Of a stretch of 64,000 nt of DNA, positions 1-64,000 are shown one piece after another. The stretch's first letter is position 1. Each line of letters starts with the position of its first letter. The stretch is from NCBI RefSeq assembly GCF_032854445.1, contig NC_088295.1, positions 59,377,249 through 59,441,248 of the forward strand. Direction: 5' to 3'. The notes beneath the pieces are model-generated. The model did no database searches. It saw nothing but the letters and a program-made list of their open reading frames with translations, and was not told the origin of the DNA. The translations under genes were made by a program, and so were the position numbers. The stretch comes from Liolophura sinensis (taxonomy: Eukaryota; Mollusca; Polyplacophora; Chitonida; Chitonidae).

Positions 1-3000
1 TTGGACTCAGAGTAGAGCTCTGGTAATCTGCCAGAAAAACACCAAGAAAAATACTTATTTGTTTGACTTATTGAACATCAATTGTTACTTATACAACATG
101 TTAATGGGCTGAAAAATAAACCGCTATCTTTTACCAAAACTACTTGGTAAACTTCCTTAGTTAAAGCTATCTTTGAAGCACGGTTAGCCAGAGCTGGATT
201 TGAGCCCATAACCTCAGTGGTAGTAGAATGACTGGCTGTGGCTGGACCAACACTTATGTCACATAAGCCAGTGAAGGCCTCTTAGCAAACAAATTTATGT
301 ATTTCATAGTCAGAAAATGGGGAGTCTCTGCTTTGTGTTACAGGCATTGTAATTCATGTTGAAGAATATAGTCGGCTATGTTGATGGTGGAAACCATTCA
401 GTAGCTCATCAAGGACAGCAGAAAGAATCCTTCATCAACAGCGAGTTTTATCAAATGTACAGCAATTACATAGAATAAAAAGGCTGAGAAAGCCGTCACA
501 ACATGCCCCTGGGGTAACGTTCACGACAACATACAGTAAAGACATACATCAGCACAGTTAAGGAACTTATTTGATATGGCATTAGGACAACTTTGTCAGA
601 CAGGATCCAGAAAGGACCACAACAATACTGCAAATGTTTTAGCGCTGCTCTGATGTGTGGTTAAAACGTTTGTTAATTCAAGAAATAAATACTTACAATC
701 CACATTTTTTACAGTTTTTACATATAAAAATCACTTATACTTTATTAAACTGGAGCTCACCTTCAAATGTCCTCAAATCCCTTGCTAAAGCTTCTTCCAA
801 ACTGGGTCCAAACAAAATTCTGCAATACTTAGCACTGTTTCCTGAATGGTGAAAACAGTGTGATTTCCTCAGAATGTGTGAAATTCTAAAGTTTGAGAAA
901 GGGCGAAAACCTCAACAAAATACAATTCAGTGATGAAATATTGCTTGGAAGTCTATGACATATCATCTCAATTACATTTAATTACCATAAAAAAAATTGA
1001 TCAAAAGCATCTTATTAGCTAGTAAAATTCAGGCTTTACATTTTGCTCAGATTGTGTCATTTACATGACAAAGAGTGAAAAAGGGACATAAAGAAATCAA
1101 CAGATTTGATTCTAAACACTGTGAACCATAACGCCAATTAATTTGTAAATCATTTATACAAAAGACACTACCTTAAATTTTCAAATTCTAATGAAACAAT
1201 TCAGATTTTTCTCAGCGAAGTACCTTTACTTGGTAATTTTATGTACAGGGTTTAATCAAGCTTCCCGTATCCATTTACCAAAAGTTTCATCATTATGTGG
1301 CCCTAGGCAGATTATCCCATCCGCTCCACTGCAGGATTTAATTCGTAACTTTACCTGATGATGAGATGAGCGACCTGCAGAAGGACATGACATTCGCCGT
1401 GATTTCCTGCACACACAGCATGATCTCAGTTTTCTTGTCTTCCTCCTCCTGTCTCTGCCCCCTAGTCCGCACCCCCTCCAGCTGCTTAATCATCCTTTCT
1501 GACAAACAGTACTTGGGCAGCAGGGCCAACATCTGCCGCTGGATCCGGGCTACGTGGCCTTTGTACTCCAGAGCAGCAGCTTCTGACTGGAAGTATTCAT
1601 TCTCTATGTCACCTGAGAGAGAGAAAGAATGACTGGTAAAGTGTTATTGTGAAACTAAAGTAAGGATTGGTCACTATCATGAGAGATTGGTCAATATCAT
1701 ATCAACATGACTGGTTAATGTGGTCCATAAGAAAGAATCATGGATTACCCAATATCGGTTGGGAGAGAAAAGATGACTGGTTAATGTGAGCCTAGAGACA
1801 GAAGCAAGTATTGGTCAGTACGAGCTGGGTGAGAAAAGATGATTGATTAACGAAACACCCTCAAGGATTGGTCACTCAATTACAGAGAAGAGATGATAGG
1901 TGATGTAAGATTCCAGCTGTGACAAAAGTGAACCTTTTGCTGAATGAATTCTAAAATTCAGAATCAATTATAAAATTCAAAGTCAATTCCAAACTAAAAG
2001 TCACAACCAAATACATGGAGACGCCTTTTACTTACCATGATAAGCAGCTCTTCCCAAGACTGCTGTCAGGAGAGATAACTCCCTCAAGGATGGTAAATTC
2101 ATGGTGTTTAGCTTTTCTCTGATTATAACATTGAATACATCAATGTGAGCTACCACAAACTGCAACACCTGAAATCAGAGAATACACATAATATACTTTC
2201 AACCATTTCCAAAAGGTTGTAAAAAGGAAAAAAAATAAAATTTTACAGTAAAATTTACTGCAGTACACTTTAATGCACAATTACAGTTTTTTCTTTGATG
2301 TTAAATCTTAATTTACTTACTTACTTATATTCTTATATTCACTTGCATAAATTGATGGTAGTCGGGTTTAAAAGTAAAGGACTGGGCACAGGCTCATAAA
2401 AAGTACAGGACCCTGGGCACAGGATCATAAAAAGTACAGGACCCTGGGCACAGGCCCATAAAAAGTACAGGACCCTGCGCACAGGCTCATAAAAAGTACA
2501 GGACCCTGCGCACAGGCTCATAAAAAGTACAGGACCCTGGGCACAGGCTTATAAAAAGCAATTGTCTTTGAACAAAAACTCATGGCTATAAGCCACACCC
2601 TAAACTGTGACAGCTAATCCCCTAACATGTGCACTCAATGGTCAAAAGATTATGGCAATAGCAGAAAGGAGCACACTCCTATTTAACTAGGATACTCCAT
2701 AAACATAATAAAATATATGTACACGCAGAGTAGACAGTGTCAAACTGCAATAAGTCAAAGAAAACTCCTTTGATTGCTATTTTGCCAAAAGCCAGGGCAG
2801 CCATTTTATTGACGTGTTTTATCAAACATTTCAGCTCATCAATATGACGTCACTGTGAATTCAGAACGCAGTTACAGCACACACTGAAACACTGTAACAT
2901 TGTAGATGTTGCGTTGTAAACAATATCTGACGAAGCAACTGCTCAAGGTTCTGCTTCAAACTATCTCTGCGCCACATCAGGGAACAAAAAAACAATAGAT

Positions 3001-4644
3001 GCCGCCTTCCCATTGGTATTGGTGTCAAAACTAGATCTGGTCAGCTATTAGATTAAAAACAAAACATAGTTGTTTTAAGAAACTCGACATCTGTAGGTGA
3101 TTGATTTACCTGGCTCCCAGAGTCCTTGTTCTCAATGCCCAGTGAGGTCAGGATGGCCAGGCACAGTTTGAGGGCACTGGACAGTAGCTGTCTGTAGCGA
3201 GCCATGGGACTGGGGATGAAGTCATCATCGCCAGTGTCAGGGTCATCAGAGCCATGTCTGTACAAAGGAGAGATGGTGGGAATTTAAGACACTAAATTTT
3301 TACAGCCGTTGAGAACTTCTCGCTTGGGGAAACTGACTGAGAAAGCTTGTCAAACAATGCACTAAAATGACATCATTTCCATGTTAACAACATTGTTCTA
3401 CTGATCAACATTCAGTTCAACAAGGGTGTAACAAAACTGGCTTCTTAGTCATGGTATCATAACTAAAACCAAATTATTCTTGTACCAAATTTTTCCCCGT
3501 CATCTGCTTCGGTGAAGCCAAGTCTAGCAAACCATTTTACTGTTGTAAGACAAATCCTGAATCAATTACCAAAACAAAGAGCTTTATCCTGACGCCATTT
3601 GCCATTTCCTGGAAATCATTTCATTGCTTTTACACATAAGATAAATCCAGAGTTAATTACCCCAAAAAAGAGCTTTATCTCAATGATATTTGTGTATTTA
3701 TATATCTCTTTATTTATTCATATTTACAGTTCTTTGACTTCATGCTCCATCCTTATAGAAACTAAAACTTCAAAAAATTTTCATTAATACCATAAATAGC
3801 GTATTCCCGTAAACAAAACTCAGGAGCATCACACATGTCAGTCTCACCTTTCTAATTCTGGTCTCATGTCAAAGAACCTGCACTCAGCCAGCCTCTGTAC
3901 AATACCACTGCGTAGGAGACTGTGAGCACCACTAACAGATTCCCCGATCTTTGTGAACAAACCCTAAATGATGGATAAAACATGGTCCATTAATTCTACC
4001 AACATGAGGACATTTTATGACAAAATCTCAGAAAAAGTGTTTCTATTTTGGAAATTGAAAAGTTTTGCCCAGCCATTATACAACTGTTTACACCAATAAG
4101 ACCCTTGTTTTTTTAAATTGATTTAAGAATTGTTATTTAAAGCCATACTCAAAATTTGTCCCTTGAACGACAGCAATCAGTTTTATACATGGAGAAAACC
4201 TGGGAACCCAGGGTAAACCACCAACTTTTGACAAGTTAATTACATACTTTCTCACATGTTACGTACAGGTACATTTGCGGAAGAGTAGTGATCTTCATTT
4301 ATTTATTTAATTGACTGGTCTTTTACGCCGTAAAATATAATAAAAATATTTCACTCATTATACTCACCATCTTGGACTCGTAGATGTAGAGAACTCGCAG
4401 GGAGTCCAGGTTGTTCGTGAGGAGAGCCTGCAGAGGTTCATCATCGTTCAGGAGGCTGTCAATCAGGTGCTGTAGGTAGCCCTTCCCACTAAGGAAGTTC
4501 AGCCACTGCTGGTACTTGTCCAGTCCTACTAGAGCATCCAGTACTGAGAGAGCCAACATCTGACAACAACATAAGCATTCATCAAAAATAGGCTGGTATG
4601 GGAAATATGCGTTCAAATCTGACCCTAACAATGTGAAATATACA

Positions 4645-4684
<40 letters not shown>

Positions 4685-7600
4685 TCAATTAATGTGCATT
4701 TCACACTTTTCTTAACTGGAGTGTTCTTTAAATTCTGGGACAAAAGCCTTTGCACTGCAGATTCAATTACTTGCATACACTTTACAAGCAAAATTTAGAG
4801 AACTTATTTGAAAGGTGTTTTTCAAACTTGAGGGACCCCAAAATGAAGCTGTACACAAAACTGTATCAGAACTTTGGACAAAAATTTGGTGCAGTTTTTG
4901 TACTGAAACCAAAGCATCACAAGTGAACAGACAGAATTCGGAATCCTTCTATTTCGCTAAAACATGCTGGTAAATGACTGCATCCTGTACTTACCCTTCC
5001 CACGTCGTGTCCATCACAGGCATCCCGACACACAATGTCCATGAAGTTCTCCCCGAACGACATGACAGAGTTCAGATTCTCCTTGGCCAGCTGTTCATAC
5101 TCACTCTCCTTACTCAGGATGACACTCTCCACTCTGCTGGAATCCCCAGGACCTGGAGAGTAAACACACGGAAATGGGTCTCATTTGGCGAAAATTCACT
5201 TGATTGCAAATTATCTCTTCCCAGATTTTAAAAAATTTTCTGTCTGTGTGACAAATCATTGTAGAAATGTTCTTCCACATAGGCATCACCACACAAAAAA
5301 AAGAAAAATTGAAGAAAACGAGTACATCAGAAAACCCTGACCACCTATCATAATTTTATAGTCAGATTTACATAAAAAGAGAAAAGTCTGCCCTGCAATA
5401 AATGGTATTTCACATCAGCCTGTGCTCCCTCCAGTCAGGTATGACACAGGGATGATGTTAATAAAAAAACACAAGATGATAATGAGGCATTACTGGAAAT
5501 AATTCCACAGTCAGTGAGTTTGGCCAGGATGCTTTGTCATGCATTGGACTATGCATAGAAATGTGTATCAGATTGTGTATTACTGTATGAACCAATCATT
5601 TAAGAGTTTGAATACCTGGCTGGGGAATCATATCAAGACAGTGTGGCATTTCAGAATGAATGCATGATTAACAAGCACTTATCCACATTCAGAGTATTTT
5701 CAGCTATATAATGGCAAGTTGGCACATAATCGAGGAGTTATTAACCAGTAGTTCACAGTATCAACTCAGTAATCATAATCTAAAGCTTCAAAAAAAAAAG
5801 TATTCTGTTTTGTTGTTTTTTTTTGCTTTTTTTTTGCAAAACGTTAAAAACGCATAAATGGTGTGATTACAAGCACTGGAGATGGCTGAAATCAATTCAA
5901 AAAAGATCTGCACGATTGTAATCTATTCTGTTTCATTCCAGGAACAAAAGATGTTCCTGGCCTATTTCTAACTCACATCAACAGATGTTCCTGGCCAATT
6001 TCTCACTGATAACAACAGATGTTTCTGGCCAATTTCTCACTGATAACAACAGATGTTTCTGGCCAATTTCTCAATGACAACAACAGATGTTCCTGGTCAA
6101 TTTCTCACTGACAACAACAGATGTTCCTGGCCAATTTCTCACTCACAACAACAGATGTTCCTGGCCAATTTCTCACTGACAACAACAGATGTTCCTGGTC
6201 AATTTCTCACTGACAACAACAGATGTTCCTGGCCAATTTCTCACTGACAACAACAGATGTTCCTGGCCAATTTCTCACTGACAACAACAGATCGTCCTGG
6301 TCAATTTCTCACTGACAACAACAGATGTTCCTGGCCATCTATTTCAGAACACAATCACAGGCTACATTAATTGTACTAACATTAATTCAATAAATTAATG
6401 TGGTTAAACATGTTACAGACATAGGATACCATGGTAATTAATATCCACTTTGTCTACGATTTCGTTGCAGGACAGGACCGCACGCTGGTGTCATGGAGAA
6501 TCTTTCCCACCTGAAGTAATTTGTGCCTAAGTAGTGATGCGTACAGTTCATTCCTTCTTTAGTTGTGACATTTTATCTGAAAACTGGTCATGACGAACAC
6601 AAGTATCACAAGAAAACAACTGTCTCTTCTGTGACCGTTCACCATTATCATAACTGTGAAGTAAAATGTATCCCTTCTCACCGGGTCAAGGCACCACTAT
6701 CTTTCCTGCCAACGCACAACTGACGTTCTTTGCGGTCTTGTTCTTCCTCTGTTCACAGATTACACTGGTGTGGATTCTATTATGCTGAATACAGGATTAC
6801 TGGCCTTTGTTTATATTATATAATATACCCTAAATTTCATACATGACTAACTTGTCCATTTTCCTGATTCTAAGAGTTCTATAGGTTTAGAAAGGGGTTT
6901 TAAAATTTAATTCGAACATGGGATGATATTCTTCTGGAAAATAATAAGGTTTCAGCACTGAAAGTACTATTTTATGACATTTATTTGCCTCTAAAAATGC
7001 ATTTTTGTGGACAAAATTTTAAGTCATTTTCAGGATATATACAATTACACAAGGAAAAAGTATCCTGTTTTCTTACACTTATCCATGTACAACTTACCTG
7101 TTAAAAAGTGTGGTAGTTCGGGTGGTTTCTGGGCTATCTGTAGGAAATAGAGCAATGCTCCGTAGAGGTTGGCCCGTACCCTTTGCTGACGACCACCTGG
7201 AGAGGACAACAATCATTAACATGTTTTCAAAAGCTAGACTTTTGATTGACAACTCCAACATAGGTCACACAGCTGCTTTATGCATGTTTTCATACATTTC
7301 ATTGCTGCTTTTGCACAGTATTACACTGACTTTTCTCACACGACACTCCAAATGTATTGCAATGGCCAGCACATGTTGGCTTCCACCACCGGCTCTTTGT
7401 GGGAAGGTCTGCCAGTAACCTGCACATGATCATGGGTTTCCCCCAGGGCTCTGGCAGGTTTCTTCTCATTATAATGCTGGTCAGCATGGTATGAGTGAAA
7501 TATTCTTGAAGTACCGTGTAAAACACCAATCCAATATATAAATATGACAATGGCTCTGATTTCTGACACTGCACCCGGGTGAAGGGGCTTTATTCTCGCT

Positions 7601-10600
7601 CTGAAGAGATTGAAGTGGCTGAGGTTAACCTAATGTGAATGCTTCACTTCAAAAACATGTTAAACCATGAAACTTACTCGATCTCAGTATGTATTCTATT
7701 ATTCCCTTCAGCACCACTTGAAGTGATGTAGAGAAGAGAGTGCGTGAGCTTGAACTGGTAGGGAACCCCACGGGCTGTGGTCCTGCTCCCGCACCGTCCA
7801 GGAAACTGACGTACTGAGTCAGCGGCAAAGATTCCCCGCCTTCTGATTGGTCATTCACGAAGCACTGTCGCAGGTTTGTCATTAATGTAAGGATGACACC
7901 CGCAACAGGGGCAGTTAACTCTGGCAGTGTGTCCTCATCAGAAACCTGAAGAAATGGGTAAACACATCTGACAGGCGTCACATCTGCAGACATACACTGC
8001 TCCCTCAAAATAACGCGCTCATCCCGACTCATTCTGCTGAAATCACGTTGTTCCTAGACTCCCGCTCGAGCTTGTCTCATTGTTTACCCAGGTACAGTAG
8101 AATTAGGATTCTCAGCACAGCTTTTATTTGTAGATATACACTCAAATCTGGACAAAAGTGATGACTAAAGTGACAACAGTTTTGGATTTTCTCCGGTGAA
8201 CATTTTGATTCTGGTACAAAAAAAAAACATGGGGGACAACACACCATCGCGTTAATTCCGATTTTTCGCTAAATTGATCCATGTAAATTCGAGGGAGCAG
8301 TGTACGAGTTATCATAGAAATAAGAATATGTAAACATGTGCTTAGATCAATAAAAACCCCTCTCTAACCAAGTAAATGCTGCATAGCACGAGATAACTTT
8401 CATTCAAATTTAAAATTACACTGAAGCGCTTATCTTAAATTTACTGACATACGTAGGATACGATTAATGTGAGAAATGCAGCCCTAACCTACATGTAGTC
8501 CTTGAAAAGAAATATTCAGGAAAATATGGTTACCATTCCAAGGAGTTAAATGTAATTTTTTTTTAAAAAATATAATCTACAACCAACAAATATGTAACAA
8601 AACTGAAAAATAAAAATCAGTTTTTAAGAACAAAATAAAAATATCATAGAAGCCATCTGCTTTCAGTACCTTCTTCAAAAGATCTTGCAACAGCTCAAAT
8701 AGAACATTCTGTCTTGCCTCCCCTGTGAGAAGATCTTCAGGGCAGGAGGTAAGAAGAATCTCTACCACTTGTCTCCATGCTTCAAATGCCTGTCGCTTCT
8801 CATGCAGGTTTTCTCGTACCATATTTCTGGCAAGACTTGTGCGCAAGATAGCTTGAACTTCCTGAAAAAAAAAAAACGTGCTTCATTGAAATGGATTTAA
8901 TTTTGCTTGATTTCTAATCTCAGAGTAGAATGTAGTATACATGTACAACACACATATGTATTTAAAATAATTACAAAGTTTGCAAAACTTTTAAACGACA
9001 CGAAAGCTACATAAAGTCACCTGACAAAATGTAGTAAAGATAATCAGCTTAGGCAATATATTTATTTATTTGATTGATGTTTATGGCTCGTATTCAAGAA
9101 TATTTCACTCAACAAGAGTGACCAGGATTATAGTGGGATTAAACCGGGCAGAGGTACGGAGAAACTCGCAACCATCTGCAGGTGGCTGGCAGACCTTCCC
9201 ATGTACGACATCAGCTGAACTTAAACTCACAGCGACCGAATTGGAGAGAGGCTCCTAGGTCATTATGCTATGCACATAACTATGCCAAGGAGGCCCAAAC
9301 GGGAAAATATTTAGAAACTACGCTAAAAAGATTGAACCCTTGAAAGCACCTTTAAAGCCTACTTTTCAATAAAAATTTGTATGCAGTTAAATTCAAGCAA
9401 GACCACACAACACAGTAGTTCACAGCTTCTTACCAGCATAATAATCACATAACAGGAAATAAATAATGAGCAAGAAGCAAGACTCAAACTGTGGTGAACA
9501 GAAATTTTCCTGTTCAGGATATCATCCTATGACCATATCTCACCTCCATCACTAGAGATCGTTGTCCTGCCATAGTCGTCCCTTGCAGGTTGTTGATTTC
9601 ATTCATCAATATCCTGTGAAGTGCTTTGATGTCGTAGTAGCTCACTCCTTGCTCTGATTCCTGCTCACACTTTGTTATGACTTCTTCAATAAGGCGAGGG
9701 TCAAAAAACTCCAGCTGAAGTTGGTCAGGGTATTTCTGAGTCAAGTCTATAGAGTCCAGTATGCGCAGGATTTTTTTCCGTTTCTGATGACCTGAAAATC
9801 AAAATGTGGGAGATAAGACTGGGAAACTCCAGAGCTACAAAAAGCCAAATTAGTCTGTGATATCTCCAGAAATCTCAGAACATCAAAACATAGCTTAACG
9901 ATGACAGGTGTTTCTTAATAAGAGCGCTAACATACATGATTACTTACATGAATTCGATGGAGTGTTGCATGCTGATGTTTCAAGTTTCTACTTCCGCTCT
10001 GATGCCACCTAGAGCTTACCTAGATTCTCACCGCATCAACACAGGGAATACCAGCAAAATGTATCAACAAACAAGTGTGAATTGCTCACCTCTCACGGGT
10101 TGTGTCTTGACAGTGCTGGTGTTCAGTATGGACTGGCCCTGGTCCACGGTGGAGAAGTCAGCCTCTCCAGGCTCGGACAGTAATCCTGCAAATAATTTAT
10201 TTATTTATTTGATTTGTGTTTTACGCCTTACTCAAGAATATTTCACGTATACGACGGCGGCCAGCATTATGGTGGGAGGAAACCCACGACCATCCACAGG
10301 TTGCTGCCAGACCTTCCCACTTATGGCCGGAGAGGAAGCCAGCAAGAGCTCATTGAGAGGCTCGTAGGTCATTACGCTGCGCTAGCATGCTAACAAACCG
10401 AGCCACAGAGGCCCCATCTGCAAATAATAAACAACCACAAAGTTAGTGGTGGAAATTTCACATTTTTATATTAGATCAATTTAACAAATTTCACAGAAAT
10501 ATACACCATATATGTTACATTATGTTGAGATGGAACCAGGCACAGTCCGAGGGGAACCCAAGACTATCCGCAGGTTCCAGATTGAAATGACTCACTGTTT

Positions 10601-13600
10601 GAATCCACTTATATGCGCAGAAGAAATCTTCATAAATACAGGTAGAACCTTACAATGAGGGTCATTTCATTCTGTTTTCTTTTGGTAACTACAGTTGCAG
10701 CGGACAGACAGATGGATGCCCACCATTCCTATTTATCCCCCACCCTGCCAGACAACATCTCTGCTGACAATGACATCTAACCAACACAAGGATGGCTTTG
10801 CCTCCTCCCCTTCAGTTTCCCACCATAATGTTAGCCAAAAACACATAAGTTATTCTTACCTACAACATCAAATACCAATCAAAGAAATTAACAGTGACAA
10901 CTAACACCGATACAGACATGCCATACCTTGAGCTTGTTCATCTGTATAGTCATCTAGCAGTAGAGTCATCAACCTCTGTGTGTTAGAACGCTGTCTGTTC
11001 AAGGATGTCAGCCGTAACTCAATTGCCACAGCCTTCAACAACCACGTTTGATGGGCAGAAAACTTTCTCTCTACAAAATACACACAGTATTCAGTAAAAC
11101 AGTATCTCGTAAACCGTCTGCGAGTTGTCAATAATTAAATCAACCTAGTCCTCTGAACTGAACAATGAATGATTGATCATTGGCTGGATCAACTGGTCCT
11201 CAACATTTCACTTGTTTTTCATCAATGATAAAGCGTTGTATGGCGACACAATTTTTTTGTGTTTTGTGCACAAGTTGACACAAGCAAGTCCAAAAATGGG
11301 ATAAAACTGAAACTCTTTCATTTTGTCCGAACTCCATGTATTTATGATGTTCTAGTTTTTCTAGGCTTCTGACACGTATTTACCATTTTCTAGTTTTTCT
11401 AGGCTTCTGACATGTATTTACCATTTTCCAGTTTTTCTAGGCTTCTGACATGTATTTACCATTTTCTAGTTTTTCTAGGCTTCTGACATGTACTTACCAT
11501 TTTCCAGTTTTCTAAGTTTCTCACATGTATTTACCGTTTTCCAGGTTTTCTAGGCTTCTGACATGTATTTACCATTTTCCAGTTTTTCTAAGTTTCTCAC
11601 ATGTATTTACCGTTTTCCAGGTTTTCTAGGCTTCTGACATGTATATATGTCTTCAACAAGAAGAACTGCCAGGATACAACACATTTTCCACAAATTAGAT
11701 GATTTTCAAGTTAATATTTTTATTTCTACACCCTCCTCTCACCCTTTTTACTCTGTCCATAAAACAACAATTAAAACTGGCTTGGCATTACTTTACAAAT
11801 ACAATTATTCATATCAGGGCCTGTATTATAAAAACAAAAATACACTTTTGATTTGCATATATGTATGCAAGTAAGCAAATATTCAATAGTTGAAATGCTT
11901 TCTTACCAGTGATAGTTTGCTGTTGAAATGGAAGTAACTGGAGATGTTTGTAAAGGAAGTCCCTGGTGGTCCTCAAATACCTCATGGCTGGAGCTGCAGT
12001 GTCTTTGTTTGCACACAGTTTGTAGATTAACTGGTACCCCAGTCCAGCTAACACAGGGGTGTCATACAGACAAGTGGGGCCTGAAAGGGTGCCTATCCCA
12101 CGGTCTAGCAGGGTCAGGATAGCATGTAGACAGGTCTTTGGGGAGCCAAGGACACCTTAAGTACAGCAACAATGCACAGTTTTATGTGGATATTATTACG
12201 AGTTTTATTAGTCTTACAAAAGATGCTGTCAGGTTTGTTTGGAAGAATAATGTGATCAAAGTGATCTACGAGTGCTCCTGATATTTTTTGTTTCTTTGTT
12301 TCTTTACTTCATGGGTGTTTCTGCACCTTTATTTCACTTGACGATCACAATCACGTGATGATAATGGAGGAAACCGGAGAGAGCTCAGACGAAGCGATTG
12401 TTCTTCATCATGTACAACAGACCAAAATTCTCCACGTTAAACCTGCAGCGAAGAAATTTAACACAAGATTGATTAAAGCTCAAGATGTTAAAAGCCAAGG
12501 GCCTGTTTCACAAAGTTTTGCAGCCGTCTGAGGTGTATTAGTCAACCTAGGGTCATTTAGCCGACTACCTTAAGTAGACTACCAAAATAATTGACTAGGT
12601 CGTTTGACAAACGTAAAATTGCCTAAAGTTTAGCTGACTTACCCTAACCGACTATGTGGCCACTCTACATCAATCTGATTGGTGGAACCCACGAGTGAGT
12701 GAGTGAGTGTTTGGGGTTTAACGTCATACTTAACAATTTTTCAGTCATATGACGACAAAGGAATTCTTAGAATGCATGTAATGTGCCTCCTTGTTGTAGG
12801 ACAGATTTCCACTGCTGTTTTATCTAGTGCTGCTTCACTGAGAAGCCTTACCAAAGACAAGTAAGCTGCCCCGCCCGAGCCACTATACTGATAAGGGTCA
12901 ACCGATCGTTGCACTATCCCTTCATGCTGAATGCAAAGCAAGGAAGTTACAACTTCCTCTTTTACGGTCTTAGGTGTGACTCCACCCAGGATTGACCCTG
13001 CAGCGGACGCTCTACCAACTGTGCTATAGGAGCCAGTAACTGATAGATGATTTATTCCCATCTAACTGTACACCGTTAAGTAGAAGCTTTGTTTTTTGAT
13101 GACTGTTTATAGAAGAAAGTGTTGTCACTGGTAACCGAATTAATTGAAGTGAATGTCGATAAATCCAAGGCCAGTCGAACCCTTGCTTGTTTGACTCTAC
13201 TTGCCAGAAATGAAAATATGACAAGCAGAACTGTGTTTAGTTTCAAACCCTACATTACATGTCCTTCTAAAACTGTCCTCTGGTCAAAATGTTTTCAGCT
13301 TTAAATAACCCAAAATTTCACCCATGAATAAGCTGCTCATTTGCCTCATAAAGCTTTACTGATCATTAAAAGGTGTTTATTTGAGGTTTGCTTGGCAGAT
13401 AGAATGATATCCTACTGGAAAAAAAGAAAAATTTCATTACCACAAGTAGTATGAAATTATTTACCGTACTTATTCGACATACCCACATACCTGGTTCTTG
13501 TAAGTTGGTTTTACTGACAGGTTTCTGCAGCTCGAGCCCCAGGAGGAAATGGGCAATGTTGGGTGCGGGCTGGTCCACAGAGTAGAGGATCAGCTGAAGA

Positions 13601-16600
13601 AGTTGTTGTCTACAAGCATTCTTTACCTGGGCTGTGTTAAGGTCTTCACCTGAAAGAGACGGTACAACATGCCATTCCACAAAACAATAAAAACAAACAT
13701 GAACTCTGTCAAAGGAAAAACATGAGAAAACAGCCCAAACCTCAAACCTGATCTGTGCTGGTTATGGTGAAGACAAATACCAGCTTTCAATTTAAAATGA
13801 TGAACAGTTTTGAAAAAAACGTTCAGAAAACTGTTTTGTGAGAGACTGAGAAACTTACAGATGAGATGTAAAACTAATGTCCTTCGTCCTTCCCTGGTGA
13901 CTGTAAGAACTAGTCAATTTATTTATCTTTTTGATTGGAGTATTACACTCAAGAATATTTCACTTATACAACAGCTGCTAACATTACAGTGGGAGGAAAC
14001 AGGGTATGGCTTGGGGGAAGCCCATGACCATCCGTAAGTTGCTGGTGGATCTTCTCACATGTGACGGGAGAGGAAACCAGCATGAGCTGGACCTGACCTG
14101 AACAGGTTTCTGGGTCATACTTAACAATCACATGACGATGAGGAGTCATAAGATGTGTCCACATACACTGTCTTCTTATGACAGGATGAGTCCATGTCAG
14201 TATGAAGTATCATGCTGAAGACACCAGACATGACACCTCACCAACTGACAACATACTGACACTGGGCCAACCAGTCCTGTTTCCTTCCTCTAATCTCTCA
14301 GTGCTAAGCACCAAGGAAGGCAGTAACAAGTATCATATTTGAAGTCTTTGGTGTGACCTGAGAGGGTATTTCCATTTCTATAAGAAACCAGAGAATGCAG
14401 ACCTCCACAGCTGTAACTACTTGTAGGACATTACTCACTTCCCTCCTCCAGCTGATCAGCAGAGGGCTTGGTTTCCGCTTCATCCGCCTCCAAGCATTCC
14501 ACAAATCCATGCAGCAACTCTTTACTTGTCATCTTAGAAGAAATGAAAACAATTATTTTACATTACATTATACTTCAGATTTTCTTTTTACATACATGTA
14601 CAACGTGTCAACGGGTCTAAAATAAGAGACATGCTCCAGAACAACCCTCTACCTTGATTGACCTCTTTTCAAAGTAAGGGTTATTGCATGTCCCAACTAT
14701 CAATCAAATTCATAAATTTATTTGATTGATGTTTTATGGCGTACTCAAGAATATTTCACTTGAACGGCGGCAGCCAGCATTACGGTGGGAGGAAACCAAG
14801 CAGAGGCTTGGGGAACTCATGACAATAACAAGAATATATAAAAAAGACCAAATGAAGCATACAGAGCAATTTATATTAAAACTCATAAGAAATTTGGGAA
14901 ACCAATAAACCTTTACACCAACATCTTACTTTTGGGAAGTTGGGTATCTGCCAGGGGCTCACGCAGTTGTTGACAGCAGATGTCTGAATGGAGAGGTATA
15001 GGGGAAGAAGGCTGCGTTTGCTGATAAATATGTCTTATAAATACCTGGAAGTTCTGAGCATTTGCAACAGGATAGAAATAACGAGTTTGTTATCCAGTCT
15101 TTGTTCTTCATATTAGTACAGTAAATGTGGAAGAGTTGAAACTTTAGAGTGAGGCACCGAAAATACTAGATAACAAGGGTTATGTGAATACCAACAGCTC
15201 ACTGATAAGATCTTCAGTTTACATCATAGCCTAAGTTGACCGGATAGATGACGTATTATAACAAAAAAGTTTATCCGGATACTGACGTCACTTCTCCCCA
15301 ATATCTAATAATTTATTCCTGAATTAACTTAGATGGCTTATCTGGCTATAGCATTGTTCTTCCCACAGCTGATATTAACCCGTCGTCAATGAAGTCACAA
15401 CTTCAACCAAGCTCTTGCTGGCTCAAGTTTGTGTAAGTCAGAAGATATGTCAAGTACCTGTGGTTTAGTTTTGAAATTTTAATTCATAAAGAAATAAAAA
15501 TTTGCCGTTTTCAATAGTCTTTCAGTTGATGGATACACAAAATATTAAAGCTGTGTTACTGTAACCTCACACATAAGCCAGCTTAGCCAAGATTATGGGA
15601 CACGTGTAGACTCTGACCTCATCTGCAGTGAATAGCCCCACAAGGTCTGACTGTATGACTGCCCAGCGACTGACCAGACGGAGGATCTTCACCGCAGCAA
15701 GGGCGTGTTCAGGCAGGAATGTACCAAATATGACATACCTGCAACAGCCAAGAAGAAACTGATCACACAGACATGCTGAATTAAATGTAATGTAACAACT
15801 TACTGAGTAAATAGTGCAGATACACATAAACTCAATTTACACACCAAAAATGTCATTCTTCTTGAATTATTTATCTATTTTTTTATATATTTGACTGGAG
15901 TTTCACCATGTGGTAAGATCCAACTTCTTGGGCACTGTGGTAAGATGTAACTTACTGGACAGTGTGGTAAGAACCAGCTTAATGGCTGGGCAGTGTGATA
16001 AAATGTACTAAAAACTTACATGGCACTCGATAAAATCCAACTTACCGGGCACTGTGGTAACATGTAACTTACTTAACAATGTGGTAAGATCCAATTTACC
16101 TGGTACTGTGGTAATATATTACTTACTTGACAATGTTCCAGCTTGGTTATGGGTAAGATCCGATTTACTGGGCAATGTGGTAAGATGTCACATGTATCCA
16201 ACAATGGGTAACAACAATGGGCAAAATGGTAATATCTAATGTGATCAGCAATGCAATAGAAACTGCCTCACTGTGCAATGTGGTAAGATGCAATTTGGCA
16301 ACATGATAAGATGCAACTTACTCGGCAACGTGGTAGGATCCAATTTACTCAGCAATGCAATAATATCGAACTTACTTGGCAAAGCAATAATTTTCAACTC
16401 ACTTGGCAATGTTGACCAGGTGGTCAGGTTTGCCACTGCGGGGGTTGATGGCCATGAGCAGTTTGTCCATGGAGGAAATAAACGTCGACGCACCGCTCTC
16501 CCGCTGTGTGTACATCATCACATTCTCCTTCTCCATTGTCACCTGAATCATCCTCAGACACAGCAGCGAGGCACGCTCAAGCTTCAGCTTTCCTACAAGA

Positions 16601-19600
16601 ACAAGTAAGAAACCAGCTCATGCTTCCCTACAATAAGTAAGAAACCAGCTTCAGCCTCCCTACAAGAACAAGTGAGAAACCAGTTCAGGCTTCAGCTTCC
16701 CTTCAAGAACAAGTAAGAAACCAGTTTAAGCTTCAGCTTCCCTACAAGAACAAGTAAGGAACCAGATCAGGCTTCAGCTTCCCTACAAGAACAAGTAAGA
16801 AACCAGTTCAGGCTTCAGCTTCCCTACAAGAACAAGCAAGAAACCAGTTCAGGCTTCCACTTTCCTACAAGAACAAGTAAGAAACCAGCTCAAGCTTCAG
16901 CTTCCCTACAAGAACAAGTAAGAAACCAGTTCAGGCTTCAGCTTCCCTACAAGAAGAAGTAAGAAACCAGCTTCAGCTTCCCTATAAATACATGTAAGAA
17001 ACCAGCTTCAGCTTCCCTACAAGAACAACCAAGAAACCAGCTTCAGCTTCCCTACAAGAACAAGTAAGAAGCCAGTTCCAGCTTCCTTACAGGAACAAAA
17101 AAAGAATCCAGCTTCAATATTGCCGATGTGGCGTTAAGCCATAATCATTCATTCATTCAGTTTCCGTACAAGAAGCCAGCTTCAGCTTCCTTACAAGAAC
17201 AAGAAACCAGCTCAGGCTTCAGCTTCCCTGCAGGAACAAGACACCAGCTCAAGCTTTAACTTCCCTACAAGCACAAATAAGAACCCAGCTCAAGCTTCAG
17301 TTTCCGTACAAGAACAAGTAAGAAACCAGCTTCAGCTTCAGCGTCCACACAAGAACAAGAAACCAGCTCGAGCTTCAGTTTCCGTACAAGAACAAGTAAG
17401 AAACCAACAAGTTTTAGCTCCCATACAAGAACAACAAACCAGCTCAAGTTTCAGCTTCAATACAAGAACAGGTAAAAAACCAGTTCAAGATTCAACTACT
17501 CTGAGAGAGCAAGTATGACATCACATCAATCTTCAGTTACCCTACAAGCGCAAGTAAGAAACCAGCTCAAGCGTCAGCTTCGATAGAATCACAAGTAAGA
17601 AACCAGCTCGAGCTTCAACTTTACCACAAACAAAAACATCAGATTATCACCATGTCTAATCGTTGACATCGAAGGAAACAAACTAGTCAAAACATTGTCC
17701 AGTTAACATACCTGGTATACTTGTGTAAGTTTCAAACTGTTTGATTGCTTCATCCAATATGTATAGCACCTGAAAACACACAGCATACAATGTGTTTATT
17801 TGACAAATGTTTTATGAAGTACTTAAAACAGAAATCCAGAAATATTATATTTCATTTAAAGCTTGGCATGTGCAAATGCCAAGGCACACAGAGGCATTAA
17901 ACCGATACTTTTGATGCCAACACTTCAGATTCAGTTTTTCGAGTCAAGGAAAATGTGACCCTTAAAAAATGCTACACTTAGGTAAAATATAGTACTCAAA
18001 AACAAAAAAACTGGATGATAGGCAGGCATTGGGAACTGAGTTCAAACAGGCTATTTTTTTTTACTTGAATGGTCTTTTATAGTGTACATTTATGTGTAAG
18101 TTCAAAGGATGTATAGGCTTACCATTTTCAGCAGTCCAGTTTCATTAAGCATGTGTAGCAGTAGGGTGTGTCCTGGAGGTTTGTAACCCACAGACTTGCC
18201 ACCAGGGGTCTCCACCTGCTGATCGAGGAAATCTTCTAGGCAGACTTCGTGTGACTCCATTAACTTACAGAGAATCTCCAGGGCACCAGCAGCCACACTC
18301 CACTGAAATAATTTGTTTTAATGGATGTTTGTTCAGTTCAAACAATGATTGAGTGAAAATCCAAATTACCAAGTTAGTATATCAACTACAACTATGTATG
18401 TACTTGCTTCAATGAACACAAAAGGCAGAATTCTGTTAATTCTTTAACTGTTGTTCTATGTCCAGCAACAGGATATTTCTCTTGTATGACTATGGTCAAG
18501 TTTATGGGTGGAGGAAACAAAAGAAAAAAATTGAATAAAACGACTGCACTTTGCAAGATAACACTAAACTCCTGACAAAAATCCACAACTAAAAGTGGTT
18601 GTGTTTATCATAGCCAAATTATCATAACAAAGGTAGAAAAACACCACTATCTTGACAAACTTGTGACAAACTTCTTTATTTAAAGGACTTTATCAACAGA
18701 GACTTCTTTATTAAAATCTACTCTTATTTCAAGAACTTATTAAGGCCTCAAAACCTATTACTTTCAAGGAATCCGATGAGAAGTGAAGCCGTGATCATTC
18801 AAACTTAATTATTGATAAAGATTTGATTAATAGGTAATTCTCTAATAAAATCTATCCATTTAAATAGCCTTAACTGTGTTACTTTCAAGAATTTCAAGGT
18901 CAAGTAAATCCACGATCACATTCCAATATTCTGAAACCATAAACTGGTATGACTTTCACACCTTTTCACTCGCATTTTTATAGGCCCTTGAAGCAAATTT
19001 CAGCAGGACATCATCTCTGATAAACAAAAGGTAAGGCTCAAATCCAGGTACTCTATAACCCGCGCCAAGAGCTGCCGGTATAGGGATCTCTGTTAGAACA
19101 TTGATGAATTCCAGGAAGGCTTGGGTTAGAGGGTAGGTCTCATTTCGGGATTCAATTTCAGCCAGCTCCACCTAGTGAGCAGAAGATGAAAAACAATTCT
19201 CATGCAAAAAATCTGGATTTGAATTCAATTTCAATTTTCACTTTCAACACCAGCGTGCTGAAACCCTAACAAGTAAGCCTCAGTGGAAATTTCAGATATT
19301 ATATTCCATAAAACAAATACTGATTAATTTATTTATTGATTTATTTATCTGATTGGAGTTTTAAGCAGTGCTCAAGAATAATTTATCTGATTCATGTTTT
19401 ACGCCATACTCAAGAATATTTCATTTATACGATGTTGGCCAGCACTATGGTGGGAAAAAACCTGGCAGAGCCCGAGGAAAACCCACGACCATCCACAAGT
19501 TGCTGGCATACCTTCCCAGGTATTGCCGGAGAGGAAGCCAGCATGAGCTGGACTTGAACTCACAGCAACCACATTGGTGGGAGGGCTGCTGGGTCACTGC

Positions 19601-22600
19601 ACTGTGCTGGTGTGCTAAAACCCTTGGCGACAAAAGCCCCCTACTCAAGAATAATTCATCTGACATTTCATGACAGCTGGTAGCATTATACAGGGAGGAA
19701 ACCAGGCAAAGCCCACAACCATTTGCAGGATGCTGGCAGGTCTTTCCACACATGAGGCCAGCATGACCTTGGGTCATTGAGCTGCACCATCACATTAATC
19801 ATTATACCACGGAGTCTCCAGAACAATGATTAAACCTCAGGAAACCATAGTAATAAAATCTGTTACAAAGATGTATAAAGTACCACAAACCTGTAAACCT
19901 CCAGGCTGGCTTCCTGGTTGAATTGTCCCCACAATCTACAACAAGAAACAATCAACATGACCAAACTTTACAACAAAATACAACTGGGCAGTAAAATGTA
20001 GCAGTATTCTGAACCGAGTCTGGTAAAATCAGTGACTTAGTCATGGCCTAATGTGAAGGTCAAATACAATTGCTACTACCTAATACATGAACACAGCAGC
20101 TGTTTACCTGAGAGACTTCCAGTGACTGCCAGAGATTGGCGGCGATATCCGGCGTACGCCCAAACGCAGCCAGCGTCAGAAGTAACTCGGCCTTGAGTTC
20201 TGGGGGTATACAACAGCCGACAAGCCCAAACAGTAGCACAACAGGCACCCACTGCTGGTTCTCACACAGGCCTAATCGAGCATTCTCACTCTGTCAAATA
20301 CAAAGTAACGACAGCTGGCATAAAACACTAGTTTTTAAATATATATATAATGTCAATGCATGTTAGTACGTACACAGGAACACCAAAAGCAAAAATATAA
20401 GACTATATAAAATATAGTCCTTAACTACATGTAAGCATATAATCTGTATTAAATTAAATTTCACACTTCAACTGCAAAACCCATTCCGTATGCATATTTT
20501 GTCCTGAAATTTTGAGTAAGGACACTAGAATGCATTTTCTTGATTGCCCAGAATCACACCAAAGAATTAAACTAACACAACTAACTTCTGCATTCCATAA
20601 CTTTCTCACAAAACTGTCAGATTCATACATAGAAAAAGAAAACTTTTGCCTATCAGTCATTTGCTTTTTGTTGAATACATTAACTTCATATCACCGGCAT
20701 TAACAAACTTGAAATAAACAACCTAACCGGACGAGCCAGCATTTGATGTTTACATGAATGTTTCCAGAGAGAAATAGTAAGTGGAAGGTCTGCCAGTAAC
20801 ATGCGGATGGTTGTGGGTTTCCCCCGGGTTCTGCCCGGTTTCCTCCCACCATAATTCTGGCCGACGTCATATAAGTGAAGTATTCTTGAGTACGGCGTAA
20901 ATCACCAATCAAATAAATAAATAATTAAATTAATAAGGACAATCGAGTTCATACTTTAAGGTAGAAAGAAGGTAAAAGATGTTCGACACTATCAAGTAAC
21001 CTGTCAGAAATGTTATGCGAATATTTATGACAACATTTACTATCATCACAGGCATCTGAAAAAGAGCCTGTGTTCACAGGATCCTTTTCTCAAGTCACAT
21101 GATCCAGCATAACATAAGAGTTCCATCTCAAAACTTCCCTACTGATGTCTTACTTTCAACCAATCACACTGCCCTAATTTTTAATCTTCCTGACTACTTT
21201 CACCTCTCTTGTTTATGTGCTTACGGACTCATGCAATGCCTGCTCTCATATTTTCCCCAACCTTGAACTGATTGTTCTTATAATGCTTGCTACATACATT
21301 TACTTTAGATCATAAACATTACCTTTATTTTAAATCGGCACTTCTGAGACTACTGTATTCTTAATGCCTTTAGCACAATTTATCATTTGCAAGACTGACA
21401 ATGCAGAACTGCAGGTCTATTACAAGAGTTATTCCTTTTAATATATTCAGTCAACTACTCACCTCCTCTGCCACTGTGCGAGTCAGCCTCAGGACAGACA
21501 GGAGCCCCTCTAGCTCCTGGGGGGTGATGCCCCGATGGTAGTGCCGGTATCTCTGGGCCGCACTGTCACTGGAGGTGGGCGTTTCCTTCCTCAGGTTAGT
21601 GTAGTACTGGTTCAGAGAGAAGAAGATGTGATCCCAAGACACCAGGCTAGCAGAACCTCCTGGAACCACAGGTGTTTATGATATGGATTAGATATAAAAT
21701 ACCGCATAAAACTGAAAGCAGTCAGAATACAGGTTTGATTAAGGCTCCATCAGCTGTTTCACAACGCCATTTCTGAGTCAAGTCAAAATTTAAAACTTCA
21801 CCATAATGCTCAATTTTTTGCCACATCTGCCTTAATCTAAAAAATAATGAGATCGTCAAACTTTTAATTTCTAGGACCCAAAAATAAGCTCTAAAATCAT
21901 ATTTCAAATTTTGACTTGTTAGACATGACTTTGTGGAACCAAGCACGCATTAAAAACTTTTAGAGCTAACTGGTCACTAAGCTGAGTCAATGTTACACAT
22001 ATTAAAGTTATATTTATAAATAATATTATCAAAAATATTCATATTTCAAGTGAAGTGAAAAAATATTTTGCTGCCAAAAAAGTAGTAATCTCGTCAATAT
22101 CACGTTCTTCAGGTCAAACACAAAGTCTTTAGAATTTTCATTAAATAGTTTGTCAAACTGTTAGTTTTGCGCACATTCGCAGAAAAAATGCATGAAATAT
22201 AAAAACAGGTACCTAAGCGCATAATTTACAAGTTACAAGCAAAACAAATCCCAGCCCAGCAAGTTCCCTTACCTTGACTAGTTCCATTGAGTTTCAGCAG
22301 GTGGAAGAGATGGTAGGCACATTGTTGACCGTGTGCCAGGCCTGTCAACATGTGGATGTAGGGGATATAGAGGTATGGGGGCAGCAAGTCTCCAGCTATC
22401 CTCACAAACTTGTACAGGCTCACCTAACACAATGACAATATAGGGGATATAGAGGTATGGGGGCAGCAAGTCTCCAGCTATCCTCACAAATGTCTACAAG
22501 CTCACCTAACACAATGACAATACAGGGGATATAACGGTATAGGGGCAGGCACTTTCCAGCTATCCTCACAAACTTGTACAGGCTCACCTAACACAATGAC

Positions 22601-25600
22601 AATATAGGGGATATAGAGGTATGGGGGCAGCAAGTCTCCAGCTACCTTGACAAATGTGTACAGGGTCACCTAACACAATGACAATATAGGGGATATAGAG
22701 GTGTGGGGGCAGCAAGTCTCCAGCTATCCTCACAAACTTGTACAGGCTCACCTAACAATGACAATATGGGGGATATAGAGGTATGGGGCAGCAAGTCTCC
22801 AGCTAACCTCACAAACTTGTACAGGCTCACCTAACAATGACAATATAGGGGATATAGATGTGTGGGGGCAGCAAGTCTCCAGCTAACCTCACAAACTTGT
22901 ACAGGCTCACCTAACAATGACAATATAGGGGATACAGAGGTGTGGGGGCAGCAAGTCTCCAGCTAACCTCACAAACTTGTACAGGCTCACCTAATACAAT
23001 GACAATATAGGGGATATAACGGTATGGGGACAGCAATCTCCAGCTATCCTCACAAACTTGTACAGGCTCACCTAACACAATGACAATATAGGGGATATAG
23101 AGGTGTGGGGGCAGCAAGTCTCCAGCTAACCTCACAAACTTGTACAGGCTCACCTAACACAATGACAACAAAAATGCCACACCATTTATAAATATTCCAA
23201 GAAAGAAAAATAGGTACAACACAAATGACTTCACTCCAGATGTTATGACCACACTAAAAAAAAAACCCAAATAAACCATTAAGGATGACAGTCATTTAAT
23301 GATTTATAACATTGTTCTTGAATGTCATATTTTACATCTTACATCTTACAAGTCTGCATCTATAATATACAACCTTGACTATGGAAAGCACCTACATCTA
23401 TGCCTTACCATGATTGTCCACTTATTACCAAGACATATCGGATTTATTTATTTATTTGATTGGTCTTTCATGCTGTACTCAAGAATGAAATATTTAATAA
23501 CTGCTCACCACTTGTATTTTTATCACAAAAAATTAACCATGGTTAAGAAAGAAGTACATGTAGTTGTATATCTGAAAAAAAATCACACAGAATCAGTGCT
23601 AAATATTGTGTGTTCTTAGAATGAAAAACTTGACGTCAGCAGACCTAGGTCACTGACCTGTTTCTGAGGTGGTCTGTGTCCTATGGCTGTTGTCATGTTC
23701 CCAAACATGGTAGAGGCTCCAAAAGGTTCTGGGGGGCACCAGTAATCAGTCACTAGTTCCAGCCCCATGGGATCCTTAGAGTACAAGTCACTTATCTGAA
23801 ACACAATCATACATTTGTTTTCTCCCCAAATGTGCTGATGTTCCACACTAGAAAAGATATATATCAGATGAATTTTTTGTACTTACCAATTAAGTAGTGT
23901 TATGTAGACAGCCCTGTACATGATGAGTCAAAAAGCTCAAAACACAACAACATACATGACATCAGTGGCCCTTCCTTGCAAGGCTTGTTAGCTTTGAGGT
24001 TTAAAGTTGCTTTCAGCATTATTGTGATCACATATTAACACAAAGTGTTTCCTTGAATCATATTATCATGTTTTAAAGTGTTTGCCTCTATTTACTTAGT
24101 TATTAGTTATTATTCAAACATATGCCTGACATCAGTTAAAACACCCCTTTGGAAACAATAGTGAAACCTGTGTTGTCAACATTCCATATTTAACTGAACC
24201 GCGGTTTCCTGGATCACCCCATGTGTGTTATCAGGCACCTATTTGAAGGCTTTTGGTCAAATTATTGTGCCAAATGCCTGTGAGGATATTGTTTATCTAT
24301 TTATTTGATTGGTGTCTTACGTCGCACTCAAGAATATTTCACTTATACGACGGTTGCAAGGATCATCGTGGGAGGAAACTGGCCTGGAAACCCACGAGCA
24401 TCCGCAGTAAAATCTTCCCACCTCTGACCAGAGAGGAAGCCGGCATGAGCCTGATGCACTCACATTGTCTGCATCAGTGAGTTCCTAAGTTATCGAGCTG
24501 GCACACTAACCACTTTGCCCCGCAGGCATTAGGTTTCAGATACACGTGTAAAAGCAGAAGTGCTATTTATTTTACCAGCTCTAGGAGATGCTCAAAGTCC
24601 CTCCTCAGATTTGCAGAAGGTTCCACACCCTCTAACTGATGAGCCTGGAGCAGGCGGGCTGTCTCATCGCCACGGTTACGCAGTTCCTTCCACTTGAGAA
24701 AAAATGGAAACCCGAACAACATGAGAACAGAAAGTAATGCAGCTACGTCTATGCTTAACCCATGACTGCATGTTACTTCAGTTCTTATCTACTTATTATC
24801 AAAATATAGTTAATAATTACCAACCACTTTGCATGTATATTTATTAAAAATCTACAACTAAACTGTCGAGAGTGAAGCACATTTAGTCACATTTCCACAA
24901 AAATCTACACAGAAAGGGTGCTGACGGATTTCTTTTTTCTTATAATGGAAAACTGTTTCATACATGTAGGGACAAAGGGAGGTAACTTGAACTTTCAGCA
25001 GACCTGGTTGAAACCTGTGCTCTACAAATGCCCAGTTCTAGTTCCAAAAACTTCATATTTTTCCTACCATGAAATTGGCAGATTGACCATGATAATGTCC
25101 GTTTAGATTGTTATAATTTATAACATAAGAAACTTTACTTTTGATGTTGAGAGAAAACCTCAACCTGGGTAATCATTTTTTTCCCCTAACCTTTAATGGC
25201 ATGTGGAAAATAAAATCTGTGATCAATCCATGTACTCGTCTCAGATAAAACTCCTACAGAAAAAAAAGAAAGAACAAAAATTAACATGCATGTATCACTA
25301 ATAAACAAATGATCTTAAGCCACTCAAACTAACCTACGTTCATAACACACAGCTTGTTGGTCAGTTCTTGTTAGCTGTAATTCTGTGTTACTAGCAGCAC
25401 TTTAAATTACATGTAACCATTAAAGAAAAAACAGCCATAATATTAGTGCAGAATTAACTTCTTGAATATGCACAATTACAACTTAAAACAAAAGCTGGTG
25501 TCACAGGTTCAAATAGCCAGTGATCTGATTACAACTTATTTAAAAGTACGGAGGTCAGGAGTGTTGGGTACATAGCAAATAGTGATGGTTTACTTTGGTT

Positions 25601-28600
25601 TCTTTCACACATAAAGCTGACTACCGTTACACACCTGGGAAGTTCTTTATTGAAGCATAATAATACTCCAATCAACCACATAAACTGTGAACAAACTCGC
25701 CTCTTTATGGAAGTCTGGAAAAGCCACGACACACTCCTTGAGGAAGAGAAAAGTGTTGTCAGCCAGAGCTACATCCATGATAGCTTCATCCTCTTCACAG
25801 AATTCTCCCACACACACTGAAATTGGAATTATTGATTTGTTTGAATACCGTCTTCCAACATGACAAGAACAAACCTCTGCCATCTTCTGGAAATCAAGGC
25901 ACCTTACCAAATACCTGAAAACCTCTTCCTACATAAAGCTGAAGTGTCACCAGCCAGAATGGGGATTAACACCAGACCTTGTGGCCTTCACTGCAAAATT
26001 TTACAACACCACCAAAATGTGATGAACAGACTTTTTGTTGACAACCTACAAATGCAGCACCAAATTCACACTGCTTGTCGGTAAAAACATTCAGATACAC
26101 ATAAAACACGAAATTCAGGCTGCCGCTATAAGTGGGAAGGTCTGGCACAACCTGCAGATGGTCGTGAGTTTCCTTCAGGCTCTGCCCGGTTTCCTCCCCC
26201 ATAATGCTGGCCGCTATCGCATAAGTGAAATATTCTTGAGTACGGCGTAAAATACAAATCAAATTAATATAAATTCAGGCAGTGACCCACACTCCCTCTA
26301 ACCTTTTCAACCCTATTGAAAAAGGTAAATAAAAGAAAAAGACTGATGAAATAATTTCCGCAGAAAATTACATGTTGGGGAATTCCCTTTCAGATGTAAT
26401 TTTCTCGACATGTACCTCCTCATTGCTGTTGCACATTCTTATTTAAAAAAAAAAAAGACCCTTAGCTTGCTACCCAATTTCTGAACCTGTATTTGCCCCT
26501 GTATACAGTTGTATCATGAATGTGCACTATCTGAGATCTAATCTCTTCAACACGCACACACAAGCCAATGCCCCACCTGTTAAGCCCTGATATTGTGAGA
26601 GCTGCCTTAAGGCCAATGACCAGGCAAACTGTACAGTGGCCTTGAGACCTGGGCAGGCCCAGCTCTGGGAAGACTTCATCTCTCTGTGGATCTCAGGCAG
26701 GTAATCATTGTCGCTGATGATCGGCAGGGCTTGGATTAAATCTGTCAAAGAGTAACAGTCACACTTGTATACTAATAAAAGCATATGAATGATACTAAAG
26801 TTAACTAAAACCCTCTGACTAACAGAGAGTCTCATGAATTATGTTTTAAGAAAATTATTGACGAACTTTTCTTGAGTTTCTAAACAAACAATGCCCAAAC
26901 TTGTATTTTTTTATACTTTTTCTTAAGTTTCAAACCAAACAATGGCAGTAAACAAAATTTTTACAAAATAAAATTGATGTACTTTAAGATATACATGAAA
27001 AATGCTACCATACTAAGTAAAACATGACAAGATATGTTTGGAAAAGGCCATTATCACCAGTTGCATAAGAGGCCTTTTTTCTTCCCTTTAGACATATGGG
27101 AACTGCTTCCAGCAAGTGTTGCATTCCAAATATTTCATGGATGCTCACAAAAAATTCCTAACCAAAAAGAGGTACGAATCCTGTCAGAACAGTCCTATAC
27201 TCTATGTAAATGTTTCAAGGTTGAAGATGGGTAAGTAATACCTCCAGCATCCTCTTGGTCCAGTATACTGATATCAAGACAGTACAACATGGTCATTAGC
27301 AGACACACAGACACTGGTTCCAAAGTACCATCAGCACTGACGGAGTTATCTGTCTTGAGGAAGGCCATCAGCCTTAAGGTGTCGCCTCTTGACAGAGGTT
27401 GCTGGCAGGCCAGACAGTACAAACACTCTGCCAGAGAGCACTTGATCTCTTTGAACAAATCTGTCACCTGATGGCAAAAAAACACAGCAAAATGTAGTAA
27501 CAAGCAGCATGCATTACACATTTAAAAGCAGATTTGGTAGCACCTTGATTGTAGCCTAACAGAAACATGAATGCAAAACTTCAGCTTAATACATGAAGAA
27601 AATCTACCTCAATATGGACACAAATACGCCAACAATTTGTAATTTACCAGAACTAAATATGCACACCAAGCTTCAACAATGGAACATATTCTCATGTCGT
27701 TATGCTGTACAAGTCATCAAAACTCAAGCTGAATAATTGCAGTACTTTTTGAGACACCATCCTTAACATTCACCTTACCACTGATTCTAATACACAAGAG
27801 ACTTCAGTTTGTGAATTTTTGGTAATTTACAGTTATTAATATGCACACAGGGCATCAACAAAGAACATTCCTTTTGTATTATTATGCTTCACATGTATGC
27901 AAAATCTGAGCTCAAAACATGCAGTACTTTCTAAGACACAACCCTTACTACAGTCAACCTGACATTGCTTCCATGGTGTTAGGGTACCCATGTCGATGCT
28001 CCGATCGGACTTTAGCTGGGCCTATACAAACTATACATGAGATAAAAACATGCACCCCACAGCAACTTTATCATCACCAACCAGAACACCATTCTCCAAG
28101 ACAGATGCTTGTCACAACTAAAACCAGTGTATACACTAAGAAATTCAAACAGAATTTGGGATATTTGACGGAGGTGCAAGATTTGAATTTTATTAAATAC
28201 CTTTAATGAAGCAGAACAAGACTACAAGTACAGTCTGCAGATTAAGCCTGAACTTCAGTTTCCCACTTGCACACCACATGATACAAAATGGACACCATTT
28301 TCAAACAAAATGACCTTGAAAAGGGGCTGTTTGGACAGCCTCACACATTTCTGGTTCATCTCGTAATCTACAATGTACCTGTTTTCTGTGTTTCGGTGGT
28401 CCCAGGGCCCTGTCTTTCTGTAGTTTGTCCAGTTCTTGAGCCAGGTCCATGTTTGTTATTAAATCTGTTCAGGACAATATTGACATCATGTATATAAAGG
28501 AATGCATAATGTAATGTACAGTCCCTATCCTCAAATAACCTCTAATGGACTTGTACAGTCTCTATTCCCAAATAACCTCTAATGGGCTTACTTTGATTTG

Positions 28601-31509
28601 TATCTGATTTGGGTGTGATAATGTACTCAGGCCAAGACATTACCTTTCTTCCTGGACCCACCCATAAGATTTCCACATGACAAGCGACAACTAAGCTAAT
28701 CCTCTACCCAACATTCTACCTCTCTGAATCCCCTTGTCAGTTATGGACAGCTATCCATAACAAGATAAATCGTCTGTTTTCCTACTGCATGTGTCCATAA
28801 AGCACTCAAAGCCATTTTTATTATAGAATACTCCACCAGCAAAACTTCAAAATAAATAATAATCAAACAGTTCAAATCCAGTGTAAAGTGACAGGCCTTC
28901 CAAAAATCTGTTACACTTAAAATCCTAGGGCTCTTGCAAGATGTCAAGTACAGCTTGTTTGTTTCTGTTTATCAGAACAACCAACTGCAATATTGCATAT
29001 ATTAGGGGTAGTAAAGCAACTATTAATTACTATCTATCAAAGAAACCTAAACCCACCCAGAATCTTGTCAACTAAACCCTCCTCAACCAGCTGATCAGTG
29101 AAGCTGGTTGTCATGGAGACAATCTCTGAACTGAGCCCTAGCGTCCATGTCCTGCCCTCTCGTGATTGGATAAGGGCTCTCAGAGAGTTGACGATACTCC
29201 TCCTGCCATCATAGTACAAGAGTACAGCGACCAGTCCACGAGTCAGACCCGGGAAGTCTGGCTGCTGGTTTTCACCTGTAACACAATGTTGACGCTTAAT
29301 GACCCAGCAGTCTAAATCTAACAGCTGAACTGTAAGACATGCAGAAGGCATTGAGGTTTTCAGTTATATAATAATGTTTCAAAATACCAGTATTAACAGA
29401 ATTATCTCTTACTTGTCAACACTTTTAATTTCATAATTGCTGGAAATTACAAGCAAAGTTCTGTTTAATCTGAAGCAATTTAGGCTATGAGTTAAATATT
29501 TCATGTAACAGATCACAAGTAAAAGTGGGATCCCCTGTGTCTTTCTAAATAATCTGGGTGTTGCCCTATGACAATGGGTTTAGTTTTTGGAGTTTAGTAT
29601 TTGAGGTCACAGCGCACAAGTAGAAATGGGATCAAATCTTGTTTCTTCCTAAGCAATTTGGGCTTTTGAAACAAAGGCAACAGTAGTAATGGAATTAAGG
29701 TATAAAACCCAGCTGAATAATGTTCTACATTACATTTTACTTTTTGTTTAACAAATGTATAGCCTTTGATTTAAATGTTTCATGTCATGCAAGATCCATA
29801 TTGATAGATTCCCTTCTGGTCTCTGACTGCTTCAACCTCCCACCACCCCCCAAAAAACACCTTTTCCACTCACCAGCCATGAGCAGTTCTACCGCAGCGA
29901 GTTCATTGAGGTCAAGAAGGTCACTGAGTATGAGAGCCTCGTCAATGAACTGTTGTGAGAAGGTCTGCGTGGTCTGATCATCTCCCATAGGTAAACCTAC
30001 TGATGAGGCCTTCTTCAGCAGCTCACGGTGATGGGTCGATTTGGCCTGGTGAGGACAGATGACAACAGGTACAAGACTGATATATTTACAGTGTACATAT
30101 TGATTTACAGCTGTTTTCTCCCAGAAAGTTCTTTACTGTAATGGTTTAAACTTGCAGTCTTAACATCAAAGTACTTCTGAATATGGCAACACAGATGAGA
30201 TAACATTTGGAGACTATGTTAAACAGATGTCTTGCATGAAGGGATTTAAGACTGACAGAGCTGCTGGAAATGTTAACATCAAAAAGATTAGATATCAAAA
30301 AAAGTCTTTCTTAGCCCAAAAATTTATTAAAAACACAGGCATTTTCTATCCATTAGAACTGTTTTAATATGATTAAATTCAAACAGGTTCTTAACTTAAT
30401 AAAAGGCACAACTTTCATTAAAATTCCCTTTTCTACTGTCTATGATATAATACAATATATAACAAGTACTATGGACTTGTATATGATTTTTCTTGTGTGT
30501 TAGATGTTTTCTGGATCATCCATGTCTCAGCGCGCTGGCGCAGTGTAATGACCCAGGAGTCTCTCACCAATTCGGTCGCTGTGAGTTCAAGTCCAGCACA
30601 TGCTGGTTTCCTTTCCGGCCATATGTGGGAAGGCCTGCCAGCAACCTGCGGATGGTCATGGGTTTTCACCGCGCACAGCTCGGTTTCCTCCCACCACAAC
30701 GCTGGCCGCCGTCATATAAGTGAAATATTCTTGAGTCAAATAAATCAAATAAATAGATGTTTTCTTATATCATACACATGAAACCTAAATAAAGAATGCA
30801 AGAGAAAAGCCATACTGGATTCTGCAGCAGGGAGATGAAATCTGGTTTATGTCGCCGTAATGCCACACCCAAGTTGTGGGCAGAGTCTGGCTGCTTTCGA
30901 ACGATAGCATTTTCTACAATTTCATTCAGCTCTCTAAATGGGCTCCAAACTTGGGCACCTGGGGACAAAAACATTAGGAAACAATTAAGTTCATAATACG
31001 GAGACAGCTAACACTGTATAACATCTATCTGAATATATTATCCGAATTCCTCAACCTTTTCCGCATACAGAAGAGCAACTTTCAGTGCAATCTAAACACA
31101 TTCTTAAGTTGATTTTGGAGACAAAACTATATTGGTTAGATTGGTCAATTTCACGACTTCACAAAGTGCGTAATTTTATCAGTCTACACCAAAATGATGT
31201 CTTCAGAACAGGCTTGAATAAACACCTTGCAAACATGCGAAAAGTTTGAAGAATTACAGTTACATACATGAAATATTACCAGTATAAATGCAGAATAAAA
31301 TAATGTTAATAATGGGGAACTCTAAGGCAATATAGTCTTTTGTTGTTTCTTTGACGTATTTTGTAACACGTTACACTTTTCTGTGTATGCTTCCTCAAAA
31401 AAATACAAGTGCACACAAACTGCAACACAACAACCGAAAACGATGTGTTTTTACCGCAATTTGGATTGATTTTGAGCAGCCTGTCAGCATCTCTGATTGA
31501 TTCATTCAT
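1..31509 (-). CDS. NUP205: Nuclear pore complex protein Nup205 (5' part of the gene, 37 exons visible, 3' end off the left edge)
   Basis: Nup205 is a large alpha-helical solenoid of the nuclear pore inner ring and binds Nup93. The spliced reading frame runs about 1,832 codons (human protein about 2,012). Family stretches include FPGLTRGLVAVLLYYDG (exon 4), ALADNTFLFLKE (8), GDLLPPYLYIPY (12), LKAELLLTLAAFGRTPDIAA (14), RLTSLNRQRSNTQRL (24) and VCRDACDGHDVGR (30). Start: ATG at 31509, with A at -3. Exons, high to low: 31509-31455, 30958-30816, 30045-29874, 29275-29057, 28464-28379, 27467-27242, 26741-26577, 25816-25701, 25253-25191, 24692-24576, 23795-23658, 22423-22273, 21659-21463, 20290-20108, 19935-19891, 19171-18962, 18302-18123, 17769-17712, 16592-16403, 15738-15618, 14532-14439, 13649-13491, 12155-11907, 11070-10927, 10185-10090, 9791-9544, 8861-8670, 7945-7678, 7196-7098, 5152-4995, 4559-4368, 3963-3848, 3257-3110, 2168-2036, 1612-1355, 841-761, 27-1. 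Phases join throughout. The last two exons are the least certain. The alternative paralogue family, Nup188, fits much less well. Divergent from UFSP1. Confidence 0.96.
2379..2560. repeat. Minisatellite, ~31-bp unit, about 6 copies
   Basis: The unit GGGCACAGGCTCATAAAAAG plus TACAGGACCCT is repeated in the NUP205 intron between exons 33 and 34. It produces a spurious open frame and shows no link to a splice junction. Confidence 0.9.
4297..4355 (-). mobile_element. MetaSINE-like fragment (tail end)
   Basis: Only the tail ATTTATTTATTTAATTGACT and TTTTACGCCGT with AATATTTCACTC remain. The tRNA-like head is missing. Confidence 0.7.
4638..4682. repeat. (TA)n microsatellite
   Basis: An alternating TA tract of about 20 units in the NUP205 intron just before exon 31 in transcription order. 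Confidence 0.95.
5950..6340. repeat. Minisatellite, 34-bp unit, about 11 copies
   Basis: The unit is AACAACAGATGTTCCTGGCC plus AATTTCTCACTGAC, highly regular, in the NUP205 intron between exons 29 and 30. The open frame through it is an artefact of the repeat. Confidence 0.95.
6827..7034. mobile_element. MITE-like element, family A
   Basis: Left end TACCCTAAATTTCATACATG, right end AAAATTTTAAGTCATTTTCA. It matches the reverse complement of the 58371 copy along most of its length (e.g. GACATTTATTTGCCTCTA) with an internal insertion. In the NUP205 intron after exon 29. Confidence 0.75.
7364..7543 (+). mobile_element. MetaSINE-like copy, head missing
   Basis: Central domain from GGGAAGGTCTGCCAGTAACC through GAAATATTCTTGAAGTACCG to the CACCAATCCAATATATAAAT tail. 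Confidence 0.85.
9061..9298 (-). mobile_element. MetaSINE-like copy, near full length
   Basis: Tail TTTATTTATTTGATTGATG, central domain, then the reverse complement of the tRNA-like head ending GCCAAGGAGGCCC. Confidence 0.88.
10197..10415 (-). mobile_element. MetaSINE-like copy, near full length
   Basis: Starts TTATTTATTTATTTGATTTG and ends with head remnant AACCGAGCCACAGAGGCCCC. It lies only 11 bp upstream of NUP205 exon 25 in transcription order, so its end sits next to that acceptor. Confidence 0.9.
11345..11645. repeat. Minisatellite, ~38-bp unit, about 7 copies
   Basis: The unit is TTTACCATTTTCCAGTTTTT plus CTAGGCTTCTGACATGTA, in the NUP205 intron between exons 23 and 24. On minus it contains AAAATGGTAAAT, donor-like but not a match to the neighbouring exon ends. 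Confidence 0.9.
12693..13047 (-). mobile_element. Second SINE family (GAGTGAGTG...TTTGGGGTTTAACGTC), near full copy
   Basis: Runs from GAGTGAGTGAGTGTTTGGGG through TTTTTCAGTCATATGACGAC and AAGTAAGCTGCCCCGCCCGA to AGCGGACGCTCTACCAACTG. The last stretch, reversed, is a tRNA-like box A (TAGAGCGTCCGCT). It is shared with 37879-38106. In the NUP205 intron between exons 22 and 23. Confidence 0.82.
13918..14117 (-). mobile_element. MetaSINE-like copy joined to a second SINE
   Basis: Central domain ACTCAAGAATATTTCACTTA through GGAAACCAGCATGAGCTGG. The box-B side is disrupted and followed directly by the other SINE family at 14118. Confidence 0.8.
14118..14385 (-). mobile_element. Second SINE family, diverged copy
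   Basis: Shares GTCATACTTAACAAT and CACATGACGATGA with the 12693 copy. It also shares AACCAGTCCTGTTTCCTT and CTCTCAGTGCTAAGCACCAA with the reverse complement of the 47831 copy. The tRNA-like end is degraded. Confidence 0.6.
14715..14824 (-). mobile_element. MetaSINE-like fragment
   Basis: Tail and half of the central domain (GTACTCAAGAATATTTCACT, GCATTACGGTGGGAGGAAAC); truncated after that. Confidence 0.8.
15905..16402 (-). repeat. Minisatellite built from the NUP205 exon 19 donor (about 27-bp units, diverged)
   Basis: On the plus strand the unit is about CTTACTTGGCAATG then TGGTAAGATCCAA. Read on minus, it is CATTGCCAA/GTAAG followed by intron sequence. This matches the last nine bases of exon 19 and its donor. 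There are about 14-16 diverged copies, clearest near the exon at 16315-16402. Confidence 0.8.
16403..16592 (-). CDS. NUP205: NUP205 exon 19, flanked on both sides by arrays made of its own splice junctions
   Basis: The exon begins KLKLERASLLCLRMIQ after an acceptor TTGTTCTTGTAG and ends VNIA-AA before GTGAGTTG (phase 2). It matches the Nup205 stretch around INPRxxKxDxxVNIA. Acceptor-side copies fill the upstream intron (16593-17640) and donor-side copies fill the downstream intron (15905-16402). Confidence 0.93.
16593..17640 (-). repeat. Minisatellite built from the NUP205 exon 19 acceptor (about 25 units of ~40 bp)
   Basis: On the minus strand the unit reads CTTACTTGTTCTTGTAG then GGAAGCTGAAGCTTGAGC and GGTTTCTTA. 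This equals the branch/polypyrimidine side, the AG and the first ~18 nt of exon 19, whose protein starts KLKLE. Repeated RKLKLE-type frames in the array confirm the origin. Units vary from about 25 to 45 bp. Confidence 0.9.
19328..19640 (-). mobile_element. MetaSINE-like copy inserted beside a tail fragment
   Basis: Two tails in a row (19328-19380 and 19381 on), then a full central domain, box-B-like GGACTTGAACTC and a degenerate head ending AAAAGCCCC. Confidence 0.85.
19641..19818 (-). mobile_element. MetaSINE-like copy, directly following another
   Basis: Continues from ACTCAAGAATAATTCATCTG through GGGAGGAAACCAGGCAAAGC to TTATACCACGGAGTCTCC. The older copy was probably split by the 19381-19640 insertion. 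Confidence 0.75.
20779..20935 (+). mobile_element. MetaSINE-like copy, head missing
   Basis: Well preserved central domain GTGGTTTCC-type core, GTATTCTTGAGTACGGCGTA and tail CACCAATCAAATAAATAAAT. Confidence 0.88.
21762..21938. mobile_element. Candidate MITE with imperfect inverted ends
   Basis: Left CACAACGCCATTTCTGAGTC and AAGTCAAAATTT; right AAATTTTGACTTGTTAGACA and TGACTTTGTGG. Part of the interior (CTTTTAATTT...CCCAAAAATAAG) recurs at 38400-38475. In the NUP205 intron between exons 12 and 13. Confidence 0.55.
22273..22423 (-). CDS. NUP205: NUP205 exon 12, with its acceptor side copied into the upstream intron
   Basis: The exon starts VSLYKFVRIAGDLLPP at a TTAG/GTGAGC acceptor and ends at SQ-G before GTAAGG (phase 1). 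The first ~67 nt of the exon and ~13 nt of the preceding intron recur nine more times between 22424 and 23165. The exact acceptor in use is therefore ambiguous. 22423 is chosen because it alone continues into the conserved HMLTGLAHGQQCAYHLFHLLKLNG-type stretch. Using the outermost acceptor (23153) and reading through would meet a stop inside the array. Confidence 0.85.
22424..23165 (-). repeat. Minisatellite built from the NUP205 exon 12 acceptor (nine extra copies, 79-83 bp units)
   Basis: Acceptor-plus-exon units recur with junctions at about 22503, 22584, 22667, 22749, 22828, 22908, 22988, 23069 and 23151, besides the real one at 22421. On the minus strand each unit carries TTAG/GTGAGCCTGTACAAG and then coding-like sequence for VSLYKFVRxAGDLLPPxLYI. 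It then returns to the intron tail TTGTCATTGTGTTAG. The outermost copy alone keeps the T-rich tract that an ancestral acceptor would have. Confidence 0.93.
23452..23492 (-). mobile_element. MetaSINE-like tail fragment
   Basis: Only TTTATTTATTTGATTGGTCT and GCTGTACTCAAGAAT remain. Confidence 0.65.
24292..24527 (-). mobile_element. MetaSINE-like copy, near full length
   Basis: Tail TTATCTATTTATTTGATTGG, CGCACTCAAGAATATTTCAC, then head remnant ACTAACCACTTTGCCCCGC. Confidence 0.87.
26131..26270 (+). mobile_element. MetaSINE-like copy, head missing
   Basis: From AGTGGGAAGGTCTGGCACAA to CTTGAGTACGGCGTAAAATA and an AATCAAATTAAT tail. Confidence 0.87.
27645..27960. repeat. Two-copy diverged tandem repeat, ~185-bp period
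   Basis: The segments 27650-27775 and 27835-27950 share ATATGCACAC, CATCAACAA or CTTCAACAA, TTATGCT, and TGCAGTACTTT followed by GAGACA or AAGACACA in the same order. Located in the NUP205 intron between exons 5 and 6. Confidence 0.6.
30526..30755 (+). mobile_element. MetaSINE-like copy, nearly complete, with box B
   Basis: Head AGCGCGCTGGCGCAGTGTAA, box-B match GAGTTCAAGTCC near 30583, core GGTTTCCTCCCACC and tail AAATAAATCAAATAAAT. Best copy for reading the tRNA-derived promoter. Confidence 0.92.
31045..31260. mobile_element. MITE-like element, family B
   Basis: Left end AATTCCTCAACCTTTTCCGC, right end GCGAAAAGTTTGAAGAATTA, inverted to each other; ~216 bp. Interior GGAGACAAAACTA and CACAAAGTGC are shared with 53101-53318. 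In NUP205 intron 1. Confidence 0.78.
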
Positions 31510-31542
31510 TGTTGTTTTATGTGTGGTGGATAGCTAAGTCAA

Positions 31543-31778
31543 AGGGGCTTCCGTGCCAAAGTTGCTAGCTTGCCAGTGCGGCGCAATGACTCTGTAGCCT
31601 CTCACCAATGTGGTTGCTACGAAGTCCAGCTCATGCTGGGTTCCTCTCCAGTTGTACATGGGAAGGTTTACCAACAACCTTCGAATGGTTGTGGGTTCCC
31701 TCAGGCCCATAAAAATGCTGGCCGCCGTTGTATAACAGAAATATTATTGACTACTACATAAAACACCGATGAAATAAT
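31543..31778 (+). mobile_element. MetaSINE-like copy, full length, next to the NUP205 start
   Basis: Starts GGGGCTTCCGTGCCAAAGTT, which is the tRNA-like head, and ends TACATAAAACACCGATGAAA. It lies 34 bp upstream of the NUP205 ATG (31509), on the opposite strand to NUP205. Confidence 0.88.
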
Positions 31779-31892
31779 TCACTTAGATAGGACTCAATTG
31801 TTCCACACTTCTATTCCAAAAAAATTGACATACCAGCTTTGCCTGTTTTCTTGTTATTTTGATACTTTTTGAGGCAAAAGGCATACATATCA

Positions 31893-31951
31893 ATTTATTT
31901 GATTTATTTATTTATTTGATTGGTGTTTTGCATAGTACTCAAGAAAATTTC
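31893..31951 (-). mobile_element. MetaSINE-like tail fragment
   Basis: TTTATTTATTTATTTGATTG, GTGTTTTGCATAGTACTCAA; truncated. Confidence 0.7.
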
Positions 31952-34150
31952 TAGGAACTACACCATGCTTTCAGGTTTATCACATTATCTGTTATAAGTG
32001 CTAATCAGATATTTCGGGACTAACATCTAGATTAGTCACACCTTTGAAGCATCATTCAGCATGGCAGAATCGCCGAGCGCTGGGGTTGGCTATTCTACTT
32101 TCGCTCAATGAAAATACTGGACATGATTCCAGGGTTATTAAGAACAAAACACATGGAATAACTATAATGTCAAATACAACTGTCACTGCTAAATGCTTAT
32201 GGCACATATTAATAAGCAATGATGAATTCTGTAGCAATATTTGTCTGTCTGATAGTTGATGTAATTCTGCATATCAAACAGAGTTCTTAGTCAAGTCCCT
32301 TTCATTTTTTTAAAAAGCTGACAATAAAATGGTTTGATTTATCAGGTAAATTGATACAATATGTTTCGAACTGAAACCTGGCATTTTTCTTTTGGCCACA
32401 GAGGCGGATACCAACTTTGGTATTTTCATCTTATTCATGTTTTGAAACTGCCCAGTTAAATGGTCAAACATTACACTGCAGTCCTATGGCCAACGAACAG
32501 CAGTGGATTGTTTGACCTGGTGAACTAGCATCTAGTCCTGTAGACGTTTGGAAAAGATGTCTAACCTAAGCTTGTACCAGTCTGAAAGAGATTTATCGGT
32601 GGAATTAAAAGATTGAGGAAATATGTTGACATGGCACTACGATTGCCATAAAACGTCTATGATGAATCAGGTACACAATCAACAATGGGGTAATCTTCTA
32701 AAATTTACTTGGATATCAACACTGCCCTTACCACCATTGCGCAGTGGGCGTCGTTGTTGTAATAATGAACAAAAATTACTTGATTACTTCGGTGGTGTAA
32801 ACATCAAACAACCCGCATCGCCTGCATTACTCCTATGCAGTGTTACAAGAAATTGTATTTACGAGTTTCTTATCCAAAAGAAACTTAAAAATATGAAGTT
32901 ACACACCCCATTTTCAAGAATTTACTCTTACCCGAATTTAGCGCCATGCCGGCTTGCTTTGAAACTGGAAGTTAGTGAATGTTGTGTTCAATTTCCGAAT
33001 CAGACAAAAACATGGTAACGGACTTTCCCTTTGAAATCGTTTTAACCATAGGGGTCGGTAAGTGGTAAGTCGCTGAAACTCACTAATATACTCAATCTTA
33101 ATCATTTTTCGCGTAGTCTTAATAAAATATTGTTGTATGGGGCAGAATAGGTTAATATTTGTCTGAAAGCAGGAATACAATTGATTTTATAAATTCATAC
33201 TTGCTTAGTTCACCCCTTTCTTCGAAAATTAAGAGAAACTCAACACAAATGTAAACAAAAATACATTACAAAATATGACCAGTAAAGATGAATTAGTTTA
33301 TTCATACCATGATTTTTACACAATTTGTAGATCGAGGTCCGGATAATTCACAAGTTCTTGTTGTTATGAAACCCCGATTTGTTGTGGTTGCAAACGCACG
33401 TGGATGGGTAAATGTTGACAAGCTGGGGATCATCAAACTGTTTTAAGGTTGTGGACGTAATGTAATTAAGTACTTACTTCTGTGTATAGAAGTTTTGGCA
33501 TTTGCGCTTTGACAAACGCAAGACTTCATATGTAGAGGAATGTGTAACCCCGCAACATACTACCACTGTAATGTTATCTACCTGTAATAATTCTATGTTT
33601 TGTAGGTACAGGTCATAAAATATTTGTATACATGCAGATATAATCAGTTATTCCAGTTAAACTTATGCTGCTGTTCTGTGATCAAGCATCTGTCTGAACG
33701 CAAAAAAGAAAAAGACAAAGTTTGTTGAATTGTATGTTGCTTCTCCATAAACACGCAGCCTCATAGAGCTAGTTGTAATAATGTGTTTGAATTAGACCTT
33801 GAGTGACCATAGTTGCTGTTGCATACTAGTATGATATGTTTTCAGCTAAAATGAAGTTGGACAATGTGCATAAGGCAGGTATGGTGACTAGTCACTGAGA
33901 CGGTCAGACAGATATAAAATATTATAAATAATGCGGTGATCGAAAGTGTTGACATGACAGTTAACATTGTGTACAGATCACTATGTAGCTACATGTAATT
34001 ATGTTATAATGCTTCCAAGGCCCAAAACCACACCTGTAAATGTGTTTGTAAAGGTATTTATGTATTTGCCTGCTTATATATATGTTTCTTATATTAATTT
34101 CTGTTTACTATCTTACAAGCAAGGACAGCTACACTTCAGTCTGATGAACC

Positions 34151-36861
34151 ATGTCACCCCAATATTTGCTGAGCAATGTCCATGAAGGATTACCTAGTCC
34201 AGGCGATGTGGTCACTCTTGTGAAGGGATCATACCATTATTACCATTATGGGTGTGATGGCTTTGATGACAGGGTAAGTATAACAGTTTGTATTATATTT
34301 ATTTTTATATGGCTTTGATGACAGGGAAAGTAGGCTATATTTATAGCTGTCAAACTGGATTTCTTTTATATAGAAGAATTGTGCAAACTGGAATCTCAGC
34401 CATTTTCACATAATCATAACCTTTACAGAGTTACATCTAAAGTAGCCCAAGATTGCTCTGACATTAAGTTTGGCAAAATTTTGCTTGGCCATGGATGGTC
34501 CCGAACCAACGTCAGAGCGCTTGTTGTGACCAGTCTTATGTTCATTGTAAATAAACTTACTTCCACCAATATGGCTGAAGGTCTGTACATTGCACTTTGA
34601 AAGTTCATTAGTAATACGCCAAAGGTCAGTAGTTTATTTGGGAGATTTGCTGTCCAAAAACATTTACCGTCATCAAATAAGAGAAAAATGCTTGAGTATG
34701 GCATGAAACAAGTATCATATAAGTAAAAATGTCTGTTTTAACTTCTACAGGGTTGGGGTTGTGGATATCGCACTTTACAGACATTGTGCTCATGGGTCAA
34801 AGGTCAAATGTCAGTCAAAGGCCAAGGACAGATTGCTGAGGTGCCAAGCTTACCAGAAATCCAGAAAACCTTAATGAAAATTGGAGACAAAGGGCAAGAT
34901 TTTGTGGATTCCAAACAATGGATTGGAAGTGTAGAAGTGTGTCTATGTCTGGACACATTGTATGATGTAAGTAAGCAATAGATCCTGACAGCCATCATGG
35001 AAGGCAAATATTCTTTAGTACAACTAATTAAAATATTAATCTTGCACTCACTCTCATTATGTCGGGGTCTTAATTAGTGAAAATAAGCAGTTGATGATAC
35101 TTGTGTATCTATCATTCATTGAGGGACATTTGTCTTCCACTAGTATGGTGAGATTGTGTTTATGTCATATCGTTGTACTTTGTCATTAACTACCAAAGGT
35201 TGGTGGGTTACCCCAATGCAATCCAGTTTCTTCAAATATATACATGAGTTATGAGATATTTGGTTTTCTCCAGTTTTATTCATATATAAATGGATCTCTA
35301 CATGTATGTGTCAAAGCACATAGTGATAGTAAACATTTAAATTTTGGTGAACTGTGAGAATTGGTTACATTCATCAACTTGGTAATTTAAAATTGATTGA
35401 ACTTTACGAATCAGTAATGTCATTTTTTGTCACATGAATGTAACAAATGTGTTTTCATTGTTCAGGTTCCCTCCAAAATCCTGCACATTACTTCAGGGGA
35501 TGACCTGGCTTCTCATATTTCCACGTTAGTTAAACATTTTGACCAGATGGGTTCCCCAGTAATGATGGGTAAGGGTTCAATGTCAGTCATTTTACGACAG
35601 GGAGTTCCTACTTCAAACTGTTCTATTACTAAAGGTAGAATAAAATTCCAACTGTATTGTGGGATTTGTCAAAATGTTAGGCAACTATTTTTCATCACAT
35701 TTACTGTAACATAGACATCTGAAAATAGCTTTACAAAAAGCAATTTAGAGTAGATGAACAATGGGAAAAATTTAAGAGCTGACCATTTTGTGAACTTGAG
35801 AAGTTCCTAAAAGAAAGAGGTGATGTCATTTGTCCCTCTGGAATAGTGTGAGACAGGTAATCCATAAATTAATGTCAACATGGGTTGCCTAACATTTTTC
35901 ACAAGTCATGGTACAGTTGGAATATTTTTAGCATTAACAACAAAAGAGTTTGAGCTTGAAACTCCCCTATTCTTATGGTCTGTGTACTTTGCCTACTTCA
36001 CAGCGGGTAAAATATGAATATGTATTAATAAATACCTGCATTATGAAACCATAGAAATTAAGATGTAACACTATATTGGTGTGTACACATGTAGCCGCCC
36101 TAAAAATGTTTTACAGATTTGTTGTCTGTCCTCTGAATCATAAAGAATTGGATCTCCACTTCTATTTTTACCCAGTACTTGGCATTAGATGGTTGAATTG
36201 ACTGTTTATTGTTACTGCTCAATTACAATAAAAAGGTGTCTTTTTTTGACAGGAGGAAGCACGGATAATTCTTCCAAAGGCATTCTGGGTGTTTGTCAAG
36301 ATCCAGCATCGCTGCTTGTTTTGGTAAGGGGAGACAACTGCGTTTTGACAACCAGTGCACATGCCATTCTCTGCAGTCAGTGGTATAATGAACGATTTCA
36401 CTTACAGGATATTCAGTTTAGTTTTGTCACTGCCACAGTGCTGTGATAACAGGACAGCCTGACTCATCATTACAGTTCCATTGGCAGATGAGAGCATGGG
36501 TGTCAACATGTAGTGGGTACATTACACGTGGCTGCCTTACAACCCTATTATGACTGTCAGACTGGATTATCATTTTTCTTTTCATTTTTTGGGGAATAGA
36601 GAGAGAGGGGAATGTTACAACAGAGCGGATACCACTCAGAATTCGTGTCCCATATTTGCAGTCTACATGTATTCCTGCAGTTTGTTTACATTTATTTATT
36701 CATTCTTTCGTTAACAGGATCCCCATTTCTACGGACCACTCAAATCTGTGGAAACACTGTGCACAGAAAACTGGATCAAGTGGAGAACAGTAGACACTTT
36801 TAATGAAGACTCTTTTTATAATCTGTGTTTACCTCAGCTTAAGTCTGCTTCCTGCAGCTGA
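34151..36861 (+). CDS. UFSP1: UFM1-specific protease 1 (complete, five exons)
   Basis: UFSP1 is a cysteine protease of peptidase family C78. It trims the UFM1 precursor to expose its C-terminal Gly and can remove UFM1 from targets. Exons: 34151-34273, 34751-34966, 35466-35568, 36253-36323, 36718-36861. They join in phase to 218 residues, close to the ~217 of mouse UfSP1. Catalytic residues: Cys45 in GWGCGYR (exon 2), with Asp172 and His174 in DPHF (exon 5). The Tyr-rich [11 protein letters not shown] segment before the Cys and the end FYNLCLPQ are family hallmarks. GWGCGYR and the absence of the long UFSP2 N-terminal domain favour UFSP1 over UFSP2. Start: the ATG is directly preceded in frame by TGA (34145-34147), so this small form really starts here, unless a 5' exon joins just upstream. 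Mammalian UFSP1 is thought to use a non-AUG start; here a normal ATG exists. No poly(A) signal was identified. Confidence 0.93.
35646..35922. mobile_element. MITE-like element with ~40-bp inverted ends
   Basis: Left TTCCAACTGTATTGTGGGAT with AAAATGTTAGGCAAC. Right GTTGCCTAACATTTTTCACA with GTACAGTTGGAA. 277 bp, in UFSP1 intron 3. Confidence 0.8.
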
Positions 36862-37079
36862 TAATACTGTACAGGTGATCAACTACAGATTGTCCCCATC
36901 AGAGCAAACTCCTTGTGGAAGTTTCCGCCATCAAACTTCTTGTAAGACAACCCAGAAATGGCCTTACTTGAGCTGATGGCTGCTTTTTACTAACAATTCT
37001 CCAATGAGAATTGTGGATGAAAGTATCATAAAAAATTCCTGTACCTGAAGTATTTGAATACTGTGGTGGGCTTTATGAG

Positions 37080-37885
37080 GCATATGGACGGTATCTAGGA
37101 ACTCTGATATCACATCATGTGATGAGGGTTGGGGTTTATGAGCCATATGGACAGTATCTAGGAACTCTGATGTCACATCATGTGATGAGGGTTGGGCTTT
37201 ATGAGCCATATAGACGGTATCTAGGAACTCTGATGTCACATCAAGTGATGAGGGTTGGGCTTTATGAGCCATATGGACGGTATCTAGGAACTCTGATGTC
37301 ACATCACGTGATGAGGGTTGGGCTTTATGAGCCATATGACGGTATCTAGGAACTCTGATGTCACATCACATGATGAGGGTTGGGCTTTATGAGCCATATG
37401 GACGGTATCTAGGAACTCTGATGTCACATCACGTGATGAGGGTTGGGCTTTATGAGCCATATGACGGTATCTAGGAACTCTGATGTCACATCACATGATG
37501 AGGGTTGGGCTTTATGAGCCATATGGACGGTATCTAGGAACTCTGATGTCACATCACGTGATGAGGGTTGGGCTTTATGAGGCATATGGACGGTATCTAG
37601 GAACTCTGATGTCACATCACGTGATGAGGGTTGGGCTTTATGAGCCATATGACGGTATCTAGGAACTCTGATGTCACATCACATGATGAGGGTTGGGCTT
37701 TATGAGCCATATGGACGGTATCTAGGAACTCTGATGTCACATCACGTGATGAGGGTTGGGCTTTATGAGCCATATGGACGGTATCTAGGAACTCTGATGT
37801 CACATCACGTGATGAGGGTTGGGCTTTATGAGCCATATGGACAGTATCTAGGAACTCTGATGTCACAGCACGTGATGAGGGTTGG
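37080..37885. repeat. Minisatellite, 63-bp unit (some 62), about 13 copies, with CACGTG palindromes
   Basis: The unit runs GAGGGTTGGGCTTTATGAGC, CATATGGACGGTATCTAGGA, then ACTCTGATGTCACATCACGTGAT in consecutive segments. Because 63 is 21 codons, open frames appear on both strands; they are not genes. About seven copies keep ATCACGTGAT; others read CATGTG, CACATG or CAAGTG at that place. Confidence 0.95.
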
Positions 37886-38106
37886 GGTTTAATGTTGTAC
37901 TTAACAATTTCTCAGTCATATGACAACGAAGAAGACCTTAGAGTGCATATAATGTGCCTCCTTGTTGCAGGACAGATTTCCACCACTCTTTTATCTAGTA
38001 TCTTCACCGAGACGACTTACTAAAGGCAAGTAAGCTGCCCCGCCCTAGCCATTATACTGATATGGGTCAGTATCTCCAAAGTAGACACTCTACCAAGCTT
38101 TTGAGG
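37879..38106 (-). mobile_element. Second SINE family, shorter copy at the edge of the 63-bp minisatellite
   Basis: GGTTGGGGTTTAATGTTGTA, TCTCAGTCATATGACAACGA, GGCAAGTAAGCTGCCCCGCC, ending GTAGACACTCTACCAAG. Minisatellite and SINE abut. Confidence 0.8.
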
Positions 38107-38394
38107 CTGGTCATTAGGGTTGGAAAAACTTCCTGTGACGTCAAGAGTTCCTAAACTCTGATTTTATGGTCCATAAAGCTCACCTTAGAATTCAGATGTT
38201 TTGAACGCCTTTAACTCATTTAACAAAAATCGAAAAAAATATATGAAAGTATATTTATGAATAATTTAATTGGTGTATTTAGTGATGCCTACTTCGATTT
38301 TTAGAGGTATTTTACTTTGTCAAAATTTAAAAACTCAATGCTTAGTTTTTGGTACTGAAAGTTGAAATTTTGTCTGAAGATAAAATTGACAAGA

Positions 38395-38475
38395 GGTACA
38401 AGCTTTTAATTTATAAAACCCCAAAATAAGAGATCGTGTTTCAATTTTGACGTAAGTGAGAAATGTCTGCGGAAT
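38395..38475. mobile_element. Fragment related to the 21762 element
   Basis: Shares CTTTTAATTT, CCCCAAAATAAGAGATCGTG, TTTCAATTTTGAC and CATTTCTCACTTACGTCA-like (reverse complement) blocks with 21762-21938. Confidence 0.45.
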
Positions 38476-38477
38476 TG

Positions 38478-39160
38478 GCCCTTGGTGAGATTTGATGGTT
38501 GGCCTCTGTACACTCCCCAGTTTCCTCCCTTCAGAAATATAGAAGCAGAGTGGGCTGTGGGAGGTGTGTCAGATAGATGGTGAGATTTGATGGTTCCTCT
38601 GTACACTCCCCAGTTTCCTCCATCCATAAATATAGATGAAGCAGAGTTGGCTGTAGGTGTGTCAGATAGATGGTGAGATTTGATGGTTTCTTCTGGACAC
38701 TCCCCAGGTTCCTCCATCCATAAATATAGATGGTGAAGCAGAGTTGGCTGTAGGTGTGTCAGATAGATGGTGAAATTTGATGGTTTCCTCTGTACACTCC
38801 CCGGCTTCCTCCATCCATAAATATAGATGGTGAAGCAGAGTTGGCTGTAGGTGTGTCAGATAGATGGTGAAATTTGATGGTTTCCTCTGTACACTCCCCG
38901 GCTTCCTCAAGCAGAGTTGGCTGTAGGTGTGTCAGATAAATGGTGAGATTTGATGGTTTCGTCTATACGCTCCGCAGTTTCCTCCATCCATAAATATAGA
39001 TGGTGAAGCCAAGTGGGCTGCAGGAGGTTTGTCAGATAGACGGTGAGATTCGATTTTTTCTTCTGTACACTCCCCAGTTTCCTCCATCCATAAATATAGA
39101 TGGTGAAGCAGAGTAGGCTGTAGGAGGTTTGTTAGATAGCTGGTTTGATGGTTTCCTCCA
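38478..39160. repeat. Minisatellite, ~97-bp unit, about 7 copies
   Basis: The unit includes GTGTGTCAGATAGATGGTGA, GATGGTTTCCTCTGTACACT, CCCCAGTTTCCTCCATCCAT and AAATATAGATGGTGAAGCAG. Some copies are shortened. Located downstream of ALDH16A1. Confidence 0.92.
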
Positions 39161-39505
39161 TGCACTAAACAGTTATGTAACCCATAAACCTGGCATAAAG
39201 GTGAAGTACATGTATAGAATAAACAAAAATCGATAACTAAATATAGATCATGATCCCAAGCGCAACATTATTAATTAAATTATTTCGTTTATTCATCAAT
39301 GAACAATTACATTTATATGCATGGCATATCAACTTTTCTCAGCAAAATAACAGGATTAGTAGCAAATTTTTAGCATTTCTTTAACAATCATGATTTTTTA
39401 CATTTAAATTCTGATCCAATATCTGTTAAGTATATTTCTCATATCCACTGATTGCTGTAAATTATTTCATGTAATATCAGGCAGTTGTAAAATACATGTG
39501 AGTAG

Positions 39506-39541
39506 GGGTGGTGGTGGTGGGGTTGGGGGAGGTGGGGGGGG
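39506..39541. other. G-rich tract with quadruplex potential
   Basis: Several runs of three or more G (GGTGGTGGTGGGG, GGGGGAGGTGGGGGGGG) lie within 36 bp on the plus strand, in the ALDH16A1 3' flank. Confidence 0.6.
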
Positions 39542-40758
39542 TACATGGAAAAGTATGTATTTATACAGAATACATAAAAGTAACAATACCACTACACTTG
39601 TAGTCAAAATATGATCAAGGAATAAAACGAAAGTCATTCAAGTAAAACATTATTTTGTGGCAGGAATATATGTACAACATACATGTATATATACCTGCTC
39701 TGAACTGGTAAAAAACTGATTCCTTTTCAATATAAAAGCCACACCTTTCTGGGTTTTTTATATTATGTTTAGCCACAGAATTCCGCTACCTGTAAGACAC
39801 AATATACTATAACTTGATTATATATGTACTATAATGACCTGGAATAAAGGTGTACATCACTTTTTATTCTTTTTACCTCAGATCAAATGATGTAGAATCC
39901 ATTTTGTAAATTACTGACAAAACATTTAAAACGGATTTAATACTGATGATTCAAAAACAAACACTTATGCAAAAACAATTCAATAAACTCGTCACAAGTA
40001 AAATTACTACTTTTTCAAAAAAAAAAAAACAAAGAGAAAACGAGACCAGTCCATCCCTGAAATTTTTCTTGGTGTGTACAGACAATTAGTATAACTGTAA
40101 CAAGGCACTTTGTTGAGAATATGCATATTTTCACAGTTTTAAGTGTTATTTTGTGAGGTAAGTGCACTTTTTCCTTCGTTACCTGCATTAGCAGTTATGA
40201 TAGAAATCTAAGACATGCAGGTAGGGAACACCTGACAAAAGCCCTGACCAATAAGCAAAATGTTAAATAAGAAACCTACATGTACATAACTAGCTATACT
40301 GTGCATGTCAACTTATCTGAGCACTCTCCCTAACCTTACTTGCTAAGCATACATAGTCCAGAATACAAGTATTCAGATGTGAAAGTAGGAATTTGAATAT
40401 AATTTGTACATTTCAGAAAATCTGGCAGCCCTCTGATTTAATATCTGACCATTAAATAATGTTTCAAATTCTGGGTTATGGTATTTTATGTCAAATATGG
40501 CTTTGTGACACTGTGTTGTCCTTGTACTTTTTTCAAAAGTTTTGGTTTAAAATTGGTTTTTGCATTATTTCAGTCACATCCCAGTGCGCCTCACTGCAAA
40601 GCCCTATTAAAACAATACTTCTGTTCAATGTGTTTGATTCTGGCAGTAAATTGTTGAGAAATTCTACTTGTAAAACAATCAATCATGTAGCAGAGCACCA
40701 TCACTGTCAATGGACACAAAAAAAATGAAAATAAAAAATTCAGCCTTGAATAATGTGT

Positions 40759-43700
40759 TCAGTTGGCAAAAATGTCCCCCATCGGGATCCAGATATTTTT
40801 GACCTGTGTGGAATGATAGAGAAACTCCTCCCCTTGACCTTGCTCACTGTCTGACCAATCGCGAGACAGACCATAGTTAACCCAAGTCCGTTTAACATTC
40901 TCTGCGGACGTGTACTCCACAAAGTGTGACCCCTCAGCTGACCCAAAGTACCACATGGCCTGCACGTCCTGGTGTTCCGTCAGGTATTTGGTTAGGTGAT
41001 CTCGGTCCCCTGTGATGATGTTGACTACACCTCCTGGAACATCTGACGTGTCAAAGACCTACAACACAGGAAAAAAAAAGTCACAAAGGAAATCCAAGTT
41101 TCATTGTGGACAAACTCAGAAAGACCTGATTTTGCATTTACACGGACTCTGTCAGTGGAAAGAAATGAAGGACATATTTTAAGGGCAAAGATCTCCATAA
41201 ACAGTGCATGGTATTGTACAGTTCCTACGCTCCACTTCGTGAAAACTGAACAGTGCTACATGGTATTGCACAGTTCCTATGCTTAAACTGAACAGTGCTG
41301 CACAGTTCCTTCTATGTGTTTTGTGAAATATGCACAGCACTGTACAGTTCCTACTCTGTACTTTGTGGAAAATGCAGTGTGAAGTGCGGGGTACTGTAAG
41401 TTTCTACTATGTACTTTGTGGAAAATGCAGTGTGAAGTTCACAGTACTGTACAGTTTCTACTTGCAGAAAAATAATTCTGCCTAACTGTTGGATCTAGGC
41501 AGAAACCAGAGTGACATAAAAGTGTAGCGATATACTGTATGTAGTGTCTAACTTGATTTCATGAAGACGGATACAGAATAGTTCCTACACAGTACTGTTA
41601 TGACTGTATTGCAGTTGAATGCATGTAGAACTGTTTGGTTGAATGTGGCTGCTGTGCTGGTTTAAAGGTAGAAATCAACACTGTACTGTTCAGCATTGTG
41701 TAGAAGCTGCCCAACAATGGACAATAAATGCTTCACTGTGTACTATGCACACAAGAACACTAATATCATCTGATTACCTGATAGAAATCGAGGGCTGACA
41801 GAGGGTGCTTCTCGCTAGGTACGATCACCACGCAGTTGCCCCGGATTACAGCAGGTGCAAACAGGGACACGAAGCCCAATAAGGGGAAGTCATCAGGGCA
41901 GGCAATTCCAATCACACCCACGGGCTCATGGATCTTCACAGTGGCCCCATATAAAGTGGTTTCCTGGGAAAAATTAGATACCTCAACATATACATGGAAA
42001 TTAAACATATGAAGACTTAAGTTGACCAAGTCTTTAAGTCAGTTATTAATCCAACATTTTTAAAATTTATGTTCAAATTCATTTAATTGGAGGGTTTCAA
42101 GAGAACTGCAGAGAAAGGGATACTAATTTTGGTTTGTCATGCTTTACTCTTTTTGTGCAATAATTGCTCCGAATATAGTCCACTTTTCATATCATTTTGT
42201 GTTCAGGTTCATTTTATTTAACCTTATATCAAGTTCAAAAACCAGATGAATCTCTCCATACGTTTTTGTATTTATTTATTTATTTGATTGGTGTTTTACG
42301 CCGTACTCAAGAATATTTCACTTATAAGACAGCGGCCAGCATTATAGTGGGAGGAAACCGGGCTGAGCCTGGGGGAAACCCACAACCATCTGCAGGTTGC
42401 TGCAGACTTTCCACTTACGGTGGGCGAGGAAGCCAGCATGAGCTGGATTTGAAATCACAGCGACATAAGCTTCGGTATATTTAACGATTTCCTTGAATTT
42501 GATTGGACATTGGTTTTTGTGGAAGAATAGCTACAATTATTGTCTATTTAAGTATAACTTTAGTAAGCAGATTCAAATCGTCACCCCTAAGATAAAGTCT
42601 GAAAAACACTTTGATCCATGCATAAATCTTGCATATTTAGAATGGGACACAAATTTTTTTCTTCTACATTTTGGGTAACACATACTCTGACAAGAAGTCC
42701 AATATTGGATGACACAACAGTATGAGCTGGAACTTCACATATATTTATAAGAAATCTTAAAATGTAAATCTTCAACATTTTCAACCTCTAAAGCACTTTT
42801 CCCAGTGGAATTTAAGCATACATTTATTATGAAAATGAAAGAAAAAATGATTTGTTTGAGTCACTAAAGACACAAGCTTTGTAAAACTGTGCAAATTATT
42901 TCTCAACATCCCACAGTTCTCTCAGAAGAGCTGTGTTTCAAAATATCGCCTGCAGAGGAAAAGGTTGAAGAATTAGGGTAAGTACAAAGGTCAAATTTGT
43001 CAAAATGGAGATGAAATGTTGTTTAAGGTCTTGGAGGGAAGTCAGATAAACATAAGCAAACTGCTATATATGTACATGCATACAAAGGAAGCAGCTAGAA
43101 GTGACAGCGTCAATGTTAACAGATATACCTGCACAGATCCTCCATATTTGTCGCAGTACGCTCCCCAGTAAAACAGCCTCTGAATGGCCAGGTCTACCTC
43201 CTTCAAACCTTCCGCCTTTTCCTTTCCCGTCATTTCCGAGAGACGTGTCCCAAATTCGTCACGACGGGCTTCCAGGTTCTCAGCCAGGTAATAAACAATC
43301 TGAGCTCGGTTGTGAGCTGCCCGTTTACCCCAGCTGTGGGAAAAAGGGGGAAATTAAACCCTGATAGCAACATGATACTTAACACCTTGCCAACCAGCAT
43401 ATTGTTTTACCCCATCTCTTTTTATATACTGAGTCCCACAAGATGATAATCAGTAATTAATTAATAATTAGTATTTTTTTTAGCTGTCCAGTCTTAGGAT
43501 TAAACCCAGACCTCCTGTCAACAAAACAAACATCAAAAATCAGCCTTACGCATATAAACGAGATGGCACAACCCAGATTTCTTCACTGTGGGACGGCCGA
43601 TACAAAACGTTGGTTACAAGATCCAACATTATGCCATCATAATCTTATGGTAATGTGACTTTATCTCTTTACTGCCCTTTAAGGTGAATAGGTGAACATG

Positions 43701-46700
43701 GGTGGGTATGTACAATAACTTATACTTTTATTACCTAAAACACAGTATTTAGTTCAGTCAATATTTAACGCAACTTAGTAAATTAAAGTCATCTTTAACT
43801 GGTCTTTGATTTTCAACTTTGTATATACCCATCCAACTAAAAATATGCTGATTAGCCCGTGAATGCCTTAAAATTATGACATCATACACAAGAGGAAGCC
43901 ATCTTAATAACCTGACTTTCAAATTTCAAGTTCCCATATTCAGGAAATTTCACGTATTTTATACCAATCTTTGTGAAACTGAAACTTAATATGGATTCAA
44001 GACTAGTTTCATATCAAAAAACTTCCACTTCAAATCTGCATAAAATACAATTACACTCAACAAAAATATAAACACATGAAGCAATTTTATATTGTTTTCT
44101 CTCAGTATTAAAAAAAGTGTTAACAATTTGGTTAAGTATTCATGATCAATTGTAGCTTCAATTTTCACCAGATTTTCACAAGCTAGGGGTATAACCCAGG
44201 AGCTATGGCAGCTTGAAAACACAGGGGTCAGTGATCACTGAGTGCTGTGAACTCACCACTCTGTTGTCATGCTGCCATCTGTTAAATTAACATGTTATTT
44301 AATACTGTGAGAAAACAATATAAAACTGCCTAAAAAATAGGTATATATTTTTGTTGAGTATAGAAATGACCTACAGTGTAAACATTGGTCGTTACAAAAA
44401 TCAGAGGTATAAATTGACACATGCTTTTGTTTGTCCCATGTATGACCCATTTCGAGCCTGAATACTAGCAGGCTGGAATCTGCAATCTGGCTTATTCTCG
44501 CTTGTGATTCTTTTCAAGACGATACACATACATCTGTAAACAACAGATCATGGTTGCAATTTCATCTACATGAGAATGCCCTTGTGGTTCTAAAATTTAA
44601 TCCGAACTCAAAAACATTCTGCTTTCAAACCGATGTCTTGGCGGATAACTCAGCCTCAAGGTCACACCAATTTCACTGGACCTGCAACTTTAAAACTTAA
44701 AAATCATTTAATTCATGGAAAATGTAGACTATCTGTATAGGTTGAAGACATATTTACATGATCGGAAAACCTTGACAAACAGGAAAATCACATAAAATAT
44801 CCAGATCAGACAAAATAAAAATGTGGATTTTCACATTTGTTTTTATTCTGTTTTTGATGCTTTAGTGTCCACTAAATATAAATTATAACTGTTTCCACCT
44901 AATTCTTAGCGTGGCCTCTCACCTGATCATTTATGCATTAGGAAAGAATGTCCATGCTTACCCTGGGGCAGCTTTGTGGGCCACTTCCACAGCATTCCTT
45001 ACATCCTTCCTGTTACCCTCTCCAACGTGGGCCAGCACTTTCCCCTTTGGGCTGGTGATTGCTCGGGCATACTGGGCATCAGGACGCTTCTGCGCGCCTC
45101 CGTAGTAAAACTTGTATGTTCTGTCAACACTGTCAAAGAAAAGAAAACAAAAAGTGTTATAAACTCAAAGCTTTGCAGTGTTTTCTTTTTTTCCCCCATT
45201 TAGAAAACAATCTCAAAAGCATCTCAAGTTCAGATGCAACTAAAAGTTTTTTAATCCTGACATTTATAGGTTGAGATACTGTTCCAGTCTGTCAACTGGC
45301 TGGCCTTAAAATAGATTATTTTCTTCTAGATTTTTGTTGATACAAAATGAAAAAAAAAAAAAAAAAGAAAAGAAAAAACCCTGGATGGCCTCAAAACAAC
45401 AGCTTCTATTTTCAGATTTTTGCTTTGATATGAAAAAAAACACAAAAAAAAAACACATGGCTCACCTGGGTGCCTTCACTCCATCAATCATCCTGTCGGC
45501 ATCTTTGCTCTCTCCCAAACTGGGGCGAGCTGGTAAGGTAGACCCAAACGTTTTCAGGTTGACGTCCCCTACTTTAGGCCTGGGACGTTCCTCCCAGCTA
45601 GGCCGAACATACTCAAACAAACCCTACCCAGGACAAAATACTGACATTATGTTTTCTGATATAGGAAGTACAAGTATATATCTGAAGAAAAAAAGTGTGG
45701 CACATTTACATCTGCTAATTTAATGTTAAAAAAATTGATTTTACAACATCACTGGTAACTGGATATATATACCCTAAATGACTTAAAATTTTGCCAATAA
45801 AAGTAAATATTTAGTACCAAATAAATGTCACAAACTATTTTTTTTTTTTGGACCTGAAATTTACAATTTTCCAGCACAATATCATCCCATGTTCCAAAAA
45901 AAGTTCCTGTCATTTAGGGTATATGAAGTTATAACAGAGCAGCTATATACATCAGTTGATTATATTAAATGCTACATGTCACATAAAACTTATACTGTTT
46001 TTGGACTAGAAGACATACTCTAGAATCATACCAATGAGATAAATGCATCTCGGCTTAAACACAAACATTTGCCATTTGACTCTATGCACAAAGTTTTGAT
46101 TTATTTATTTATTTGATTGATGTTTTACGCCATATTAAGGTATATTTCACTTAAACCACTGCGGACAGCAATATGGTGAGATGAAAGTAGGCAGGAAACC
46201 CACAACCATTCGCAGATTGTTCTCAGACCTTCCCATATTCGGCCGAAGAGGAAGCCAGCATGTGCTGAACTCACAGTGGCTGCATTGGTGAAGGCTCCTG
46301 GGTCATTGCATCACGCTATCCACCTCCGCCACTGAGGGCCACACAGCCCCCTTCCCCACCCCCACCCCCGCCCATTCCCATCCCTCCCATGTCAGTTGTG
46401 CACTCTAGAATTGACGTCTAGAAGATGCCTTTCAATGTACTGAAAAATATTGGAAAATTAATATTGAAATATTTTTCAATATTAACATAAACCTTGCGAG
46501 GCTGTTTCATTTTACTTTTCACATCATCATTTTTCAATCCTTTCAAAAACTGTAAAAAAAAAAAGGTTTAACGATAGCACAATATTATATATGAGTAATT
46601 AAATATGCATCATAAATTTGAAGTGCGATGAAGGAGTCACCTCTTTTCCGCCATCTCTACCATAACCGCTCTGTCTGTACCCGCCAAACCCGCTTGCTGC

Positions 46701-49700
46701 GTCAAACAGATTGTGAGAGTTGATCCAGATCGTGCCAGCCTTGACACTGATGGCCACCTCCATGGCTAAGCTGATGTTCTCTGTCCAAACGCTACCAGCC
46801 AGTCCGTACATTGAATTATTGGCTATGCTAATTGCCTCTTTAGCTGTGCGAAATGGCAGGACAACAAGTACTGGTCCGAATATCTAAATAAAAATAATAT
46901 ACATGTATGATACAATTGATTATAAGTTGAAAAATAAAATGCAGTCAAATTTAGTACAATTTTTCACGCGAGAGAACCTTCCAAATGCCTTAATTTCTAA
47001 AACTATACACACTTAACTTGCTAGTGCACTGTCAGTTTGTGATGTTGTCATATCTAATTTGTATATGTAAAAACCCTTCACTGCGATTTCTGGCTCCTCA
47101 GCAATTAGGGCTCGCCAGGACTCCCATAAACCAAAATTACGGGAATCTGCTTGGATTTCCTGAGAATGTCACAAAAATAATTTTCCAAATGACCAATTGT
47201 TCTCATATTTCCAGTTCATAACTATGTCTTCTCTGGACATGTGGACGCATGACCATAAACATTGCCAATGCACATTTTGTTCAATTTTTATTACCTGTTA
47301 TTTTGAATGGGCATTGTTGGTCACCATGATGACTTTCAAACCAGGTGAGGAACAGAGATCAAAATAAATTGTGAAAAGGTCAAGATTTTGAAATGAGGCC
47401 CCCAGCTGTTTGTTTTATTCTCCATTGCAATCAAATTCTTATAGATTTATCATAAACTAACTGACAAATAATGAAATACAGTGATATTTAAATCACCCAG
47501 AATCCCCCAAACTGTTCAGTTTTATATACCATGTATTAAAACTTTTAACTGGAGAAATTGCAAACTTTGATGCACTAGATTTGACCTACATTCTGGTGGA
47601 TTTCCCCAAAGCTAACCTACCGGAATCACTTTGATTCTGGTAAAGAATTATGAAAATAACGGCCTGACAATACACTGTACACCCACCAAAGAGTGCAGTC
47701 AGTCGGATGAACGATCAGTTGTGAAGAAAATCAAAGGACGGACGGACGGACACACAGGCAGGCAGAAAGACAAACAGATGCTTTCCTCTATAGAAGGGAA
47801 AGGTGTTACAGTGTTAAACCAAAATGCCAAGTGATTTTCTGGCGTAATGGTAGGGCGTCCGCCTCAAAGTCGGGAGACCCTGGATCAAACCTGGTCAGGT
47901 CATACGGAAGATTTTAAAAATGGTACATGTTGCTGCATTGCTTGGCGCTCAGCACTGAGAGGTTAGGGCAAGGAAACAGGATTGGTTAAAAATTGTTAAA
48001 TATGACACTAAACCCCAAGCATACACACATACATATTAAAATGTCAAGTTTACAATTTTTACATCACAGAACAGTTCTATTGCACAAATAGGAGTTAAGC
48101 CATAATCACATGGTTCGTACACTTCAAAGAGTTCAATATTTTCAACTTTTTCAGGCCAAAAAAATTCACATTTTACAGGGTACTTATAATGTATATATAT
48201 TGTAAAGTTATACATGCTTGAAGGAATGTCAAATGACTGTAATTCACAGAATGTCTGCACATACATACTATACACACTAGCTCATCTTGATTCCGTAGTC
48301 TCAATTTCAAAACTTTTCCTGGTTTAACAAAAACAAAACCCTGATTTTCCAGGCATTTCAATTCGGTTTGGAAAAGTATAAATTTCAGGTTTTTCAAGTT
48401 TTTCAAGGCCCTGTACAAACCATGCAATGAATCTTTCATTTTTTTTCTGTTGCTAGATATACATTGTATAGGTACTCTGTTTGTGAGATTACCTCTTCTA
48501 CCACCACCCTGGACACGGTCTGCACCCTGGAGATGATTGTTGGGGGATAATAACAACCTTTACCCACGGGGATACACGCAGTAGCTTGGTAAACCTGCAA
48601 CCAAACCAGTCTGGATCAAGTTGGTGTTTTAAGAGTTATGACAAACCTGAAGTATCTCGATCCCCTCCACACAAAGTTGACAAACATCATGGCATCCGAT
48701 AAACAAGAAATTTTGTCCACACAAAACCACACACATTGACATCGTGTCAACACAACTACGTGACTTCCCATGTGCCTGACAAACATCATGCACGTCTATT
48801 ACCTGTACACATCAGTTAAATAAAGTCAAAAAATGTGAACAGATTTCAACCAATAAAAACTGCACAAATTCTCCGCTGTTAATTAAACTTTAGCGAGTTT
48901 GAACTGCAACTTTTACACACCTTTTACAGAAATAATGACACATTTAATACAGAGAAGAACAAAAGAGTACACCACTTGGACACATTCTCTTCCAGGCACA
49001 CGATGTTAGAAATAGCAAAGATATTTCTGTGTGACATAAAGGCTTTCACAAATGGAGAAAATAGAATTTTCAAGGTCTCGATCGAGTAAGAAAATTACAT
49101 ACAGTACAAAGCCACTGACTGACTTCAGATAATTAGAAAGAATGGTACGTAATTTAGCACATAATTTGCACACCTCGGCCCCGTCTGACTTTGCATGACT
49201 GACGTACTCCTCGATGGAGCTCCTCTGTGATTGATCCACGATGGCACCCATGTCCATAGTCTTATCCAAACTGTTTCCCACACGAAAATGAGTCAGCCTC
49301 TCTTTGAGTTTATCCAGTAGTTTGTCGTAAATAGGTTCTTGGACTAGAAGTTTTGATCCAGCACTGCAAACCTAAAAATTGTTTGATAACAATTATTGAA
49401 GAGCCCATTACGATTTGGGTACAATCTTTACGAGAGTCAAGAAGGTTATCTTACTGCCTGTTTTCTTCTGTTGATGTTGTTGTTTATAAAACAAAATCAT
49501 GAAAATCAGAAAAAAAAAAACAAAAAAAAAAAAACAGAAAAAAAACCCCGTTTTAATTTCTTTTTCTTTTTTGTCTGCTTGCAGCAGCTTTTAACGAAAA
49601 ATTTTCATATTTACTTCAATACAACTATACTGCTACACTCTGAAAACTCAATTTTTATTCCATTCAGGCAAAAGTAGTTTAGACAAATGTAACATTTGTG

Positions 49701-52700
49701 AGTGGTCAGTTTGATCAAGGCTCAGCTTTCACATAACACTGATCTGATTTAGCAAACTAAATGTTATTTGTATGGCCCACTGCCTCGATGACCCTGGTTG
49801 AAGCTGATTACATTCACCACCTCCACCTCAACCTCCCTCCCCCCCACCTCCCCAATGCCGACCTGACCCTCGTTGAAGCTGATTGCATTCACCCCCTCCA
49901 CCCCCCCCCCCCCCCCCCACACCCCCTCCTCAATGCTGACCTGACCCTGGTTGAAGCAGATCGCATTCACCGCCTCCAAACCCCCACCCCCCTTCATCAA
50001 TGCCTACCTGACCCTGGTTGAAGCTGATTGCATTCACCACCTCCCCCCCACCTCCTCAATGCCTACCTGACCCTCGTTGAAGCTGATTGCATTTACCACC
50101 TCCACCTCCCCCCCACCTCCTCAATGCCCACCTGACCCTCGTTGAAGCTGATTGCATTCACCACCTCCACTTCCTCCCCTTTCCTCAATGCCTACCTGAC
50201 CCTCGTTGAAGCTGATTGCATTCACCACCTCCACCTCCCCCCACCAATGCCTACCTGACCCTCGTTGAAGCTGATTGCATTCACCACTTCCACCTCCTCC
50301 CTTTTCCTCAATGCCTACCTGACCCTTGTTGAAGCTGATTGCATTACCACCTTCAAACTCTCCCCTTTCCTTAATGCCTGCCTGACCCTGGTTGAAGCTG
50401 ATTGCATTCACCACCTCCACCTCCACCTACCTCCCCCTCCTCAATGCCTACCTGACCCTCGTTGAAGCTGATTGCATTACCACCTCCACCCAACACACCA
50501 TCCCCTCAATGCCTACCTGACCCTCGTTGATGCTGACTGCATTCACCTCCACCCCACCCGCTCAATCCTTACCTGACCTTGGTTAAACCAGATCGCATCC
50601 ACCACCCCCTCCACGGTACTGTCCAAATCAGCTGACTCAAAAACTATGACTGGAGATTTGCCCCCCAACTCCAGGGATAACTTCTTCCCACTCCCTGCTG
50701 TGGCCTGTCTGAGGAGCTTCCCTACCTGCAGCAAACGGGTAACAGTTAGATTATATCTTTTATACCAGAGCTCGGACTAATATAATTATTATATATCAGT
50801 TGCAGACCAGAAGGAGCAGTACAATGGCCATTTAGTTAATAGATTTGTTGAGTGATCTACTGCAATAATCAAATAACATTTTTCTTTTTCACTTTCATAA
50901 ATTAACTAAGAATATATTTGTCTGAATGTTTGCATTTTTTACCTCCCTTTACCTGGTACCTCACAAATCTTACTCCAAACATTCATGCTCATTGGTCAGG
51001 GAATAAAGAAAGCATTAGACCATTCAACCAGCAAAGGCCCAACAATAAAACATAATGACTAACATTAATGGAATCTTCCAGGAAAATACAGGTGGCTCGA
51101 ACTGCTTGGTGTCTTTTTGGAAACCTTTCGTTTCCAACCAATTCCAATATATCAAACCATTTTACTTTGCTATTTCAATATAAAGAAACAACACATCAAG
51201 CTGGGTCCAGAGAAATGTCTGCTGAATAATTTGTTTAAAATTCTCAAAATTATTTGAAATTTCACATGTTAGTGAGTATGGGGTGTTTTACATGATATCA
51301 AAGACTGTCTTAGCTATATAACTGTCTTAGCTATACCACTACCTTAGCTATATCGCTGTCTTAGCTATATTGCTGTCTTAGCTATATTGCTGTCTTAGCT
51401 ATATCCCTGCCTCAGCCATATCGCTGTCTCAGCCGTATCGCTGTCTCAGCCATATCGCTGTCTCAGCCATATCGCTGCCTCAGCCGTATCGCTGCCTCAG
51501 CCGTATCGCTGCCTCAGCCGTATCGCTGTTTCAGCCATATCGCTGCCTCAGCCATATCGCTGCCTCAGCCGTATCGCTGTTTCAGCCATATTGCTACCTC
51601 AGCCGTATCGCTGCCTCAGCCGTATCGCTGCCTCAGCCATATCGCTGCCTCAGCCGTATCGCTGCCTGAGCTATATCGCTGCCTCCACTATATCGCTGTC
51701 TCAGCCGTATCGCTGCCTCAGCCATATCGCTGCCTCAGCCGTATCGCTGCCTCAGCCGTATCGCTGTGTCAGCCATATGGCTGCCTCAGCCATATCGCTG
51801 CCTCAGCTATATCGCTGCCTTAGCTATATCACTGTCTCAGCTATATCACTGTCTTAACTACATCGCTGTCTCAGCTATATCGCTGTCTTAGCTATATCGC
51901 TGTCTCAGCTATATCTCTGTCTTAGCTATATCACTGTCTCAGCTATATCCCTGCCTTAGCTATATCACTGTCTCAGCTGTATCACTGTCTCAGCTGTATC
52001 ACTGTCTCAGCTATATCACTGTCTCAGCTATATCACTGTCTCAGCTATATTACTGTCTCAGCTGTATCACTGTCTTAGCTGTGTTAGTCCAATTTGCTGT
52101 CGACTTAACCAACAGAGTTTGCTTTGAACTAGTGAGCCTTGTAAACATGTCAGAAATCACAAAATACGCATATCTTACTCTTCAGGGTCAAATGGCCTCA
52201 AATCATTTTCTTTTGTCAAATGTTGGTTCTAAACTATTATAGAGAGAACACCATACTGAATTTCCGAAATACTCTTCTCGAGATAGTTATTTCAGTATTG
52301 GAAATTCAATATACATATATATACCCTTGTATTCCCTGATAATAATGGCACAGCAGGCTATGTACTATAATATGCAAGGTATTTCAACAAAAGTTTGGTA
52401 CACATATGTAAAAACTGCACTTTGAGAAGAACAGAAAGGTCTCTAAATGATTCTTTATATGCCAATACCTAAGGTTTTCCGATAGGAAAGTGATCAAACT
52501 TCAAAAAATCTTAAATGGGCCTATAAGATGGAGGCGTCAATCAGCATCAAGCAAAATTTGTCACTTTAAAAATGCTAAACTTACGATGACATATCGTATA
52601 TTGTTCTCTTACCTCTGTTGACCCAGTAAAAGCTACCTTGTCCACGTCAGGATGTGTGGCCAAGCTACTACCAAATTTCCCATTGCCAGTGACAACGTTG

Positions 52701-55700
52701 AAGACTCCTGCTGGAAGCCCCGCCTCCGCACAGATCTCAGCCAATAAGAGGGCAGAGAGGCGAGTGTATGTTGCTGGTTTTAGTACGACAGTGTTTCCCA
52801 TGGCTAAGGCAGGGCAGATCTTCCATGTTAACAGCATGAGGGGAAAGTTCCATGGTACTATGGCACCAACAACACCTACAGCAAAGATGACAACATTATT
52901 CAAGCCATGTGATGAATCATGTTCAACTGCAACATTAAGTGCTTTTGGTCAGGTAAACTAACTTAGGTTCACAGCAAGTTTATTTCACAACATTAACCAT
53001 GAAGTATTCAATAATTTCGATTGAAAGTAAGTTTAGTTAGCAAGTCTTAAAAAGCCATTTGATTCTACTGAAACTTCATCTTCTGAAATAGGAATATGCT
53101 AATTCCTCAACCTTTTCACATATGAAAGAGCAACTTTCGGTGCAATTGATGCACATTTTATGTAACTAGATTTTGGAGACAAAATTACATTAGTAGGATT
53201 GATCACTTTCAGCGCTTCACAAAAAGTATAAGTTCAGTAGTTTACACACCATAATGCTTTCCAAATATGTTTCAATTAACACGTTACAAACATGCGAAAT
53301 GGTTGAAGAACTACAGTAATAACAAAGCCTGACAAAACTAAGTCAATTTGATAACTTTGAAAAGTTTAATTTCCAATTCGTATCAAATGCTTTATTCAAT
53401 TATTCAGCTGACTATATTGGAAATCTATTTTTTTTGTAATGCGAAAACATCTGAAACATAAATATTAAATTTATATTATTACAGACAAATGCTGCTGCTG
53501 TTTAGGAATACTAATATATTACAGGTACAGGTATTAATTACTTTGTAATAAATAAATAAATACCAAGCGATTTCCATCCCTTCATTTCTGTGTCAGCCAG
53601 TTGTGCCCAGCCAGCATGATGGTAAAAATGGCGGATGACCGTGGGTATATCACAGTCTCGCGTTTCCCGGATAGTTTTCCCGTTGTCGATACATTCCACA
53701 ACACTAACGAGTCGCTGGTGCTTTTGCAGGTGACGAGCAATACTGACAAGCACAGGAAATAATTATGAAGTAAAATGACATGTCAATATAATATGGACCC
53801 AAATCAAGACATTTTTGGAGTCTAATTTTAATTTCTCCTTTTTCTTTCTGTGGGCTGAATCAGACGCAGCCTTAAATTAGGACGTCAGTACGAATCACCA
53901 CCACAAGGTGTGGTAGTTGCCAAGATTCGTCCATCCATAAACCCAATTATAAACGCTTGTAGAGGTGCAGTGGGTATCAATGGGCATGCTGCACGGGACA
54001 TGAGAGTGTAGGCAATAGATCAGAATTATTTCTAAGAAGAAGATTATTAAAAAATGTAACAAAAACACTCACATTTTTAAAACTCTTTCCAACATAATGA
54101 TATCAAGGCCTACAAAATAAAATGCTCACTTTTCCTACGTTTATACACAAATTGATAAATGGTCCAGTGTCATTACCTGTACAGATGTCTAGCTCGGACA
54201 TGAGGAGGGGTTTTACTCCAGCTCTCGTAAGCATTCCTTGCAGACTTCACTGCTAACTCCACATCTTCATCTTCTCCCTGAATTGTGGATGTTAAGACCT
54301 CACCTGTAAACAAATGTTCGTAAGGGTTATTTCCAATATCAATTCTCATTTAATTCCTGCACATTTCATCTTTTTTTTCCAATTATAGAATGACTGTATT
54401 ACAGAACTCACTTACAGAAGAAATTACTGTCAATAATATGATTCACATTTATTGTTTGAATTCATTTATTTATTCGATCAGGGTTTCCTGGTGTACTCAA
54501 GAATATTTCACTTGTTGAATGGCAGCCAGCTTTACGGTGGGAGAAAAATGGGCAGAGCCCTGGGGAAACCAATCGCCATCCACAGGTTGCTTCCATAACT
54601 TCTCGGCGCAAAATGGACTTGACTCACAGCAACTGCATTTGGTGAGAGGCTCCTCAAACATCTTGAAATCTGCACTGACATTCATTGCTTTAATTTATGC
54701 CATTAATAACCAGCATCTATGCAAGAACTGGAAAACATCTGCAGGTTGCAGACAGACCTTTCCATGTACGACCAGATAGGAAGCCAGCATAAGCTGGACT
54801 TGAACTCATAGCGACCGCACTGGTGAAAGGCTCCTGGGTCATTATGCTGCGCTAGTTTGTTAACCAACTGAGCCACCCACTAAACCGTACTAAATGTGAT
54901 CAAAGTATATCCAACCTGTTGCAGGGTTTTTTGTCTCGTATATTTTTCGTCCATCTGGCTTCACCCATTTGCCATCAATAAAATGTCCAAAACTTCTTCC
55001 ATGATCATCCAGCCAAGCCTACAACAGAATTTAAAATGATGCATATATAGACAAATATATTTGTAAGTTATACATGTGCAACAATATGTAATATGTAACT
55101 GTCTTTTTTTTTTATTGATTGATTGGTAGGTGTTTATAACACTATACATTCATGAAGTGTTCACTTATATGATGGCAATCAGGTTAACGGATAGAGGAAA
55201 CTGGATTGCCCAGAGTAAAGGGCCAGCACTGCTGCCGTGTGACATCAGCCCAGCCGAACATTAGCCGGTCAGCCATATTGGAGTCTTGTTAACATACTTG
55301 CTGATATAGCCACAGGACTCCAATATGGCTGCCAAATGTACAGTACATGTACCAGATCATGCATCCCCTTTCAAGGCTTTATGTATGTCTGGTGAACAGA
55401 TGCAGGAATACAAGAGTCAAGACAGAGATTTCTCACTGTTTTGGAACTAAAGACAAATGCACCATCCATCAGATTATTTTACAGATAAAAGTGTTGATTT
55501 ATTTATTTATTTGATTGGTGTTTTGCATCATAGTCAAAAATATTTCACTTATACAACAGTGACTGGTATTGTGGTTGAGGAAACGAAGGGAAACACATGA
55601 CCATCTGCAGGTTGCTGGGAGACCGAAAGTGTTGATGGTCAAAGCACTGACTCATTTATGGCACATCTTACTAATGCAAAGAAAGCTACAAATGTCCTGT

Positions 55701-56749
55701 TATCAACATCCATTTTCATCTATTTATTTATTAAATTGGAGTTTCACACGGTATGAAATACTTTAGAATATTTCACTGATAATATTTTTATGATATGATG
55801 CAAATTAAGGCGATCTTACAAATTAACTGTGACTTTATAATAAACCTGTTACATGGTATTTGTACCTGAGCCTTACTACCTAGCTCTATGAGGCTATGTT
55901 TGTGTACAAATAAAAATAGCCCCAGCCAAACAGCTCTCTGTAGCTGTACTACACGTACCTTATCAACTAGCCCCAGGTGGCTACTTCATCTCCTCTCTTT
56001 ATACTGGGCTGGCGGAGCATCATAGTCACATTGGCAACCAATGGCAAACCATACAACGATTGATGTCATGTCCGATAAGCCCTTTCTAAACAAAACTGGT
56101 GTAAACTTTAGCTCTTACCTCTCAGCTTACTCGCACGCACAACATCCCAGGTACACCAGTTTTGCACTTTAGCCATTGTTTAGAAAGGACTTATCGGACA
56201 TGGCGTGAGTCGGTATATGGTTTATCATTTGTTGCCTCCGTGGCTACGATACTCCGCCAGCCCAGTATAAAGAGAGGAGATGAAGTACCCATCTGGGGCT
56301 ACATATCAACAAGAATGCACGCTGATGCACAGTGTCAGTGGGCACTGACAGTTTGCGAACAAGTTACAAACAACGTGGACCACACTGGAGACAGTGGAGA
56401 CTGCATCATTATTAAACATTAGATCATTTGGACACTCTGCCAGCCCAGTGTAAAGAGAGGAGTTGAAATAGCCACATGTGACAACATGCTTCACGGCTAC
56501 AGCTAAGTTTCCGTTACAGCTGAGAGGGAACACACATCTACCAGATAGCAGCGTATCGTTCTTGAACAAACATCTACCCAAATCATTTTGTTTCATTTGT
56601 GACATTTTACGCCACATGTTAACGTTCGTCACACAGCTTACTTGTGCAACATTATCAGCCTCCGGAGCCGGACCGTAATTCATGCTATTAAATATTTCTC
56701 GAATGCTGTTGCCGTCTTTCTCCACTTGAACATTTGTGCTGGCTGCCAT
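40759..56749 (-). CDS. ALDH16A1: Aldehyde dehydrogenase family 16 member A1 (complete, about 15 exons)
   Basis: ALDH16 proteins carry one ALDH domain plus a second truncated one. Exons, high to low: 56749-56642, 55018-54916, 54303-54177, 53742-53564, 52875-52613, 50725-50573, 49371-49174, 48594-48493, 46883-46641, [optional 46549-46493], 45623-45466, 45129-44962, 43333-43129, 41963-41778, 41058-40759. Without the optional exon this gives about 830 residues (human 802). Domain 1 looks catalytically competent: PWNFP with Asn182, Lys205 in VLKPAT, FTGSTE at 255-260, Glu279 in LELGGK, Cys313 in QVCSAGSK, and [16 protein letters not shown]. Domain 2 is degenerate: PDD replaces PWN, there is GSAEGS and no catalytic Cys. 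It ends shortly after [12 protein letters not shown] with IWIPMGD, as in human. The start [20 protein letters not shown] fits the human start, including IREIF and YGPAPE. Head to head with PIH1D1; convergent with UFSP1. A possible poly(A) signal (AATAAA on minus) lies at 39868-39863, but it is distant. Confidence 0.95.
42270..42466 (-). mobile_element. MetaSINE-like copy, head missing
   Basis: Well preserved: GTTTTACGCCGTACTCAAGA, GTGGGAGGAAACCGGGCTGA, ending at GAAATCACAGCGACATAAG in the box-B region. Confidence 0.9.
44052..44361. mobile_element. MITE-like element with ~55-bp inverted ends
   Basis: Left end ACACTCAACAAAAATATAAA with TTTTATATTGTTTTCTCTCA. Right end TGAGAAAACAATATAAAACT with TATATTTTTGTTGAGTAT. 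About 310 bp. In the ALDH16A1 intron between exons 12 and 13. No transposase present. Confidence 0.82.
45771..45920. mobile_element. MITE-like element, family A, with intact ends
   Basis: Terminal inverted repeats ACCCTAAATGAC and GTCATTTAGGGT, flanked by TA on both sides (TA target duplication); 150 bp. In the ALDH16A1 intron between exons 10/9 and 11. Confidence 0.85.
46100..46340 (-). mobile_element. MetaSINE-like copy, near full length
   Basis: Tail TTATTTATTTATTTGATTGA through GAGGAAGCCAGCATGTGCTG to the head remnant CCGCCACTGAGGGCC. Confidence 0.87.
46493..46549 (-). CDS. ALDH16A1: Possible 57-nt cassette exon of ALDH16A1
   Basis: The segment has a very strong acceptor (long T tract then ACAG) and a donor AAG/GTTTAT. 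It is open in the same phase (0/0) as its neighbours and would add [19 protein letters not shown]. The human protein joins the flanking segments directly (GGxxGLYEY), so a family-standard transcript would skip it. It is either a lineage-specific cassette exon or a chance open stretch. Confidence 0.35.
47831..48020 (+). mobile_element. tRNA-derived SINE with clear head
   Basis: GGCGTAATGGTAGGGCGTCC (box A-like), GACCCTGGATCAAACCTGG (box B-like), then CTCAGCACTGAGAGGTTAGG and TGTTAAATATGACACTAAAC. It reads like a tRNA but has no acceptor stem pairing and continues into a SINE body. Confidence 0.8.
49785..50572 (-). repeat. Minisatellite built from the ALDH16A1 exon 6 donor (12 copies, 55-75 bp units)
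   Basis: Each unit on minus holds coding-like sequence for [11 protein letters not shown], a TCAG/GTAGGCATTGAGG donor and a purine-rich G-tract linker. The real exon end encodes [11 protein letters not shown] with TCAG/GTAAGGATTGAG. The copies share differences from the real exon, so the array grew from one already diverged copy. On the plus strand the linkers are long C runs (e.g. 49896-49918). Confidence 0.92.
50573..50725 (-). CDS. ALDH16A1: ALDH16A1 exon 6, whose donor side is copied into the downstream intron
   Basis: The exon encodes [13 protein letters not shown] through [12 protein letters not shown] to AIWFNQGQ and carries the general-base Glu. It ends TCAG/GTAAGG. Twelve diverged copies of its last ~35 nt plus the following intron start lie at 49785-50572, each with a TCAG/GTAGGC-type donor. 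The next exon supplies the catalytic Cys, so correct choice of this donor is needed for the active site. Confidence 0.93.
51297..52085. repeat. Minisatellite, ~17-bp unit, about 45 copies
   Basis: The unit TATCGCTGCCTCAGCCG grades into TATCACTGTCTCAGCTA towards both ends. It lies in the ALDH16A1 intron between exons 5 and 6, and no splice-junction ancestry is visible. Confidence 0.95.
53101..53318. mobile_element. MITE-like element, family B
   Basis: AATTCCTCAACCTTTTCACA at the left, CATGCGAAATGGTTGAAGAA at the right; interior GAAAGAGCAACTTTCGGTGC. In the ALDH16A1 intron between exons 4 and 5. Confidence 0.78.
54462..54656 (-). mobile_element. MetaSINE-like copy, head missing
   Basis: GTGTACTCAAGAATATTTCA, GCAGAGCCCTGGGGAAACCA, ending GGTGAGAGGCTCCTC. 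Confidence 0.83.
54728..54878 (-). mobile_element. MetaSINE-like copy, tail missing, head intact
   Basis: From ACATCTGCAGGTTGCAGAC to box-B-like GGACTTGAACTC and head GTTAACCAACTGAGCCACCC. It may be the other half of an interrupted copy. Confidence 0.85.
55104..55225 (-). mobile_element. Degenerate MetaSINE-like copy
   Basis: TTTATTGATTGATTGG tail, TTCACTTATATGATGGCAAT and GGAAACTGGATTGCCCAGAG; the rest is unrecognisable. Confidence 0.5.
55271..55330. repeat. Perfect 15-bp inverted repeat, 30-bp loop
   Basis: AGCCATATTGGAGTC at 55271-55285 and GACTCCAATATGGCT at 55316-55330. The motif also resembles a YY1-type CCATATT element. In ALDH16A1 intron 1. Confidence 0.8.
55498..55626 (-). mobile_element. 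MetaSINE-like fragment
   Basis: TTTATTTATTTATTTGATTG tail, TATTTCACTTATACAACAGT, CATGACCATCTGCAGGTTGC; truncated at GGGAGACC. Confidence 0.83.
55721..55783 (-). mobile_element. MetaSINE-like tail fragment
   Basis: TATTTATTTATTAAATTGGA and AGAATATTTCACTGAT only. Confidence 0.6.
55968..56302. repeat. Large imperfect inverted repeat (fold-back) in ALDH16A1 intron 1
   Basis: Arms of about 125-130 bp (55968-56096 and 56178-56302) face each other. Both contain TACTTCATCTCCTCTCTTTA, TACTGGGCTGGCGGAG and ATGTCCGATAAG in reverse-complement relation, around an ~80-bp loop. A third partial arm copy lies at 56437-56472 (GCCAGCCCAGTGTAAAGAGA). Confidence 0.9.
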
Positions 56750-56916
56750 TTTCAGTCAGCGTGGTGGGGTCAAGTGGGCGGGGCTTGATAACTCCTACTT
56801 TGATTGGTTGAAAAGTGGGCTGTGACCTCAAATGATCCGGAAGTAGAAATCGACATGTGGGTACCTGTCAAAATTTACTTGAACTTTCCAAGCAGAAATA
56901 CTATCTAAGATTTGAT
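56750..56916. promoter_or_regulatory. Bidirectional promoter between ALDH16A1 and PIH1D1
   Basis: Only 167 bp separate the two start codons. The interval holds a GC box GGGCGGGGC (56776-56784), an inverted CCAAT box GATTGG (56802-56807) and an ETS-type CCGGAAGT (56837-56844). This is a typical TATA-less housekeeping bidirectional promoter layout. The motifs are seen; their use is inferred. Confidence 0.75.
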
Positions 56917-59900
56917 ATGAAAAACATGAACCCTAACTTTTTAGATGGTGCTGACCAGGAAACACAGGAGTTGTTTAGTAAACTGCTGTTAAATGCGGTA
57001 AGAGACCAATTTTGTCCTGCGTCGAAATTACCGACAAGAAGTAATTACGCCTACCCAAGTGTACAACAACAACAACAGCAACAACACAGTAATATTGTTT
57101 TCTCGCGTGTCGTCATTTAATTTTAACATAGTCCCTATTTTCTTTTGAGCTGTCGTAAAGACATGGCTGCTGCATTTGTTAGCCGCTGACCCATATTAGG
57201 TGTTCATTTTGAAAATCAGATTCCTCAATGAATTAATATCACTTTGATGAAATTAGCTTTACAAAGCCGATAGTTTTAAAGATGTACTGTACTCAACTTG
57301 AGTCGCAAGGATATTTCACTCCATCCACAGTTGTGGTATTGATAGAGAAAATCTAGTCCAAGATTGCTCTGAGGTTAGGTTTGGTATATTTTCAACTCCA
57401 AGACTGCAACCCTATTTTTTATACTGGACTAGCGTCATTGGAGTCTCGATGCTTACAGGGTTAATTTCGTATTCAACGAAGGGTCAGGCTGATTGTCTTT
57501 GTTATTGAACAAGTCTCGTGCAAACAAAAAATACTAACTGAAAGACCTGCTTTCCGCACCCACCACACTGCCACCACTGGGCAGGGTTTATTAGTTAATA
57601 TTTTGAATAGGAGACTTTCATGTCAGAATCACATAGGCTTTTGAAAAGAGCCAAACTGGTGAGGACAAATATGGTATAGTGCTGTGGTGGGTAGTTTCTG
57701 TGTTTTGGGGAAGTACATGTAACTGCAATAATAAGTAATAACTTGTATTTTCTGTTCAGGCTGAATTAATACCGCACAACATTTACATTGCTTCAGATGA
57801 AAGCAAAATAATTTGTAGTCAGCAATCAATTCTCCACACTGTGGTTCTGACACACTGTGGAACACTCTGTTGACAACTTCTGAAATCATATTGGTTGAAA
57901 GGAGATTTACTTAGTCTTCAGTTGACATACAAGATGATACCAAATTCAAGATCCACCCATTAGTTTAGACTGGACCTTATGACAAAGGAAAGGATCGTTA
58001 TAAAGGGTACCCATTTGTGACATTTGTCAGAAAGTGTGCACATTTGGACTTGCATGTAATATGCAAATTTCAAGAGCCTCTGAGGTGGGAAAGGTGCATG
58101 TCATTTCTGTGTAAAAGCTAAAGGAGTTGGAATCGTGCTTGTACATGTAGTTGTGTTTGCTTTGGTAGTACAAATCACTGAGCACTGAATGCTTGTCTCA
58201 TTGATATAATCTGAACTTGTTAACCACAGTGAGTGATATGTGGTGTATAACACCCCTATATACCCATATATAACAAATTTATGCACCACTTATCACGGCT
58301 TATGTTCACAGAAACTGGACATTGAAAACACAAAATGAAACACTCGTGGAAAACATAAGTGCCTGTATGTACCCTAAATGACCTAAAATTTTGCCCACAA
58401 AAATGCATTGCTAGAGGCAAATAAATGTCACAAAATATTATTATCGGTGCCGAAACTTAAAATTTTCCAGTAGAATGGGCAAGTTAGTCATGGACAAAAT
58501 TTACGGTCATTCAGGGTAAGCAGAGTTTGTGAAGTAAAGTCCATTTGTGAATTAAATAAGAACTGATTTCTTATATCATGCTGTTAAATTGCCAGTGAAA
58601 CAAATAACAACCCATTCAGATTCAAGGTTATCATTAGCTCATATAAATATTTGTATATTTTTTTTTTTTACACAGGCTGCAGATGAACAGATGGGTAAAG
58701 TGCCAGAGCGAACCTACAACTCAGTTGTTCCAAAACCAGGTATTAATGGCTGTATCAAATTAAGGCTTGAGGTTACTTGTGACGTCATGCTTCCTTAACA
58801 TTGACAGCAATTTGGTGTTCAAGGGGTTCGGGTTTTATCAATGGATGCCATGGTCTAAGTTCAAACCCATGTCAAGTATGTCCAGCAGGTACCAATTTGT
58901 GTACTTCTTGGCTTGGAACAGAACACATATGATAGGCCAAGTAACGTTGTCCATTTGTTCGAGTTAATCTTATTTATTGATTTGACTTGTGCTTTGTGCC
59001 GAACTCAAGAATATTTCATCACAACAGCAGCTGGCATCATGGTGGGAGTAAACCAAACAGAGGCCATGTGAACCCACAGCATCTGAAGATTGATGGAAGA
59101 CCTTCGAAGAGGAAGCCAACATGAGCTGGATTTCCTCACAGCGACTTCACTGATGAGTGGCTCTAGAGTCATTTTGCTGTTCTAGCAAGTTAACCACTCA
59201 TCCACGGAGATCTCAGTGACTGAAATAATATTAACGATTAACTCAAAGAAAACAAGGAAATAAAGTTATTGATTTAGCCAGATTTAATTTTTTTACAAAG
59301 GTCATCTTGACACAGAATTCAGGAAAAAAACTGGTCAGTGGTAGATAATTATATGTTACAGCAAGTAGGTATGAATTTATGAATTAATAAATTTAATAGA
59401 AATTATAGATACCAGTAACTTCTATTCATGAATATTACATCATTTTTTTCCCCGTTTTTTTAGTTCACCTGTACTAAGTAAGACAAGGTATTGTGAGAGG
59501 GGGAATGTGTCGGTGTCAGGTTAAGCTTTTTTTTTTTAGCTTCTGTATAATAGAATCTCATGCATGGATTGAAGGTTAGGCTTTTACTTTTAGCTCCTGT
59601 ACATGTATAATGGGCTCTCATACATTGATTGAAAGTTAAGGCTTTTTTTGCTCCCTAATCCAAGGTATGGTGTGTAAATGCACATTCTCAGATGGCAGGT
59701 TAAGCTTTTTTAGCTCTTGTATTTTGGGCTATCACACAGGGATTGAAGGGTAAGCTTTTTTTAGCTCCAAATTTTAAAGTGTGGTGTGTAAAGGCGCATT
59801 CTCAAATGGCAGGTTAAGGTGTTTTTTTAGCTCCTGTATAATGGCAATCGTATTTGGATCTTCAACATAGAAGGTTAGATAGAAAGTTATGTTTTGTTTG

Positions 59901-62900
59901 TGTTTTTTTTTACATTTCTTTTCTGTCTGTGTACATCTACAAAGGACCTACTGATGGAAGGTTGAACTATTTTACTGGTTTTAGTTTTATAGCCTTTGTG
60001 AATGTTTTTTAATGATTTTCATTGATAGATTTTTAACTCAAAAATTCACAAGTTATATAAACTTCAATTTGTTTTCTGCAGTAAACGCATTCTCTAGAAA
60101 TTAAGCCTCTATGCAGGACAACAATTTCTTGTATACAGGGTTTCTTTGACTTGACATGTATGGGCTTTATGGACTTCTCTAGATTTACCATTTTTGTAAT
60201 CAGGAAAAGTTTCATATAAGGCTACAATTTTTATGCACATGCCTACTTACATGTAGGAGAAAATGAAGGGTATTGGGTTCCTCTGGTCATTTTATCATTT
60301 TCCTGTTTTGTGGACATCATGCACACGTTCAGATTGACTTCATTTTGTTCTTCTCTAAACACAGATTTCTACCAGCCTTCCTACCATCACTTACCTATAT
60401 AAACTTTTTGTCTCTCTAGCTACTTTACCAGATTTGTAGAGTGTAAGAATTTACCTTGGTGTATACCAGTTTATCTGGTTTATCTGGTATACACAATATC
60501 TGTGGAGAGCTTTCCACATCTGTATGAGTACTGGGAGGCTGTGACACTGGCCATTGCAGTTGCCTTTCTACACTGTGACGGGATATTTAAACCATCCACG
60601 CAGACAGTGACTGTTGTCACCTGAGTGTTTGCTCAGCCAGTTAGAGGGCTGCAGTGGTGACCCATAGGACACAGATAGCCAATCATGGGAAGCGATTTCC
60701 ATATTAAAGACCACTCCAGTGAACTGGTACTCAGATACCCCACAGTGAAGTTTTTTCACTACCATAGCTCAACATTTGCTCAGCCATTGACAGCATTGGA
60801 ATTGTTCGTGGATTGCCGCATGCAGTTCACAATTTGCATATCAGGGACCACTGCCTCAATTTTGTGCATGGACCCCCCACAGTGGCGTCTTTACCACCAC
60901 AACACTTTAAAACTTTTATCTTTATTCTGAATCCATCATCTAGTTGACTGCTGTAGCAGGCAAGCTGGTGGGATTCTCTCATTGCCTTGTTTTTAAATTG
61001 TGGTGATAGACATTATAATATGTATTCTGGAATTGTTCAACCTTTTGGCACGTTCATAGGATGTTAATTCAAGCAAATTCAAAGGGAATTATTCTGTGTA
61101 GACTGATAAAATTAATCTTTATGTGAAGTCCTGAAATTGGCCAGTGTAGTTCTGTCTCCAGAACGGAACCAAAAACATGCATAAATTGCGCTGAAAGTTG
61201 CTCTTTCATGTGCGTAAAGATCAAGGAATTAGGTTAAATGTATTCATATGATGGGTTCATTTCAGGGTTTTGCATCAAGACCAAAAATGACAAGGGAGAA
61301 AAAGTCTTTGTCAACGTTTGTCATGCAAGCAATGTAAGTACATGAACATCTATGTCAACTCATTCATGTTATCCAGAAATAAATATAAATCATTTGAGAA
61401 AGCAAGAATTGATACAAGAATATCAGCAGGTGTTTTTTTTACGTATTTATTTGATTGTTTTTGTCACGCTGTAGTTAAGAATAGTTCACTTATGTGACGG
61501 TGGCTAGCATTATGTTGGAAGGAAACTGGGCACTGCCTGGTGGAAACGCACAACCATTAGCAGGTTACTGGAAGACCTTCCCATTTATGGCCAGAGAGGA
61601 AGCCAGCATAAACTGGACTTGAACTCCCAAGGAGGCCCCCAGGTGTTTTTTAAAGTGAACATTAAGTCTGCCACTATATATACATGGAAAAATTGATATA
61701 ACACACAGTGATCCCAGAAACATGTAAAAAATTCCATGAAGTTTTGAAAGCCGAGAAGATGAAGCTCAACATTGGGGATATGTACTGACGGACAATTCAT
61801 CCCAAGTAGCCATGTTGTAAAAGCCCTTATGAATTATAAGCCCTGACCAATCACTACCGCTGAAAGTGTCATGTGGTAATTGTCAAAAAACCTCTTTGCT
61901 CTTGATTGTCAGTGTGGTTTCTTATAGTGGATAGACAGATAAATAAATTCCAATGATGCACTTAGTCTAAGTGTTCAACTGAAGTATTTTGGACCACGCA
62001 TTTATGAGCAGGGAACTGAGAGCGGCTGCCCATGTCACTATGTGTACATGTTGGGCACGGTACTACAGCAGTGATGAGCTTGCAAGAAAACTGCCTCGAG
62101 AGATTGCTTGAAGAAAAATATTGTGACTTTGCATTATTTTTCCTTAGCAAAGCCAGTTTTATTACGAAATGTCTTCCCAAAATCTGAATGAAAGGGTTTG
62201 TTATTAATCAGAAGGTCCTGCTATGTTCGATAAATTCCCTGAAGCCGGCACAGCCAGCTAGTCCAAATGCTTACCCCTGTGCAGGACAAGGACAAGTCAG
62301 ACCGCTAAAACACGACGCTTTTGTCCACGAACGTCGCCCTCACCAAGCGCCAAACAAAAGAAACATTGGCCCTTTGAAAATGGAACAGAGCAGATACTCT
62401 TTTCTTGGATATCAGGCATTTTTGTTTGTACTGTCTTATTGTCACGTTGTTTAATACTGATGATACAGGAGAGCTGCTAGGTTTTGTGACATCATTCTAG
62501 ATAGCTATAACATGGCAAAATGGCATCACCAAATAAATGTCTAGGTACTGACGATTGTTTGCTATTTATTTTATTGATAAGCAGTTTAGAATTTTTATGA
62601 TATTTTTAGAATGTTTCTGGAATATTACTTTATTAATTAATTCAGCTTTAGTGGCTGACTTTATGTTCACTTTAAAGGCATGAAGTGAAAGATTCCCTCG
62701 AGTCCACTGTTCTCCAGCCTTACTTGCAGTATGCATTTGAAAAGACATGTGGTCATCAAGGAGGCTTATCATGAACAGTAATGTTAATCCTACACCCATG
62801 TGACAGGATTCTGGCACAAAACACAAATCTATCTTTTGTTAATCTCAGATGATTATTACATGTAATATAATGAATGCAAAATTATCTCAGATGTAACCAG

Positions 62901-64000
62901 AGATTTTTATTATTAAATAGTGTATTTCACCTGAAGAAAATAAAATGGTCTGCAAATATACACGTCCAGAAAGGCCTTAAATTGATTGATTTGATGCCAA
63001 CATGAAAACAAAAATAAAATAATTTTTTTGCTGATAAAAAATTAATAAAACTTCACAAAAATATTGTAACTTGCCCTAGGTATCAATAAAAATCAAGCAA
63101 AATGTGTCACTTTAAAAAAGCTAAAATTTGGGTGAAATACAGTACCAGCACATATAAATATAATATTGTTTATAAATGTAAAATATATCTATAAGTATTG
63201 ATTTATTTATGCTTTTCTGAATTTGCTGATCATAGTTGATCAGTTTGGAAGTATAACACTTTGCTCTGTACAACAGTTATCCTACCCCAGAATGTTGAAT
63301 ATGCTAATTTTGTTATCTGTCAGGTTCCAGAACCTAAGGACTTGACAGATGAGGAATTGATCAAAGTTTTGGAATCAGAAGACCCCACAGATTTTCGCAT
63401 ACCAATGAGCTTAGGAGAACCACATGTGGAAATGGACAAAGGTACCAGAAACGAAAAAAGACAAAAAAAAAAGACAGAACGTTCATGCCAGATACCAAGT
63501 CTTTCAGTTGCCAGATACCATTATTTTCAATCATTTGTAAATGTATTTAACAGCATTTTATTTTCCATTTAATAGAGTAAATAGTAAGTCAGTCTGTCTG
63601 TCTGTGTGGTCAACCATATGTTTCCCAAGGTTAGAGGTGAGAGTAAGTCTGTCCTCTGCCTGTCTAGTCAATCATGTTTCCTAAGGTTAGAGGAAAGCAT
63701 AAGTCTGTCCTCTGCCTGTCTAGTCAACCATGTTTCCCAAGGTTAGAGGAAAGAGTAAGCCTATCCTCTGCCTGTCTAGTCAACCATGTTTCCTAAGGGT
63801 AGAGGAAAGAGTAAGTCTATCCTCTGCCTGTCTAGTCAACCATGTTTCCTAAGGTTAGAGGAAAGCATAAGTCTGTCCTCTGCCTGTCTAGTCAGCCATG
63901 TTTCCCAAGGTTAGAGGAAAGAGTAAGCCTATCCTCTGCCTGTCTAGTCAACCATGTTTCCTAAGGGTAGAGGAAAGAGTAAGTCTATCCTCTGCCTGTC
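56917..64000 (+). CDS. PIH1D1: PIH1 domain-containing protein 1 (first four coding exons, runs off the right edge)
   Basis: PIH1D1 is the adaptor of the R2TP complex (RUVBL1, RUVBL2, RPAP3, PIH1D1). It binds phosphorylated clients such as TEL2 and helps HSP90 assemble snoRNPs, RNA polymerases and PIKK kinases. Exons: 56917-56997, 58676-58739, 61266-61333, 63324-63441. Phases join (0, 1, 0, then 1 at the last donor). Hallmarks are PGFCIKTK and VFVNVCH in exon 3 and DFRIPMSLGEPH in exon 4, which form the start of the PIH1-N domain. Start: the frame is open upstream to 56857 but without an ATG. The first ATGs are 56917 (MKNMNPNFLDG) and 56926 (MNPNFLDG). The second resembles the human MANPKLLG start better, so the true start may be 56926. 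The rest of the PIH1-N domain and the CS-like C-terminal domain lie beyond the window. Divergent from ALDH16A1. Confidence 0.92.
58371..58517. mobile_element. MITE-like element, family A
   Basis: ACCCTAAATGACCTAAAATT at the left, ACGGTCATTCAGGGT at the right, TA on both flanks; 147 bp. In PIH1D1 intron 1. Confidence 0.85.
58968..59214 (-). mobile_element. MetaSINE-like copy, near full length
   Basis: Tail TATTTATTGATTTGACTTG, ACTCAAGAATATTTCATCAC, head remnant AACCACTCATCCACGGAGAT. In PIH1D1 intron 2. Confidence 0.85.
59515..59890. repeat. Diverged T-rich tandem repeat in PIH1D1 intron 2
   Basis: About six irregular units contain GGTTAAGCTTTTTTTAGCTC followed by CTGTATAATGG- or GGTGTGTAAA-type sequence. 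No coding content is seen. Confidence 0.75.
61029..61235. mobile_element. MITE-like element, family B, inverted orientation
   Basis: GGAATTGTTCAACCTTTTGG at the left and GCGTAAAGATCAAGGAATTA at the right. GCGCTGAAAGTTGCTCTTTC is the reverse complement of the other copies' interior. Ends 30 bp before PIH1D1 exon 3. Confidence 0.72.
61441..61642 (-). mobile_element. MetaSINE-like copy, head shortened
   Basis: ACGTATTTATTTGATTG tail, GCTAGCATTATGTTGGAAGG, GAGGAAGCCAGCATAAACTG, then CCAAGGAGGCCCCC. In PIH1D1 intron 3. Confidence 0.83.
63585..64000. repeat. Minisatellite, 56-bp unit, about 7 copies, running off the window
   Basis: The unit is AGTAAGTCTGTCCTCTGCCT, GTCTAGTCAACCATGTTTCC, CAAGGTTAGAGGAAAG in consecutive segments, in the PIH1D1 intron after exon 4. 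Each unit carries GAGTAAGT, a good donor match, but it does not resemble the exon 4 end. Confidence 0.93.

Follow-up and report, generated by a model that had tools for sequence, protein, structure and literature searches.

Tandem repeats that span a splice junction are known as single human cases. A human minisatellite with multiple splice donor sites, which we take to be that of IFI6/G1P3 (6-16), was reportedly described in 1995 (Nucleic Acids Res 23:1854); it concerns a single gene, whereas the arrays reported here occur in several gene families. In human CBS, a 31-bp VNTR, c.1444_1467+7(16_21), lies across exon 13 and intron 13 in 16-21 copies (PMC2630376; PMC1395315). According to the excerpts of these reports, its unit spans the donor site (24 exon and 7 intron bases, read from its name), as in our arrays, but it represents one locus and the donor side, whereas here both sides and several gene families are affected, with units of 25 to about 156 bp. 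In the AGGT model of intron gain, tandem genomic duplication also yields copies of splice-site sequences (PMC3443670; PMC2891723); however, as the excerpts present it, the new intron arises inside an exon, whereas here the exon edge is copied into, and so lengthens, an intron already present. The preliminary description of this region knew of no named account of such arrays as a genome-wide habit. At the genome-wide scale this stood, since none was found among the literature matches listed, although individual human genes with arrays of this kind have been published. Here, the frequency is about one sampled exon in 17, perhaps about twice that given by random repeat placement.

Exon-edge arrays in the window

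The window is the whole 64,000-nucleotide stretch of Liolophura sinensis DNA that was analysed. Using TRF and reading of the sequence, we observed four arrays that start within a coding exon, run across the splice site and extend solely into the intron. Two of them flank the same NUP205 exon, one lies at another NUP205 exon and one at an aldehyde dehydrogenase (ALDH) exon:

16403..16592, minus strand: NUP205 coding exon with an array at either side; in-frame peptide KLKLERASLL...HLVNIAK between tag|GAAAGC and TGCCAA|gtgagt
15908..16409, minus strand: old, degenerate donor-side array with a 27-bp unit; covers the last 7 exon bases (TRF rows with 69-78% matches)
16577..17621, minus strand: acceptor-side array, its 41-bp unit repeated about 24 times in two blocks (TRF, 13.2 and 11.3 copies); covers the first 16 exon bases
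22273..22423, minus strand: NUP205 coding exon (VSLYKFVRIAGDLLPPYLYIPYIHML...); splice sites tgtgttag|GTGAGC and GTCAAG|gtaagg
22359..23168, minus strand: acceptor-side array, 82-bp unit, 10 copies (TRF, 91%); covers the first 65 exon bases
50573..50725, minus strand: ALDH coding exon (PF00171, E 4.1e-15, profile 216-268); splice sites found
49789..50606, minus strand: donor-side array, about 62-65-bp unit (TRF); covers the last 34 exon bases

The first host gene was identified from its joined exons, which matched NUP205 (phmmer E 2.8e-200). The start of the 22.4-kb exon aligned residue for residue to NUP205 of PDB entry 5ijn, presumably the human protein. The ALDH exon matched the Pfam profile through position 268, at which the following exon begins. 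Two of the three array-bearing exons (the 22.4-kb and ALDH exons) are therefore ordinary conserved coding sequence right to the edge, and past the end of each array the host exons read as single copy. Each array occupies one end of its intron, with unique sequence beyond it. The splice-site dinucleotide was intact in 9 of 9 intron copies of the 82-bp array (AG) and in 10 of 11 copies of the ALDH array (GT), and in the 41-bp array AG was intact in 15 of 24 copies and lost in the other 9.

These observations bear out the preliminary description of four arrays of one design at three exons of two unrelated genes, and also its statement that the other minisatellites of the window lack such an origin. 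The 12 remaining arrays showed no clear similarity to exons: none scored more than 3 above its best shuffled exon, and four scored 1-3 above it (three shuffles per exon). The 16 window arrays were merged by hand from 45 TRF rows after dropping those that were A-rich or of short period (units up to 18 bp, the 17-bp array excepted). The exon map comprises 45 placed exons, some surely being missing; an additional peptide entered for placement found no match.

Frequency and exon origin outside the window

Because the window was chosen for looking striking, the evidence must come from outside it. A further 51 stretches, 278,800 bases in all, were sampled from elsewhere in this genome; they were picked via conserved exons and contain 254 exons in two samples. 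The first comprised 155 of 203 profile matches, those in the chosen regions, with two L001 rows that were array copies deliberately omitted; the tandem matches of L001 were visible before the regions were chosen, and the remaining regions were chosen blind to their repeats. The second comprised 99 of 100 profile matches. Exon ends were placed by a simple splice-site score and may be some bases off (weak scores in the first and second samples: donors 57/155 and 48/99, acceptors 20 and 25), except for one L004 exon placed by eye because its profile match ran through an array. The edge-array sequences themselves were read directly.

An edge-spanning array was present at 15 of the 254 exons (about 6%), in line with the suspected recurrence among unrelated genes. 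Together with the four of the window, this gives 19 arrays whose unit joins exon end, splice site and intron sequence (in L043 the exon overlap is only 6 bp), in the families NUP205, ALDH, TCP1, myosin, adaptin and dynein, with the TCP1 gene in region L001. Donor and acceptor sides are both affected, as had been noted, with 13 and 6 arrays, respectively. The exon part ranges from 6 to 93 bp, and the breakpoint is not fixed relative to the splice site; the proposed anchoring in the exon edge was not upheld. Arrays near an edge but not spanning it were excluded from the count (L006, the acceptor side of L017, L019, L020, L028, two in L040, L041 and L045), as were doubtful cases: the donor sides of L017 and L021, and in L004 a 41-bp acceptor-side array with an exon overlap of 1 bp and a 27-bp donor-side array 12 bp off.

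As a measure of exon origin, the terminal 22 bases of each exon were sought in the intron adjoining it and were found again at 12 of 412 edges; other introns would give 0.07, and the exon-interior control gave 3 of 412. Ten of the 12 edges lie at edge arrays, one belongs to a duplicated whole exon (L009 302-400) and one to a lone copy (L040 5794-6065; 17 of 18 bases, 210 bp upstream). The exon origin of the arrays is far beyond chance. The L009 exon has a third copy near 790-883 that the profile missed.

Should some 6% of exons bear tandem copies of their own edge, this genome would constitute a natural experiment on how the spliceosome chooses among near-identical sites dozens of bases apart, as well as offering a simple route for intron lengthening and splice-site multiplication. 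The single human cases would then become one end of a general process, and any annotated genome would allow the claim to be checked by direct counting.

Placement relative to exon edges

Among the strong arrays outside the window (unit of at least 20 bp and score of at least 150, a filter added after seeing the data), 15 of 51 span an exon edge, whereas random seeding predicts 6.3 (P 0.0006), or 8.2 when weighted by G+C with weights derived from the same data (P 0.008). The first sample contributed 11 of 42, versus 3.7 (P 0.0006) or 4.7 with G+C weighting (P 0.005). With all arrays, a criterion fixed before the second sample, 15 of 80 were at edges versus 7.17 (P 0.0028), or 13 of 80 versus 6.28 if at least 10 exon bases are required (P 0.006), and the first sample gave 11 of 68 versus 4.33 (P 0.003). 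The second sample alone showed no significant excess by this criterion (4 of 12 versus 2.84, P 0.30). The preliminary description had asked for clear enrichment; the pooled data show an excess of only about 1.8-2.4 fold over random seeding, and the second sample taken by itself does not reach significance. For the window alone, the random-seed model expects 0.94 of 16 arrays (P 0.0105 for at least four, 0.06 for at least three), or 1.22 when exon interiors are excluded (P 0.027). Rotation of its exon map gave at least four such arrays in 26% of positions (P 0.26), a test judged too weak because long arrays often contain exons once rotated. The excess within the window is, by itself, weak.

Array ends were densest in the 25 exon bases nearest the edge, at 0.67 per kb (0.63 when the window is left out); the density was 0.40 at 25-50 bp into the exon, about 0.3 at 0-50 bp outside the exon and 0.14-0.26 farther than 50 bp into the intron. 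From outside the window, none of the 51 strong arrays lay within an exon (5.7 expected, P 0.0022), which supports selection against duplications inside exons. For duplications of the whole exon, whose loss by selection the preliminary description invoked, only 0.23 arrays are expected by chance, too few for a deficit to show. A further preference for exon edges, of about two-fold, is suggested but not established. Non-edge arrays had a higher G+C content (median 0.41) than intron free of arrays (mean 0.37; P 2e-4). One of them, L011 5338-5705, resembles a non-adjacent exon (18 versus 11 for the best shuffled).

We consider it probable, at roughly 0.7, that tandem duplications arise at almost random places in a genome rich in minisatellites and are kept at exon edges. 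Seeding would be near-random across genic sequence, slightly favouring G+C-rich stretches. The edge count above expectation and the peak of end density speak against this; if they are upheld in a larger sample, randomness is not the whole story. Both, as well as the first-sample counts, could reflect a mutational process aimed at splice junctions through a chromatin step, RNA-DNA hybrids during splicing or the splice-site sequence itself, over and above any effect of G+C. Such a process seems unlikely to us, given the lack of a significant excess in the second sample, where fewer exons than forecast carried an edge array (4/99 versus about 7/97), the nearly equal density of ends just outside the exon and 25-50 bp inside it, and the variable breakpoint. 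It is likewise doubtful that junctions are real tandem-duplication hot spots which continually seed intron-lengthening minisatellites, leaving thousands of spare intact splice sites; if they were, the spare sites beside conserved exons would provide a constant reserve for alternative splicing and intron sliding. Nested within near-random seeding is the case of no edge excess at all, with the edge arrays being simply the share due to random seeding. The window rotation and the second sample agree with it, but the pooled counts of strong and of all arrays outside the window, and the exon origin itself, make it improbable.

Splice-site copies and array formation

Splice sites were counted in the 15 of the 19 arrays in which at least four copies were found. 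GT was intact in 81 of 88 copies (10 donor arrays) and AG in 90 of 105 (5 acceptor arrays); the extra splice sites are not purged. This could indicate a selected function, the spare or alternative sites being kept because they help or tune splicing. Consistent with it, the copies in all 10 donor arrays were closer to the true site at GT than at other positions (Wilcoxon P 0.002; for acceptors, P 0.56), although this measure is skewed by the true site being unable to vary. When copies were compared with each other, GT conservation exceeded that of the remaining positions in 7 of 10 donor arrays, equalled it in one and fell below it in two, whereas in acceptor arrays the site was higher in 3 of 5 and lower in 2. 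By position, GT conservation (0.98, 0.93) fell within the range of its neighbours (0.80-0.97) or just above it. From copy to copy, donor conservation is thus at best slightly raised, leaving some scope for function. On the other hand, 15 of the 19 units, as assigned, have lengths not divisible by three, so that the copies do not represent in-frame protein growth, and the 41-bp window array has lost many of its AGs. We regard a selected function as very unlikely. It is even harder to believe that the arrays made the introns, that is, that tandem duplication of exonic AGGT segments represents intron gain. This route is documented, as far as the excerpt goes (PMC3443670), and several units do carry AG|GT at the junction (tag|GTGAGC in the 82-bp window unit, ggtcag|gtaggc in the ALDH unit). 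However, the window arrays occupy only one intron end, and the exon portions of the units derive from one side of the intron only. Moreover, the L036 acceptor intron shares codon and phase with that of its dynein paralogue L035, which is free of arrays, indicating that the intron is older than its array; this intron, the one of 19 examined in this respect, is not a new one bounded by a duplicated exonic segment. The same paralogue check gave no clear positional match for the other three dynein array introns.

Under near-random seeding with retention at exon edges, a slip or microhomology-mediated repair would duplicate about 25-160 bp holding the exon end, the splice site and adjoining intron. 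This step is suggested by stages of about two copies and by short sequences shared at some junctions; in selected cases read by hand, these were TGAGAAACA in L018, TGTT in L004, GAGA in L022 and TTCC in L009, and the 82-bp window array had no clear microhomology. A duplication at the edge would be nearly neutral, because a complete exon with a working splice site always remains, whereas an event within the exon would damage the protein and be lost, as the lack of arrays inside exons suggests. The intron copies may then multiply and diverge while coding constraint holds the exon copy. The stages observed range from about two copies with a 90-97% match (L022 and the donor side of L036), through arrays of 18 and 38 copies in L010 and 43 copies in L011, to the degenerate 27-bp array of the window.

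Arrays crossing exon ends in the window

The 45 TRF rows of the window were merged by hand into 16 minisatellite arrays, four of which cross a coding-exon end, as determined with TRF and splice-defined exons, and continue into the intron (edge arrays). The genes were identified as NUP205 (phmmer, E 2.8e-200) and ALDH (Pfam match).

Edge arrays of the window and their exons (window positions)
16403-16592, minus strand, NUP205 exon with arrays on the donor and acceptor sides
15908-16409, minus strand, 27-bp array, donor side of NUP205 exon 16403-16592
16577-17621, minus strand, 41-bp array, acceptor side of NUP205 exon 16403-16592
22273-22423, minus strand, NUP205 exon with an array on the acceptor side
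22359-23168, minus strand, 82-bp array, acceptor side of NUP205 exon 22273-22423
50573-50725, minus strand, ALDH exon with an array on the donor side
49789-50606, minus strand, 62-65-bp array, donor side of ALDH exon 50573-50725

The array-internal part of the 22.4-kb NUP205 exon and of the ALDH exon is conserved coding sequence according to phmmer or Pfam; therefore, at these two exons the exon is the source of the array rather than its product. The 82-bp unit (22424-23168) has, in most copies, the acceptor tag immediately followed by the donor-like GTGAGC, so that a copy looks like a recursive splice point. Both strands repeatedly carry similar degenerate reading frames of the type (19 protein letters not shown)...GKPTTI (19324-19557, 20686-20924, 24247-24480, 25966-26274, 42179-42484 and others), suggesting a dispersed repeat family.

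The exon similarity of the edge arrays in the window is not a product of chance; their number might be. A random-seed model predicted 0.94 edge arrays among the 16, with four observed (P = 0.0105, or 0.06 when counted as three exons), a stricter seed model predicted 1.22 (P = 0.027), and a rotation test gave P = 0.26. Because the window had been picked for its odd look, sampling was extended outside it.

Edge arrays elsewhere in the genome

Exons were located with the Pfam profiles TCP1, myosin head and adaptin (first sample) and dynein AAA_6 (second sample), and 51 stretches around them were analyzed. All regions were picked without knowledge of their repeats except L001, in which the TCP1 profile search had shown three tandem occurrences of one exon end at a spacing of 109 bp before the region was chosen. 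TRF and splice-defined exons revealed an edge-spanning array at 15 of 254 exons: 11/155 in the first sample and 4/99 in the second, where about 7/97 had been forecast. One of the 15 (stretch L043) overlaps its exon by only 6 bp. We read the array sequences of the first sample and the ends of all 19 edge arrays, window included, of which 13 are donor-side and six acceptor-side.

The minisatellite load inside genes of the sampled regions and the window is high, with strong arrays (unit of at least 20 bp and score of at least 150, a filter set after the data were seen) occupying 14.3% of bases in the first sample, 9.7% in the second and 10.2% in the window. In stretch L004 (7074-8895), a short TCP1 exon has a 41-bp array extending to its first base on the acceptor side and a 27-bp array beginning 12 bp past its donor; this exon is thus flanked by two arrays, like the NUP205 exon in the window.

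Independently of TRF, the terminal 22 exon bases were aligned to their own flanking sequence and to other flanks of similar length. An own-intron copy (score of at least 16) was found at 12 of 412 exon edges, compared with 0.07 per set in other introns; for control bases 38-60 from the edge, the count was 3/412. This comparison, of the exon-control kind that the preliminary description had proposed genome-wide, was clearly positive for exon origin in our sample. Ten of the 12 edges correspond to edge arrays. Another belongs to a duplicated whole exon, in which a myosin-head exon of one gene occurs in three similar successive copies (stretch L009, 302-400, ~790-883 and 1395-1487), perhaps mutually exclusive exons. 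The last is a lone copy without an array (stretch L040), where the start of exon 5794-6065 recurs once, 210 bp upstream in the intron (5583-5600, 17/18 bases), perhaps as a remnant or by chance.

Seeding and selection at exon edges

Since an array has one seed and many copies, seeds were compared rather than copies: units matching the arrays in length were set at random positions in the sampled sequence, after removal of extra copies and without the exon interiors. Of the 51 strong arrays outside the window, 15 span an edge, where 6.3 would be expected (P = 0.0006). Arrays away from edges favor G+C-rich sequence, and a G+C-weighted model raised the expectation to 8.2 (P = 0.008). The second sample alone showed no significant excess, either for strong arrays (4/9 vs. 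2.6, P = 0.25; G+C-weighted, 3.5, P = 0.50) or under the all-array rule fixed before that sample was taken (4/12 vs. 2.84, P = 0.30). For strong arrays, window included, the density of array ends was 0.67 per kb in the terminal 25 exon bases and 0.40 further into the exon (25-50 bp from the edge); it was 0.27-0.34 within the 50 intron bases next to the exon and 0.14-0.26 deeper. From the seed-model counts and this profile, an approximately two-fold excess at and near exon edges is likely, not proven.

Exon interiors are free of strong arrays outside the window (0/51 vs. 5.7 expected, P = 0.0022), which corresponds to the purging part of the earlier proposal; for whole-exon arrays, the expectation under random seeding is 0.23, too low for a comparison. 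In the Liolophura sinensis genome, edge arrays are genuine and frequent, and they originate from exons. Their simplest explanation is tandem duplication at nearly random sites followed by selective filtering; exon edges may in addition be a two-fold hot spot.

Precedents and growth of the arrays

A 1995 paper reportedly concerns a minisatellite supplying multiple splice donor sites in a single human gene. The 31-bp repeat of human CBS has the same design; its name can be read as 24 bases of exon and 7 of intron (PMC2630376, PMC1395315). New introns, too, are known to arise by tandem duplication (PMC3443670), an outcome that differs from the arrays described here. Edge arrays are therefore of a known kind, although no genome-wide habit, nor such a scale, is reported among the matches listed from openly licensed papers; to this extent, the earlier remark that no named genome-wide description was known to its author holds, while the design itself is known in single human genes.

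The edge arrays form a series of stages: some have about two copies that are nearly identical, others dozens that have diverged. Slippage or microhomology repair could generate the tandem copy, with short sequence sharing at the junction as the expected trace; such sharing was apparent at four selected junctions read by hand. The exon portion can be anything between 6 and 93 bp long, so the arrays lack a fixed anchor and do not support the anchoring at the exon edge initially envisaged. The extra splice sites are mostly intact (GT in 81/88 copies, AG in 90/105). Conservation between copies was higher for GT than for the rest in seven of ten donor arrays (one tie, two lower), and for AG in three of five acceptor arrays, which is too slight for a claim of selection. 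In stretch L036, the acceptor intron predates its array.
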